Below, piece after piece: positions 1-48,341 of a stretch of DNA of 48,341 bases. Every line of letters starts with the position of its first letter. Positions within the stretch are counted from its first letter, which is position 1. The DNA lies in contig JAUNGV010000002.1 of NCBI GenBank assembly GCA_030524225.1, forward strand, positions 44,671 through 93,011, given 5' to 3'. The notes beneath the pieces were generated by a model. It did no database searches. It was given only the letters and a program-made list of their open reading frames with translations, and was not told where the DNA came from. The stretch comes from Eubacteriales bacterium. GTDB taxonomy: Bacteria; Bacillota; Clostridia; Lachnospirales; Lachnospiraceae. Made by a program: the position numbers and the translations under genes.

Positions 1-2
1 GT

Positions 3-1133
3 CCGGCGGTGCCGATGGATGGAGCACTGGCGCTTCGGCTGCGCGGTGCGGGGGTGCCGGTGCTCTCGGAGATCGAACTGGGATTCCGCTCCGCGAAGGG
101 ACAGATCATCGGAATCACCGGGACGAACGGCAAGACGACCACCACCACTCTCGTCGGGGAGATCATGCGTGCGGCACGCCCTTCGGTGTTCGTCGTGGGC
201 AATATCGGATTTTCCTATGCGGGAATCGCCGGGGAGACGAAGGAGGACACCGTCTGCGTCGCGGAGATCAGCAGCTTTCAGCTGGAGGGAATCGAGACGT
301 TTCATCCCGGCGTGTCGGCGATTCTCAATATCACGCCGGATCATCTGAACCGGCATCATACGATGGAGAATTATATCGCGGCCAAGGAGAGGATTACGGA
401 GAACCAGACGAAAGAGGATTTCGCGGTGCTCAACTATGAGGACGCGGCGCTGCGTGCCTTCGGGCAGGAGAGGTGCCCGGCGCAGGTGATCTGGTTTTCT
501 TCTGCGAGAGCGCTTGCGGACGGCTATTATCTGCAGGGAGAGGAGATCTTCCATGCGCAGGGAGGGAGGGCGCAGCGGCTGATGAATATTCACGAGATGC
601 GTCTCGTCGGCCTGTGCAACGTGGAGAATGTGATGGCGGCGATTGCGATGACGAGTGCGATGGGCGTTCCGATGGAGACGATTCTGTCCGTGATCCGCAC
701 ATTTGCGCCGGTGGAGCACCGGATTGAGTTCGTGGCGACGAAACGTGGCGTGGATTACTACAACGATTCCAAGGGGACGAATCCGGACGCGGCGATCCAG
801 GGCATCCGGGCGATGAGTCGGCCCACGATTCTGATCGGCGGCGGGTATGACAAAGAGAGCGTGTTCGACGAGTGGATCGAGGCATTCGACGGCAAGGTCA
901 GAGAGCTTGTTCTGATCGGACAGACGAGAGAGAAGATTGCGGCCTGCGCCCGGGCGCACGGCTTTACGGCGATTACCCTGTGCGATTCCTTCGAGGAGGC
1001 GCTGGAGCACTGCACGGCGGCTGCGAGGGAGGGAGATGCGGTTCTGCTCTCCCCGGCCTGCGCGAGCTGGGGAATGTTCCCGAACTACGAGGTGCGCGGA
1101 CAGGTGTTCAAGGAATATGTGAAGAACTTGTGA
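3..1133 (+). CDS. murD: UDP-N-acetylmuramoylalanine--D-glutamate ligase (5' partial)
   Basis: ATP-dependent cytoplasmic ligase that adds D-glutamate to UDP-MurNAc-L-alanine in peptidoglycan precursor synthesis. The reading frame is open to the window edge, so the N-terminal UMP-binding domain is mostly missing; the visible part begins in its last segment. The Mur-ligase P-loop GTNGKTTT appears near visible residue 40, followed by the EISSFQLE and NITPDHLNRH motifs of the central ATPase domain and by YNDSKGTNPDA in the C-terminal domain. The C-terminus carries LSPACASWG, close to the usual MurD signature. The GTG at 9 and ATG at 15 are internal codons, not starts. It is followed by ftsW, ftsQ and ftsZ, the division and cell-wall order usual in clostridia. 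Identification is secure; the true start lies outside the window. Confidence 0.96.
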   Translation, partial: PAVPMDGALALRLRGAGVPVLSEIELGFRSAKGQIIGITGTNGKTTTTTLVGEIMRAARPSVFVVGNIGFSYAGIAGETKEDTVCVAEISSFQLEGIETFHPGVSAILNITPDHLNRHHTMENYIAAKERITENQTKEDFAVLNYEDAALRAFGQERCPAQVIWFSSARALADGYYLQGEEIFHAQGGRAQRLMNIHEMRLVGLCNVENVMAAIAMTSAMGVPMETILSVIRTFAPVEHRIEFVATKRGVDYYNDSKGTNPDAAIQGIRAMSRPTILIGGGYDKESVFDEWIEAFDGKVRELVLIGQTREKIAACARAHGFTAITLCDSFEEALEHCTAAAREGDAVLLSPACASWGMFPNYEVRGQVFKEYVKNL

Positions 1134-1253
1134 CAACAGGAGGCGCGGGGCGTTCAGAACGGCGGTATGCCGCAGGAGCTGCGGGCAGGGCTTCAGAACG
1201 GCAGAGTGTTGCAGAATTCACGACGGCAGAACACAGGATAGGAGAGCGGTCTA

Positions 1254-2405
1254 TTGGCAAAAAAGAGAGCGAAAGACAATTCCACACGATTCCGGGACTA
1301 CAGCCTGCTGTTCATCATTCTGTTCCTGCTGGCCTTCGGACTGGTGATGCTCTATTCGACGAGTTCCTATGAAGCGGCGCTGGAGTTCGGCAGTTCGGCG
1401 TATTACCTGAGACGGCAGCTGATCTTTACGGTGATCGGCCTCGGAATCATGGGGCTTGTGTCGAGAATTCCCTATCATTTCTGGCAGCGCGTGGCTGTGC
1501 CGGCCTATGTGGCGGCCATGATACTGATTCTGATGATTATTCCCTTCGGAACGGGCGGAGCGGACGGCGCCAAGCGCTGGATTTATTTCGGGCCGATCTC
1601 CGTGCAGCCTGCGGAGATCGCCAAGGTTGCGACGATTCTGATGACGGCTGCCCTGATTAACCGGCTGGGCAAAAGGGGGCATACGGGACGCGGTTTTGCC
1701 CTTATTCTGGCGGTTCCCGTGCCGATTGCCCTGATGCTTTGGCGGATTACGACGAACCTGAGCTCTGCGATTATCGTCGTGCTGATTGTGGTCGGGATGC
1801 TCTTTGTGGCCTGTCCGTATTACAAGAGATTTTTCCTGATGGGAGGGGCGGTTCTGGCGGTGGGAGCGCTCGCCATCTATGTGGTGACGAACGCTGCGGA
1901 TTCCTCGACTCTCGATTTCCGCGGCAGACGGATTCTGGCGTGGCTGGATCCGGAGGCGTACGCGGGAGACACGGCATTTCAGACGCTGCAGGCGCTCTAC
2001 GCCATCGGCTCGGGCGGCCTGTTCGGAAAAGGGCTGGGACAGAGCATGCAGAAGCTCGGCTATATTCCCGAGGCACAGAACGATATGATTTTCTCCATCG
2101 TCTGCGAGGAACTGGGGCTGTTCGGCGCAGTCTGCATTATTCTGATGTTCATTCTGCTGCTGTGGCGTTTCCTCGTGATTGCCAATAACGCGGAGGACCT
2201 CTTCGGCGCGCTGCTGGTGGTGGGCGTGATGATGCACATTGCGGTGCAGGTAATCCTGAATATCGCGGTGGTGACGAACACGATTCCGAATACCGGCGTG
2301 ACGCTTCCCTTTATCAGTTACGGAGGTTCGGCGGTCGTCGTGCTGCTGGGCGAGATCGGTATCGTGCTGAGCGTGGCGAGGACGATCCGGCTGGGCGAGC
2401 TGTAG
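1254..2405 (+). CDS. ftsW: FtsW, SEDS-family peptidoglycan glycosyltransferase
   Basis: A polytopic inner-membrane SEDS protein of 383 residues that polymerises lipid II at the division septum with a partner class B PBP. About ten hydrophobic segments are visible. The SEDS landmarks are present: LVMLYSTSS in the first membrane helix, GAKRWIYFGPISVQPAEIAK in the first third, the loop with GGLFGKGLGQSMQKLGYIPEAQ, and the C-terminal NTGVTLPFISYGGSA. The start is a TTG with an AGGAGAG-type site about 8 nt upstream; no ATG fits. FtsW and RodA are paralogues; the gene order (murD upstream, ftsQ and ftsZ downstream) favours FtsW. murG, which often sits between ftsW and ftsQ in other Firmicutes, is not here. 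The 120 nt before this gene show no promoter, so it is probably cotranscribed with murD. Confidence 0.93.
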   Translation: MAKKRAKDNSTRFRDYSLLFIILFLLAFGLVMLYSTSSYEAALEFGSSAYYLRRQLIFTVIGLGIMGLVSRIPYHFWQRVAVPAYVAAMILILMIIPFGTGGADGAKRWIYFGPISVQPAEIAKVATILMTAALINRLGKRGHTGRGFALILAVPVPIALMLWRITTNLSSAIIVVLIVVGMLFVACPYYKRFFLMGGAVLAVGALAIYVVTNAADSSTLDFRGRRILAWLDPEAYAGDTAFQTLQALYAIGSGGLFGKGLGQSMQKLGYIPEAQNDMIFSIVCEELGLFGAVCIILMFILLLWRFLVIANNAEDLFGALLVVGVMMHIAVQVILNIAVVTNTIPNTGVTLPFISYGGSAVVVLLGEIGIVLSVARTIRLGEL

Positions 2406-2527
2406 CGGGGGCGCGGTCATCCGGCCGGACGGCAGCAGCGGGACGCTGCCGGAAATGGTAAACGACGGCGGGAAAGCGGCAAAACCGGATGCGGCGAAAC
2501 AGTGGGACAGGGCGGCAGGAGGTAAGG

Positions 2528-3454
2528 ATGGCGATCAGATTCGGCCGTAAAAAGGGATTGAGAGAACAGAGGGGACGGCCGCAGGACGTCTTCGCTTCCT
2601 CCGGCTATGATTATATCCGGGAAGAGGCCGCGCGCCTGCGCGCCATGGACAAAGAGGCGGAAAAGAGGCGGAGGCTTCTGGCCAGACAGCTGCGCCGGGA
2701 GGAGAGAGCCCGCGCCCGGAAAGAGTATTTTGCGGCGCACAGAGGCGTTGTGGCTGCGGGGATTGCGTTTTTGATCGCGCTTGTGGTGCTGGCGGCGGCA
2801 GCCCTCTATGTGTGGGTGAGCTACCGGGTGACGAAGGTCTATGTGGACGGCAGCACCCACTATACAAACGAGGAGATCAGCGAGATGGTGATGACGGGTC
2901 CACTCGAGCAGAATTCCCTTTATCTGTCCTTTAAATACCGGAATAAGGGAATAGAGGGGATTCCCTTTATCGAGCGGATGGATGTAACGATCGTCGATCC
3001 GAACACGATCCGGATCAGTGTCTATGAAAAGGCGCTGGCGGGCTACGTCAATTATCTGGGCAATTATATGTACTTCGACCGGAACGGGACGGTAGTGGAG
3101 GCTTCCAGGGAGAAAACGGAAGGGATTCCGGAGGTGACGGGACTTGCCTTCGACCACATTGTGCTGTACGAGAAGCTTCCGGTGGAGAACGACGCGGTCT
3201 TTGCCCGCATTCTGAACGTGACGCAGCTGCTCGGGAAGTACGAACTGTCGGCGGATCGGATTTACTTTGATGAATCGGAGAATATGACTCTCTTTTTCGG
3301 AGAGGTGCGCGTCCAGATGGGAGGGGATACGTATGCGGATGAGAAGATTTCGAATTTAAAACAGATTCTTCCGTCTCTGGAGGGGAGAAGCGGGGTGCTG
3401 GATCTGCAGTCCTACACACCGGACTCCAATTACATCACTTTTACGGAAAAGTAA
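2528..3454 (+). CDS. ftsQ: Cell division protein FtsQ/DivIB
   Basis: A bitopic membrane protein of 308 residues that scaffolds the divisome through its extracytoplasmic POTRA and beta domains. A basic cytoplasmic N-terminus of about 70 residues, rich in Arg, Lys and Glu, precedes one transmembrane helix at about residues 74-98. The POTRA-like segment follows, with VTKVYVDGSTHYTNEEI and then a region containing IPFIERMDVTIVDPNTIRI, typical of the family. The reading frame is open further upstream, but the ATG at 2528 has a strong AGGAGGTAAGG site directly before it, so that start was chosen. The long charged N-terminal tail resembles DivIB of Gram-positives more than E. coli FtsQ. The 122 nt after ftsW contain no recognisable signal. 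Confidence is high for the family and moderate for the exact start. Confidence 0.9.
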   Translation: MAIRFGRKKGLREQRGRPQDVFASSGYDYIREEAARLRAMDKEAEKRRRLLARQLRREERARARKEYFAAHRGVVAAGIAFLIALVVLAAAALYVWVSYRVTKVYVDGSTHYTNEEISEMVMTGPLEQNSLYLSFKYRNKGIEGIPFIERMDVTIVDPNTIRISVYEKALAGYVNYLGNYMYFDRNGTVVEASREKTEGIPEVTGLAFDHIVLYEKLPVENDAVFARILNVTQLLGKYELSADRIYFDESENMTLFFGEVRVQMGGDTYADEKISNLKQILPSLEGRSGVLDLQSYTPDSNYITFTEK

Positions 3455-3468
3455 TTCCGTTTTTCCCA

Positions 3469-3497
3469 TTGATTATTTGTGAATTCAATTGTATTAT
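3469..3497 (+). promoter_or_regulatory. Sigma-A type promoter for ftsZ
   Basis: TTGATT (3469-3474) and TATTAT (3492-3497) are separated by exactly 17 nt in an AT-rich gap just after the ftsQ stop codon. Transcription would start about 40 nt before the ftsZ GTG. It gives ftsZ expression independent of the murD-ftsW-ftsQ transcript. Confidence 0.75.
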
Positions 3498-3542
3498 TAA
3501 GTGAGTTAGGTCAAAATAGGATCAGTATAAGGAGGGCCCACC

Positions 3543-4739
3543 GTGCTCGAGATTAAGACAAATGATACGGAATCGGCTTGCAAGATCATTGTAGTAGGTG
3601 TCGGCGGCGCAGGCAACAACGCTGTCAACCGCATGGTAGATGAGAATATTACCGGTGTACAGTTCATCGGGATTAATACGGATAAGCAGGCGTTGCAGCT
3701 GTGCAGAGCGCCGAAATTATTGCAGATCGGAGAGAAACTGACCAAGGGACTCGGCGCAGGCGCAGTGCCTGAGGTCGGACAGAAGGCGGCGGAGGAGAGC
3801 GCGGAGGAGATCTCTGCGGCGATCAAGGGAGCGGACATGGTGTTCGTGACCTGCGGTATGGGAGGCGGCACCGGAACCGGAGCGGCTCCTGTCGTGGCCA
3901 AGCTCGCCAAGGAACAGGGGATCCTGACGGTCGGCGTCGTGACGAAGCCGTTCCGTTTTGAGGCCAAGAGCCGCATGCAGAAGGCGATGCTCGGTATCGA
4001 GAATATCAAGCCGAACGTGGATACCCTGATTGTGATTCCGAACGACCGTCTGCTGGAGATCATGGACAGACGGACGACGCTGCCCGACGCGCTGCGCAAG
4101 GCAGATGAAGTGCTGCAGCAGGCGGTGCAGGGAATCACGGATCTGATCAATGTGCCTGCTATCATCAATCTGGACTTTGCAGACGTGCAGACGGTCATGC
4201 GCCAGAAGGGCATCGCACACATCGGAATCGGCTCCGGCAAGGGAGACGACAAGGCCAGCGAGGCGGTCAAGATGGCGGTGGAGAGTCCGCTTCTGGAGAC
4301 GACGATCAGCGGCGCTACCGATGTGATTATCAATATTTCCGGCGATATTACGCTGGCGGATGCCTCCGATGCAGTCGGGTATGTGCAGGAACTGGCGGGT
4401 GACAGCGTGAATATTATTTTCGGTGCGATGTACGATGAGACGAAGTCGGACAGCTGCATGATTACGGTGATTGCGACGGGAATCGGGCAGCCGCAGACAT
4501 TAAAGCAGCCCGGCTACAGCGCGTTCAAGAACACCTATGTTCCTCCGATTTCGTCGGGCGTTCACGGCGCGGCATCCGCTGCGGCGTCGGCGCAGCCCCA
4601 GGCGGCGCACGCTCCGCAGCCTCAGGTTTACAATCCCGGCCAGAGCGGTATTCAGAAAGCGGGCAAGGTGCGCAGCAACATTCCGGAGAAATCTTTGAAG
4701 ATTCCGGTATTTATGCAGAAGAGCAGCAGGGACGAGTAG
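3543..4739 (+). CDS. ftsZ: Cell division GTPase FtsZ
   Basis: Tubulin-like GTPase of 398 residues that polymerises into the Z-ring at mid-cell. The GTP-binding domain opens with [14 protein letters not shown], and the tubulin signature [13 protein letters not shown] lies near residue 105. The T7-loop region with [10 protein letters not shown] follows. After about residue 330 comes a flexible Ala/Pro/Gln-rich linker, and the protein ends with a short conserved tail containing IPVFMQK, the likely docking peptide for membrane anchors. The start is a GTG, with AAGGAGG at 3529-3535 seven nt upstream. It has its own promoter. ftsA, often adjacent in other bacteria, is absent here. Identification is certain. 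Confidence 0.98.
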
Positions 4740-4755
4740 GGCGTATCTGATTATT

Positions 4756-5814
4756 ATGAAGAAAAAAGTGTGGAAAGTGACCGGAGGTATTCTGCTTGGT
4801 GCGGTGCTCCTGCTGGCGGCAGGAGTGCTGTATCTGACAGTGCGGGAATACCGTCCGGCGCAGGTGGAGGCTGTTCCGGTCAGCGATGGGCAGAGTGCGC
4901 TCGCGGCAGGGGACGCCTTTTCTGTTATGACGTATAATGTGGGCTACGGCGGGCTGTCTGCCGGAGAGGACTTCTTCATGGACGGCGGAACGGGCGTACA
5001 GCCGGAGAGCCGGGAACTGGTGGAGAGCAATCTGGCGGCCATCGCGGATATCATCGGGGAGGCGGAGGCGGACATCCTGTTTCTGCAGGAGGTGGACCGT
5101 GATTCCAGACGCTCCTACCATATCGATGAGCTGGCGTATTTTGAGCAGGAGTTGGGTGTGGACGGGAGCTTCGCCTACAATTTCAGGTGCGATTTCATCC
5201 CGTATCCGATACCGCCGATCGGGAAGGTGGAGAGCGGGATCACGACGATGACGCAGTACCGGGTGGAGAGCGCGTCGCGGATCGCTCTGCCGGAATCGTT
5301 CTCATGGCCGGTTAAGACCTGCAATTTAAAGCGCTGTATTCTGGAGACGCGGATTCCGGTGGAGGGGACCGACAGAGAGCTGGTGCTCCTCAACTTCCAT
5401 CTGGAGGCGTATGACAGCGGAGAGGGCAAGATCGCCCAGAGCCGGATGCTGGCGGAGAAGCTCGCCGAGGAGTACGCGAAGGGAAATTATGTCATCGCGG
5501 GCGGCGATTTCAACCAGACTCTCGAGGGAATGAAATCCTTTGGCTCATATGAGGAGATGGAGGATGTGTGGACGCCGGGGGAGATGAGCCGGGAGGATAT
5601 TCCGGAGCATTTTTCCTTTGTGATGGCGGACGAATATCCGACCGTCCGCATCCTGAACGAGCCGTACAGCGGTAATTATGAAGATTCACAGGTCTATGTG
5701 ATCGATGGCTTCATCGTCTCGGATAACCTGACGGTGGAGAGCGTGGAAGTGATCAACACAGACTTCGCGTACACGGATCATCAGCCGGTTAAAATGGAGA
5801 TTGCGCTGCGGTAG
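4756..5814 (+). CDS. Membrane-anchored endonuclease/exonuclease/phosphatase-family protein
   Basis: A 352-residue protein of the EEP (DNase I-like) fold. One N-terminal hydrophobic segment (about residues 8-30) anchors it in the membrane or serves as a signal, so the catalytic domain should lie outside the cell. The fold motifs appear in order: MTYNVGYGG, FLQEVDRDSRRS with the metal-binding Glu, LNFHLEA, GGDFNQT, and the terminal TDHQPVKM containing the Asp-His pair. The family includes nucleases, sphingomyelinases and inositol phosphatases; the sequence does not say which substrate applies. It starts 16 nt after ftsZ without a clear Shine-Dalgarno site, so translation may depend on ftsZ readthrough. 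A strong bidirectional terminator follows. Family assignment is good; substrate is unknown. Confidence 0.85.
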   Translation: MKKKVWKVTGGILLGAVLLLAAGVLYLTVREYRPAQVEAVPVSDGQSALAAGDAFSVMTYNVGYGGLSAGEDFFMDGGTGVQPESRELVESNLAAIADIIGEAEADILFLQEVDRDSRRSYHIDELAYFEQELGVDGSFAYNFRCDFIPYPIPPIGKVESGITTMTQYRVESASRIALPESFSWPVKTCNLKRCILETRIPVEGTDRELVLLNFHLEAYDSGEGKIAQSRMLAEKLAEEYAKGNYVIAGGDFNQTLEGMKSFGSYEEMEDVWTPGEMSREDIPEHFSFVMADEYPTVRILNEPYSGNYEDSQVYVIDGFIVSDNLTVESVEVINTDFAYTDHQPVKMEIALR

Positions 5815-5844
5815 AAGGTCTGTGAGAGGCGGAGCAGGGAAGAA

Positions 5845-5873
5845 AAAACGTGCGCTGTAAAGCGCACGTTTTT
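5845..5873. terminator. Bidirectional intrinsic terminator
   Basis: A 12-bp stem (5845-5856 with 5861-5872, core ACGTGCGCT / AGCGCACGT) closes a GTAA tetraloop. It has an A-tract on the left and a T-tract on the right, so it can stop transcription both from the EEP gene on + and from the tRNA gene on -. Confidence 0.88.
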
Positions 5874-5899
5874 AATAGCCTTCCGCGGCGGAGGACAAC

Positions 5900-5931
5900 A
5901 AAAAAGGAATACCTCTCACGAAGTATTCCTT
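5900..5931 (-). terminator. Intrinsic terminator of the tRNA-Ala gene
   Basis: Read on the - strand, AAGGAATAC (5931-5923) pairs with GTATTCCTT (5912-5904) and is followed by a run of T. It lies directly after the 3' end of the tRNA. Confidence 0.85.
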
Positions 5932-5935
5932 ATAG

Positions 5936-6008
5936 TGGAGATAGGGGGATTCGAACCCCTGACCTCTGCGTTGCGAACGCAGCGCTCTCCCAGCTGAGCT
6001 ATATCCCC
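5936..6008 (-). tRNA. tRNA-Ala (anticodon CGC)
   Basis: A 73-nt cloverleaf on the - strand. The acceptor arm GGGGATA pairs with TATCTCC and includes the G3:U70 wobble that defines alanine tRNAs; the discriminator base is A. The anticodon stem CTGCG/CGCAG closes the loop TTCGCAA, giving anticodon CGC, which reads GCG. The T arm contains GGTTCGAATCC. CCA is not encoded. This CGC isoacceptor is usually redundant with the UGC tRNA and fits the GCG-rich codon use of the neighbouring genes. Confidence 0.96.
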
Positions 6009-6021
6009 GAACGACTTTTTT

Positions 6022-6050
6022 ATTATAATATCTGTTTTCCGTGTTTGCAA
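6022..6050 (-). promoter_or_regulatory. Sigma-A promoter for tRNA-Ala
   Basis: On the - strand, TTGCAA (6050-6045) and TATAAT (6027-6022) are spaced by 17 nt. Transcription would begin a few nt before the mature tRNA 5' end at 6008. Confidence 0.88.
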
Positions 6051-6100
6051 GATGTTTTTTCAAAAAAACTATTGTTTGAAATTTCTGAAAAATGCTTCGG

Positions 6101-6129
6101 TTGACGGCCTCCGCGCGCGTCAGTATAAT
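6101..6129 (+). promoter_or_regulatory. Sigma-A promoter for the M16C peptidase gene
   Basis: TTGACG (6101-6106) and TATAAT (6124-6129) have a 17-nt spacer that is unusually GC-rich. The start codon is about 70 nt further on. It diverges from the tRNA promoter about 50 nt away. Confidence 0.87.
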
Positions 6130-6206
6130 CTATAAGGAAAGAAACGCATGATTTTGACGGGGTAATCCGGAAAATAGACAGGGGAACCAATAAGGAAAGG
6201 AATCAT

Positions 6207-9140
6207 ATGGAGAATCATAACAGAGCAATCACGGAACTGGAGGCGTACGAGGTGCTGGAGCACCGCTTCCTGGAGGATCTGCAGTCGGAGGGCTATCTGC
6301 TGCGCCATAAGAAGAGCGGGGCCCGCATCTCGCTTCTTGCGAACAACGACGACAACAAGGTGTTTTATATCGGATTCCGGACGCCGCCCGAGGATTCCAC
6401 GGGCGTGGCGCATATCATCGAGCACACGGTGCTGTGCGGCTCCCGGGATTTTCCGGTCAAGGATCCGTTTATCGAGCTGGTGAAGGGGTCCCTGAACACC
6501 TTCCTGAATGCGATGACGTATCCGGACAAGACGGTCTATCCGGTGGCGAGCTGCAACGAGACGGATTTTAAGAACCTGATGCACGTCTATCTGGATGCGG
6601 TGTTCTATCCCCGGATTTATCAGGAGAGGCGCATTTTCGAGCAGGAGGGCTGGCATTATGAGGCGGAGAGCGACGAATCTCCGGTGACGATCAACGGCGT
6701 CGTGTACAACGAGATGAAGGGGGCACTCTCCTCGCCGGACGATCTGCTCTCGCGGGAGATTTTCACCTCTCTCTATCCCGACACAACGTACGCGGTGGAG
6801 TCGGGCGGCGATCCGGAGAATATTCCGGATCTGACGTACGAGGCGTATCTTGATTTCCATCGCCGCTACTATCATCCGTCGAACAGCTATATTTACCTGT
6901 ACGGCGATATGGATATGGCGGAGCGTCTGACGTATCTGGACGAGAAGTACCTCTCGCATTTCGATGCGATTCCGGTGCCTTCGCAGATCGGGATACAGCC
7001 GCCGTTTGCGGCGCCGGTGGAGGCGAGCCGGGCCTATTCGATCATGGAGGATGAGGAGGAGGCGGGCAACGCCTATCTCTCTTTCAATGTGGCGCTTGCG
7101 GACTGCCTCGACGCGAAGCTGAACGTCGCGTTCAAGGTGCTCGACTACTGCCTGTGCGAAGCGCCGGGCGCGCCGGTCAAGGAGGCTCTGCTTCACGCGG
7201 GAATCGGGCGCGACGTGTACAGCATTTTTGAAAACGGCATCCGCCAGCCCTGCTTTTCCGTGATCGCCCGGTATGCGGACACGGAGCAGAAGGAGGCGTT
7301 TGTCGAAACGATCCGCCGGGTGCTCTCCGAAATCGTGGAGAAGGGATTTGACAGGAAAGCACTGGCGGCCGGACTGAATTACTATGAGTTCCGCTTCCGC
7401 GAGGCGGATTACGGCTCTTATCCGAAGGGACTTGTGTACGGACTGCAGTCTCTGGACAGCTGGCTCTACGACGAGAGACTCCCGTGGCTGAATCTGGAGC
7501 TCGGCTCCGTTTTTGCACAGCTCAAAGAGGAGGCGGACAGCGGTTATTTTGAAAAACTGATTGAAACGTGGATTCTGAACAATCCGCACTGCTCTGTGCT
7601 GGTGCTCGAACCGGAAAAAGGACTGACCGGGAAGAAAGAGGCGGCGCTGGCGGCCAGAATCGACGCGTATGTGGCGGGACTGACGCAGCAGGAGCGCGCA
7701 CAGATCACGGAGCGGACGAGACTGCTGCGCCAGTTCCAGCAGACGCCGGAAACCCAGGAGGATCTGCAGAAGATCCCGCTGCTGACGCTGGCTGATTTAA
7801 AGCGGGAAGCACCTGGCTACGTCAACGAGCCGGGAGAGGCGGGGGCGGTTCCGTTTGTGGGACATCCGCTGCAGACGAACGGGATCTATTATTTGACGCT
7901 CCTCTTTGATTTAAAAGGACTGCCGCAGGAGTATTACCGGTATCTGGGAGTGTTCAGGGCGGTGTTCGGGATGCTCTCGACGGAGCGCTATTCCTATGCC
8001 GCGTTAAACAATGAGATTCACATTGAGACGGGCGGTATGGCAGAGTCGGTCAGCACCTACACCCAGGCGCATGATCTGACACAGTACCGGGCGTTTCTGG
8101 AAATCAGCACCAAAACGCTGCCGGATCATCTGGAGCAGACGTTTGCACTGCTGGAAGAGATTCTGCTGCATACCCGCTATGAGGATGCGGGACGGGTGAG
8201 AGAGGTGCTGGAGGAGGAGCGTTCCGGCATGAAGTCGGAGCTGCTGGCGGCCGGTCATGTGACGGCTGCGACCAGAGCGCTCTCCTATCAGTCCGGGACG
8301 GCGGCGCTGATGGATATGGTAAACGGGATCGCGCAGTACCGCACGGTCTGCGACCTGCTGGATCGCTATGACGAGGAGAAGGAGACTCTGTGCGGTATTC
8401 TCCGGGCGATGGCGGGGATCATTTTCCGGAAAGAAAATCTGCTGGCGGACTGCACGGCGCAGAGCGGGGAGCTGGAGAAGATCAAACCCTATTTCGCAGC
8501 GCTGGCGGAGCGACTGTCCGCGGAACCGGCGGAGGGAGAAAAGTTCTCTGTGCCGCTGGTAAAGAAAAACGAGGGCTTTGCGACGGCGGGACAGGTGCAG
8601 TACGTCTGCCGTGCGGGAAATTTCGTGACGAAGGGCCTTCCGTATACCGGAGCGCTCCGGGTGCTCAAGGTGATGATGGGCTATGATTACCTCTGGAATG
8701 TGGTGCGCGTCAAGGGAGGCGCGTACGGCTGTATGTGCAGCTTCGGAAGGGACGGCGCTTCTTACTTCGTCTCCTACCGTGATCCGCATTTGATGCAGAC
8801 GGTCGGGGCTTTTCTCGATGCGCCGGCTTATGTGCGCGGATTCGAGGCGGACGAGAGGACGATGACGCAGTATGTCATCGGGGCGGTCAGCGCGCTGGAT
8901 CATCCGATGTCACCGGCGGCTTACGGACGCTATTCCCTCGCGGGATATCTGACCGGTTTTTCCGAGGAGGAGGTGCAGAAGGAGAGGGACGAGGTTCTGG
9001 ATGCGACGCCGGAGAAGATTCGGGCGCTGGCGGAGTATCTCGACGCCTTTCTGGAGGACGGGTGCTTCTGTGTCGTCGGAAGCGCAGCGAAGATCGAGGA
9101 GAACAGGGACAGATTCGGTACGGTGGAAAAAATACAGTAA
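6207..9140 (+). CDS. Insulinase-family (M16C, PreP/falcilysin-like) zinc metallopeptidase
   Basis: A 977-residue peptidase, the length expected for the single-chain M16C class whose two halves form a closed chamber for degrading short peptides. The inverted zinc motif HIIEH is at residues 69-73 and the third metal ligand Glu is at about residue 169 in YNEMKGA, the usual spacing. DFPVKDPFIELVKGSLNTFL after the zinc motif is characteristic of PreP-like proteins. The C-terminal half carries the M16C-associated domain and the region with RVKGGAYGCMCSFGRDG. No signal peptide is visible, so it should be cytoplasmic. AAGGAAAGG lies upstream of the ATG, and a strong promoter is at 6101. It leads a run of genes including era and recO. 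Family is certain; physiological substrates are unknown. Confidence 0.94.
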   Translation: MENHNRAITELEAYEVLEHRFLEDLQSEGYLLRHKKSGARISLLANNDDNKVFYIGFRTPPEDSTGVAHIIEHTVLCGSRDFPVKDPFIELVKGSLNTFLNAMTYPDKTVYPVASCNETDFKNLMHVYLDAVFYPRIYQERRIFEQEGWHYEAESDESPVTINGVVYNEMKGALSSPDDLLSREIFTSLYPDTTYAVESGGDPENIPDLTYEAYLDFHRRYYHPSNSYIYLYGDMDMAERLTYLDEKYLSHFDAIPVPSQIGIQPPFAAPVEASRAYSIMEDEEEAGNAYLSFNVALADCLDAKLNVAFKVLDYCLCEAPGAPVKEALLHAGIGRDVYSIFENGIRQPCFSVIARYADTEQKEAFVETIRRVLSEIVEKGFDRKALAAGLNYYEFRFREADYGSYPKGLVYGLQSLDSWLYDERLPWLNLELGSVFAQLKEEADSGYFEKLIETWILNNPHCSVLVLEPEKGLTGKKEAALAARIDAYVAGLTQQERAQITERTRLLRQFQQTPETQEDLQKIPLLTLADLKREAPGYVNEPGEAGAVPFVGHPLQTNGIYYLTLLFDLKGLPQEYYRYLGVFRAVFGMLSTERYSYAALNNEIHIETGGMAESVSTYTQAHDLTQYRAFLEISTKTLPDHLEQTFALLEEILLHTRYEDAGRVREVLEEERSGMKSELLAAGHVTAATRALSYQSGTAALMDMVNGIAQYRTVCDLLDRYDEEKETLCGILRAMAGIIFRKENLLADCTAQSGELEKIKPYFAALAERLSAEPAEGEKFSVPLVKKNEGFATAGQVQYVCRAGNFVTKGLPYTGALRVLKVMMGYDYLWNVVRVKGGAYGCMCSFGRDGASYFVSYRDPHLMQTVGAFLDAPAYVRGFEADERTMTQYVIGAVSALDHPMSPAAYGRYSLAGYLTGFSEEEVQKERDEVLDATPEKIRALAEYLDAFLEDGCFCVVGSAAKIEENRDRFGTVEKIQ

Positions 9141-9270
9141 CGTGCGGAGGAGAATCAACGGCCCGGTGAACTGCGGATGGCGGGTGTGAGCGGTACGGTG
9201 GATTGGCCCGGGTTGTAAGCGGGCCGGAAGAGAGGCAGGAGCGGGGAAGCGGGAGAGAGGCGCGGGGAGT

Positions 9271-10500
9271 ATGAAGAGAGACTGGCAGGTGAAGGAGAGT
9301 CCAAGGAGCGGGAGAACGGAGAATGGCGGCGGGAGGAGATCCTGCGCGCCAGCGGCTCCGGTGAAACTGGTGATGATGACGGCTGTGCTGGCACTGGCGC
9401 TGACAGGCTGCGCTTCCTCTTCTCTGCTGGGATGGAGCGCGGGAAGCGGGGCGGAACGGAGCGTCTCGTACAGCAGCGCGGCCTCCGACGGAATTTATTA
9501 CGCCAATTCCGCAGATACCGCACAGATAACATCCGGAGAGAGCGGCGTTTCTTCAGAGAGCACGGGGAGAGGCGCGTCGGGAGCCGGGGCGCAGGAGGCG
9601 TCCGGCGAGTCCGCACAGCGCAAACTGGTCCGAACCATCGGCCTCTCTGCGGAGACGGAGGATCTCGACGCGCTGGATGAGGTGATCTCTGAGAGAGTGC
9701 AGGAGCTGGGCGGCTATATCGAGAACTCGCAGCGCGACAACGCCGTGAGTCTTGCGGAGGCGGATTCTTCTTATGGGAGAAATTCCGCAAGGCAGCGCGG
9801 ACGCACGGCGTGGTACGGGATCCGTATTCCCGCGGAGCGTCTCGACGAGTTTGCACAGCAGATGGGAGAGGCGTCCAACGTGACCTCCCGGAGTGAGAGT
9901 GTGCGGGATATTACGCTGCAGTATGTCGACACGGACAGCCGCAGAGAGGCGCTGGAGGCGGAGCAGGAGCGGCTTCTGGAGCTGATGGAGGAGGCGGCCA
10001 CGGTGAGCGATGTGGTCGCAATTGAGGAGCAGCTGACGAATGTGCGCTACGAGCTGCAGAATCTGGAATCACAGCTGCGGGTCTATGACAATCAGGTGGA
10101 TTACGCCACCGTCAACCTCGATGTGACGGAGGTGCGCAGCTACTCCCCGTCCGGGGATCTGCCGCTTTGGGTGCGCGTTGAGAACGGTTTCTGGCAGAGC
10201 GCGCAGGATCTGTGGCTCGGACTGCAGGAGTTCGGAATCTGGTTTCTGATCCATCTTCCGTACATCCTGTTCGGGCTGGCTGTGCTGCTCCTCCTTCTTC
10301 TGTGTATGAAAATTGTCGCGGCGTTTGTGCGGCGCGGCAGGGCGAAGAAGGACAGACCGGTGGAAATCCGGCGTCTGAAAGGGCGCGGAGCGGGCAAGGG
10401 AAGAAAAAAGAAAAAAGGCAGAGCAGGCGCCGGCGGGGATGAAGTACTGACCGGAAGCGGGCGGCCCACGCCGCAGGCCAAAAGCCCCTGGCAGCAGTGA
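9271..10500 (+). CDS. DUF4349-type lipoprotein with C-terminal membrane helix
   Basis: A 409-residue envelope protein. A basic stretch of about 33 residues precedes a hydrophobic segment ending in the lipobox LTGCAS, suggesting lipidation at the Cys. A Ser/Gly-rich linker follows, then the conserved part with LSAETEDLDALDEVISERV, YGIRIPAERLDEF and a coiled-coil region around ALEAEQERLLELMEEA, which resemble DUF4349 proteins. A transmembrane helix at about residues 323-352 is followed by a strongly basic cytoplasmic tail. The start codon is an ATG with GGGGAG before it; a later ATG nearer the hydrophobic segment (about 9370) would give a more standard signal peptide. Molecular function is unknown. 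The 130 nt upstream hold only a GC-rich hairpin (9205-9225) without a T-tract. Confidence 0.75.
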   Translation: MKRDWQVKESPRSGRTENGGGRRSCAPAAPVKLVMMTAVLALALTGCASSSLLGWSAGSGAERSVSYSSAASDGIYYANSADTAQITSGESGVSSESTGRGASGAGAQEASGESAQRKLVRTIGLSAETEDLDALDEVISERVQELGGYIENSQRDNAVSLAEADSSYGRNSARQRGRTAWYGIRIPAERLDEFAQQMGEASNVTSRSESVRDITLQYVDTDSRREALEAEQERLLELMEEAATVSDVVAIEEQLTNVRYELQNLESQLRVYDNQVDYATVNLDVTEVRSYSPSGDLPLWVRVENGFWQSAQDLWLGLQEFGIWFLIHLPYILFGLAVLLLLLLCMKIVAAFVRRGRAKKDRPVEIRRLKGRGAGKGRKKKKGRAGAGGDEVLTGSGRPTPQAKSPWQQ

Positions 10501-10543
10501 GAACCGGAGCCGGAACGAGAATAAAAACCGCGGTGAGATGGCT

Positions 10544-10607
10544 GGCAGATAAAATGGATGACAGATAAAATGAGCGGAAGATAAAACGGACGGAAGATAA
10601 AGCAGAT
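10544..10607 (+). repeat. Four imperfect 16-bp tandem repeats
   Basis: Four consecutive 16-nt units with core AGATAAAA (10544-10559, 10560-10575, 10576-10591, 10592-10607) sit in the gap between the DUF4349 gene and era. They differ by a few substitutions each. The array ends just before the era ribosome-binding site. Confidence 0.85.
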
Positions 10608-10628
10608 AAAGAAGAACAGGAGAGAGAG

Positions 10629-11684
10629 TTGGAGAGAGAACAGCAGGGAGACAGGAAACAGAACGAAGAGAGGCAGCAGCAGAAAACACCACAGCAGAAC
10701 ACACCGCAGACGGCTGACAGGACAGAGACAGGGGGGCCCGCTGCGGAGGTGCGGGAGCAGCCGGAGAGCGGGGAGGCCGGGGTTTCTGTCAAATCCGGTT
10801 TTGTGACGATTCTCGGCAAGCCGAACGTCGGCAAATCAACGCTGATGAATACGCTGATCGGACAGAAGATCGCGATCACTTCGTATAAACCGCAGACGAC
10901 CCGGGACAGGATCCGGACAATTTACACGGACGAGAGAGGCCAGATCGTCTTTCTCGATACGCCGGGACTGCACCGGGGCAAATCGAAGCTGGACGCCTAT
11001 ATGCTGAACGCGGCGCAGTCCACGCTGAAGGAGGTCGATCTCGCTCTCTGGCTCGTGGAGCCGCGGGCGAAGCTGGACGAGGAGGATCAGGCGGCGCTTG
11101 AACTGCTGCAGAGCTGCAAAACGCCGGTGATTCTCGTGATCAATAAGATCGATTCCGTGAAAAAGGAGCAGATTCTCTCTGTGATTGCGGCGTACAAGGA
11201 CGCGATGGACTTCGCGGAGATCATTCCGGTCAGCGCGCGGACCCGGGCCGGGGTCGAAGATCTGAGGGCGGCGGTCTTTGCCCATCTGCCGGAGGGGGAG
11301 CCCTTCTACGATGAGGAGACGGTGACGGACGAGACGCAGCGGGACATCGCGGCCGAGATCATCCGGGAGAAGGCGCTGCGCCTGCTGCAGGAGGAGGTGC
11401 CGCATGGAATTGCGGTGCTGATCGAGAGCATGAAGTGGCGGGGACGCAAGGTCGATGAGATCTGCGATATCGAGGCGACGATTATCTGCGAGAGAGATTC
11501 CCACAAGGGAATTATTATCGGAAAGGGCGGTGCGATGCTGCGCAAAATTGGTACGGCGGCCCGGATCGATATCGAAAATATGCTGGAATGCCGCGTGAAT
11601 CTGAAGATTTTCGTCAAGGTGCGCCGGGACTGGCGGGATGATCTGGCACAGCTGGGTAATTTCGGATACCGGGAGAAGAAGTAG
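10629..11684 (+). CDS. era: GTPase Era with an N-terminal low-complexity extension
   Basis: Ribosome-assembly GTPase that binds the 3' end of 16S rRNA through a KH domain. The G domain begins at about residue 54 with the P-loop GKPNVGKST; the switch region has DTPGL and the G4 motif is NKID. The C-terminal KH type 2 domain carries IIIGKGGAMLRKIG. The length is 351 residues against about 300 for most Era proteins, because about 50 residues rich in Gln, Glu and Thr precede the G domain. The reading frame has no ATG upstream of the P-loop; the TTG at 10629 with AGGAGAG before it is the best start, and a GTG at about 10747 is a weaker option. If the GTG were used, the extension would shrink to about 14 residues. 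Confidence 0.93.
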   Translation: MEREQQGDRKQNEERQQQKTPQQNTPQTADRTETGGPAAEVREQPESGEAGVSVKSGFVTILGKPNVGKSTLMNTLIGQKIAITSYKPQTTRDRIRTIYTDERGQIVFLDTPGLHRGKSKLDAYMLNAAQSTLKEVDLALWLVEPRAKLDEEDQAALELLQSCKTPVILVINKIDSVKKEQILSVIAAYKDAMDFAEIIPVSARTRAGVEDLRAAVFAHLPEGEPFYDEETVTDETQRDIAAEIIREKALRLLQEEVPHGIAVLIESMKWRGRKVDEICDIEATIICERDSHKGIIIGKGGAMLRKIGTAARIDIENMLECRVNLKIFVKVRRDWRDDLAQLGNFGYREKK

Positions 11685-11726
11685 CGCGGATCCGGCGGCG
11701 TGCAGATGCGGAACAGACGGCGGCGT

Positions 11727-11799
11727 ACCGGAAACGGCTGCGAGGCAGGAACACCGGAAACGGCTGCAGGGGCAGGGAACCGGCTGCCGGGGCGGGAAC
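11727..11799 (+). repeat. Degenerate 26-28 bp tandem repeat in the era-recO gap
   Basis: ACCGGAAACGGCTGC recurs at 11727 and 11753, and a truncated third unit (CGGCTGCCGGGGCGGGAAC) runs from 11781. Units differ by small insertions. The array is entirely in the spacer before the recO start. Confidence 0.7.
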
Positions 11800-11835
11800 G
11801 CCGCAGAGCGCTTCGGCGGGAAGGAAGAGAGGAAC

Positions 11836-12495
11836 GTGCGCAGGGAAGACACACAGGAAGTGACGGGGCTGGTTCTGCAGGCCTCGAACGCCGGAGAATA
11901 CGACAGAAGGCTGGTGCTCCTGACGAGGGAGAGGGGCAAGATCTCCGGATTCGCCAGAGGGGCTAGAAGGCCCGGGAATTCCATGATGGCGGCCTCGAGC
12001 CCGTTCTGCTTCGGCACCTTCCGGATCGCGGAGGGGACGGGGGCGAATCTTATCGTGGAGGCGGAGATTCGGAATTATTTCGAGACGCTGCGCGGCGATA
12101 TGGAGGCGGCCTGCTACGGGATGTATTTCCTGGAGGTCATGAATTACTGGACGAGGGAGAACAACGACGAGGCGACGCTCCTGCTTCTGCTCTATCAGTC
12201 GCTGCGGGCGCTGGAGGCCGGCAGTATTCCGAACCGCCTTGTGCGCTGTGTCTTTGAACTGCGAACCATCGTGATTGAGGGGGAGTATCCGGGGCTGCCG
12301 CAGGAAGCGGCTTTTCAGGACTCCACGAAATACGCGGTGCATCATATCGCGACGGCGCCGCTGGGCAGTCTCTACACCTTTGCGGTCAGGGAAGAGGTGC
12401 TGCGGGAGCTGGAGCGGATCACTGCGCAGCTGCGGGAGAGGTGCATGCGCCACAGATTTTCCAGTCTGGAAATTCTGGAAACGATGGGATATTGA
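11836..12495 (+). CDS. recO: DNA repair protein RecO
   Basis: Mediator of RecF-pathway recombination that loads RecA onto SSB-coated DNA. The N-terminal OB-fold is visible in VTGLVLQASNAGEYDRRLVLLT and in the segment with GKISGFARGARRPG; the helical C-terminal domain includes a conserved RLVRCVFELR region. The open frame continues upstream, but GTG at 11836 follows GGAAGAGAGG and places the start at the usual point before the OB fold, giving 219 residues. That is somewhat short, because the C-terminal domain lacks the four-cysteine zinc cluster found in many RecO proteins; the stretch after VIEGEYPGLP has no Cys pairs. The gene follows era, a common order in Firmicutes. The downstream lipoprotein promoter overlaps its stop codon. 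Confidence 0.9.
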   Translation: MRREDTQEVTGLVLQASNAGEYDRRLVLLTRERGKISGFARGARRPGNSMMAASSPFCFGTFRIAEGTGANLIVEAEIRNYFETLRGDMEAACYGMYFLEVMNYWTRENNDEATLLLLLYQSLRALEAGSIPNRLVRCVFELRTIVIEGEYPGLPQEAAFQDSTKYAVHHIATAPLGSLYTFAVREEVLRELERITAQLRERCMRHRFSSLEILETMGY

Positions 12496-12520
12496 AAAAT
12501 GGAAGGCCGTACCTTATAAT
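12492..12520 (+). promoter_or_regulatory. Sigma-A promoter for the lipoprotein gene at 12734
   Basis: TTGAAA (12492-12497) overlaps the recO stop codon; TATAAT (12515-12520) follows after a 17-nt spacer. Transcription from here gives a 5' leader of about 205 nt that includes the structured element at 12599. Confidence 0.8.
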
Positions 12521-12525
12521 AATAG

Positions 12526-12555
12526 GCGTTTTTTGTATCACTTGATATAAAACGC
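12526..12555 (+). other. Hairpin at the 5' end of the lipoprotein leader
   Basis: GCGTTTT (12526-12532) pairs with AAAACGC (12549-12555), with an inner TATCA/TGATA helix. It lies at or just after the predicted transcription start. No T-tract follows on +, so it is not an obvious terminator. Confidence 0.6.
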
Positions 12556-12598
12556 TCTGCGGGATCGGACTGCGGAAAGACGGCAGAGTAAGTATAGT

Positions 12599-12733
12599 GT
12601 GAAAAATAAGCTGACAAGCTTGTTTTTTGTACCGGGATTTGTGCCGGAGCGTCACAAATCCTGATGGTGACAGATGCAGCGCTGAAATTTGCATCGCCCC
12701 GCCACGGGGTACGCGCTCCGGAATGGAGATAGT
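12599..12733 (+). promoter_or_regulatory. Structured 5'-leader element, copy A
   Basis: First of three near-identical elements. P1: GTGAAAAATAAGC (12599-12611) with the T-rich arm 12618-12630. P2: GGATTTGTG (12635-12643) with CACAAATCC (12653-12661), closing the 9-nt loop CCGGAGCGT. P3: GATGCA (12673-12678) with TGCATC (12690-12695). The P2 loop is complementary to CGCTCCGG at 12714-12721, directly before the Shine-Dalgarno GGAG (12725-12728) of the lipoprotein gene. The structure is read from the sequence; a regulatory role is inferred from its position and its repetition at 27255 and 30531. Confidence 0.75.
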
Positions 12734-13363
12734 ATGACGGATAGAAAGAGGCGTCCGGCTCGGAGAGCGGGGGCTGTGGCACTGGCGCTGACGGCTGCGG
12801 TGCTGGCGGGCTGCTCCGGCGGCGGAGGTCTGTCTGACGCACAGGAGAACACGGCGCGCTTCGGGGATGACGGAAGGATAGAAGTCGTGGTGGTGGAGAG
12901 TTTTACCGAGTCGTATTACGATGAGGACGAGCTCTCGCAGCAGATCGAACAGGAACTGGACGCCTACAACAGCGGCGGACAGGCGGTGGAGAACAAAGGG
13001 CTTACGGTCAGCGACGGGACGGCGAGACTGACGCTCTCGTACGTCTCGTCAGACGACTATACGGCGTTTAACGGACAGGAGATGTACTTCGGAACTGTGA
13101 GCGGCGCGCAGGAGGCAGGGTATGAGCTGACGTCCCTACTGAGCGCGGTTTCGACGCAGGATCCGAACAAGATTCTGGCCAGTAAGGATCTGGAGACGCT
13201 GGCGGACAGTCATATTGTGATCGTGACGGAACCGTTCCATATAGAGACGCCCTACGATATTCTCTATGCGTCGGACAATGTGATGATCACGGCGGCCGCG
13301 GAAGCGGATGTGACCGGCGAGGTTTCCGTGCAGGAGCCTGCGATGCTGATTCTGACGCAGTAG
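12734..13363 (+). CDS. Predicted lipoprotein of unknown function
   Basis: A 209-residue secreted lipoprotein. The N-terminus is basic ([12 protein letters not shown]), then hydrophobic, and ends at the lipobox LAGCSG, so the mature protein should be anchored outside the membrane at that Cys. The rest is a soluble domain with [32 protein letters not shown] and [14 protein letters not shown] do not recognise a family. The ATG at 12734 was chosen over an upstream in-frame ATG because GGAGAT precedes it and because the hydrophobic segment then sits correctly. Expression should come from the promoter at 12492 through a structured leader. glyS begins about 100 nt downstream. Confidence 0.8.
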
Positions 13364-13469
13364 AATGCGGCAGAACACAGAAAAAGGGAAAACAGACGGC
13401 AGTCGGCCGGGAACGCGGGCCGGATATGCGCCGTCGTTTATAATGGAAAATAAAAGGAGCGGAACACAA

Positions 13470-14858
13470 ATGGAAAAGACAATGGACAAAATCGTAGCGC
13501 TGGCCAACGCCAGAGGGTTTATCTATCCCGGTTCGCAGATCTACGGCGGTCTGGCAAACACCTGGGATTACGGAAATCTCGGCGTGGAGCTCAAAAATAA
13601 CGTCAAGCGCGCGTGGTGGCAGAAGTTTGTGCAGGAGAGCCCTCACAATGTGGGCGTGGACTGCGCGATCCTGATGAATCCGCAGACATGGGTGGCGAGC
13701 GGGCACTTGAAGAGCTTTTCCGATCCGCTGATGGACTGTAAGGAGTGCGGCGCGCGTTTTCGCGCGGATCAGATGATCGAGGGATATGCGGCGGAGAAAG
13801 GAATCGCGCTGGACGGCTCTGTGGATGCATGGGGCGCGGAGAAGATGATGCAGTTCATCGAGGACAATCAGGTGCCGTGTCCGACCTGTGGTGGCCACCG
13901 TTTTACCGATATCCGCCAGTTCAATCTGATGTTCAAGACCTTCCAGGGCGTCACCGAGGATTCGGCGAATACGATCTATCTGCGTCCCGAGACGGCACAG
14001 GGTATTTTCGTCAATTTCAAAAACGTTCAGAGAACGTCCCGCAAGAAGATTCCCTTCGGTATCTGCCAGGTGGGCAAGTCGTTCCGCAATGAGATCACGC
14101 CGGGCAACTTCACCTTCCGCACGAGAGAGTTCGAGCAGATGGAGATGGAGTTCTTCTGCGAGCCGGATACGGATCTGGAGTGGTTTGCGTACTGGAAAGA
14201 GTACTGCGTGAACTGGCTGACCTCCCTCGGTATGAAGAAGGAGGAGATGAGAATCCGCGACCATGAGAAGGAGGAACTTTCCTTCTATTCCAAGGCGACG
14301 AGCGACATCGAGTTCCTCTTCCCCTTCGGCTGGGGTGAGCTCTGGGGTATCGCCGACCGCACCGACTACGATCTCTCCCGCCATCAGGAGACCTCCGGAG
14401 AGGATCTGAGCTATTTTGACGATGTGAAGAATACGCGGTACATTCCCTACGTCATCGAGCCGTCTCTGGGGGCGGACCGCGTGGTGCTGGCGTTCCTGTG
14501 CGGCGCTTACGACGAGGAGACGCTGGAGGGCGGCGACGTCCGCACGGTTCTGCACTTCCATCCGGCGCTGGCTCCGGTCAAGATCGGCGTTCTGCCGCTC
14601 TCCAAGAAGCTGAACGAAGGTGCGGAGAAGGTCTACGCGGCGCTCTCGAAGAAGTACAACTGCGAGTTCGACGACCGGGGCGCGATCGGCAAGCGGTACC
14701 GCCGTCAGGATGAGATCGGCACGCCGTTCTGCGTCACGTATGATTTTGACTCGGAGACCGACGGCTGCGTGACGATTCGTTTCCGCGATTCGATGGAGCA
14801 GGAGAGAGTGCCGATCGACGGGCTGCTGCAGTGGTTTGAGGGCAGATTTGATTTCTGA
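13470..14858 (+). CDS. glyS: Glycine--tRNA ligase, dimeric (class II) type
   Basis: Single-chain homodimeric glycyl-tRNA synthetase that charges tRNA-Gly; 462 residues, the usual length. The N-terminus with [20 protein letters not shown] is typical. Motif 2 is in [20 protein letters not shown], and motif 3 lies near [16 protein letters not shown] Cys pair (CPTC) and KECG near residues 90-145 suggest the zinc-type insertion seen in this family. The C-terminal anticodon-binding domain begins around VKIGVLPLS. The ATG at 13470 has AAAGGAGC 9 nt upstream; the frame is open further upstream but nothing conserved is there. TATAAT at 13439-13444 has no good -35 partner. No T-box is visible. alaS follows. 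Confidence 0.96.
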
Positions 14859-14876
14859 ATTTGAGTTCTAAGCGGA

Positions 14877-14898
14877 GCAGGCGGGAACCGCCGCCTGC
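14877..14898 (+). other. GC-rich hairpin between glyS and alaS
   Basis: GCAGGCGG (14877-14884) pairs with CCGCCTGC (14891-14898) around a 6-nt loop. It lacks a following T-tract, so termination is uncertain; it may be a processing or stabilising hairpin. Confidence 0.55.
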
Positions 14899-14934
14899 AG
14901 ACGGGCAAGACAAAAGGGAAAGGGAGCAACATCA

Positions 14935-17574
14935 ATGAAAAAATACGGCGTAAATGAACTGCGCTCGATGTTTCTGAACTATTTTGAGAACAAGGGTCAT
15001 CTGAAGATGAAGAGCTTCTCGCTGGTGCCCCACAACGACAACAGCCTGCTCATCATCAATTCCGGCATGGCACCGTTAAAGCCTTATTTTACCGGACAGG
15101 AAATTCCGCCGAGCCGCCGCGTGACGACGTGCCAGAAGTGCATCCGCACAGGCGACATCGAGAACGTGGGCAAGACGGCGCGCCACGGCACCTTCTTTGA
15201 GATGCTGGGCAATTTCTCCTTCGGCGATTATTTCAAGAACGAGTCGATCCCGTGGGCGTGGGAGTTTCTGACCGAGGTGGTGGGACTGGATCCCGACCGC
15301 CTCTATCCGTCGGTCTATGTGGACGACGATGAGGCGTTTCAGATCTGGACGGACAAGATGCACATCGCGCCGGAGCGGATCTTCAAATTCGGCAAGGAGG
15401 ACAACTTCTGGGAACACGGTTCCGGTCCCTGCGGCCCCTGCTCCGAGATCTACTATGACCGGGGCGAGAAGTACGGCTGCGGCAAGCCCGGCTGCACGGT
15501 GGGCTGCGACTGCGACCGCTATATGGAAGTCTGGAATATCGTATTCTCCCAGTTCAACAACGACGGCCACGGCAATTACACGGATCTCGTGCAGAAGAAT
15601 ATCGACACCGGCATGGGACTGGAGCGTCTCGCGGTGGCAGTGCAGGATGTGGAGTCCATGTTCGACATCGACACGATGCGGGCGCTGCGGGACGAGGTCT
15701 GCGCGATTGCACATGTGGAGTATGAGAAGGAACACCGGATCGACGTCTCCGTGCGCGTGATCACCGATCATATCCGCAGCGCGACGTTCATGATTTCTGA
15801 CGGCATCATGCCGAGCAACGAGGGCAGAGGCTATGTGCTGAGACGGATCATCCGCCGTGCGGCGAGACACGGCAGACTGCTCGGCATTGAGGGCGCGTTC
15901 CTGACGAGACTGGCGGACGCTGTCATTGCGGGCAGTAAGGACGGTTATCCGGAGCTGGAGGAGAAGAGAGACTTCATCGTCAACGTAATCGGCGAGGAGG
16001 AGAACAAATTCGCCCGCACCATCGACCAGGGACTGGCGATCCTCGCGGAGATGGAGCAGGAGATGGCCGACAAAGGAGAGAAGCAGCTCTCCGGTGAGAA
16101 TGCGTTCAAGCTCTATGACACCTACGGATTCCCGCTTGATTTAACGAGCGAGATTCTTGAGGAAAAGGGCTTTTCGATCGACGAGGAAGGGTTCAACCGC
16201 GCGATGAAGACACAGCGCGAGACGGCCCGCGCCGCGAGAAAGACCACGAATTACATGGGAGCGGACGCGACGATTTACGAGCAGATTGATCCGGCAATCG
16301 CATCGGCGTTCGACGGCTACGATAAGCTGGAGCGGGACGGAAAGATTCTGGCGCTGACGACGGAGGACGAGGTTGTCGAGGCCCTGACGGACGGCAGCGA
16401 GGGCACGATCATCACCGATGAGACACCTTTCTACGGCACGATGGGCGGACAGGTCGGCGATACCGGCGTGATCGTCTCGAAAGACGGTGAGTTTACTGTG
16501 AAGGAGACGCTTCATCTGGTCGGCGGCAAGATCGGTCACATCGGCGTGATGACGAAGGGAATGATGCGCGTCGGCGATACCGTGACGATGAAGGTGGACG
16601 CACAGCGGCGCGCGGCGATCGCGGCGAACCACTCGGCGACGCACCTGCTGCAGAAGGCGCTGCGCGTCGTGCTCGGCACCCATGTCGAGCAGGCGGGCTC
16701 CTATGTGGATCCCGACAGGCTGCGCTTTGATTTCAGCCACTTCAAACCGATGACGAAGGAGGAACTGGCGGCGGTCGAGAAGCTCGTGAACGAGCAGATC
16801 GCGGCGTCCCTTCCGGTGGTGACGGACGTCACGACGATCGAAGAGGCGAAGAAGAGCGGGGCGATGGCCCTCTTCGGAGAGAAATACGGCGACAGAGTGC
16901 GCGTCGTGAAGATGGGCGATTTCTCGGTGGAGCTCTGCGGCGGTACGCATGTGGCGAATACCGCGAAGGTCGGATCCTTCAAGATCATCGGTGAGAACGG
17001 CGTCGCGGCGGGTGTGCGCCGGATCGAGGCGCTGACCGGAGAAGGTCTGCGGCGCTATTACGAGCAGCTGGAGCAGACTGCGCAGGAAGCGGCGGCCCTC
17101 GTGAAAGCGACACCGGTAACGCTCTGCGAGCATATCAGGAAGCTGCAGGAAGAGCTGCGCGCGGTCAGGGCGGAGAACGAATCCTTAAAGAGCAAGGAAG
17201 CCAAGGAGGCGCTCGGCGATGTGACGAGTCAGGCGGTGGACGTCAAGGGCGTTCCGTTCGTGGCGGCGTCAGTGGCCGGCGTGGATATGAACGGTCTGCG
17301 GGACCTCGGCGATCAGTGCCGGAACAAGCTGCCGGGCAGCGTGATTCTCCTGATTTCCGAGAAGGATGGCAGGGTGAACCTGATGGCGATGGCCTCCGAC
17401 GAGGCGGTCACGAAGGGAGCCCACGCGGGCAATCTCGTCAAGGCGATCGCACCGGCAGTCGGCGGTGGCGGAGGCGGCCGTCCGAACATGGCGCAGGCCG
17501 GAGGCAAGAATCCGGCGGGTATCCCGGACGCGCTGGCACAGGCGGCGGCGGCGCTGGAGAGCCAGCTGCACTGA
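14935..17574 (+). CDS. alaS: Alanine--tRNA ligase
   Basis: Class II alanyl-tRNA synthetase of 879 residues, full length. The catalytic domain begins with the LRSMFLNYFENKGH region and contains RVTTCQKCIRTGDIENVG. The editing domain has the zinc-binding HSATHLL and CGGTHV motifs that remove misacylated Ser or Gly. The C-terminal C-Ala domain ends in a glycine-rich GGGGGGRPNMAQAGG segment, the usual tail. AAAGGGAGC precedes the ATG. With glyS upstream it forms a small aminoacylation cluster; rpsU follows under its own promoter. The cognate tRNA-Ala(CGC) is encoded about 9 kb upstream. Identification is certain. Confidence 0.98.
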   Translation: MKKYGVNELRSMFLNYFENKGHLKMKSFSLVPHNDNSLLIINSGMAPLKPYFTGQEIPPSRRVTTCQKCIRTGDIENVGKTARHGTFFEMLGNFSFGDYFKNESIPWAWEFLTEVVGLDPDRLYPSVYVDDDEAFQIWTDKMHIAPERIFKFGKEDNFWEHGSGPCGPCSEIYYDRGEKYGCGKPGCTVGCDCDRYMEVWNIVFSQFNNDGHGNYTDLVQKNIDTGMGLERLAVAVQDVESMFDIDTMRALRDEVCAIAHVEYEKEHRIDVSVRVITDHIRSATFMISDGIMPSNEGRGYVLRRIIRRAARHGRLLGIEGAFLTRLADAVIAGSKDGYPELEEKRDFIVNVIGEEENKFARTIDQGLAILAEMEQEMADKGEKQLSGENAFKLYDTYGFPLDLTSEILEEKGFSIDEEGFNRAMKTQRETARAARKTTNYMGADATIYEQIDPAIASAFDGYDKLERDGKILALTTEDEVVEALTDGSEGTIITDETPFYGTMGGQVGDTGVIVSKDGEFTVKETLHLVGGKIGHIGVMTKGMMRVGDTVTMKVDAQRRAAIAANHSATHLLQKALRVVLGTHVEQAGSYVDPDRLRFDFSHFKPMTKEELAAVEKLVNEQIAASLPVVTDVTTIEEAKKSGAMALFGEKYGDRVRVVKMGDFSVELCGGTHVANTAKVGSFKIIGENGVAAGVRRIEALTGEGLRRYYEQLEQTAQEAAALVKATPVTLCEHIRKLQEELRAVRAENESLKSKEAKEALGDVTSQAVDVKGVPFVAASVAGVDMNGLRDLGDQCRNKLPGSVILLISEKDGRVNLMAMASDEAVTKGAHAGNLVKAIAPAVGGGGGGRPNMAQAGGKNPAGIPDALAQAAAALESQLH

Positions 17575-17627
17575 TTCTCGCGGCAGGACGGCGGAGAGGT
17601 CCGATTTGCGTCTGCCATGCGCTTCGA

Positions 17628-17687
17628 CCGCGAAGCGGCGAAGAGCGCGGCAGCGAGGCCCCTCGAATGGCGCGGGCTGAACTGCTA
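17628..17687 (+). repeat. 60-bp dispersed repeat, copy X
   Basis: This 60-nt block matches 20878-20937 without gaps and with about nine mismatches by eye. The shared ends are CCGCGAAGCGGCG and GAATGGCGCGGGCTGAACTG. It lies between alaS and the rpsU promoter. A hairpin CGCTTCG/CGAAGCG (17620-17637) overlaps its left edge. Its right edge is 29 nt before the -35 box of rpsU. Confidence 0.8.
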
Positions 17688-17716
17688 TGCCGGACGGGAC
17701 TTTCGCAATAAATTTC

Positions 17717-17744
17717 TTGACGGGCGGAAAAAGTGTGGTATAAT
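17717..17744 (+). promoter_or_regulatory. Sigma-A promoter for rpsU
   Basis: TTGACG (17717-17722) and TATAAT (17739-17744) with a 16-nt spacer, about 80 nt before the rpsU start codon. Confidence 0.85.
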
Positions 17745-17826
17745 AACTCATGTGTGCAGCCGACTGCACCGAAAAAAACCCAATCAGTCATGTTCTGAAG
17801 GGACTGAAGGGAGGGTGAGAGAGCAG

Positions 17827-18003
17827 ATGTCAAACGTAATCGTAAAAGAAAACGAGACTTTGGACAGCGCCCTGCGTCGTTTTAAGAGAAGCTGCGCGAA
17901 GGCGGGAATCCAACAGGAAATTCGTAAAAGAGAGCATTACGAGAAGCCAAGTGTAAGACGCAAGAAAAAGTCTGAAGCGGCTAGAAAGCGTAAATACAAC
18001 TAA
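17827..18003 (+). CDS. rpsU: 30S ribosomal protein S21
   Basis: A 58-residue basic ribosomal protein of the small subunit that helps translation initiation. The S21 pattern is complete: a short beta start with [20 protein letters not shown], then the helix with [20 protein letters not shown] and a Lys/Arg tail ([15 protein letters not shown]). The ATG at 17827 follows GGGAGGG about 10 nt upstream; the frame is open further upstream but this is the standard S21 start. It is transcribed from the promoter at 17717 and ends in a strong terminator, so it is a single-gene unit. Confidence 0.98.
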
Positions 18004-18027
18004 GCTGACGTAAGCGTGAAAGTGATG

Positions 18028-18058
18028 AAAAGCCCTTGGTTTTTACCAAGGGCTTTTT
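18028..18058 (+). terminator. Intrinsic terminator after rpsU
   Basis: AAAAGCCCTTGGT (18028-18040) pairs with ACCAAGGGCTTTT (18045-18057) around a TTTT loop, followed by T residues. The stem is 13 bp and perfect. Confidence 0.93.
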
Positions 18059-18087
18059 CCGTGGAACCTCAAAGGGAAGGAGAGAGT

Positions 18088-19266
18088 ATGACGTATGTGA
18101 TCTGGGCAATCGGAATCCTGTGTGCGGCGGCTCTCCTCGTGCTCGCCGTGATGATTGCGGACAACCACCGCTTTGTGGTGCGGCACTATGAGGTCGCTTC
18201 TGACAGGGCGGACCGCTCCTATACGTTTGCTTTTATCACAGATCTGCACGCCAAGGTGTACGGCAAGGGGAATGAGAGCATCCTGCGGGCGATCCGCGAG
18301 ATTTCGCCGGACGCTGTGCTCTTTGGCGGCGACCTGATCGTCGCGGCGCAGGCCGGAGAGGAGGGGGACGGCTGGATGAAGACGGCCCTTGCTCTGCTGC
18401 GGGATGTCAGCGAAGAGTTTCCTGTCTTCTATGTCAACGGGAACCATGAGTTAAAGCTGGATGAGCACTGGTGGAAGGAGACGGGAGGAACAGGGAAGAG
18501 CGACGGGGATTCTGAGGCGGCGTGGCGCCGGCGCAGAGCGTTTGCGGGCGCTTATGAGAGGCTGGACCGGGCGCTGGCACAGATCGGCGTGCGGCCGGTG
18601 CGCAATAAAAGATTCCGTTTTTCCGGAGAGAAGGGCGCGGCGGCCTTTGCGCCGCTGCCGCTGCTGGGAGAGTTCCCGGACACGGAAGCGGCAAAAACGG
18701 CAATGGGCGGCGCGCGCGTGAAAACGGAGCCGGACTCCCGCGGTGCATTGGCGGACACAGAAGCGGAGCAGTCAGCGGACGGGACAGGCCGCGCTGGCAC
18801 CTATGACGCGCCCGGGATCGACGTGTTTGGGCTGGAGCTTCCGGCTCACTTCTATACGAAGTTTCAGAGCGAGACGCTCAGCGTGGAGGAGATTGACGCC
18901 CTGATCGGCCGTCCTGATCCGGCCCGCTTTACCGTGCTCGTGACGCATACGCCGAAGTATTTCGAGGCGTATGCGGCGTGGGGAGCGGATCTCGTGCTCT
19001 GCGGCCATGTTCACGGGGGAATCGCGCGTCTTCCGTTTGTGGGAGGCGTGCTCTCTCCGTACCCGACTCTGTTTCCGAAGTACAGCGGAGGCCACTATGA
19101 ACTGCCAGGAGGCAGGCGGGAGAGCGCAGGGACAGAAGCGGCGGACGCGGGGAAAGAGCCGCGCAGTGTGCTGGTGCTCAGCTGCGGCATGGGGATGCAC
19201 ACGCTGCCGGTGCGCTGTTTTAACCCGGCGGAGCTGTCCGTGATCACGATCAAACCGCAGCAGTGA
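18088..19266 (+). CDS. Membrane-anchored metallophosphoesterase (YkuE/YaeI-like)
   Basis: A calcineurin-like phosphoesterase of 392 residues. One N-terminal transmembrane segment (about residues 5-27) precedes the metal-binding motifs: ITDLHAKVYG (block I, Asp-x-His), FGGDLI (block II), VNGNHE (block III), VTHTPKYFE and CGHVHGG (blocks IV and V), in the normal order. An insert of roughly 60 residues between about 181 and 245, rich in Ala, Gly, Glu and Asp, interrupts the fold where relatives have a short loop. The ATG at 18088 follows AAGGAGAG; an upstream start would run through the rpsU terminator. Its substrate cannot be read from the sequence; related proteins act on lipids or cell-wall intermediates. 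Confidence 0.87.
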   Translation: MTYVIWAIGILCAAALLVLAVMIADNHRFVVRHYEVASDRADRSYTFAFITDLHAKVYGKGNESILRAIREISPDAVLFGGDLIVAAQAGEEGDGWMKTALALLRDVSEEFPVFYVNGNHELKLDEHWWKETGGTGKSDGDSEAAWRRRRAFAGAYERLDRALAQIGVRPVRNKRFRFSGEKGAAAFAPLPLLGEFPDTEAAKTAMGGARVKTEPDSRGALADTEAEQSADGTGRAGTYDAPGIDVFGLELPAHFYTKFQSETLSVEEIDALIGRPDPARFTVLVTHTPKYFEAYAAWGADLVLCGHVHGGIARLPFVGGVLSPYPTLFPKYSGGHYELPGGRRESAGTEAADAGKEPRSVLVLSCGMGMHTLPVRCFNPAELSVITIKPQQ

Positions 19267-19286
19267 TCTGCGGAAGGGAAGGAAAA

Positions 19287-19353
19287 GTGCGGAATCCATG
19301 CCCGATAGCATGAATTCCACACGCGAGCCGGAGCTGTAAACGTCTCCGGCTCG
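19287..19353 (+). other. Two consecutive hairpins before scpA
   Basis: 19287-19301 pairs with 19308-19322 (13 of 15 positions), then CGAGCCGGAG (19324-19333) pairs perfectly with CTCCGGCTCG (19344-19353). Neither is followed by a T-tract. They may be weak terminators or mRNA-processing structures between the phosphoesterase and scpA. Confidence 0.55.
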
Positions 19354-19372
19354 GGAGTGCAGGGAGGAAACC

Positions 19373-20122
19373 ATGGCGATTCCGGTAAAGCTGCAGGTGT
19401 TTGAGGGACCTCTGGATCTCCTCCTGCATCTGATTGACATCAATAAAATCGACATTTATGACATTCCGATTGTGGAGATCACCGAGCAGTATATGGAGTA
19501 CATCCGCCAGATGGGAGAGCAGGATATGAACGTGATGAGCGAGTTCCTGCTGATGGCGGCGACGCTTCTTGATATCAAGAGCAGGATGCTCCTGCCCAAG
19601 GAGGTCAACGAGGAGGGCGAGGAGGAGGATCCGCGGGCGGAACTGGTGGAGAAACTCCTTGAGTACAAGATGTACAAATACATGTCCTACGAGCTGCGGG
19701 ATCGGGAATTCGGGGCGGCCGTCCACTTTTACAGGGACAGGCTCCTGCCAGAGGAGGTCGAGCGGTACGAACCGCCGATCGATTACGCCGAGCTGATCGG
19801 GGCGAACACGCTGCAGACGCTGAATGAGATTTTCCAGCAGATCTTAAAGCGGCAGCAGGATAAAGTGGATCCGGTCCGCAGCACCTTCGGCACCATCGAG
19901 AAGGACGAAGTGGACATGGACGGCAAGATGGTTTACGTCCGCGATTACCTGCGGGGACACAGAAGGATCGGGTTCCGCGCCCTGCTGGAGAAACAGGGCA
20001 GCAAGGAAGAGGTGATCGTCACGTTTCTGGTCGTTCTGGAGATGATGAAAACGGGAGAGATCACGCTGTATCAGACCGAGACCTTCGGTGAAATCACGAT
20101 TGAAAAGAGGGATGATTCTTAA
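19373..20122 (+). CDS. scpA: Segregation and condensation protein A
   Basis: The kleisin subunit of the SMC-ScpA-ScpB condensin that compacts and resolves the chromosome. 249 residues. The N-terminal SMC-binding region shows FEGPLDLLLHLIDINKIDIYDIPI, the family signature, here split as FEGPLDLLLHLI followed by DINKIDIYDIPI. The middle has LLMAATLLDIKSRMLLP, and the C-terminal winged helix includes ITLYQTETFGEITI. GGAGGAAACC precedes the ATG. The stop codon shares one base with the scpB start, so the two subunits are translationally coupled. Confidence 0.96.
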   Translation: MAIPVKLQVFEGPLDLLLHLIDINKIDIYDIPIVEITEQYMEYIRQMGEQDMNVMSEFLLMAATLLDIKSRMLLPKEVNEEGEEEDPRAELVEKLLEYKMYKYMSYELRDREFGAAVHFYRDRLLPEEVERYEPPIDYAELIGANTLQTLNEIFQQILKRQQDKVDPVRSTFGTIEKDEVDMDGKMVYVRDYLRGHRRIGFRALLEKQGSKEEVIVTFLVVLEMMKTGEITLYQTETFGEITIEKRDDS

Positions 20123-20775
20123 TGGAAGAGAAAAGAACGCGGGAAGCGGCAGAGGAAGAAAATACGGCGGATACGTCCGCCGCGTCCACTGAGGCTATTG
20201 AAACGCCGGATGAGGTGACGGCTGTGGCCGCCATCGAGGCGATTCTGTTCGCGATGGGGGAGGCGGTGGAGATTTCCGCACTGTGCCGCGCGCTGTCTAT
20301 GACGGAAGGGGCGGTCAGGAAGGGCGTCGCAGCGCTGCAGAAACGGTATGAGTCGTCGAAATGCGGCCTGCAGGTGACGCGTCTGGAGACGGCGGTGCAA
20401 CTGACGACGAAACCCTCGCTCTACCCCTATCTGATCCGGATTGCGAGTGCGCCGAAGAAATATGCGCTCTCTGACACACTTCTCGAGACGCTCTCGATCG
20501 TCGCCTACAAGCAGCCGATTACAAGGGCGGAGATCGAGAGCATCCGCGGCGTCAACAGCGATTTCGCGGTCAACAAGCTGGTGAGCTACGATCTGATCAG
20601 AGAGCTGGGCCGCAAGGACGCCCCCGGGCGGCCCCTTCTCTTCGGGACGACGGAGCAGTTCCTGCGCTCCTTCGGGGTCGGATCCATCGAGGAACTTCCG
20701 TCCCTCTCCGCGGTGCAGGTTGAGGAGTTCAAGGAGGAGGCGGAGAAGGAAGTGGAGACGAGGATGAATGTGTAG
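20122..20775 (+). CDS. scpB: Segregation and condensation protein B
   Basis: The winged-helix partner of ScpA that dimerises and bridges the kleisin in bacterial condensin. 217 residues. After an acidic N-terminal stretch rich in Glu, Ala and Thr, the first winged helix opens with AIEAILFAMGEAVEI. The second contains TLSIVAYKQPITRAEIESIRGV and GRPLLFGTTEQFL, both highly characteristic. The start overlaps the scpA stop. The acidic extension of about 30 residues before the conserved part is longer than in Bacillus. A large inverted-repeat structure begins right after the stop. Confidence 0.95.
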   Translation: MEEKRTREAAEEENTADTSAASTEAIETPDEVTAVAAIEAILFAMGEAVEISALCRALSMTEGAVRKGVAALQKRYESSKCGLQVTRLETAVQLTTKPSLYPYLIRIASAPKKYALSDTLLETLSIVAYKQPITRAEIESIRGVNSDFAVNKLVSYDLIRELGRKDAPGRPLLFGTTEQFLRSFGVGSIEELPSLSAVQVEEFKEEAEKEVETRMNV

Positions 20776-20776
20776 A

Positions 20777-20937
20777 AACAGTTCAGCCAGCCGGAAGTAA
20801 GAGGTACAAATCGTGCTCGCACGAATTTATACCTCTTACTTCCGGCTGAGGGAGCGCCCGATCATGAGCAAAGGCAGCCGCGAAGCGGCGGAGAGCGCGG
20901 AAGCGCGACTTTGCGAATGGCGCGGGCTGAACTGTTA
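20777..20937 (+). repeat. Inverted-repeat element containing repeat copy Y
   Basis: The outer arms AACAGTTCAGCC (20777-20788) and GGCTGAACTGTT (20925-20936) are a perfect 12-bp inverted repeat. Directly inside the left arm lies a nearly perfect hairpin of about 28 bp (20789-20816 with 20819-20847; ends AGCCGG/CCGGCT). The right half contains the 60-bp repeat copy Y (20878-20937) shared with 17628-17687. The element begins two bases after the scpB stop and ends just before an AT-rich promoter region. It could terminate scpAB transcription by structure, or be a small non-autonomous mobile element; no transposase is present. Confidence 0.8.
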
Positions 20938-20969
20938 CCAATATCTAATGGCTCTATTAAATTTTTCTA

Positions 20970-20996
20970 TTGTTTTTAAAAATTTTATGCTATACT
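20970..20996 (+). promoter_or_regulatory. Probable promoter of the decarboxylase operon
   Basis: TATACT (20991-20996) lies in a very AT-rich tract; the best -35 candidate, TTGTTT (20970-20975), is only 15 nt upstream, so the assignment of that box is weak. The leader would be about 80 nt. Confidence 0.45.
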
Positions 20997-21061
20997 TTTT
21001 AATGGCGCTAATTGCGGGTTTTTCTTCCGGCGGGAGAAAAGCCTGTTGCATAATTAGTACA

Positions 21062-21083
21062 TTTTAGAGATGGAGGTCTAAAA
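21062..21083 (+). promoter_or_regulatory. Hairpin presenting the Shine-Dalgarno site in its loop
   Basis: TTTTAGA (21062-21068) pairs with TCTAAAA (21077-21083) around GATGGAGG, so the GGAGG site of the operon's first gene sits in an 8-nt loop. The stem ends one base before the ATG. The stem is AT-only except one pair, hence temperature- or factor-sensitive if it forms. Confidence 0.6.
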
Positions 21084-21084
21084 T

Positions 21085-22506
21085 ATGAGCAGTTCTTCAA
21101 AAGCGAGTCAAAGAATCAACGCTTTGCTCGATGACAACAGTTTCGTTGAAATCGGCGCGCTCGTTACCGCCAGAGCAACCGATTTTAACATGAAACCGGA
21201 GCAAGCCCCTTCGGACGGTGTGATTACCGGCTACGGGGTGATCAACGGCAGCCTTGTGTATGTGTACAGCCAGGATGCGTCCGTACTGGGAGGCAGCGTG
21301 GGCGAGATGCATGCGAAGAAGATTGCGGGGCTCTATGAGCTGGCGATCAAGACCGGCGCTCCGATTATCGGCCTGCTGGATTCCGCAGGACTTCGCTTAC
21401 AGGAGGCGACCGATGCTCTGAACGCGTTTGCATCGATTTATGCGGCGCAGGCCAAGGCATCCGGCGTGATTCCGCAGGTTACGGCTGTGTTCGGCAGCTG
21501 CGGCGGCGGACTTTCACTGATTCCGGCAATGAGTGACTTCTCTTTCATGGCGGACGGGGCAAAACTCTTTGTGAACGCGCCGAACGCACTGGCGGGCAAC
21601 AGAGAGGACAAGAACGATACGGCGAGCGCAGACGCCAAGGCAAAGGCCGGCAGCGTGGACGGTGCAGCTCCGGAGGACGAGGTTCTGGCGCAGATCCGCG
21701 CGCTGGTATCCCTGCTTCCTTCGAATAACGAGGATGAATCCTTTGACGAATGTGAGGATGATCTGAACCGTGCCTGCGAGAATGTGGCGGCGAACGCGGC
21801 GGATCCGGCGGCAGTGCTGGCGGAAGTGGCGGACGGCGGCGTATTCTTCGAGACGAAGAAGGCTTATGCGAGAGAGATGGCGACCGGCTTTGTGAAACTG
21901 AACGGAGCGACGGTGGGTGTTGTCGCAAACCGCAGCGCTTCCTACGATGAGAACGGAGAGGCGGCGGAGAAGTTCGAGGCGGCTCTGACGACGGGCGGCT
22001 GCTACAAGGCGGCAGAGTTCGTGAAGTTCTGCGACGCGTTTGATATTCCGGTGATCTCCCTGACGAACGCGGCGGGCTTTGCAGCAACCGAGTGCGAGGA
22101 GAAGAAGATCGCTGACGCGGCGGGCAAGCTGACGGCGGCGTTTGCGGGCGCTACGGTTCCGAAGATCAATGTGATCATGGGAGAGGCAATGGGCTCCGCG
22201 TACACGGTGATGAACGCGAAGGGAACCGGCGCTGACTTCACGCTCGCTCTTCCGGATGCGAAGATCGGCATGATGGACGCGGCTCTGGCGGCGAAGATCC
22301 TCTGCGGCGACAAGGGCGCTGACGAGATCGCGGCGTGCCAGAAGCAGTACAGCGAGCTGCAGAACAGCGTGAGCAGCGCGGCTGCGAGAGGATACGTGGA
22401 TCAGATCGTCGAGGCGGCGGATCTGCGCAAGTATCTGATCGGCGCACTGGAAGTGCTCTATACCAAGAGAGAGGTACGCCCCGCGAGAAAGCATGCAACC
22501 GTATAA
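21085..22506 (+). CDS. Biotin-dependent acyl-CoA carboxyltransferase subunit (12S/MmdA-like)
   Basis: A 473-residue carboxyltransferase of the acyl-CoA carboxylase beta / methylmalonyl-CoA decarboxylase alpha superfamily. It should move a carboxyl group between an acyl-CoA and carrier-bound biotin. Two crotonase-like halves are visible: the N-half has FGSCGGGLSLIPAMSDFSFM with its oxyanion-hole glycines; the C-half has GEAMGSAYTVMNAKGTGADF. LVSLLPSNNEDE matches the middle of MmdA proteins. It is shorter than typical MmdA (about 510), mainly at the N-terminus, and has an Ala/Asp-rich stretch near residues 170-190. First gene of a five-gene operon with a carrier, a Na+ pump and a second carboxyltransferase. 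The acyl-CoA substrate (methylmalonyl, malonyl or glutaconyl) cannot be decided. Confidence 0.85.
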   Translation: MSSSSKASQRINALLDDNSFVEIGALVTARATDFNMKPEQAPSDGVITGYGVINGSLVYVYSQDASVLGGSVGEMHAKKIAGLYELAIKTGAPIIGLLDSAGLRLQEATDALNAFASIYAAQAKASGVIPQVTAVFGSCGGGLSLIPAMSDFSFMADGAKLFVNAPNALAGNREDKNDTASADAKAKAGSVDGAAPEDEVLAQIRALVSLLPSNNEDESFDECEDDLNRACENVAANAADPAAVLAEVADGGVFFETKKAYAREMATGFVKLNGATVGVVANRSASYDENGEAAEKFEAALTTGGCYKAAEFVKFCDAFDIPVISLTNAAGFAATECEEKKIADAAGKLTAAFAGATVPKINVIMGEAMGSAYTVMNAKGTGADFTLALPDAKIGMMDAALAAKILCGDKGADEIAACQKQYSELQNSVSSAAARGYVDQIVEAADLRKYLIGALEVLYTKREVRPARKHATV

Positions 22507-22518
22507 AGGAGACACAAC

Positions 22519-23256
22519 ATGAAAAAATGGTTAAGAGGTTTGGCGATCATTACCTGTGTCTTTGCTCTGACGGCCTGCGGAAGCAGCGAGGATACCGCTC
22601 CGGCGGCTGACTCGGCTGTTACGGAGGCGGATGCCATTGCGGCCGGCGAGAACATCGTCACGCAGATCGATGAGATCGTCGCAGGCGGCATGGTCGATCA
22701 GTATGAGGATAACACGGTAGTGTACAGCGCTCTGACAAGCTGGACGACAGCCAAGGAGGATATCGGAACGGTCGAGGGATTCCAGGAGGAGTCCGCAGAG
22801 ATCACGGATGACGGTATCACGATCAATATCGGTGTCGCCGGAAGCGATCACGACGCGACGGTCGTCATCATCTACGATGAGGACAACGTCCTCTCGTCGA
22901 TCACGACGAATGTGAACTACTCCATAGCCGAGATGATGGAGCAGGCGGCGCTGAATACTGTTCTCGGTATGGGAACGACGTTTGCCGTTCTGATCCTGAT
23001 TTCCCTTCTGATTTCTCTGTTCCCGCTGGTGAACAAGCTCCAGACAGGAGAGAAGAAAGATAAGAAGGCGGCGCAGGCTCCGGCTCCGGCAGCACCGGCA
23101 GTGGCAGAGCCCGCAGTGGAAGAGGTTCCCGAGGACGATACAGAACTGATCGCGGTCATTGCGGCGGCGATCGCGGCGAGCGAGGGCAGGACGAGCACCG
23201 ACGGATTCGTGGTTCGCTCGATCCGCAAGGCATCCAGACGCAACTGGAAATTCTGA
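22519..23256 (+). CDS. OadG/MmdD-like subunit with an N-terminal lipoprotein domain
   Basis: A 245-residue membrane subunit of the sodium-pumping decarboxylase. The N-terminus is a lipoprotein signal ending at LTACGSS. A domain of about 120 residues follows, predicted outside the membrane. One transmembrane helix lies at about 147-172 (TFAVLILISLLISLF), then an Ala/Pro-rich stretch, and the conserved C-terminal tail with AVIAAAIAA and GFVVRSIRKASRRNW, typical of gamma/delta subunits that clamp the carboxyltransferase to the beta subunit. Classical OadG proteins have only about 80-130 residues, so the extracytoplasmic lipoprotein half is the odd part. It starts 12 nt after the carboxyltransferase stop, with AAGGAGA before the ATG. 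Confidence 0.8.
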   Translation: MKKWLRGLAIITCVFALTACGSSEDTAPAADSAVTEADAIAAGENIVTQIDEIVAGGMVDQYEDNTVVYSALTSWTTAKEDIGTVEGFQEESAEITDDGITINIGVAGSDHDATVVIIYDEDNVLSSITTNVNYSIAEMMEQAALNTVLGMGTTFAVLILISLLISLFPLVNKLQTGEKKDKKAAQAPAPAAPAVAEPAVEEVPEDDTELIAVIAAAIAASEGRTSTDGFVVRSIRKASRRNWKF

Positions 23257-23287
23257 TACAGTAAAAGAATACAGAGGAGGATTCATC

Positions 23288-23680
23288 ATGAAGAACTATA
23301 CCATTACCGTGAATGGCACCGCATATGACGTTACCGTGGAAGAGACCGGCGCAGGCGCACCGGCGGCAGCGGCTCCGGCAGCTCCCAAGGCTCCGGCGAA
23401 GGCTCCTGCAGCGGCTCCGAAGGCAGCAGCTCCGGCGGCTCCCAAGGCTTCCGCAGGCGCGGCAGGCAGTGTTAAGATTGAGGCAGGCGCTGCGGGCAAG
23501 GTCTTTAAGATCGAGACGAAGGTCGGCGATGCTGTAAAGGCAGGAGATCCGGTTATCATTATCGAAGCGATGAAAATGGAAATCCCGATGGTCGCTCCCA
23601 AGGACGGCGTTGTTGCAAGCATCGACTGCGCGGTAGGCGATGCGGTCGAGGCGGGTACCGTGCTTGCTACCCTCAACTAA
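23288..23680 (+). CDS. Biotin carboxyl carrier subunit
   Basis: A 130-residue biotinyl domain protein that shuttles the carboxyl group between the carboxyltransferases and the membrane beta subunit. The start MKNYTITVNGTAYDVTVEE resembles decarboxylase gamma chains. An Ala/Pro/Lys linker of about 45 residues follows, then the lipoyl/biotinyl fold with EAMKMEIP; the biotinylated Lys is residue 96. The ATG at 23288 follows GAGGAGG; the longer upstream frame overlaps the previous gene and was rejected. The flexible linker is standard for swinging carriers. No biotin ligase or biotin carboxylase gene is in the window. Confidence 0.93.
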   Translation: MKNYTITVNGTAYDVTVEETGAGAPAAAAPAAPKAPAKAPAAAPKAAAPAAPKASAGAAGSVKIEAGAAGKVFKIETKVGDAVKAGDPVIIIEAMKMEIPMVAPKDGVVASIDCAVGDAVEAGTVLATLN

Positions 23681-23710
23681 TCGCAACAACGGAACCAGGA
23701 GGTCTACGTT

Positions 23711-24859
23711 ATGTCTTATATTTTAGATACATTGAACGGAATCGTGCATCAGACCGCGTTCCTGAGCCTGACCTGGGGCAACTACCTGATGATTGCTGTG
23801 GCTTGCGTTTTCCTGTATCTGGCAATTGCCAAGGGATTCGAGCCGCTGCTGCTCGTGCCGATCGCATTCGGCATGCTGCTCGTCAATATCTACCCCGATA
23901 TCATGTTGAGCATCGAGGATTCCTCGAACGGAACCGGCGGTCTTCTGTACTATTTCTACTTACTGGATGAATGGGCGATCCTGCCGTCCCTGATCTTCAT
24001 GGGCGTCGGGGCGATGACGGACTTCGGTCCGCTGATCGCCAATCCGAAGAGCTTTCTGCTCGGCGCAGCGGCGCAGTTCGGTATTTTCGCCGCATACTTC
24101 GGAGCGATTGCTCTTGGCTTCAACGGACAGGCGGCGGCGTCCATCGCCATCATCGGCGGTGCGGACGGCCCGACGTCCATCTTCCTGGCCAGCAAGCTCG
24201 GACAGATGGATCTGCTCGGCCCGATCGCCGTGGCGGCGTATTCCTATATGTCGCTCGTTCCGATCATTCAGCCGCCGATCATGAAGGCACTGACCACCAA
24301 GAAAGAGCGCATGATCAAGATGGATCAGCTGCGCCCGGTTTCCAAGCTTGAGAAGATCCTGTTCCCGATCGTCGTTACGATGGTCGTCTGCATGATCCTT
24401 CCGACGACGGCTCCGCTTGTCGGCATGCTGATGCTCGGCAACCTCTTCCGTGAGTGCGGCGTGGTTCGTCAGCTGACGGATACCGCGTCCAACGCGCTGA
24501 TGTACATCGTCGTCATTCTGCTCGGCACCTCGGTCGGTGCGAACACGAGCGCGGAGGCGTTCCTGAATGCCGATACATTAAAGATCGTGGCGCTCGGTCT
24601 GATTGCCTTTGCCTTCGGTACGGCGGCCGGCGTTCTCTTCGGCAAGCTGATGTGCGCGCTGTCGCACGGCAAGATCAATCCGCTGATCGGCTCTGCGGGC
24701 GTGTCCGCGGTTCCGATGGCTGCCCGGGTTTCCCAGAAGGTGGGCGCGCAGGAGGATCCGTCGAATTTCCTGCTGATGCACGCTATGGGCCCGAACGTGG
24801 CGGGCGTTATCGGCACGGCAGTCGTGGCCGGCGTATTCATGGCGGTGTTCGGCGTCTGA
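23711..24859 (+). CDS. oadB: Na+-translocating decarboxylase beta subunit
   Basis: A polytopic membrane protein of 382 residues that decarboxylates carboxybiotin and pumps Na+ outward. The diagnostic region [17 protein letters not shown], with the Asp needed for Na+ coupling, is near residue 155; [14 protein letters not shown] and the C-terminal [20 protein letters not shown] and [13 protein letters not shown] segments are also present. About nine to eleven hydrophobic helices can be counted. AGGAGG precedes the ATG. In the operon it follows the carrier, the normal order. OadB, MmdB and GcdB are close homologues, so the symbol refers to the family rather than to a proven oxaloacetate specificity. 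Confidence 0.93.
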
Positions 24860-24870
24860 TCACGACAAAC

Positions 24871-24907
24871 GCGGCGGGATGCGGCGCTCTGCCGTCTCTG
24901 CCGCCGC
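24871..24907 (+). other. GC-rich hairpin between oadB and the PycB/OadA-like gene
   Basis: GCGGCGG (24871-24877) pairs with CCGCCGC (24901-24907), with a short inner helix GCGGC/GCCGT. No T-tract follows. It may tune the relative amounts of the last operon gene. Confidence 0.5.
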
Positions 24908-24940
24908 GGATAACCTTACAGGTAGGAAGGAGTTTAGTTT

Positions 24941-26356
24941 ATGTCAGAACAACAGGTGAAAAAGCCTATTAAAATTACAGAAACTGTTCTGCGCGACGCG
25001 CATCAGTCCCTGATTGCGACCAGAATGCCCACCGAGCTGATGCTGCCGATCGCCGGCAAGATGGATCAGGTTGGATATCAGGCCGTGGAGTGCTGGGGCG
25101 GCGCGACGTTCGACGCATGCCTGCGTTTCTTAAAGGAAGATCCGTGGGAGAGACTCAGAAAATTAAGAGCGGAGTTCAAGAATACGAAGCTGCAGATGCT
25201 GTTCCGCGGCCAGAATATCCTGGGCTACCGTCACTATGCGGATGACGTGGTGGAGTACTTCGTACAGAAGTCCATCGCAAACGGTATCGATATCATCCGT
25301 ATTTTCGACTGCCTGAACGATCTGCGTAACCTCGAGTGCTCGGTCAAGGCCTGCAAGAAGGAAGGCGGCCACGCGCAGGTAGCCCTCAGCTACACGCTGG
25401 GCGACGCGTATACCGAGGATTACTGGATGAGCATCTCCAAGGAAATCGAGAGCATGGGCGCGGATTCGATCTGCATCAAGGATATGGCCGGCCTGCTCGT
25501 GCCGTATGAGGCGGACCGCCTGATCCGCGCGATGAAGTCCGCGACGGATCTGCCGATCGAGCTGCATACCCACTACACCTCCGGTGTGGCGAGCATGACC
25601 TACTTAAAGGCTGTCGAGGCGGGCGTTGATATTCTCGACTGCGCCATCAGCCCCTTCGCGCTGGGAACCTCTCAGCCGGCGACCGAGGTTATGGTGGAGA
25701 CCTTCCGCGGTACCCAGTACGACAGCGGACTCGATCAGAAACTTCTGGCGGAGATCGCGGATTATTTCCGTCCGTACAGAGAAGAGTGCTTAAAGAGCGG
25801 CCTCATGGATCCGAAGGTACTGGGCGTCAACATCAAGACCCTGATGTACCAGGTTCCGGGCGGTATGCTCTCCAACATGGTGAGCCAGCTGAAGGAGCAG
25901 AACGCGAGCGACAAGTACAACGACGTTCTGGAAGAGATTCCGAGAGTCCGTCAGGATCTCGGCGAGCCGCCGCTGGTTACGCCGTCGTCCCAGATCGTCG
26001 GCACGCAGGCCGTGATGAACGTCCTGCTCGGCGAGCGCTACAAGGTGGCGACCGACCAGACCAAGGATCTGCTCTCCGGCAAGTACGGCAAGACCATCAA
26101 GCCGTTTAACAAGGAAGTGCAGAAGAAGGTCATCGGCGACACGGAAGTGATCACCTGCCGTCCGGCAGATCTGATCCCGAACGAGCTCGCGAAGATCGAG
26201 TCCGAGATGGCACAGTGGAAGCAGCAGGATGAGGACGTTCTGTCCTACGCGCTGTTCCCGCAGGTCGCTGTGGATTTCTTCAAATATCGTCTGGCACAGC
26301 AGGAGAAGGTGGATCTGACCAAGGCGGACGCAAAGACCGGAAGCTATCCTGTCTAG
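24941..26356 (+). CDS. oadA: Oxaloacetate decarboxylase alpha / pyruvate carboxylase B carboxyltransferase domain (5S-like)
   Basis: A 471-residue DRE-TIM carboxyltransferase that exchanges a carboxyl group between oxaloacetate/pyruvate and carrier biotin. The start TETVLRDAHQSLIATR is the family hallmark; metal-binding LHTHYTSGVASM and the ECWGGATFDACLRFL region are present, and GGMLSNMVSQL begins the conserved carboxylase part. The C-terminal biotin domain found in OadA of Klebsiella is missing, so it must use the separate carrier encoded at 23288. It therefore resembles the 5S subunit of propionibacterial transcarboxylase. AAGGAGTTT precedes the ATG. Last gene of the operon, followed by a terminator. 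Confidence 0.92.
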   Translation: MSEQQVKKPIKITETVLRDAHQSLIATRMPTELMLPIAGKMDQVGYQAVECWGGATFDACLRFLKEDPWERLRKLRAEFKNTKLQMLFRGQNILGYRHYADDVVEYFVQKSIANGIDIIRIFDCLNDLRNLECSVKACKKEGGHAQVALSYTLGDAYTEDYWMSISKEIESMGADSICIKDMAGLLVPYEADRLIRAMKSATDLPIELHTHYTSGVASMTYLKAVEAGVDILDCAISPFALGTSQPATEVMVETFRGTQYDSGLDQKLLAEIADYFRPYREECLKSGLMDPKVLGVNIKTLMYQVPGGMLSNMVSQLKEQNASDKYNDVLEEIPRVRQDLGEPPLVTPSSQIVGTQAVMNVLLGERYKVATDQTKDLLSGKYGKTIKPFNKEVQKKVIGDTEVITCRPADLIPNELAKIESEMAQWKQQDEDVLSYALFPQVAVDFFKYRLAQQEKVDLTKADAKTGSYPV

Positions 26357-26379
26357 CAATAAACTTTATAAGCAGTAGG

Positions 26380-26417
26380 AATCGCGCGGGGGCGAAAGTT
26401 TCCGCGCGATTTTTTTC
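26380..26417 (+). terminator. Intrinsic terminator of the decarboxylase operon
   Basis: AATCGCGCGG (26380-26389) pairs with CCGCGCGATT (26402-26411), followed by seven T residues. Confidence 0.92.
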
Positions 26418-26471
26418 ACCGTTTTTTCACGAATTCCCATGGGGAAAGGGGTTTCGGGACAGGCGCGCTTT

Positions 26472-26480
26472 TGATAAAAT
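26472..26480 (+). promoter_or_regulatory. Possible extended -10 promoter for the two-component system
   Basis: TGATAAAAT has the TG-n-TAAAAT form of an extended -10 box about 100 nt before the response-regulator start. No convincing -35 box lies at the proper distance. Confidence 0.4.
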
Positions 26481-26577
26481 GAACTGTACATGAGGCGGAG
26501 CGGGGGCAGGAAGCTGGCGGAGAGAGGATTCGCGGAACAAACGCGGAGAGGAGATTCGCGGAAAGGAAAGGCGCGGG

Positions 26578-27258
26578 ATGGAACAGCGGAAAATATTGGT
26601 GGTGGACGACGAGAGCCGGATGCGCAAGCTCGTCAGGGACTTTCTGGTGAAGAGTGATTTTCAGGTTCTGGAGGCGGAGAACGGCGTACAGGCGATTGAT
26701 GTTTTCTTTGCCCAGAAGGATATTGCTCTGATTATTCTGGACGTGATGATGCCGGAGATGGACGGCTGGCAGGTGTGCCGGGAGATCCGGGCGTATTCCA
26801 AAGTGCCGATCGTCATGCTGACGGCCAAGTCGGACGAGCGCGACGAGCTGCAGGGCTTTGATCTGGGCATCGACGAGTATGTCACGAAGCCGTTTTCTCC
26901 CAAGACGCTGGTGGCGAGGGTCGAGGCGATTCTGCGCCGGACGAACCAGGAGGGAGAGAGCGAGCGGCTGGAGTCCAGCGGGATTGTTGTCGATCAGACG
27001 GCGCACAGCGTGACGATTGACGGCAGGCCGGTGGAACTGAGCTACAAAGAGTTTGAACTGCTCACCTATTTCATGCAGAACAAGGGAATCGCTCTGTCCC
27101 GGGAGAAGATCCTGAACAATGTCTGGAACTACGACTATTTCGGAGATGCGCGGACGATCGACACTCATGTGAAGAAGCTGCGGAGCAAGATGGGAGAGCG
27201 CGGCGAGTGCATCAAGACGATCTGGGGAATGGGATACAAATTTGAAGAGGTAATGTGA
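26578..27258 (+). CDS. OmpR/PhoB-family response regulator
   Basis: A 226-residue transcription factor. The receiver domain has the acidic pair DD at 10-11, the phosphoacceptor Asp55 in ILDVMMPEMDG, Thr in VMLTAKSDE, and Lys in YVTKPFSP. The C-terminal winged helix of OmpR type is recognisable from LSYKEFELLTYFMQNKG, NVWNYDYFGDARTIDTHVKKLR and the terminal IWGMGYKFEE. It is paired with the histidine kinase downstream. GGAAAGG precedes the ATG. Its stop codon lies inside the first stem of structured element B, so ribosomes finishing this gene would run into that element. Signal and target genes are unknown. Confidence 0.95.
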   Translation: MEQRKILVVDDESRMRKLVRDFLVKSDFQVLEAENGVQAIDVFFAQKDIALIILDVMMPEMDGWQVCREIRAYSKVPIVMLTAKSDERDELQGFDLGIDEYVTKPFSPKTLVARVEAILRRTNQEGESERLESSGIVVDQTAHSVTIDGRPVELSYKEFELLTYFMQNKGIALSREKILNNVWNYDYFGDARTIDTHVKKLRSKMGERGECIKTIWGMGYKFEEVM

Positions 27259-27388
27259 AAAATAAGCCTGATCGCTTATTTTTCACACCGAGTTTTGTGC
27301 CGGAGCGTCACAAAGCTCGTAAATGGCAGACGCAAATTTGACATTTGCGTCGCCCCGTCGCGCAAAGCGCTCCGGAACGGAGATTAAT
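27255..27388 (+). promoter_or_regulatory. Structured 5'-leader element, copy B
   Basis: P1: GTGAAAAATAAGC (27255-27267) with GCTTATTTTTCAC (27274-27286), perfect 13 bp. P2: CGAGTTTTGTG (27289-27299) with CACAAAGCTCG (27309-27319), closing the loop CCGGAGCGT. P3: GACGCAAAT (27329-27337) with ATTTGCGTC (27343-27351). The P2 loop is complementary to CGCTCCGG beginning at 27368, just before the kinase Shine-Dalgarno GGAG (27379-27382). The P1 left arm includes the stop codon of the response regulator. Confidence 0.78.
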
Positions 27389-29098
27389 ATGCGGAGGGAT
27401 ACGGAGAGGCGGGCGCGCCGGAAATCATTCCATCACTCGATACGGGCGCAGTTTGCGGCCGTATTTTTCCTGTTGGTGCTGGGGACGATTCTGCTGTGCC
27501 TGATCCTGAACAATTTATTTCTGGGGACCTATTATCAGAATGAAAAGCAGAGGATTTTCCTGAGCGCCTATGAGAGGCTCCAGCAGGCGGCGCAGGAGGA
27601 GGCGATCACCTCTGATTCGTTTGATGTGGAACTGATCCAGCTGACCAATACGTACAATATCGGTGTGATCGTAATGGACAGTAATTCCAAGACGCTCAAG
27701 TGCTACGCGACGGATCCGCTCGAGATGTCGAGACGGCTGTGGGAGAATCTGTTCGGAACGACGCCGTCTATCGAGGAGATACAGGGCGGAGGAACCGGGG
27801 AGACCCGGAGCGACGGCGGGACGGAGACGACGTCTGCGGAAAGCAGCGGCTCACAGGAGGAGGCAGAGGAAGATTCGCAGCCGGAGGAACAGCCGGGAGG
27901 GGATCTTCCGGACAGCGGAGATACCGTGCTGCTGCACACAATCAAGACGGACGGAGAATATGAGCTGCAGATCGTGCTCGACCGGAGAACCTCGACGGAG
28001 TATATGGAAATGTGGGGATTCCTTTCCAATGGGGATCTCTTTCTGATCCGCGCGGCGTTGGAGAGCATCCGCAACAGCGTGACGATCACGAACCGTTTCC
28101 TGCTCTACACCGGTATGGCGGCGGCCCTGTGCGGCACGGCGGTGGCGCTCTGGATTGCGGGACGCCTGACGCGCCCGATCCGTGAGATGGCGGTGATCTC
28201 CGACCGGATGAAACACCTTGACTTCAATGCCAAATATTCCGGAAAGGGGAAAAATGAGCTCGGAGAGCTGGGAGCGAATATCAACGAACTGTCCGAAGCG
28301 CTGGAGGAGACGATTTCCGAACTGAAAACGGCGAACAACGAGCTGCGTCAGGACATTGAGAAAAAAGAGCAGATCGATGAGATGCGCAAGGAATTTCTCT
28401 CCAATGTGTCCCATGAACTGAAGACGCCGATCGCTCTGATTCAGGGCTATGCGGAGGGACTGCAGGACTGTATCAACGACGACGCGGAGAGCCGGGAGTT
28501 CTACTGCAGCGTAATCATCGATGAGTCTGCGAAGATGAACAACATGGTCAAAAAGCTGATGACGCTGAATCAGCTTGAATTCGGGAATGAGACGGTCACC
28601 ATGGAGCGGTTCGACATTGTGGATGTGATCCGCAATTACCTGAGCTCCGCGGCGCTTCTGGCGCAGAAACAGGAGGTCACGGTGCGGATGGAACAGGAAG
28701 CGCCGGTTTACGTCTGGGCCGATGAGTTTTTTGCGGAGGAAGTCTTTACGAATTACTACAGCAACGCCCTCCATCACGTTTCCGGCGATAAAGTAGTTGA
28801 CATTCGCTTTGAACAGAAGGAAAATTGTGTACGGATCAGCGTCTTCAATACGGGACGGCCGATTCCGGCGGAAAGTCTGCCGCATCTGTGGGAGAAGTTC
28901 TACAAGGTGGACAAGGCGAGGACGAGAGAGTACGGAGGTTCCGGAATCGGACTCTCGATTGTCAAGGCGATTATGGACACGCTGCATCAGAGTTATGGTG
29001 TGATCAATTACGACAATGGCGTGGAGTTCTGGTTCGAACTGGATACCGGATCGGGACTCGGCACGGAGAATGGGGGCATAGATGGTAGCCATTATTGA
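27389..29098 (+). CDS. Membrane sensor histidine kinase
   Basis: A 569-residue kinase. A basic start is followed by a transmembrane helix at about 22-45, an extracytoplasmic sensor region to about 235, a second helix (about 235-256) and a HAMP domain beginning near GRLTRPIREMAVI. The HisKA phosphoacceptor is His342 in SNVSHELKTPIALIQGY; the ATPase domain has YYSNALHHV as its N box, LWEKFYKVDKAR and GGSGIGLSIVKAI as the G box. The sensor region contains an acidic low-complexity stretch (about 133-178) rich in Glu, Gly and Ser. The ATG at 27389 follows the GGAGAT of element B. Its end overlaps hisH by 17 nt. Stimulus is not deducible. Confidence 0.93.
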   Translation: MRRDTERRARRKSFHHSIRAQFAAVFFLLVLGTILLCLILNNLFLGTYYQNEKQRIFLSAYERLQQAAQEEAITSDSFDVELIQLTNTYNIGVIVMDSNSKTLKCYATDPLEMSRRLWENLFGTTPSIEEIQGGGTGETRSDGGTETTSAESSGSQEEAEEDSQPEEQPGGDLPDSGDTVLLHTIKTDGEYELQIVLDRRTSTEYMEMWGFLSNGDLFLIRAALESIRNSVTITNRFLLYTGMAAALCGTAVALWIAGRLTRPIREMAVISDRMKHLDFNAKYSGKGKNELGELGANINELSEALEETISELKTANNELRQDIEKKEQIDEMRKEFLSNVSHELKTPIALIQGYAEGLQDCINDDAESREFYCSVIIDESAKMNNMVKKLMTLNQLEFGNETVTMERFDIVDVIRNYLSSAALLAQKQEVTVRMEQEAPVYVWADEFFAEEVFTNYYSNALHHVSGDKVVDIRFEQKENCVRISVFNTGRPIPAESLPHLWEKFYKVDKARTREYGGSGIGLSIVKAIMDTLHQSYGVINYDNGVEFWFELDTGSGLGTENGGIDGSHY

Positions 29099-29705
29099 TT
29101 ATGATGCGGGCAATATCAGAAGCGTGGAGAACGCGATGACTATGCTCGGAAAGGAGACTGTGCTGACGCGGGACCCCGGGGTAATCCGGAGAGCGGACCA
29201 TGTGATCCTGCCGGGCGTCGGATCCTTCGGAGACGCGATGGACAGAATCCGCAGATACGGGCTGGAAGAGGTGATTCGCGAGGTGGTACAGAGCGATACG
29301 CCTTTTCTGGGAATCTGTCTGGGACTGCAGCTCCTCTTTGAGGAGAGCGAGGAGAGTCCGGGGGTGAAGGGACTGTCTGTGTTGCGGGGGAAGATCAGGA
29401 GGATCCCCGCAGGGACGGAACCGGAGACGGGAACTCTCCGCAAAATTCCGCAGATCGGGTGGAACAACCTTGCGTTCCCGAGGCAGGGCAGGCTGTTCCG
29501 GGACATTGAAGAGGGGGCGTATGTGTACTTCGTACACTCCTATTATCTGCAGGCGGAGAGCAAGGAGATTGTCACGGCGACGACGCAGTACGGCGTGACG
29601 GTAGAGGCATCGGTGGAGCGGAACAATGTGTTTGCCTGCCAGTTCCATCCGGAAAAAAGCGCGGAGGTTGGACTGCAGATTCTGACCAATTTCCTGCAGG
29701 TGTGA
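29082..29705 (+). CDS. hisH: Imidazole glycerol phosphate synthase, glutaminase subunit
   Basis: A class I glutamine amidotransferase of 207 residues that supplies ammonia to HisF in histidine biosynthesis. The N-terminus [17 protein letters not shown] is typical. The nucleophile Cys79 sits in [13 protein letters not shown], and the His-Glu of the triad are in QFHPEKS near the C-terminus. The ATG at 29082 is followed at once by the conserved sequence and overlaps the kinase gene by 17 nt in another frame, suggesting translational coupling. hisF follows after 33 nt. The other his genes are not in this window. Confidence 0.96.
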
Positions 29706-29738
29706 CGGAAAGCGAGAAAAGCAAAAGAGAGGGATGCC

Positions 29739-30515
29739 ATGCTGACGAAGCGGATAATTCCCTGCCTCGATGTGAACAACGGGCGGGTGGTCAAAGGAAT
29801 TAATTTTGTCAATTTAAAGGACGCGGGAGATCCGGTGGAGACCGGCGAGGCGTACTCGAAGGCGGGAGCGGACGAACTCGTCTTTCTGGATATCACGGCG
29901 ACAAGCGATGCGCGGGCGACGGTGGCCGACATGGTGCGGCGCGTGGCGGAGCGGGTATTTATTCCGTTTACGGTGGGCGGAGGAATCCGCACGGTCGAGG
30001 ATATGCGGGCGATTCTGCGCGAGGGCGCGGACAAAACCGCGGTCAATTCTGCGGCGCTGCTGCGGCCAGAGCTGATCGCTGAGGGCGCGGAGAAATTCGG
30101 CAGTCAGTGCGTGGTCGTCGCGATGGACGCCAGACGGCGCAGGAATGAGGACGGAACTTTCGCGGAGGGCTGGACGGTTTACCGCAGCGGCGGGAGGATC
30201 GACACGGGGCTGGACGCGATCGAGTGGGCGAGAAAGGCGGAGACCCTCGGCGCGGGGGAGATTCTTCTGACGAGCATGGACTGTGACGGCACGAAGAACG
30301 GATACGATCTGGAACTGACGAGAGCGGTGGCAGAGACGGTGCGGATTCCGGTGATCGCCTCCGGCGGCGCGGGAAAGACGGAGCATTTCTTCGAGGCACT
30401 GACACAGGGCGGCGCGGATGCGGCGCTGGCGGCGTCCCTCTTCCATTACAAGGAACTGGAGATCCGCGAGGTCAAGGAGTATCTGCACGAGAAGGGTGTT
30501 CCGGTGAGACTTTAG
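29739..30515 (+). CDS. hisF: Imidazole glycerol phosphate synthase, cyclase subunit
   Basis: A 258-residue TIM-barrel enzyme that forms imidazole glycerol phosphate and AICAR with ammonia from HisH. The start [18 protein letters not shown] contains catalytic Asp11; the second catalytic residue Asp130 is in VVVAMDARR. Phosphate-binding segments VGGGIRT and [10 protein letters not shown] are present, and the protein ends in the usual VPVRL. GAGAGGGATG-type spacing precedes the ATG. It forms a pair with hisH. Structured element C begins 16 nt after its stop. Confidence 0.97.
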
Positions 30516-30530
30516 GAGAATGGAGGATAG

Positions 30531-30667
30531 ATTGAAAAATGAGCTTGATAGCTTATTTTTCAATCCCGGGATTTGTGCTGGAGCGTTACAAATCCCGCTG
30601 ATGGCAGACGCAAATCTGAAATTTGCGTCGTCCCGTCGCGCGAGGACGCTCCGGAATGGAGATTATT
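30531..30667 (+). promoter_or_regulatory. Structured 5'-leader element, copy C
   Basis: P1: ATTGAAAAATGAGC (30531-30544) with GCTTATTTTTCAAT (30551-30564). P2: CGGGATTTGTG (30567-30577) with TACAAATCCCG (30587-30597), loop CTGGAGCGT. P3: GACGCAAAT (30607-30615) with ATTTGCGTC (30621-30629). The loop pairs with ACGCTCCGG (30646-30654), just before the Shine-Dalgarno GGAG (30658-30661) of the dipeptidase. Compared with copies A and B, base changes in P1, P2 and the loop helix keep pairing, including G-U exchanges. Confidence 0.78.
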
Positions 30668-32134
30668 ATGAAAAAAAAGAACTATTTATTGGAGGATGTG
30701 GAGCCGAAGAGACTGCTCCATTATTTTGAAGAGATCGCCGCGATCCCTCACGGATCGGGCAATGTGCAGGAAATCAGCGACTATCTCGTCGCTTTTGCGA
30801 AGGAGCACGGGCTGCGCTTTGTGCAGGACAAATTCCTGAACGTCGTGATTTACAAGGACGCCTCCGCGGGCTATGAGGACGCGCCGGTTCTGATTCTGCA
30901 GGGCCATATGGACATGGTCTGCGAGAAGCGTTCGGACGTCGCTCTGGACATGGAAAAAGAGGCGATCACGCTGCGCCGCGACGGGGATTACCTCTCGGCG
31001 GAGGGGACGACGCTGGGCGCGGATGACGGTGTGGCGGTCGCCGCCATGCTGGCAATTCTCGAGGATGATTCCCTGGCGCACCCGGCTCTGGAGTGCCTGA
31101 TTACCACGGACGAGGAAATCGGCCTGATCGGCGCGCAGAAGCTGGACACCTCCGTACTGCAGGGCAGACGCCTTCTGAATATGGATTCCGAGGAGGAGGG
31201 CATCATGACGGCGGGCTGCGCCGGAGGGGCGCACGTCAACTGCCTCCTGCCGCTCTCCTATAAGCACAAGCACGGCACGCCGATCCGGATCGAGGTGAGC
31301 GGGCTGCGGGGAGGCCATTCGGGAGAGATGATCGGCAGCGGCCGGGCGAGTGCCAACCAGCTGATGGGAAGGCTCCTTCAGAATCTGCGCGGACTCGGTG
31401 TTCTGCGCCTGATCGCCCTGGACGGCGGGACGAAGGACAATGCGATCACGAGAGAGTGTGCGGCGGAGGTGCTCCTTCCTCCGGATGCGGCGCACAAGCC
31501 GGTTGAGGCGGCGATCCGCGAGTTTGAAAAGACGCTGCAGACCGAGTACCAGTTTACGGATCCGGGCGTGACGATCTCCTATGTCTGGGAGGAGACGCGC
31601 AAGTGCCGTGTGATCGGCAGGAAATCGACGGACAGAGTGATCCGTCTGCTCTGCACCCTTCCCTACGGTGTGCAGGAGTACAATCCGGCCTTTGCGGGAC
31701 TGCCGCAGACGTCGCTGAATCTCGGCTCTCTTCATATGACAGACGAGACGCTGCGGGCGGAATTCCTCGTGCGCAGCAGTCTCGATTCGCAGAAGGAAAT
31801 GATGGAGAAACGGCTGGCGGCGATCATGGAGGAGTTCGGCGGAGAGGCGCAGATCGAGAGTGATTATCCGGCGTGGCAGTATGCCAAGACCTCCGCGTTC
31901 CGCGATCAGTGCGTGGCGACGTACCGGAAGGTGGCGAATCAGGAGCCGAAGGTCGTAATGATTCACGGCGGGCTCGAGTGCGGCATTTTCTCCGGTAAGA
32001 TGGAAGGGCTTGACGCGGTCTCCATCGGGCCGGACACCGAGGAGATTCACACGCCGAACGAGAGGGTAAGCCTCTCGTCGCTGGAGAGAACGTGGCAGTA
32101 TCTCGTGGCGCTGCTGGCGGATTTAAAGCAGTAA
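30668..32134 (+). CDS. pepD: Aminoacyl-histidine dipeptidase (PepD-like, M20C)
   Basis: A cytosolic zinc dipeptidase of 488 residues of the M20C class, which hydrolyses Xaa-His and other dipeptides. The metal-binding motifs are in order: LQGHMDMVCEK (His and Asp), TLGADDGVAVA (bridging Asp), TTDEEIGLIGA (catalytic Glu-Glu) and GLECGIFSGKM near the C-terminus. The lid domain lies between, around GLRGGHSGEMIG. The ATG at 30668 is set by the GGAGAT of element C; an upstream in-frame start would run through that element. Whether its position next to hisHF means a link with histidine supply is inference only. ung follows after about 125 nt. Confidence 0.92.
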   Translation: MKKKNYLLEDVEPKRLLHYFEEIAAIPHGSGNVQEISDYLVAFAKEHGLRFVQDKFLNVVIYKDASAGYEDAPVLILQGHMDMVCEKRSDVALDMEKEAITLRRDGDYLSAEGTTLGADDGVAVAAMLAILEDDSLAHPALECLITTDEEIGLIGAQKLDTSVLQGRRLLNMDSEEEGIMTAGCAGGAHVNCLLPLSYKHKHGTPIRIEVSGLRGGHSGEMIGSGRASANQLMGRLLQNLRGLGVLRLIALDGGTKDNAITRECAAEVLLPPDAAHKPVEAAIREFEKTLQTEYQFTDPGVTISYVWEETRKCRVIGRKSTDRVIRLLCTLPYGVQEYNPAFAGLPQTSLNLGSLHMTDETLRAEFLVRSSLDSQKEMMEKRLAAIMEEFGGEAQIESDYPAWQYAKTSAFRDQCVATYRKVANQEPKVVMIHGGLECGIFSGKMEGLDAVSIGPDTEEIHTPNERVSLSSLERTWQYLVALLADLKQ

Positions 32135-32260
32135 ACCGGAAGATGCCGTGCGCAGGCTGCCGTGACGATGGGAAGTCCGGGCCGGATGCTCCGGCAGAGG
32201 ATCAATTGGACGGAACAGACGAGACGGGCGCCGCGGCGTCCGTCCGGGGGAGGAGAGAAT

Positions 32261-32938
32261 ATGGGCGCGATTGCGAACGACTGGCTGCCCGCAGTCGGCG
32301 GGGAATTTCACAAGGAATACTACAGGGAGCTTTACACATTTGTGCGCAGCGAGTATGCTACGCATGTGATTTATCCGCCGGCGGACGACATTTTCAACGC
32401 CCTGCATCTGACGCCGCTCTCACAGGTCAAGGTGGTGATTCTGGGACAGGATCCGTATCACAACGCGCATCAGGCTCACGGACTGTGCTTCTCGGTGCAG
32501 CCGGATGTCAGAGAGCTGCCGCCGTCTCTCGTCAATATTTTCAAGGAACTGCACGACGATGTGGGATGTACGCTGCCGAACAACGGCTGCCTGACGAGCT
32601 GGGCACAGCAGGGCGTTCTGCTGCTCAACACGGTGCTGACCGTGCGGGCGCATCAGGCGAATTCGCACCACGGCCACGGATGGGAGCAGTTCACGGACGC
32701 GATTCTCTCGGCGGTGAACGCGCAGGACAGACCCATCGTCTATCTGCTGTGGGGATCGCCCGCCCAGAGCAAGGCGCCGATGCTGACGAATCCGAAGCAT
32801 CTCGTGCTCAAGGCGCCGCACCCGAGTCCGCTTTCCGCGTACCGGGGATTCTTTGGCTGCCGCCATTTCAGCAAGTGCAATGCATTTCTGGAGGAACACG
32901 GCGAAGCCCCGATCAACTGGCAGATTCCGAACGTGTAG
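32261..32938 (+). CDS. ung: Uracil-DNA glycosylase
   Basis: Family 1 UDG of 225 residues that removes uracil from DNA to start base excision repair. The water-activating loop GQDPYH is at residues 62-67 with Asp64; the uracil-binding segment has GLCFSVQ, and the Leu-intercalation loop is HPSPLSAYRGFFGCRHF. NNGCLTSWAQQGVLLLN is also typical. The ATG at 32261 follows GGGGGAGGAGAG, so it is preferred to upstream ATGs whose peptide is not conserved. Identification is certain. Confidence 0.97.
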   Translation: MGAIANDWLPAVGGEFHKEYYRELYTFVRSEYATHVIYPPADDIFNALHLTPLSQVKVVILGQDPYHNAHQAHGLCFSVQPDVRELPPSLVNIFKELHDDVGCTLPNNGCLTSWAQQGVLLLNTVLTVRAHQANSHHGHGWEQFTDAILSAVNAQDRPIVYLLWGSPAQSKAPMLTNPKHLVLKAPHPSPLSAYRGFFGCRHFSKCNAFLEEHGEAPINWQIPNV

Positions 32939-32993
32939 AAGCCGGAATGCGGAGAACCGGACAGGCAGAGGAAACAGAATAAGGAGGAGAGTT

Positions 32994-34283
32994 ATGAAAA
33001 AAATTCCGTTTGTGACAAAGGAACAGGTAGAGAGCATTGCGGCGCAGTATCCGACGCCGTTTTATCTCTACGACGAGGCGGGAATCCGCCGGAATGCGGA
33101 GGCGGTGCGGGAGGCCTTTGCGTGGAATAAGGGCTTCCGCGAGTTTTTTGCGGTGAAGGCGACGCCGAATCCGTATCTGATGGATATTCTGAAGGAGTAT
33201 GACTGCGGGTTTGACTGCTCCTCCGAGACGGAACTTCTGCTCTCGGACGCGGTGGGGGCGGACGGCGCTCATATCATGTTCTCCTCCAACGATACGCCGG
33301 CACAGGAGTACGCGCTGGCGGCGGAGCTGGGCGCGACGATCAATCTGGACGACATCACCCACATTCCGTTTCTGGAGGAGATTCTGGGAGGAAAGCTTCC
33401 GGAGACGATGAGCTGCCGTTTTAATCCGGGAGGGATCTTCCAGATGAGCAACGGCATTATGGACAATCCGGGGGATTCCAAGTACGGGTTTACGAGGGAG
33501 CAGCTGTTCGAGGGCTTCCGTATTCTGAAGGAAAAAGGCGTGAAGCGCTTCGGAATTCATGCTTTCCTCGCGAGCAATACGGTTACGAACGAGTATTATC
33601 CGACGCTGGCGGGACAGCTCTTTGCGCTGGCGGTGGAGCTGCAGAAGGAGACGGGAGCGCAGATCGCGTTCATCAATCTCTCGGGCGGCGTAGGCATTCC
33701 GTACACGCCGGACGCAGAGCCGAACGACATCCGCGTGATCGGAGAGGGCGTGCGCCGGAAGTTTGAAGAGATTCTCGTTCCCGCGGGGATGGGCGACGTG
33801 GCGATCTACACGGAGATGGGCCGTTTCATGATGGGACCGTACGGGGCGCTGGTGACGAAGGCGATCCACGAGAAGCACATCTACAAGGAGTATATCGGCG
33901 TCGACGCCTGCGCGGCGAACCTGATGCGCCCGGCGATGTACGGCGCGTACCATCATATCACGGTGCTCGGCAAGGAGAATGCTCCCTGCGATCACAAGTA
34001 CGATGTGACGGGCTCCCTGTGTGAAAACAACGACAAATTCGCGGTGGACCGGATGCTGCCTGAGATTGAGAAGGGCGATTACCTCTTCATTCACGATGCG
34101 GGGGCCCACGGATTTGCGATGGGCTACAACTATAACGGCCGCCTGCACAGCGCGGAGCTCCTGATGAAGGAGGACGGATCGGTACAGCAGATCCGCCGTG
34201 CGGAGACCCCGAGGGATTACTTCGCGACGTTTGACGAGACGCCGTACTATGACAGAATCGATTTTGAGAAAGTGAACTGCTGA
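32994..34283 (+). CDS. lysA: Diaminopimelate decarboxylase
   Basis: A PLP enzyme of 429 residues with a fold III barrel that makes L-lysine from meso-diaminopimelate. The N-terminus TPFYLYDEAGIRRNAEAV and the PLP Lys55 in FFAVKATPNPYL are standard. Later motifs include FGIHAFLAS, LSGGVGIPY, EMGRFMMGPYG, GSLCENNDKFA with the active-site Cys, and HDAGAHGFAMGYNYNG. Carboxynorspermidine decarboxylase is a homologue, but its conserved signatures differ and the fit to clostridial LysA is better. AAGGAGGAGAG precedes the ATG. The region downstream is unusually structured. Confidence 0.9.
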   Translation: MKKIPFVTKEQVESIAAQYPTPFYLYDEAGIRRNAEAVREAFAWNKGFREFFAVKATPNPYLMDILKEYDCGFDCSSETELLLSDAVGADGAHIMFSSNDTPAQEYALAAELGATINLDDITHIPFLEEILGGKLPETMSCRFNPGGIFQMSNGIMDNPGDSKYGFTREQLFEGFRILKEKGVKRFGIHAFLASNTVTNEYYPTLAGQLFALAVELQKETGAQIAFINLSGGVGIPYTPDAEPNDIRVIGEGVRRKFEEILVPAGMGDVAIYTEMGRFMMGPYGALVTKAIHEKHIYKEYIGVDACAANLMRPAMYGAYHHITVLGKENAPCDHKYDVTGSLCENNDKFAVDRMLPEIEKGDYLFIHDAGAHGFAMGYNYNGRLHSAELLMKEDGSVQQIRRAETPRDYFATFDETPYYDRIDFEKVNC

Positions 34284-34286
34284 TAA

Positions 34287-34408
34287 GAGGCGCACGGGAG
34301 TACCCCCTCTGCGGAGACAGGAAACCCGCGCCGGAAAAAGGGATGGCGATGCACCGGATCGGGAAACCCGAGTGTACAGATGGTGCCAGCCCGGCCTGTG
34401 GAAAGCAG
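34287..34408 (+). other. Rod-like structured region downstream of lysA
   Basis: On + a small hairpin (GAGG/CCTC with GGG/CCC, 34287-34309) is followed by a long imperfect hairpin: CTGC (34309-34312) with GCAG (34405-34408), GCCGG (34330-34334) with CCGGC (34391-34395), GCACC (34351-34355) with GGTGC (34382-34386), and CGGG/CCCG (34360-34370) at the tip. It has no coding frame. It could be the lysA 3' UTR or a separate RNA; the family is not recognised. Confidence 0.45.
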
Positions 34409-34414
34409 GCAGAT

Positions 34415-34521
34415 AAAAATCCCTCTCTTCCTTTTCGGAAGAGAGGGATAAGAGGGGGAGTATGAAAAAGTTTAGTGTTGCAGAACCATAACGGGAAGTT
34501 GGCTTTCTTCCTCTGTTTGAT
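34415..34521 (-). ncRNA. Candidate small RNA between lysA and rex
   Basis: A promoter-terminator pair on the - strand encloses about 107 nt with no gene. The terminator stem (34449-34437 with 34431-34419, 13 bp, loop of 5) is followed on - by a run of T; on + no T-tract follows, so the orientation is clear. Inside, CAGAA near the 5' end can pair with TTCTG, and GGAAG with CTTCC. I do not recognise an Rfam family. Reading it on + shows a 9-codon frame MKKFSVAEP at 34462 with a GGGGGAG site, which may be chance. Confidence 0.5.
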
Positions 34522-34527
34522 TCTGTA

Positions 34528-34556
34528 CCTATATCATACCGGAGAAATGTGTGCAA
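34528..34556 (-). promoter_or_regulatory. Promoter of the candidate small RNA
   Basis: On - TTGCAC (34556-34551) and TATAGG (34533-34528) are spaced by 17 nt, and a TG one base upstream of the -10 makes it an extended -10 promoter. Confidence 0.55.
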
Positions 34557-34644
34557 AGTGTTGAGAAAATGTGTGGAGTCTGTGAAGATTCCAAAAACAT
34601 TTTCTGCGGCGGATCTGTGTGCGGAGCGCCCTCGGGCGGGGAGT

Positions 34645-34673
34645 TTGACATCTTTTTAACAACTGGATATAAT
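34645..34673 (+). promoter_or_regulatory. Consensus sigma-A promoter for rex
   Basis: TTGACA (34645-34650) and TATAAT (34668-34673) match the consensus in every position with a 17-nt spacer. The rex leader is about 88 nt and can fold: ATGCGCT (34688) with AGCGCAT (34735). Confidence 0.93.
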
Positions 34674-34767
34674 AATTTTGTTTGGAAAATGCGCTCCGGT
34701 CAACGGGGCGCTGTTTGGCTATCAGAAGACGGAAAGCGCATGCGCGGCGTGCGGCAAAGGTGTTGGT

Positions 34768-35412
34768 TTGATTGAGGAAAAATCCATTTCACAGGCGGTG
34801 ATCGGACGGCTGCCGCGTTATTTCAGGTATCTCGGCGACCTGAGAGCGGACGGAATCGAGAGGGTTTCTTCGCAGGAACTGAGCAGGCTGATGCATGTGA
34901 CGGCCTCCCAGATCCGTCAGGATTTCAACAATTTCGGTGGTTTCGGCCAGCAGGGATACGGTTACAACGTCGAGTATCTGCATGAGGAGATCGGCAAGAT
35001 TCTCGGGCTGGACAGAGAGCACGATATGATTCTGGTCGGCGCGGGCAATCTGGGACAGGCGCTCGTCAATTATATGAATTTCAAAAACCGGGGTTTTTAT
35101 TTCAAGGGTGCGTTCGACATCAACCCGGCGCTGTTCGGACAGAAGATCGGATCGGTGGAGATCTATCCTCTCGCGGATATGCCGGCTTTTGTCAGGGAGC
35201 ACAGGATTGACATCGCCGTTCTGACGATTCCCAAGACGGAGGCGCTTACGGTCTCGGAGATGCTCATCGATGCGGGGATCAGGGCGATCTGGAATTTTGC
35301 CCATGTGGATCTTCCGGCCCCGAAGGATGTGCAGATTGAGAACGTGCACCTCTCGGACAGCCTGATGAAGCTGTCCTACAATATCCACCGGTATGAAAAG
35401 GAAAAAGAATAG
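34768..35412 (+). CDS. rex: Redox-sensing transcriptional repressor Rex
   Basis: A 214-residue dimeric repressor that senses the NADH/NAD+ ratio and controls fermentation genes. The N-terminal winged helix has AVIGRLPRYFRYLGDL and the recognition-helix region VTASQIRQDFNNFGGFGQQGYGY, nearly invariant in Rex. The Rossmann domain carries VGAGNLGQALVNY, and IPKTEALTVSEMLIDAGIRAIWNFAHVDL follows, here split as IPKTEALTVSEML and GIRAIWNFAHVDL. The frame is open upstream across the promoter, so the true start must be later; TTG at 34768, 7 nt after AAAGG, gives the standard N-terminus EEKSISQAVIG. A weak Shine-Dalgarno and TTG suggest modest translation despite the consensus promoter. Confidence 0.94.
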   Translation: MIEEKSISQAVIGRLPRYFRYLGDLRADGIERVSSQELSRLMHVTASQIRQDFNNFGGFGQQGYGYNVEYLHEEIGKILGLDREHDMILVGAGNLGQALVNYMNFKNRGFYFKGAFDINPALFGQKIGSVEIYPLADMPAFVREHRIDIAVLTIPKTEALTVSEMLIDAGIRAIWNFAHVDLPAPKDVQIENVHLSDSLMKLSYNIHRYEKEKE

Positions 35413-35428
35413 GGAAGCGTGGAGACGG

Positions 35429-37255
35429 ATGGAAAGAGCATACTTACTCACGGGTCAGGAGATGGCGGAGGCGGACCGGTTCACCTCAGAGGAGATCGGG
35501 ATTCCTTCGCTTGTTTTAATGGAGAGGGCGGCTCTGGCTGTGGCGGAGGCGATCCGGGAGCGCTTTCCGGAGCCGGTTCCCGTCGCGGTTCTCGCAGGGC
35601 GCGGCAACAACGGGGCGGACGGTCTGGCGGTGGCGAGACTCCTCTCTGAGGCGGGATATCCGGTTCGCGTCTTCCTTCTTCCGGGCGAGATCAGAGAGGG
35701 GAGCGCGCTGGAACGGCAGCGGCGGATTCTGGAACGGCTGGGCGTGGGGACGGAGATATTTGCGGAGGAAACGCAGGAACAGGATGTCGGGACCGGGGCG
35801 GAGCGCGCGGCGGGAAAAACCGCGGAACGGCGTAAGGAGCGGCAAATAGGAGCAGATTCGATGTTCCGGACAGGCAGAGAAGCGGCGGTGATCGTGGACG
35901 CGCTCTTCGGTACGGGGCTGGGACGGCCCCTTACCGGAGCGGCGCTGGCGGCTGTCCGCGCGATCAATCAGGCACGCAGGGGGAGCGGGGAATCCGCTTT
36001 TCTGTGCAAGAGAGGGGACAGCGCCGCCGTCTCCGGCGGAACGCCCGTGGTCTTTGCGGTGGATCTGCCCTCCGGGATCTCGGCGGACGACGGAAGCGTG
36101 CAGGGCGAAGCGGTGCAGGCGGACGTGACCGTGACCTTCGGATTCTATAAGAGAGGGCAGATGCTCTACCCGGGCGCGTCCTGCTGCGGGGAACTGCGGC
36201 TGGCCGACATAGGAATCGGGTCGCATTCCCTGCAGGGGGAGCCTCCCCTGTTTACCCTGCTTCCGGAGACAGGAAAGCGGACGGAGACCTTCCTGCCCCC
36301 GCGAGATCCGGACGGAAACAAGGGAACCTTCGGCAAGGTGCTGCTGATTGCGGGCAGCCGGAATATGGCGGGAGCGGCGATTCTGGCCGGCCGCGCCTGC
36401 ATGCTGGCGGGAGCCGGTATGGTGCGGATCATGACGCCGGAGTGCAACCGGATCATTGTGCAGACGGCGCTGCCGGAAGCGCTTCTGACAACGTATGAGA
36501 CGGTCTCCATGGAGCCATTTTCTGTGGAGTCCGCTTCTATGGAGTCGGCTTCCATGGAAACTGTTCCGCGCGGGTCGGACGTACTGCAGAGGAGCGCTTC
36601 GCATGGGGCGGCGCTGCCAGCGCGCACGCGGGAAGAACTGGAAGCGGCGATGCGCTGGGCGGACGCGGTTGCGGTCGGGCCGGGGTTGGGACGCTCACCG
36701 GAGGCGGCCGCCCTGCTGCGGGAGGTGCTGATGAATCTGCAGAGGGAGTCGGTGTATCGTCTGGTTCTCGATGCGGACGCTCTGCGTCTTCTGGCGATGG
36801 ACCCAGAACTTGGAAGGCTCCTGCGGGAGAGAGACGAGTCGGTGCTGTGTGTGATGACGCCGCACATGGGCGAGGCGGCGGCGCTGGCGGGCAGGGAGAT
36901 CGTGGACTGCCGGAGGGACCGGTTTGCGCTGGCCCGGGAGCTGGCGGAGAAATACCGCGCCTGCATGGTCTGCAAGGATGCCAGAACCGTGGTCTGCTCA
37001 TGGGAGCGCGGGCAGCAGTATCTGAATACGAGCGGCAACAGCGGGATGGCGACGGCGGGCAGCGGGGATGTGCTGACCGGAATGACGGCGGCTCTGTCCT
37101 GCCGCTGCGAGGGCGCGTTTGAGACGGCGGTGGCCGCCGTGTATCTCCACGGTATCAGCGGCGATCTGGCGGCGGAGAGACTGGGCGAGGAAGGTGTGAC
37201 GGCGCAGGCGATTGCACAGGAGATTCCGGCGGCGATACGGCGGCTGGGCGGCTGA
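35429..37255 (+). CDS. nnr: Bifunctional NAD(P)H-hydrate epimerase / ADP-dependent dehydratase
   Basis: A repair enzyme of 608 residues that recovers damaged NADHX and NADPHX. The N-terminal YjeF_N epimerase domain shows AGRGNNGADGLAVARLL and VDLPSGISADDG; the C-terminal ribokinase-like domain shows GNKGTFGKVLLIAGSRNMAGAA, AVGPGLG, ADALRLLA, TPHMGEAA and GSGDVLTGM. Insertions are present in both domains: about 40 Glu/Arg-rich residues near 111-150, and about 40 residues near 360-400 beginning with four pentapeptide repeats S[MV]E[PST]x. The ATG at 35429 was preferred to one at 35393, which overlaps rex. The dehydratase uses ADP in bacteria. Its place beside rex fits NAD(H) homeostasis. Confidence 0.92.
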   Translation: MERAYLLTGQEMAEADRFTSEEIGIPSLVLMERAALAVAEAIRERFPEPVPVAVLAGRGNNGADGLAVARLLSEAGYPVRVFLLPGEIREGSALERQRRILERLGVGTEIFAEETQEQDVGTGAERAAGKTAERRKERQIGADSMFRTGREAAVIVDALFGTGLGRPLTGAALAAVRAINQARRGSGESAFLCKRGDSAAVSGGTPVVFAVDLPSGISADDGSVQGEAVQADVTVTFGFYKRGQMLYPGASCCGELRLADIGIGSHSLQGEPPLFTLLPETGKRTETFLPPRDPDGNKGTFGKVLLIAGSRNMAGAAILAGRACMLAGAGMVRIMTPECNRIIVQTALPEALLTTYETVSMEPFSVESASMESASMETVPRGSDVLQRSASHGAALPARTREELEAAMRWADAVAVGPGLGRSPEAAALLREVLMNLQRESVYRLVLDADALRLLAMDPELGRLLRERDESVLCVMTPHMGEAAALAGREIVDCRRDRFALARELAEKYRACMVCKDARTVVCSWERGQQYLNTSGNSGMATAGSGDVLTGMTAALSCRCEGAFETAVAAVYLHGISGDLAAERLGEEGVTAQAIAQEIPAAIRRLGG

Positions 37256-37345
37256 GAACTGCAGAGGTGCAGCCCGCCGGACGGCAGAGCCTGCAGGAGG
37301 CAGAATTTGCGGCCGCGCAGGGCAAAGGAAAAGGACAGGCAGAAA

Positions 37346-38524
37346 ATGACGAGCAAAACGCAGCGGATCAGAGCCGAGGTGGATCTCGGCGCGATCCTTT
37401 ACAATATGGAGCAGATGCATGCGTATCTGCAGCCGCAGACACAGATGATCGCGACGGTCAAGGCGGACGGATACGGACACGGAGCCGTTCCGGTGGCCAG
37501 AGCGCTGGAATCTCTGCCTTTCCTGTGGGGGTATGCGACGGCGACTTACGAAGAGGCGGCCGATCTGCGCAGTGCGGGCATCCGGAAACCGATCCTGATT
37601 CTGGGCTATGTGTTTCCCTACTGCTACAGAGAACTGGCGAGACTGGAGATCCGTCCTGCCGTCTTCCGGGAGGATATGCTGAGCGAACTTTCCCGGGCGG
37701 CGGAGCAGGAGGGGAAGCGGATCCGGGTTCATATTGCGGTGGACACGGGAATGTCCCGGATCGGGATCCGTCCCGATGAGAGCGGTCTGGATTTTGTGAA
37801 AAAGGCGGCGGAGACGGACGGAATAGAGACGGAGGGGATTTTTACGCATTTCGCCCGGGCTGACGAGGCGGATAAGAGTGCGGCCCGCGATCAGTTCTCC
37901 CGCTTCTGCGGTTTTGTGCAGAGGGCGGAGAGGGAGACGGGACGGCGCATCGCGCTGCACCATGCGGCTAACAGCGCCGCTATTGTGGAACTGCCGGAAT
38001 GTCAACTGGATCTGGTACGGGCGGGAATTACGATGTACGGACTGTGGCCCTCGGAGGAGGTGAGCCGGGAGATTCTGCCGCTTCGTCCGGCGCTCTCACT
38101 CTACTCTCATATCGTCTATGTGAAGGAGGTGCCCGCAGGCGTCCCGGTGAGCTACGGGGGGACTTTTGTGACACAGGGAACGACCCGGATCGCGACGATT
38201 CCGGTGGGATACGGGGACGGTTACCCGCGCAGTCTCTCAAATAAGGGATGGGTGCTTGTGCATGGAAAGCGGGCGCCGGTTCTCGGACGGATCTGCATGG
38301 ATCAGTTCATGGTGGACGTGACCGGGATTCCGCAGGCGCGGGAGGGAGACGAGGTGACGCTGCTCGGAACGGACGGGCAGGAGACTCTTTCGATGGAGGA
38401 GCTGGGAGAGCTTTCGGGGCGGTTCCACTATGAGTTTGCCTGTGATCTGAGCGCGAGAGTGCCCCGGGTCTACCGCGAAGCGCGGCATACGCCGGAGCAT
38501 GGGCCGGAGGCGGCGTCCGATTGA
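37346..38524 (+). CDS. alr: Alanine racemase
   Basis: A PLP-dependent racemase of 392 residues that supplies D-alanine for peptidoglycan. The PLP-binding Lys39 is in ATVKADGYGHGA; the second catalytic base Tyr is in PVSYGGTFVTQ, and GRICMDQFMVDVT closes the active site of the dimer partner. VGYGDGYPRSLSN is another family signature. ATG at 37346 follows AAGGAAAAGGA about 10 nt upstream; a TTG at 37307 is a weaker alternative. The stop codon lies inside the -35 box of the yebC promoter. Confidence 0.96.
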   Translation: MTSKTQRIRAEVDLGAILYNMEQMHAYLQPQTQMIATVKADGYGHGAVPVARALESLPFLWGYATATYEEAADLRSAGIRKPILILGYVFPYCYRELARLEIRPAVFREDMLSELSRAAEQEGKRIRVHIAVDTGMSRIGIRPDESGLDFVKKAAETDGIETEGIFTHFARADEADKSAARDQFSRFCGFVQRAERETGRRIALHHAANSAAIVELPECQLDLVRAGITMYGLWPSEEVSREILPLRPALSLYSHIVYVKEVPAGVPVSYGGTFVTQGTTRIATIPVGYGDGYPRSLSNKGWVLVHGKRAPVLGRICMDQFMVDVTGIPQAREGDEVTLLGTDGQETLSMEELGELSGRFHYEFACDLSARVPRVYREARHTPEHGPEAASD

Positions 38525-38549
38525 CGGAAGCAGCGCGCAATGGTATAGT
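38521..38549 (+). promoter_or_regulatory. Sigma-A promoter for yebC
   Basis: TTGACG (38521-38526) overlaps the alr stop codon; TATAGT (38544-38549) follows after a 17-nt spacer. The leader is about 120 nt. Confidence 0.82.
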
Positions 38550-38564
38550 TTATGGAGTTAATCA

Positions 38565-38674
38565 GCAGTTCTGCGGAGGAGCGACACAGAACTGCGCGGA
38601 TCACAGCCGGGACGCCGTCTGCGCGGGGATTCCGGTGTGGTCGGAGCACAGAGCGCTCCGGCATGGAGGTAAAA
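38565..38674 (+). promoter_or_regulatory. Diverged structured leader element, copy D
   Basis: P2-like hairpin GCAGTTCTG (38565-38573) with CAGAACTGC (38587-38595) has a 13-nt loop containing GGAGCG (38578-38583). P3-like helix: 38599-38610 with 38632-38642, 11 pairs and one bulge. CGCTCC (38654-38659) complements the loop and lies just before the yebC Shine-Dalgarno GGAGG (38665-38669). Stem sequences are unrelated to copies A-C, and the P1 hairpin is absent. A competing local hairpin CGGAGC/GCTCCG (38642-38660) is also possible. Confidence 0.55.
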
Positions 38675-39415
38675 ATGTCAGGACATTCTAAATTCGCAAA
38701 CATTAAACACAAAAAAGAGAAGAACGACGCGGCAAAGGGAAAGATCTTTACGATCATCGGCAGAGAAATCGCCGTCGCGGTTAAGGAGGGCGGCCCGGAT
38801 CCCGCTAATAATTTCAAGCTTTCTCAGGTGATCCAGAAGGCGAAGGCCAACAATATGCCGAATGATACGATTGAGCGCGGCATTAAGAAAGCGGCCGGCG
38901 ACGTCGGCAATGTGACATATCAGTACAATACCTATGAGGGATACGGCCCGGCGGGCATCGCCATTATTGTGGAGACGCTGACGGACAACACGAACCGCAC
39001 CTCGGCCAATGTGCGTAGCGCATTTACGAAGGGACAGGGCAATATCGGCACGCCCGGCTGCGTGTCCTTTATGTTTGACAAGAAGGGGCAGATCATCATC
39101 GACAAGGAAGAGTGTGAGACGGAAGCCGACGATCTGATGATGACGGCACTTGATGCGGGAGCAGACGACTTTAAGGAAGAGGAGGACAGCTATGAGATCC
39201 TGACTTCTCCGGAAGCGTTTGAGGAGGTGTCCCGCGCGTTGGAGAAGGCGGGCATTGTTCCGGCATCGGCGGAAGTGACGATGATTCCGCAGAATTATGT
39301 ATCCGTTACGGATGAGACGGGCGTGAAGTGCATTCGCCGGATTCTCGATCTGCTCGAGGAGGACGACGATGTGCAGGCCGTTTACCATAACTGGGACGAG
39401 CCTGACGAGGAATAA
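38675..39415 (+). CDS. yebC: YebC/PmpR-family protein
   Basis: A 246-residue cytosolic protein of the YebC/TACO1 family, described as transcriptional regulators and, more recently, as translation factors relieving ribosome stalling. The N-terminus SGHSKFANIKHKKEKNDAAKGKIFT is the family hallmark (here SGHSKFANIKHKKEK then NDAAKGKIFT). The middle shows AKANNMPNDTIERGIKKA and the region YEGYGPAGIA; the C-terminal part ends with DDVQAVYHNWDEP. ATG at 38675 follows ATGGAGGT. It is transcribed from its own promoter through a long structured leader. Confidence 0.95.
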   Translation: MSGHSKFANIKHKKEKNDAAKGKIFTIIGREIAVAVKEGGPDPANNFKLSQVIQKAKANNMPNDTIERGIKKAAGDVGNVTYQYNTYEGYGPAGIAIIVETLTDNTNRTSANVRSAFTKGQGNIGTPGCVSFMFDKKGQIIIDKEECETEADDLMMTALDAGADDFKEEEDSYEILTSPEAFEEVSRALEKAGIVPASAEVTMIPQNYVSVTDETGVKCIRRILDLLEEDDDVQAVYHNWDEPDEE

Positions 39416-39442
39416 AGGCGGAAAGAGAGGGGAGAAAAAGCG

Positions 39443-41257
39443 GTGCTGCCAATCAGGAAAACTGCGATTACCGCGCTTATTTCATTACTGTACGGTCTGT
39501 TCCTTGTCAATTATGCCGTTCGTTTTTTGGCAGGGCTTTCGGTTTATCCCGAGGGAAGCGGCACCTTTTTGATCCTTTTACTGACTTATCTGACGTTTGC
39601 GGCCGGGTATCTCGCGGTGATACTGGGAACGGCGCTTTCGGAGCGGATTGCGCGGCGTGCGGCGCGCAGACAGGAGGGGGAACAAGAATCGCTGCGCGGC
39701 TATGCGGGAGCGGTTTCTCTTGTGTTCGCCCTCTTCGTGCTGCTGCGGGCGGCGCTCTTTCTCACGGGGGCCTCGGCGCAGATTCCCTCCTCTCCGCTCT
39801 ATGAACAGGCCATTCTGTATGCGGAGTCGGGGACGATGGCGGCGGGTAATCCGCTGCCGACGCTCTATGTCAATCTCTGCGCGCTGTTTGTAACGCTGTG
39901 CGGGGAGGCGACGGAAGGGCTATTCCTGCTGCAGGGGCTGATGGATCTTCTGTCGGCCTTTTTCCTGTTCTGGGCGCTTCGCGCCTCGTCAGGGAGGACG
40001 GCGGCGCTCTTTTATCTGCTGCTGCAGAGCCTGTTCTGGCCTTCGGTGCGTTCGGTGTATACGGTGGATGCCTCGCATCTGCTGCTCCTTTCCTTTTCTT
40101 TCGGGATGGTGAGCCTGAGCTTTCTGCTCCGCTCGCTGGCGGAAGAGGAAGAAGAGGAGACAGGAGACGCGCGCCGGAAACGTCAGATTGGGTGGCTGAT
40201 TTTGACGGCAGCCGCCGTCGGATTCTGTGCTCTTCTGGATGCGGCGGGACTCTGTCTGTTCTGCCTGCTGGCGGTTCCCTGCGTTCTGGTGCGCAGGGAC
40301 GGGCGATCCTGCGTCTGGGCGACGCCGGCGGCAATGGGAGGCGCGGCGGTGATTTTCCTGCTGCTGATTTCCCTTTATTACGGGCAGCTGCCGTGGCAAG
40401 CAGTTCTCTCGTGGGCGGCAGTCTATCCGGTCTGGTTTTCCCCCGGATTTGTGATGGAGGTGACGCCGGATGCGGGACTGTATGCGCTGTGCGCGCTGGG
40501 AGGGCTCGCGTTTTTTGCGGGGCACAGAAGACGGGCGGACAGCGTTTCCCGCTGGATGTTTACGGCGCTTTGCTTCGGATGGCTCTTACCGCTTCTGGGA
40601 TGGAGCGCGGCGGACCGGACCGTTCTGGTACAGGCGGCTCTGTGTGCGCTCTTCGGCGTAGCGGTGCAGGATATGCAGTATCTGGGCATTCAGGCGTATC
40701 GTGAAAAGCTTCCGCCCGAGGAGGCGTGGTCCGCGGACGGGAGTGAGGAAGAGAGGTCTGTTCGGACCATCGGAGTCAGAGAGACTTCTTTCGGTCTGGC
40801 CGGGGCAGGCGGCATGATGGCGCGAGCGGCGGAGAGCGGCGAAGAGGCCTACGAGTCGCCGGTTCCCTATTATAATGAAGAAACCGGCCATTACGAGATT
40901 CCGGGAATGGAGAATACGGGAGCAGGGAATGCGGCGGCCGAGAACCGGAATGCGGGAGCGGGGACTGCGGCGGCAGAGGATCCGGATGCGGGAGCGGGCG
41001 CGCGAAGTGTGCGGGAGACGGCGCAGGCGTTCCCGGACGGGGAACTCCTTCCGGAGTACGGACAGGAAGAGGAGCTGCAGGCAGAGCCTGTGCAGTATCT
41101 CCATAATCCGCTGCCGCAGCCGCAGCGCAGGGAGCATGTGCCGCTCTCCTATGATCTTCCGGAGGAGGAAACCGAAGGGGAGTACGGCGATCTGCCGGGG
41201 GATTTTGCGGACGGCTATGATTATGAGATTTCCGAGGAAGATGATTTTGATTTCTGA
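39443..41257 (+). CDS. Polytopic membrane protein with acidic cytoplasmic tail
   Basis: A 604-residue protein with about ten hydrophobic helices in residues 10-415 and a hydrophilic, acidic tail from about 416 to the end. The layout of the membrane part, with the extracytoplasmic segment SSPLYEQAILYAESG after the third helix, is reminiscent of GT39/PMT-like glycosyltransferase families, but I see no decisive catalytic motif. The tail holds Ala/Gly/Asn repeats (NAAAENRNAGAG, TAAAEDPDAGAG) and ends in EISEEDDFDF. The start is a GTG with AGGGGAG upstream. It lies between yebC and ftsK. The function is unknown. Confidence 0.7.
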   Translation: MLPIRKTAITALISLLYGLFLVNYAVRFLAGLSVYPEGSGTFLILLLTYLTFAAGYLAVILGTALSERIARRAARRQEGEQESLRGYAGAVSLVFALFVLLRAALFLTGASAQIPSSPLYEQAILYAESGTMAAGNPLPTLYVNLCALFVTLCGEATEGLFLLQGLMDLLSAFFLFWALRASSGRTAALFYLLLQSLFWPSVRSVYTVDASHLLLLSFSFGMVSLSFLLRSLAEEEEEETGDARRKRQIGWLILTAAAVGFCALLDAAGLCLFCLLAVPCVLVRRDGRSCVWATPAAMGGAAVIFLLLISLYYGQLPWQAVLSWAAVYPVWFSPGFVMEVTPDAGLYALCALGGLAFFAGHRRRADSVSRWMFTALCFGWLLPLLGWSAADRTVLVQAALCALFGVAVQDMQYLGIQAYREKLPPEEAWSADGSEEERSVRTIGVRETSFGLAGAGGMMARAAESGEEAYESPVPYYNEETGHYEIPGMENTGAGNAAAENRNAGAGTAAAEDPDAGAGARSVRETAQAFPDGELLPEYGQEEELQAEPVQYLHNPLPQPQRREHVPLSYDLPEEETEGEYGDLPGDFADGYDYEISEEDDFDF

Positions 41258-41419
41258 GCAGCGCTGCGGAGACGACGGTGAAATCCGAAACAGAGAGTGA
41301 ATTCCTGAGATACGCGTAGCCGGATTTGCGGGCGGAAACGGAAGCGTCCGGAGATATGCGGAGCCGGATGACAGTGGAGATCAGAAGCGATAGAAGAGAA
41401 AGTGGAGTGAAGGCGGTTC

Positions 41420-44400
41420 ATGGCAACAGGAAACAGAAACAGTGGCAGGACGTCGTCCCGCAAAACAGGGACGTCGGCCAAAAAGACGCAGACCGCCCGC
41501 GCTTCCTCGTCGAAGGGAAGCGGGCGCGGCACGGCCAAAAGCAGGCAGACGGGAAGAAAGACGGCATCGGCCCGCACATCCTCTGCCAGAAAGAGCGCAT
41601 CCCGGGGGAAACGGGGATACCGCTATGAAGAGAAGCAGGATTTTGCCCTGAAATATGAGCTGATCCTGATTCTTCTTTTTGCGGGGATGGTCTTTTTATT
41701 TCTGGCGAACTTCGGAGTGATGGGGGCGGCGGGAAATGTGATCAGTTCCGTTCTGTTCGGCCTGTTTGGATTCAGCGCGTATCTTCTGCCGGTCTTCCTC
41801 TTTTTTCTGGCTGCGTTCTGGGTTTCCAACCGGGAGCAGGAGAGCGTTTACCGCAAGATCGCGGCGTCGGCGGGGCTCTATCTGGTGTTCGGCATCGTCT
41901 GTGAAATGGTCAGCCATTCTCTGGCGGAGTCGCCGACGTATCAGATCGCGGAGATCTATCTGCGCTGTGCACAGGGAAAGACAGGCGGCGGCGTAGTGGG
42001 GGGAAGTCTGGCTTTCCTGTGTTACGCTCTTCTTAAGACCGTGGGTACGGTACTTCTCCTGATTGTGGTTGTTCTTGTCTGCATTGTGATCCTGACGGAA
42101 CGCTCTCTGTTCGGAGCGATGCGGGAGGGCAGAGAGCCCTGGGAGATGCAGGAGGAAGGGGATGACCCGGAACCGGATGAAGGAGAACTTCCGGGACATC
42201 CGTTCTATGGCAGAGAGGCGTCCCCCAGCGGTTACAGCCGCTGGATGCAGGCCAGAGAGGAGAGAAAGCTCCGCAGGGAGGCCGAGGCGAGAGAGCGGGA
42301 GACGCGCAGGCGTCTGGACGCCCAGGAGAGAACCCGGCGCATGGAGGAGCGGGAGCGGGAAGCGGCTCTGGCGGCCGAGGCGCAGGAGAACAACAGGATA
42401 CTGCGGATGGACCGCAAGGTGTCGGGCGTTACGCTGAATACCCTTCCTCACGGAGATGAGGTGCAGACTGTGCTGCGGGAGGAGACAGAGGAAGCGTGGA
42501 ATTACGGGGCACAGGAGTACGCTGCGCAGGACGGCGAAGCGGAGAACCCGGAGAGAGGAACGCGGCAGGATGAGGAGCTCCGCCGGGAGTTTCCGGATCC
42601 GGCGGAGACGGAATGGGAGAGCCGCCAGCTCGCCGGGAGAAGGCGGACACAGGAGCGCGCGGAGAGTCTGCTGCAGGATGAACTGCATGAGATTACGGTG
42701 GACGACCTGACTTTTCGCGCGCTGCAGACGCCGCTTCAGCCTCTGCCTCCGGTACAGGAGGCGGTTTACGGAGGAATCGGCGTGCTGCCTCCGGCGGACA
42801 GGACGCCGGATTATACCTCGGAGGCGTTTGCAGACCGGATCGTGAGACAGGGATATTTGGAGAGCGCGGAGACGGAGAGAGAGAATCCGCGGACACAGGG
42901 ACAGGCGCGCGGGGCGCAGATTCCGGAGAACGCGGCGTACGGCGCTGTGCCGGTCGGACCGGGGGAGGCCGGAATGAGCGGCAGACCGGCGGCGGACGCA
43001 TACGGCCGGGCCGTAGCAGCACCGGGAGAATACGGGCAGCAGAGCGGCGTCTGGTATGACACGGACAGAGAGGCGGCAGAAGTCGGCGGCCGGTACGCTG
43101 CGGACAGGGATGCGGTGCAGAGCGGCGAAGACGCCCGGCAGGCAGCCGTGCAGGAGGACTACGGACAGTTCGAAACGGAGCGGGAGGACTCCGCACAGTA
43201 TGGGAAGGATGCGGGGGAGCCCGCACCGCAGCGGCAGATGGAAAGAGAAGACGTCCCGCGCGGCAGAGAACAGAGCGCGCTGCAGGGACAGGGTGCGCCG
43301 GACGAAACCTCCGACACTTCGAGGGAACGGGAGGTGCGGCGGCAAGAGCAGGCCTCCGGAAATATGCATGAGATTTCACCGGAGAGCGGCGCGCTCACCG
43401 AGCAGGAACTCGAAGACATCCGGGTGCACCGGGAGAGGCCGCAGGAGAAGAACGGGCAGGGGGTACAGACGCAGGGAGCCGGAGGCACAGCGCCGAGGCC
43501 GCAGGCGGCAAGCCGCCGTTACAGCTATCCTCCCCTCTCCCTTCTGACGAAGGTGGAGCAGAAGAAGAGTCCAGAGTCCGACAGGGAACTGAAGGAGACG
43601 GCGCTGCGCCTGCAGGAGACCCTGCGCACCTTCGGCGTCAATGTGACGATTACGGACATCAGCCAGGGTCCGGCGGTGACCCGCTACGAGCTCCAGCCGG
43701 AGCAGGGTGTGAAGGTCAGCAAGATCGTCTCCCTGCAGGACGACATCAAGCTGAATCTGGCTGCGACGGATATCCGGATCGAGGCGCCGATTCCGGGCAA
43801 GGCGGCGATCGGAATCGAGGTGCCGAACAAGGAGAACACGATGGTGGCCTTCCGGGATCTCGTCGAATCGCAGGAGTTTCAGAAATCCCAGAGCCGTCTG
43901 AGCTTTGCCGTGGGCAAGGACATCGGCGGCAAGACGGTCGTCACGGACATCGCGAAGATGCCGCATCTGCTGATCGCGGGTTCCACCGGCTCCGGCAAGT
44001 CAGTCTGTATCAATACGCTGATCATGAGCGTGCTCTACAAGGCGACGCCGGATGAGGTGAGGCTGATCATGATCGATCCCAAGGTCGTGGAACTGAGTGT
44101 GTACAACGGCATTCCGCACCTGATGATTCCGGTTGTGACAGATCCGAAAAAGGCGGCGGCGGCCCTGAACTGGGCGGTGGCGGAGATGACGGCGCGCTAT
44201 CAGAAATTTGCAGACGCCAAGGTGCGCGACCTGAAAGGCTACAACGCCATGGTCAAAGCGCAGGGCGGCGCGCAGAAGGACTTCATGCCGCAGATCGTGA
44301 TCGTGGTGGATGAGCTGGCCGACCTGATGATGGTGTCGGCCAATGAAGTGGAAGAGGCGATCTGCCGTCTGGCCCAGCTGGCCAGAGCGGCGGGGATTCA

Positions 44401-44983
44401 CCTGATTATCGCGACGCAGCGGCCCTCTGTGGACGTCATCACCGGTCTGATCAAGGCGAACATGCCGAGCCGGATTGCGTTTGCCGTCTCCAGCGGCGTC
44501 GATTCGCGCACGATTCTGGATATGAACGGGGCGGAGAAGCTGCTGGGCAAGGGTGATATGCTCTTTTATCCTCAGGGCTATCCGAAGCCGGCCCGTATTC
44601 AGGGCGCGTTTGTCTCCGATCAGGAGGTCGGGGATGTGGCGGCTTTCCTGAAGCGGGAGAACAGGCCGGCGGGGGACGACAATGAGATCGCGCAGGCGAT
44701 CGAGAACATCGCGAACGGCACGGCGGGAGCCGGAGCGGGCGCGTCGGGAAATGCGTCGGGAGGTCTGGACGAGCACTTTGCGGACGCGGGCCGCTTCGTG
44801 ATCGAGAAGGACAAGGCGTCGATCGGCATGCTGCAGCGCGTGTACAAGATCGGATTCAACCGGGCCGCCCGTATTATGGATCAGCTGTGCGAGGCGGGGG
44901 TCGTCAGTGAGGAGGGCGGCACGAAGCCCCGCAGGGTTCTGATGTCGCTGGCGGAATTCGAGGCGTATCTGGACGGAGAATAA
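41420..44983 (+). CDS. ftsK: DNA translocase FtsK/SpoIIIE with a very long linker
   Basis: A 1187-residue hexameric DNA pump for chromosome segregation at the septum or into the forespore. A basic Ser/Arg/Lys-rich start of about 70 residues precedes four membrane helices (about 80-235). A linker of about 465 residues follows, rich in Glu, Gln, Arg, Gly and Ala. The motor begins near residue 703 with YPPLSLL; Walker A GSTGSGKS is near 853, Walker B is in [13 protein letters not shown], and the C-terminal gamma domain has [21 protein letters not shown] and ends in [11 protein letters not shown]. SpoIIIE is about 790 residues, so the linker is the main difference. The Shine-Dalgarno is weak (GAAGGCGG). 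The 160 nt upstream show nothing recognisable. Confidence 0.94.
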
Positions 44984-45130
44984 AAGTCGGAAGCGACGCG
45001 GGAATGCGGAGCAGAGAGAACCGGACAGGGTTCCGGCAGGAGGAAACAGCAGCAAGCGACAGAAAGAACACAGCAGAGGCAAAGCGGTGAGGAACCGGTG
45101 CGGTAAGGAAATCGCGGAAAGGAGCGGGAC

Positions 45131-45979
45131 ATGGCAATTCAGATAGACGGCAAGGCGATTGCGGCACAGATCAAGGATGAGGTGCGGGCAAGAATAGAGC
45201 AGCTGCGGGAGCAGGGAACAGAGGTGACGCTGGCGGTGGTGCAGGTCGGCGCCGATCCGGCGAGCAGTGTTTACGTCCGCAATAAAAAGAAGGCGTGCGA
45301 ATACTGCGGGATCATCTCCCGCTCCTATGAGCTGGGTGAAGAGACGACGCAGGAGGAGCTGCTCGCTCTCGTGCAGTCGCTGAACGAGGATCCCGGGATC
45401 AACGGGATTCTGGTGCAGCTCCCTCTGCCGTCGCAGATCGACGAGGACAGGATTATCGGGGCGATCTCGCCGAGTAAAGATGTGGACGGCTTCCATCCTC
45501 AGAGCGTCGGCGCGCTCAGCATCGGTCTGCCCGGCTTTATTTCCTGCACGCCGGCCGGCGTGATCCAGCTGCTCAGACGTTCCGGCATTGAGATGGAGGG
45601 AAAAGAGGCCGTCGTGGTGGGGCGCAGCAATATCGTGGGCAAACCGATGGCGGCGCTGCTGCTGCGGGAGAATGCGACGGTGACGGTGGCGCACTCCCGC
45701 ACAAAGAATCTGGCGGAGGTCTGCCGCCGCGCGGATATTCTGATCACGGCGATCGGCAAGCCGAAGTTCTTTACCGGAGAGTATATCAGGGAGGGAGCGG
45801 CGGTGATCGACTGCGGCATCAACCGGGATGAAAACGGGAAACTCTGCGGCGATGTGGACTATGCGGAGGCGGAGAAGATTGCGGGGGCGATTACGCCGGT
45901 GCCGGGCGGCGTCGGGCCGATGACGGTGGCGATGCTGATGGTGAACTGCCTCGCGTCGCTGGAGCTGCAGCAGGCGTGA
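45131..45979 (+). CDS. folD: Bifunctional methylenetetrahydrofolate dehydrogenase / methenyl-THF cyclohydrolase
   Basis: A 282-residue cytosolic enzyme interconverting methylene-, methenyl- and formyl-THF in one-carbon metabolism. The catalytic Lys is in SVYVRNKKKACEYCG; VQLPLPSQID, KDVDGFHPQSVG and CTPAGVIQLL are family signatures. The NADP-binding Rossmann part shows VVVGRSNIVGKPMAALLL and the end has TPVPGGVGPMTVAML. AAAGGAGCGGG precedes the ATG. The 146 nt before it show no promoter or structure. Confidence 0.97.
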   Translation: MAIQIDGKAIAAQIKDEVRARIEQLREQGTEVTLAVVQVGADPASSVYVRNKKKACEYCGIISRSYELGEETTQEELLALVQSLNEDPGINGILVQLPLPSQIDEDRIIGAISPSKDVDGFHPQSVGALSIGLPGFISCTPAGVIQLLRRSGIEMEGKEAVVVGRSNIVGKPMAALLLRENATVTVAHSRTKNLAEVCRRADILITAIGKPKFFTGEYIREGAAVIDCGINRDENGKLCGDVDYAEAEKIAGAITPVPGGVGPMTVAMLMVNCLASLELQQA

Positions 45980-46028
45980 GCGGGCGGCAGGATGGCGCGG
46001 TCTGTGGAAACAGGACAAGGAGGCGCGT

Positions 46029-47495
46029 ATGAAGTGTCCCAGATGCGGGATGGAGATCAAAGACGGCGACCTCTACTGCGAGAACTGTGCGATGGAGATC
46101 AGGATCGTTCCGGAATTTGACCCGCAGATCGAACAGCAGATTCACGAGTCGATGCAGGGCGTCGGCGATGTGATCGGAGAAGAGGCGGACAGACAGGCCA
46201 GGGAGCTGACAGAGGAACTGGAGCGGCAGGAATACCGGGAACGGCGCACAGTCGGGAGGCAAAAGGGCGGCCACAGGCGGCGCAGGCGGATTCTGCTGGC
46301 GCTGGCGGTCTGCGGCGGCGCGGCGTTTCTTGCGTTTGCCGTGTTCCGCTATGCGGCCAGGCAGTCGGAATCGTATCTGGTCGGCGAGGCCTACCGGTAT
46401 TCCGAGGACGGGGATTACGAGGCGGCGCTGGAGAGTATAGAGAGCGCGGTGCGGCTCACCGTGGAGCCGAGCCCTTCTCTTCTGCTGCTGCGGGCCGAAT
46501 ATCTTCAGAAGTCAGGACGGACAGAGGAGGCTCTCTCCGCGCTCGAAGATCTCGTGCAGGAGGAAGGGCTCTCGTCCGAAGAGCGCATGGAGGCGTACGG
46601 GCGGCTGCTGGGGCTTTACACTCTGCAGGAACGGTATGAAGAGGCGGCCGGGGCCATTGAGGCATGCGGAGACGAACAGGTGCGCCAGGCCTATGCGCAG
46701 TATCTGATCAGCGAGCCCGTGTTTGACAAAGCGGCGGGAGATTATGAAGGGGAGCTGGAACTGACGCTCTCGGCGGACTGCGAGGGAACTATTTTTTACA
46801 CCATTGACGGAACGACGCCCACGACGAGGAGCGCGCTCTATCAGAGTCCGCTCCGGCTCTCGGACGGCGAGTATGAGATCGCCGCGATCTGTGTGAATCA
46901 CTTTGGCGTGGTGAGCGAGGTCGTTACGAGGCGGTATGAGGTGAGCCCGGCGCAGCCGGATGCGCCGGAGGTGCTGACCGAAGAGGGAACGTACAGCCGG
47001 CCGACTTACATCACGGTAGCCGAGCCGGAGGAGGGAGAGATTTACTATACGACGGACGGGACGGAGCCGACGCAGGATTCCAACAGGTATACGGGACGGA
47101 TTCCGATGCCGGTGGGAGCGTCTGTTTTCAAATTTGTCTGTATCAGCGAGAGCGGGGCGGCGAGCGAGGTGGTGGAGTGCCACTACCAGATGAACGTCAC
47201 GAGTTCCTTCTCCATTGAGGACGGGCCGAATTACATTCTGGTCGAGCTCATCAACGCGGGGGAAATCGTCGATGTGCAGGGGACGATCCGCAGCGGCAGC
47301 GCGCGGTATATTTATTCATATCAGGGCGTGAGGCAGATCCAGGGATACGGAACCTTTTATATTTACAGCGAATCCCTGATGGATTACATGACGGGCGATA
47401 CGGTTGTGACGGGACGGCGTTTTGCGGTCAATACGAAAAACGGCACGGTGAATCTCTACGACGCGGCGGGAAATCTGCAGCAGTTTACGGGATAA
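46029..47495 (+). CDS. Zinc-ribbon, single-TM protein with TPR-like and two CHB_HEX_C-like domains
   Basis: A 488-residue membrane protein with an unusual domain order. A zinc ribbon (Cys3, Cys6, Cys17, Cys20) and a charged helix lie in the cytoplasm; one transmembrane helix is at about 87-110. Outside, residues about 115-225 look like TPR repeats (AYRYSEDGDYEAALESIESA, SGRTEEALSALEDLV). Two beta-sandwich repeats follow, each with the pattern YT[IT]DGT[TE]PT found in chitobiase/hexosaminidase C-terminal domains, at about 238-305 and 316-385. The last 105 residues form a domain I do not recognise. AAGGAGG precedes the ATG. Function is unknown; surface sensing or wall binding is possible. Confidence 0.78.
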   Translation: MKCPRCGMEIKDGDLYCENCAMEIRIVPEFDPQIEQQIHESMQGVGDVIGEEADRQARELTEELERQEYRERRTVGRQKGGHRRRRRILLALAVCGGAAFLAFAVFRYAARQSESYLVGEAYRYSEDGDYEAALESIESAVRLTVEPSPSLLLLRAEYLQKSGRTEEALSALEDLVQEEGLSSEERMEAYGRLLGLYTLQERYEEAAGAIEACGDEQVRQAYAQYLISEPVFDKAAGDYEGELELTLSADCEGTIFYTIDGTTPTTRSALYQSPLRLSDGEYEIAAICVNHFGVVSEVVTRRYEVSPAQPDAPEVLTEEGTYSRPTYITVAEPEEGEIYYTTDGTEPTQDSNRYTGRIPMPVGASVFKFVCISESGAASEVVECHYQMNVTSSFSIEDGPNYILVELINAGEIVDVQGTIRSGSARYIYSYQGVRQIQGYGTFYIYSESLMDYMTGDTVVTGRRFAVNTKNGTVNLYDAAGNLQQFTG

Positions 47496-47535
47496 GGGAT
47501 AGGCGGAGGAAACGGAGAAAACCGTCATAAACTGA

Positions 47536-47564
47536 TTGAATATACAGAAATGATAAAGTAAAAT
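47536..47564 (+). promoter_or_regulatory. Promoter for the NfnA/SudB-like gene
   Basis: TTGAAT (47536-47541) and TAAAAT (47559-47564) with a 17-nt spacer, in the only AT-rich patch of the spacer. The leader is about 90 nt. Confidence 0.72.
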
Positions 47565-47663
47565 AAATAAGTATGACGTCCGTGAAGGCAGAGACGGAAC
47601 ACGGGCGCAAATGTGCGGAGCCGCCGGAAGGCCGTTTCGCGAAAAGGGTGTAAGGAGGAAGGC

Positions 47664-48341
47664 ATGTACAGAATAGAGAGAGCGGAGGAGTTGGCTCCGA
47701 ATATTTATCTGATGGACGTGGAAGCGCCCAGAGTCGCAAAACACGCGCTGCCGGGACAGTTCCTGATTGTCCGCGTGGACGACGAAGGCGAGAGAGTTCC
47801 GCTGACAATCTGCGACTACGATGCGCAGAAGGGAACGGTACAGATCGTATTCCAGGCAGTCGGCGCGGAGACGGAGAGGATGGCGAGACTGAAGGTGGGA
47901 GATTCCTTTCACGATGTGGTGGGTCCCCTGGGACGTCCTTCCGAGCTGACGGAACTGCCGCAGGAAGAGCTGCAGAAGAAAAAGATTCTCTTTGTGGCGG
48001 GAGGCGTGGGAACCGCGCCGGTTTATCCGCAGCTGAAATGGCTCAAGGAGCACGGTGTGCTGGCCGATGCGATTGAGGGAGCCAAGACAAAAGACATCGT
48101 CATTCTGGAAGACCGGATGAAGGAAGTGGCCGGAACGCTTTATGTGACGACTGACGACGGCTCCTACGGCAGAAGCGGTATGGTGACGAAGGTGATTCAG
48201 GATCTCTACGACGAGGGCAAGCGCTATGATCTCTGCGTGGCGATCGGCCCGATGATTATGATGAAATTCGTCTGCAAGCTGACGAAGGAACTGAATCTTC
48301 CTACGATTGTCAGCATGAATCCGATCATGGTGGACGGAACG
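47664..48341 (+). CDS. Sulfide/dihydroorotate dehydrogenase-like FAD/NAD-binding protein, 3' partial
   Basis: The first 226 residues of a ferredoxin-NADP reductase-fold protein, cut by the window end. It resembles the small subunit of NADH-dependent ferredoxin:NADP oxidoreductase (NfnA) or sulfide dehydrogenase (SudB), which usually pairs with a glutamate-synthase-like large subunit. Visible motifs: PGQFLIVRVDDEGERVPLTI for FAD binding, FVAGGVGTAPVYPQLKWL for NAD binding, and AIGPMIMMKFVCKLTKELN followed by SMNPIMVDGT, directly before where the Cys-rich [2Fe-2S] segment would start. AAGGAGG at 47652-47658 precedes the ATG. The partner gene, if present, would be outside the window. PyrK is a related alternative. 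Confidence 0.87.
   Translation, partial: MYRIERAEELAPNIYLMDVEAPRVAKHALPGQFLIVRVDDEGERVPLTICDYDAQKGTVQIVFQAVGAETERMARLKVGDSFHDVVGPLGRPSELTELPQEELQKKKILFVAGGVGTAPVYPQLKWLKEHGVLADAIEGAKTKDIVILEDRMKEVAGTLYVTTDDGSYGRSGMVTKVIQDLYDEGKRYDLCVAIGPMIMMKFVCKLTKELNLPTIVSMNPIMVDGT

Follow-up and report, generated by a model that had tools for sequence, protein, structure and literature searches.

In translational riboswitches and S15-type leader pseudoknots, a pseudoknot by the SD can free or close the SD, and each of these leaders serves one gene or pathway and carries conserved ligand or protein sites. Among dispersed repeats, the BOX elements of Streptococcus pneumoniae are described, in the part of the source used here, as short and modular, present in many dispersed copies, with a predicted RNA fold, and able to lie in transcripts (PMC3049150). 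In YPAL/RU-2 the inverted repeats are internal and not terminal, the target duplications vary in size, and both filled and empty sites occur, again according to part of the source (PMC2229807). The window analysed here, the whole stretch of 48,341 nucleotides from a genome of the Lachnospiraceae, contains three copies of what looks like an undescribed element, dispersing in gut Lachnospiraceae and settling at translation starts. We document its copy number, position, structure and covariation, its presence or absence at orthologous sites, and its unrelated targets. It is probably a dispersing RNA element, non-autonomous, whose insertion between an SD and the start codon leaves the gene open to translation.

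The three copies (Table 1) lie within a few bases of the positions given for them in an earlier note on this DNA, once model coordinates are converted, and all three have the order it described: P1, P2 with the loop C[CT]GGAGCGT, P3, CGCTCCGG, GGAG and ATG. Its wording 'near-identical' was too strong, since copies 2 and 3 share 73% and 69% identity with copy 1 (112 ungapped bases). It also missed that CGCTCCGG and the P2 loop core CCGGAGCG are exact reverse complements of each other. The SD-like motif found directly 5' of many copies was likewise absent from that account. As for the genes that follow, the histidine kinase (27389-29095) is confirmed by Pfam, the supposed dipeptidase (30668-32134) is an M20 peptidase by Pfam, and the lipoprotein (12734-13360) has no Pfam match; this last is a putative assignment whose sole basis is a lipobox-like LAGC read from the sequence. 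The 5' end of copy 2 contains the stop codon of the response regulator ORF upstream (26578-27258), and the hisF-like ORF upstream of copy 3 belongs to histidine biosynthesis. Beside the solo tail-like motif, P1-P3 were not found by the patterns used.

Table 1. Positions in the window of the three element copies, their parts and related motifs.
Feature	Position	Strand	Basis and context
Copy 1 (P1-P2-P3-tail)	12596..12728	+	Covariance-model match, C1:57266-57398; ORF at 12734 downstream
Copy 1 P2 loop CCGGAGCGT	12644..12652	+	Sequence; pairing counted in alignment
Copy 1 tail CGCTCCGG, pseudoknot strand complementary to own P2 loop	12714..12721	+	Sequence
Copy 1 element-end SD GGAG	12725..12728	+	Sequence; ATG at 12734
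Copy 2	27252..27382	+	Covariance-model match, C1:71922-72052
Copy 2 P2 loop CCGGAGCGT	27300..27308	+	Sequence
Copy 2 tail CGCTCCGG	27368..27375	+	Sequence
Copy 2 element-end SD GGAG	27379..27382	+	ATG at 27389 (histidine kinase)
SD-like GGAGGAT adjoining copy 3 on the upstream side	30522..30528	+	
Copy 3	30529..30661	+	Covariance-model match, C1:75199-75331; between hisF-like ORF stop and M20 peptidase start
Copy 3 P1 hairpin	30530..30565	+	Fold; helix 1 of alignment structure
Copy 3 P2 loop CTGGAGCGT	30578..30586	+	Sequence; helix 3 of alignment structure
Copy 3 P3 hairpin	30603..30632	+	Fold; helix 4 of alignment structure
Copy 3 tail CGCTCCGG	30647..30654	+	Sequence
Copy 3 element-end SD GGAG	30658..30661	+	Sequence; ATG at 30668
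Solo tail-like motif GCTCCGGCATGGAG	38655..38668	+	6 nt upstream of ORF start

The RNA is composed of three hairpins and a pseudoknot, which the P2 loop forms with the tail segment immediately 5' of the SD. Each window copy folds better than all 200 of its own dinucleotide shuffles (z -3.6, -5.9 and -5.9), and when copies 1 and 3 are folded to minimum energy without constraints, P2 opens and the loop-tail pairing is preferred. An alignment of 32 copies comprises 46 pairs with 96.1% of cells paired and double changes in 11 pairs, equalled by none of 500 shuffles. The pseudoknot covaries between subfamilies; in 48 copies from other genomes (48 of 60 matches, the 12 dropped being all weak and on the opposite strand) the complementarity of P2 loop and tail amounts to 341.9, versus 282.0 ± 7.8 with tails exchanged (0/300). 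Among non-Watson-Crick cells of the 32-copy alignment G-U exceeds A-C (37 versus 17), which fits an RNA of the gene strand; G-U is not above A-C in P3 (4 versus 5) or in P1 of 125 other-genome copies (9 versus 9). The helix sequences are lineage-specific, as compared in these 48 other-genome copies and in 77 of the 113 matches of a further search (the rest were opposite-strand hairpin matches, scored below about 40 bits or lay at contig ends). The build is modular, some copies having an inserted module before the tail. GGA is the CsrA motif, and CsrA control through the GGA in the P2 loop and the SD was considered; the GAA loops of several subfamilies count against it.

With a covariance model built from 32 copies, 142 matches at E<=1e-3 were obtained in the own genome (150 of 1878 candidates scored), about 70 of which were not read singly. 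This genome carries the most copies, in an assembly that is 80.9% complete. The model also finds matches in 15 of 24 congeners, and family-wide 29 of 200 genomes have matches, the own genome counted. A search of the window against Rfam 15 returned only a tRNA and no family for the element at the gathering threshold, nor did relaxed thresholds yield one; likewise, no paper on an element of such kind was found among titles and abstract starts. A match to TD-2 RNA (RF03162) on the minus strand of copy 3 stays below threshold (34.9 bits versus a gathering score of 48.7), and TD-2 was absent from copy 1 (E up to 5) and from 13 other loci (E up to 0.5); membership was rejected on the low score, the opposite strand and the absence elsewhere. 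A phage origin was also rejected, one exact P2 core pattern having given 0 matches in viral contigs.

The copies are placed at gene starts. Sixty-five of 71 end 3-11 nt 5' of an ORF of at least 60 codons, 58 of those 65 at 5-7 nt, against a background in which the same ORF test succeeds at 20% of places 250-900 nt upstream. Similarly, 47 of 53 tail motifs in a 430-kb sample are followed by such an ORF. Many genomic hits at start codons with covarying stems had been proposed as the test of the element; both are found, in the 142 matches and the 65 of 71 copies at ORF starts on the one hand, and in the compensatory changes seen in the stems and the pseudoknot on the other. The other 6 of the 71 copies have no ORF of 60 codons downstream. 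Seven of the 46 own-genome copies read were left out of the placement and the 54-copy flank tests, namely four in which an inserted module precedes the tail, one located at the end of a contig, one containing Ns and one with no recognisable start. For the copy at C51:6306-6420, the 40 nt that were read contain no start codon, and copy L064 of genome G003 is followed by only a very short reading frame.

An SD-like motif within 12 nt upstream accompanies 45 of 54 own-genome copies with P1, versus a background of 18%; it is found in 7 of 17 own copies in which P1 is missing or altered, and in other genomes it accompanies only 38 of 75 copies of one set and 22 of 48 of another. That motif, with an NTG at the right distance, would be expected if the element were a coding leader, in which translation of a short peptide, starting from the upstream SD and the NTG-AAA-AAT of the 5' end, is coupled to that of the gene, and the frame is open beyond the gene start in 21 of 42 copies. 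This explanation is nevertheless very improbable: one search pattern finds no NTG in 12 of 54 copies, a looser pattern none in 5 of 54, and peptide conservation ends at about ten residues because the two P1 subtypes shift the reading frame after P1. A peptide-coding reading was rejected for want of a conserved frame.

The earlier claim that the next genes share no pathway holds more widely. Twenty downstream proteins were scanned, 19 of them with Pfam matches; the families are unrelated and no common pathway was found. They include apiosidase, GH43, GH127, GH2, homoserine succinyltransferase, ribosomal protein L9, UvrC, polyprenyl synthase, an ABC permease, a kinase and the M20 peptidase, among others. 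This bears on whether the copies are vertically inherited cis-regulatory leaders, riboswitch-like or protein-responsive, of one regulon, multiplied by ordinary duplication. The conserved fold with pseudoknot and covariation, the fixed spacing to the start and an SD that can be sequestered in folding estimates are what such leaders would show. We consider them improbable, given targets with no common pathway, lineage-specific helix sequences, orthologous starts in sister species that have no element, and no strongly conserved unpaired aptamer-like core recognisable by eye.

Filled and empty sites exist in relatives, which is a MITE-like feature. The junction of the hisF-like and M20 peptidase genes is filled in the own genome, with no R1 match in 29 congener loci. 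The start of an ABC-ATPase gene is filled in G024, where a 9-nt ACAGGGAGG stands on both flanks, and empty in G003, G013, G049, G076 and G007. At the start of an isochorismatase-family gene a single site occurs in four states across G007, G024, G013 and G003. At a further site, G003 and G013 form a filled and empty pair with flanks 92-95% identical, and no clean target duplication is present in this pair. For single filled and empty pairs, loss instead of gain may also be the explanation. The earlier note had left the choice between a cis-acting RNA family and a mobile RNA-forming repeat at start codons; that description is supported, and orthologous presence and absence favours the mobile repeat.

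The support for a target duplication of about 7 nt is statistical. The 7-mer test took copies with an upstream SD-like anchor, which were 51 of the 54 own copies, 48 of the 75 named ones and 25 of the 48 from congeners. Identical flank 7-mers occur in 8 of 38 own-genome copies, versus 1.9 expected (0/2000), and in two other copy sets in 6 of 31 versus 2.0 and 4 of 19 versus 0.9; flank similarity over 54 copies is 326 versus 290.8 ± 6.0 (0/1000). As 30 of the 38 own-genome copies have no identical 7-mer and positions 6 and 7, taken singly, show no significant likeness in other-genome copies (p 0.07-0.46), the duplication may be partial, or the likeness of the flanks may reflect shared SD preferences. 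The duplication signal, the size, the modular build and the lineage-specific expansion would all suit a classical MITE of a DNA transposon (BOX, RUP, Correia-like). Such an origin seems rather unlikely, in that terminal inverted repeats were not found in the alignment of 32 copies, where the ends differ (5' AGATTGAAAAAT versus 3' CGGAATGGAG), and most copies read occupy the gap from SD to start codon in the gene's own orientation.

The profile search for a mover comprised PF01797 (Y1 transposase) and PF00078 (reverse transcriptase). The own genome has 0 matches to either profile in its 80.9% complete assembly. Y1 transposase is present in 19 of 26 genomes, with a rank correlation to element matches of 0.12 (p 0.55), and reverse transcriptase matches in 7 of 26, 6 of them over the cut-off, with a rank correlation of 0.04 (p 0.86). 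An IS200/IS605-derived element (PATE, REP) and a retroelement (group II, SINE-like) were each rejected on the absence of the enzyme from the high-copy genome and of a correlation with element matches. An inspection of halves with no partner in 430 kb revealed no larger autonomous relative.

How a dispersing RNA element at start codons could be tolerated is suggested by its build. The element of about 132 nt would sit in sense direction between an upstream SD-like sequence and the gene's start codon, its transcript forming a structured leader. The gene would remain translatable because the 3' end of the element places an SD 5-7 nt from the start, the normal distance; this SD would be either part of the element or derived from a duplicated target of about 7 nt (GGAGNNN). 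We infer that P1 masks the first NTG after the upstream SD by burying it, and that the pseudoknot controls SD exposure: with the tail paired to the P2 loop just before the new SD, that SD would be freer, while the CUCC of an unpaired tail could pair with GGAG and close it. In folding estimates for 52 of the 54 copies, the SD is less open with the pseudoknot than without it in 4 of 52 and about equally open in 21 of 52. It is possible, if doubtful, that the element represents a new mobile class with recognition of ribosome-binding sites, inserting immediately 3' of the SD, perhaps via its own anti-SD CUCC, and keeping the host gene active by duplicating the SD; it would spread as a folded RNA or single strand and need the pseudoknot to move.

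If the element does disperse in this way, a dispersing RNA has remodelled the translation start of well over 100 genes in a single gut bacterium and of many genes in related bacteria, and a repeat is able to occupy a gene where it is most sensitive and not silence it. The copies would then amount to a naturally occurring collection of structured leaders that can be exchanged for one another, and would raise a testable question, namely which machinery recognises ribosome-binding sites. The start-codon annotation of carrier genomes is affected.

Compared with translational riboswitches and S15-type leaders, the element is alike in its SD-adjacent pseudoknot and differs in its unrelated genes and lineage-specific helices. 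With BOX it has in common that it is short, modular and dispersed, has a predicted RNA fold and may sit in transcripts. BOX has terminal inverted repeats, which the element lacks, whereas the element has a tie to the gap between SD and start codon and a loop-tail pseudoknot, neither of which is described for BOX in the part of the source used (PMC3049150). YPAL/RU-2, a small mobile repeat, resembles the element in its internal inverted repeats, its filled and empty sites and perhaps its target duplications. As far as that part of the source extends, the targets of YPAL/RU-2 span or lie next to dyad symmetries in intergenic DNA (PMC2229807), whereas those of the element are start codons.

The three copies of the element follow the layout described in the earlier note, and the fold of each beats all 200 shuffles. 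The copies are clearly related, although "near-identical" overstates their likeness, identity to copy 1, counted across 112 ungapped bases, being just 73% for copy 2 and 69% for copy 3. A tRNA was the sole match in an Rfam scan of the window at gathering scores. The source assembly, in which the window lies on contig C1, comprises 2.9 Mb in 127 contigs and is 80.9% complete. Searching it with copy 3 by blastn gave at least 62 matching pieces (best 40 of 199 candidates scored), and R1, a covariance model built on an alignment of 32 copies, gave at least 142 matches, a few of them partial (best 150 of 1878 candidates scored). Under stricter filters, R1 matched 15 of 24 related genomes (congeners), with 1 to 38 matches apiece. 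Matches were also found in at least 29 of 200 genomes of the family (one per genus, own genome counted; 16 candidates scored per genome), in 1 of 16 genomes of other families within the same order and, in a class-wide sample, in the own genome only (1 of 291; 11 candidates scored per genome), all of these genome counts being lower bounds. A 21-base pattern of the P2 core occurs in at least 118 stretches among named genomes and had no match in the viral contigs searched. Most titles among the 80 matches listed belong to Lachnospiraceae (Acetatifactor, Eisenbergiella, Roseburia, Lachnospira, as well as unnamed members); some are MAGs with loose names (Clostridium, Clostridiales, Eubacteriales, Bacillus, bacterium). 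The assignment to Lachnospiraceae is supported because the copy at L234, a locus of congener G014, matches on visual comparison every letter of the one at L310, whose title is uncultured Lachnospiraceae bacterium.

Coordinates of the element copies and associated features (window positions unless a locus or own-genome contig is named)
Feature	Position	Strand	Remarks
Copy 1	12596-12728	+	before lipobox-like ORF
Copy 2	27252-27382	+	before histidine kinase; 5' end inside final codons of response regulator gene
Copy 3	30529-30661	+	between histidine-biosynthesis gene and M20 peptidase gene
P3-like piece	17576-17618	-	43 nt, resembles element P3, 79% complementary to copy 3; just past stop of ORF 14935-17574, adjoins 5' side of second repeat family
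Second repeat family	17628-17687		GAATGGCGCGGGCTGAACTG core
Long hairpin	20789-20850		GCCGGAAGTAAGAGGTA... / ...TACCTCTTACTTCCGGC, near-perfect by eye; upstream of second repeat family
Second repeat family	20878-20937		GAATGGCGCGGGCTGAACTG core
Element copy with nested repeat	C57:8100-8287		holds second repeat family unit
ORF after element	L010:1636-2223		about 48 residues ahead of ribosomal protein L9 domain
Element copy with extra hairpin	L023:1501-1632	-	GTAACAGG...CCTGTTAC past tail, at expected start-codon site

Four helices (P1, P2, P3 and the P2-loop/tail pairing, hereafter the pseudoknot) were scored on the 32-copy alignment, with statistics that serve as guides, related copies not being independent. 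Standard pairs make up 96.1%, with double changes at 11 pairs; none of 500 shuffles equalled this pairing, which falls to 41–46% when partners are slid by one base. The strongest test of the structure is the comparison of loop and tail between subfamilies. Across 48 copies of other genomes the two co-vary, with the partner sets CCGGAGCGT and ACGCTCCGG, TCGAAGCGC and GCGCTTCGA, GCCGGAGC and GCTCCGGC, and GCCTGAGC and GCTCAGGT, and their summed complementarity is 341.9 versus 282.0 ± 7.8 with tails exchanged. Little complementarity is seen in a minority of copies, several of which are array units in congeners G008, G010 and G018. Odd cells favour G-U over A-C (37 to 17 overall, 19 to 5 in the pseudoknot), suggesting an RNA of the gene strand; this excess is absent in P3 (4 to 5) and, among other genomes, in P1 (9 to 9).

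Position relative to genes was assessed for 71 of the 142 own-genome matches, by reading on past the tail along the strand that carries the element. In 65 of these, an ORF of 60 codons or more begins 3–11 nt past GGAG, with a spacing of 6 nt (n = 33), 7 nt (n = 18), 5 nt (n = 7) or another value (n = 7); three more copies precede shorter ORFs and three precede none. As a control, the identical test placed 250–900 nt upstream succeeds at 20%. Within a 430-kb sample, the window included, 47 of 53 tail motifs (at most 2 mismatches) precede an ORF of this length, as do 63 of 77 copies in named genomes, where 5 of the remainder lie near a contig end and where the range used, -6 to +24 nt, may count the tail's own in-frame ATG. 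Pfam matches were obtained for 19 of 20 downstream proteins scanned, including carbohydrate enzymes, homoserine succinyltransferase, an AraC regulator, ribosomal protein L9, UvrC, polyprenyl synthase, signal peptidase, an ABC permease, histidine kinase and M20 peptidase, and no pathway common to the 20 was seen. Given their neighbouring genes, copies 2 and 3 sit within probable operons. At locus L010, the residues preceding the L9 domain suggest that L9 itself may in truth begin further downstream.

Synteny provides the clearest evidence for mobility. The histidine-biosynthesis/M20 peptidase junction carries the element in the own genome, and R1 had no match at 29 congener loci of the peptidase (48–56% protein identity); at some of these (L157, L160) the upstream stop, Shine-Dalgarno sequence (SD) and ATG stand in direct succession. 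At an ABC-ATPase start, congener G024 has the element with ACAGGGAGG on each side, and five congeners have SD, spacer and start codon only. The start of an isochorismatase-family gene presents a bare SD and ATG in G007, a different short hairpin with tail in G024, a P1-like hairpin alone between two SDs in G013 and the full element in G003. The latter two genomes (flank identity 92–95%) differ in one further copy, and no clean target duplication was found in this pair. At the pyrG start a copy is present in G007 and also in G024.

Identical 7-mers flank the element in 8 of 38 cases in the own genome (1.9 expected), 6 of 31 in named genomes (2.0 expected) and 4 of 19 in congeners (0.9 expected). 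The majority of copies, however, lack such a 7-mer, which counts against duplication, and flank positions 6 and 7, taken singly, reach no significance in other genomes. An SD-like motif lies upstream of 45 of 54 copies in the own genome but of only about half in other genomes (38 of 75 and 22 of 48, versus a background of 18%), a further point against; in all three sets, the element most often begins 7 nt from the start of the upstream GGAG (own 28/51, named 19/48, congeners 13/25). Upstream of the element at L010, L022, L028 and L029 are short CCGCAGC-AA-GCTGCGG-type hairpins with ATGGAGG or a similar sequence after them, which look as if they form another short SD-associated hairpin family.

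The element likely inserts beside an SD, its 3' end then likely supplying the gene with a new SD at normal spacing. An NTG of P1 comes after the upstream SD region in 42 of 54 copies when one pattern is used and in 49 with a looser one; its pairing within P1 would make the upstream SD unproductive. In folding estimates, the mean unpaired probability of the second SD is 0.33 with P2 formed and the tail free, versus 0.56 with loop and tail taken up, in which state the openness of this SD rises by more than 0.2 in 27 of 52 copies and falls in 4. On these estimates, the pseudoknot could serve to open the second SD. Neither Y1 transposase (PF01797) nor reverse transcriptase (PF00078) was matched in the own genome at its 80.9% completeness, and their counts over 26 genomes do not track those of the element (rank correlations 0.12 and 0.04, respectively).

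Variant copies that lack P1, carry an additional hairpin past P2 or hold a module inserted in P3 all keep the tail and SD. Units occur in tandem rows in congeners G007, G008, G010, G014 and G018, and 20 of the 53 tail motifs in the 430-kb sample have no P1, P2 or P3 nearby that the patterns used could recognise, though diverged ones may have escaped them. The extra hairpin at locus L023 is possibly a later insertion. The second repeat family has no tie to start codons; its core gave 12 matches at up to 4 mismatches in the 430-kb sample, a few of which may be chance, and it is nested once within a copy of the element.

No description of such an element was found in the open literature searched, and one may exist elsewhere. 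The main text of a structured-RNA survey of human microbiomes (PMC8040213) makes no mention of Lachnospiraceae, start codon, Shine-Dalgarno, pseudoknot or mobile, and the survey's list may hold this RNA unnamed. The terminal inverted repeats of BOX are lacking here; moreover, neither the main location, between SD and start codon, nor a covarying pseudoknot is described for BOX or YPAL in the available parts of PMC3049150 and PMC2229807. In its workings the element resembles dispersed, non-autonomous repeats such as BOX and YPAL.
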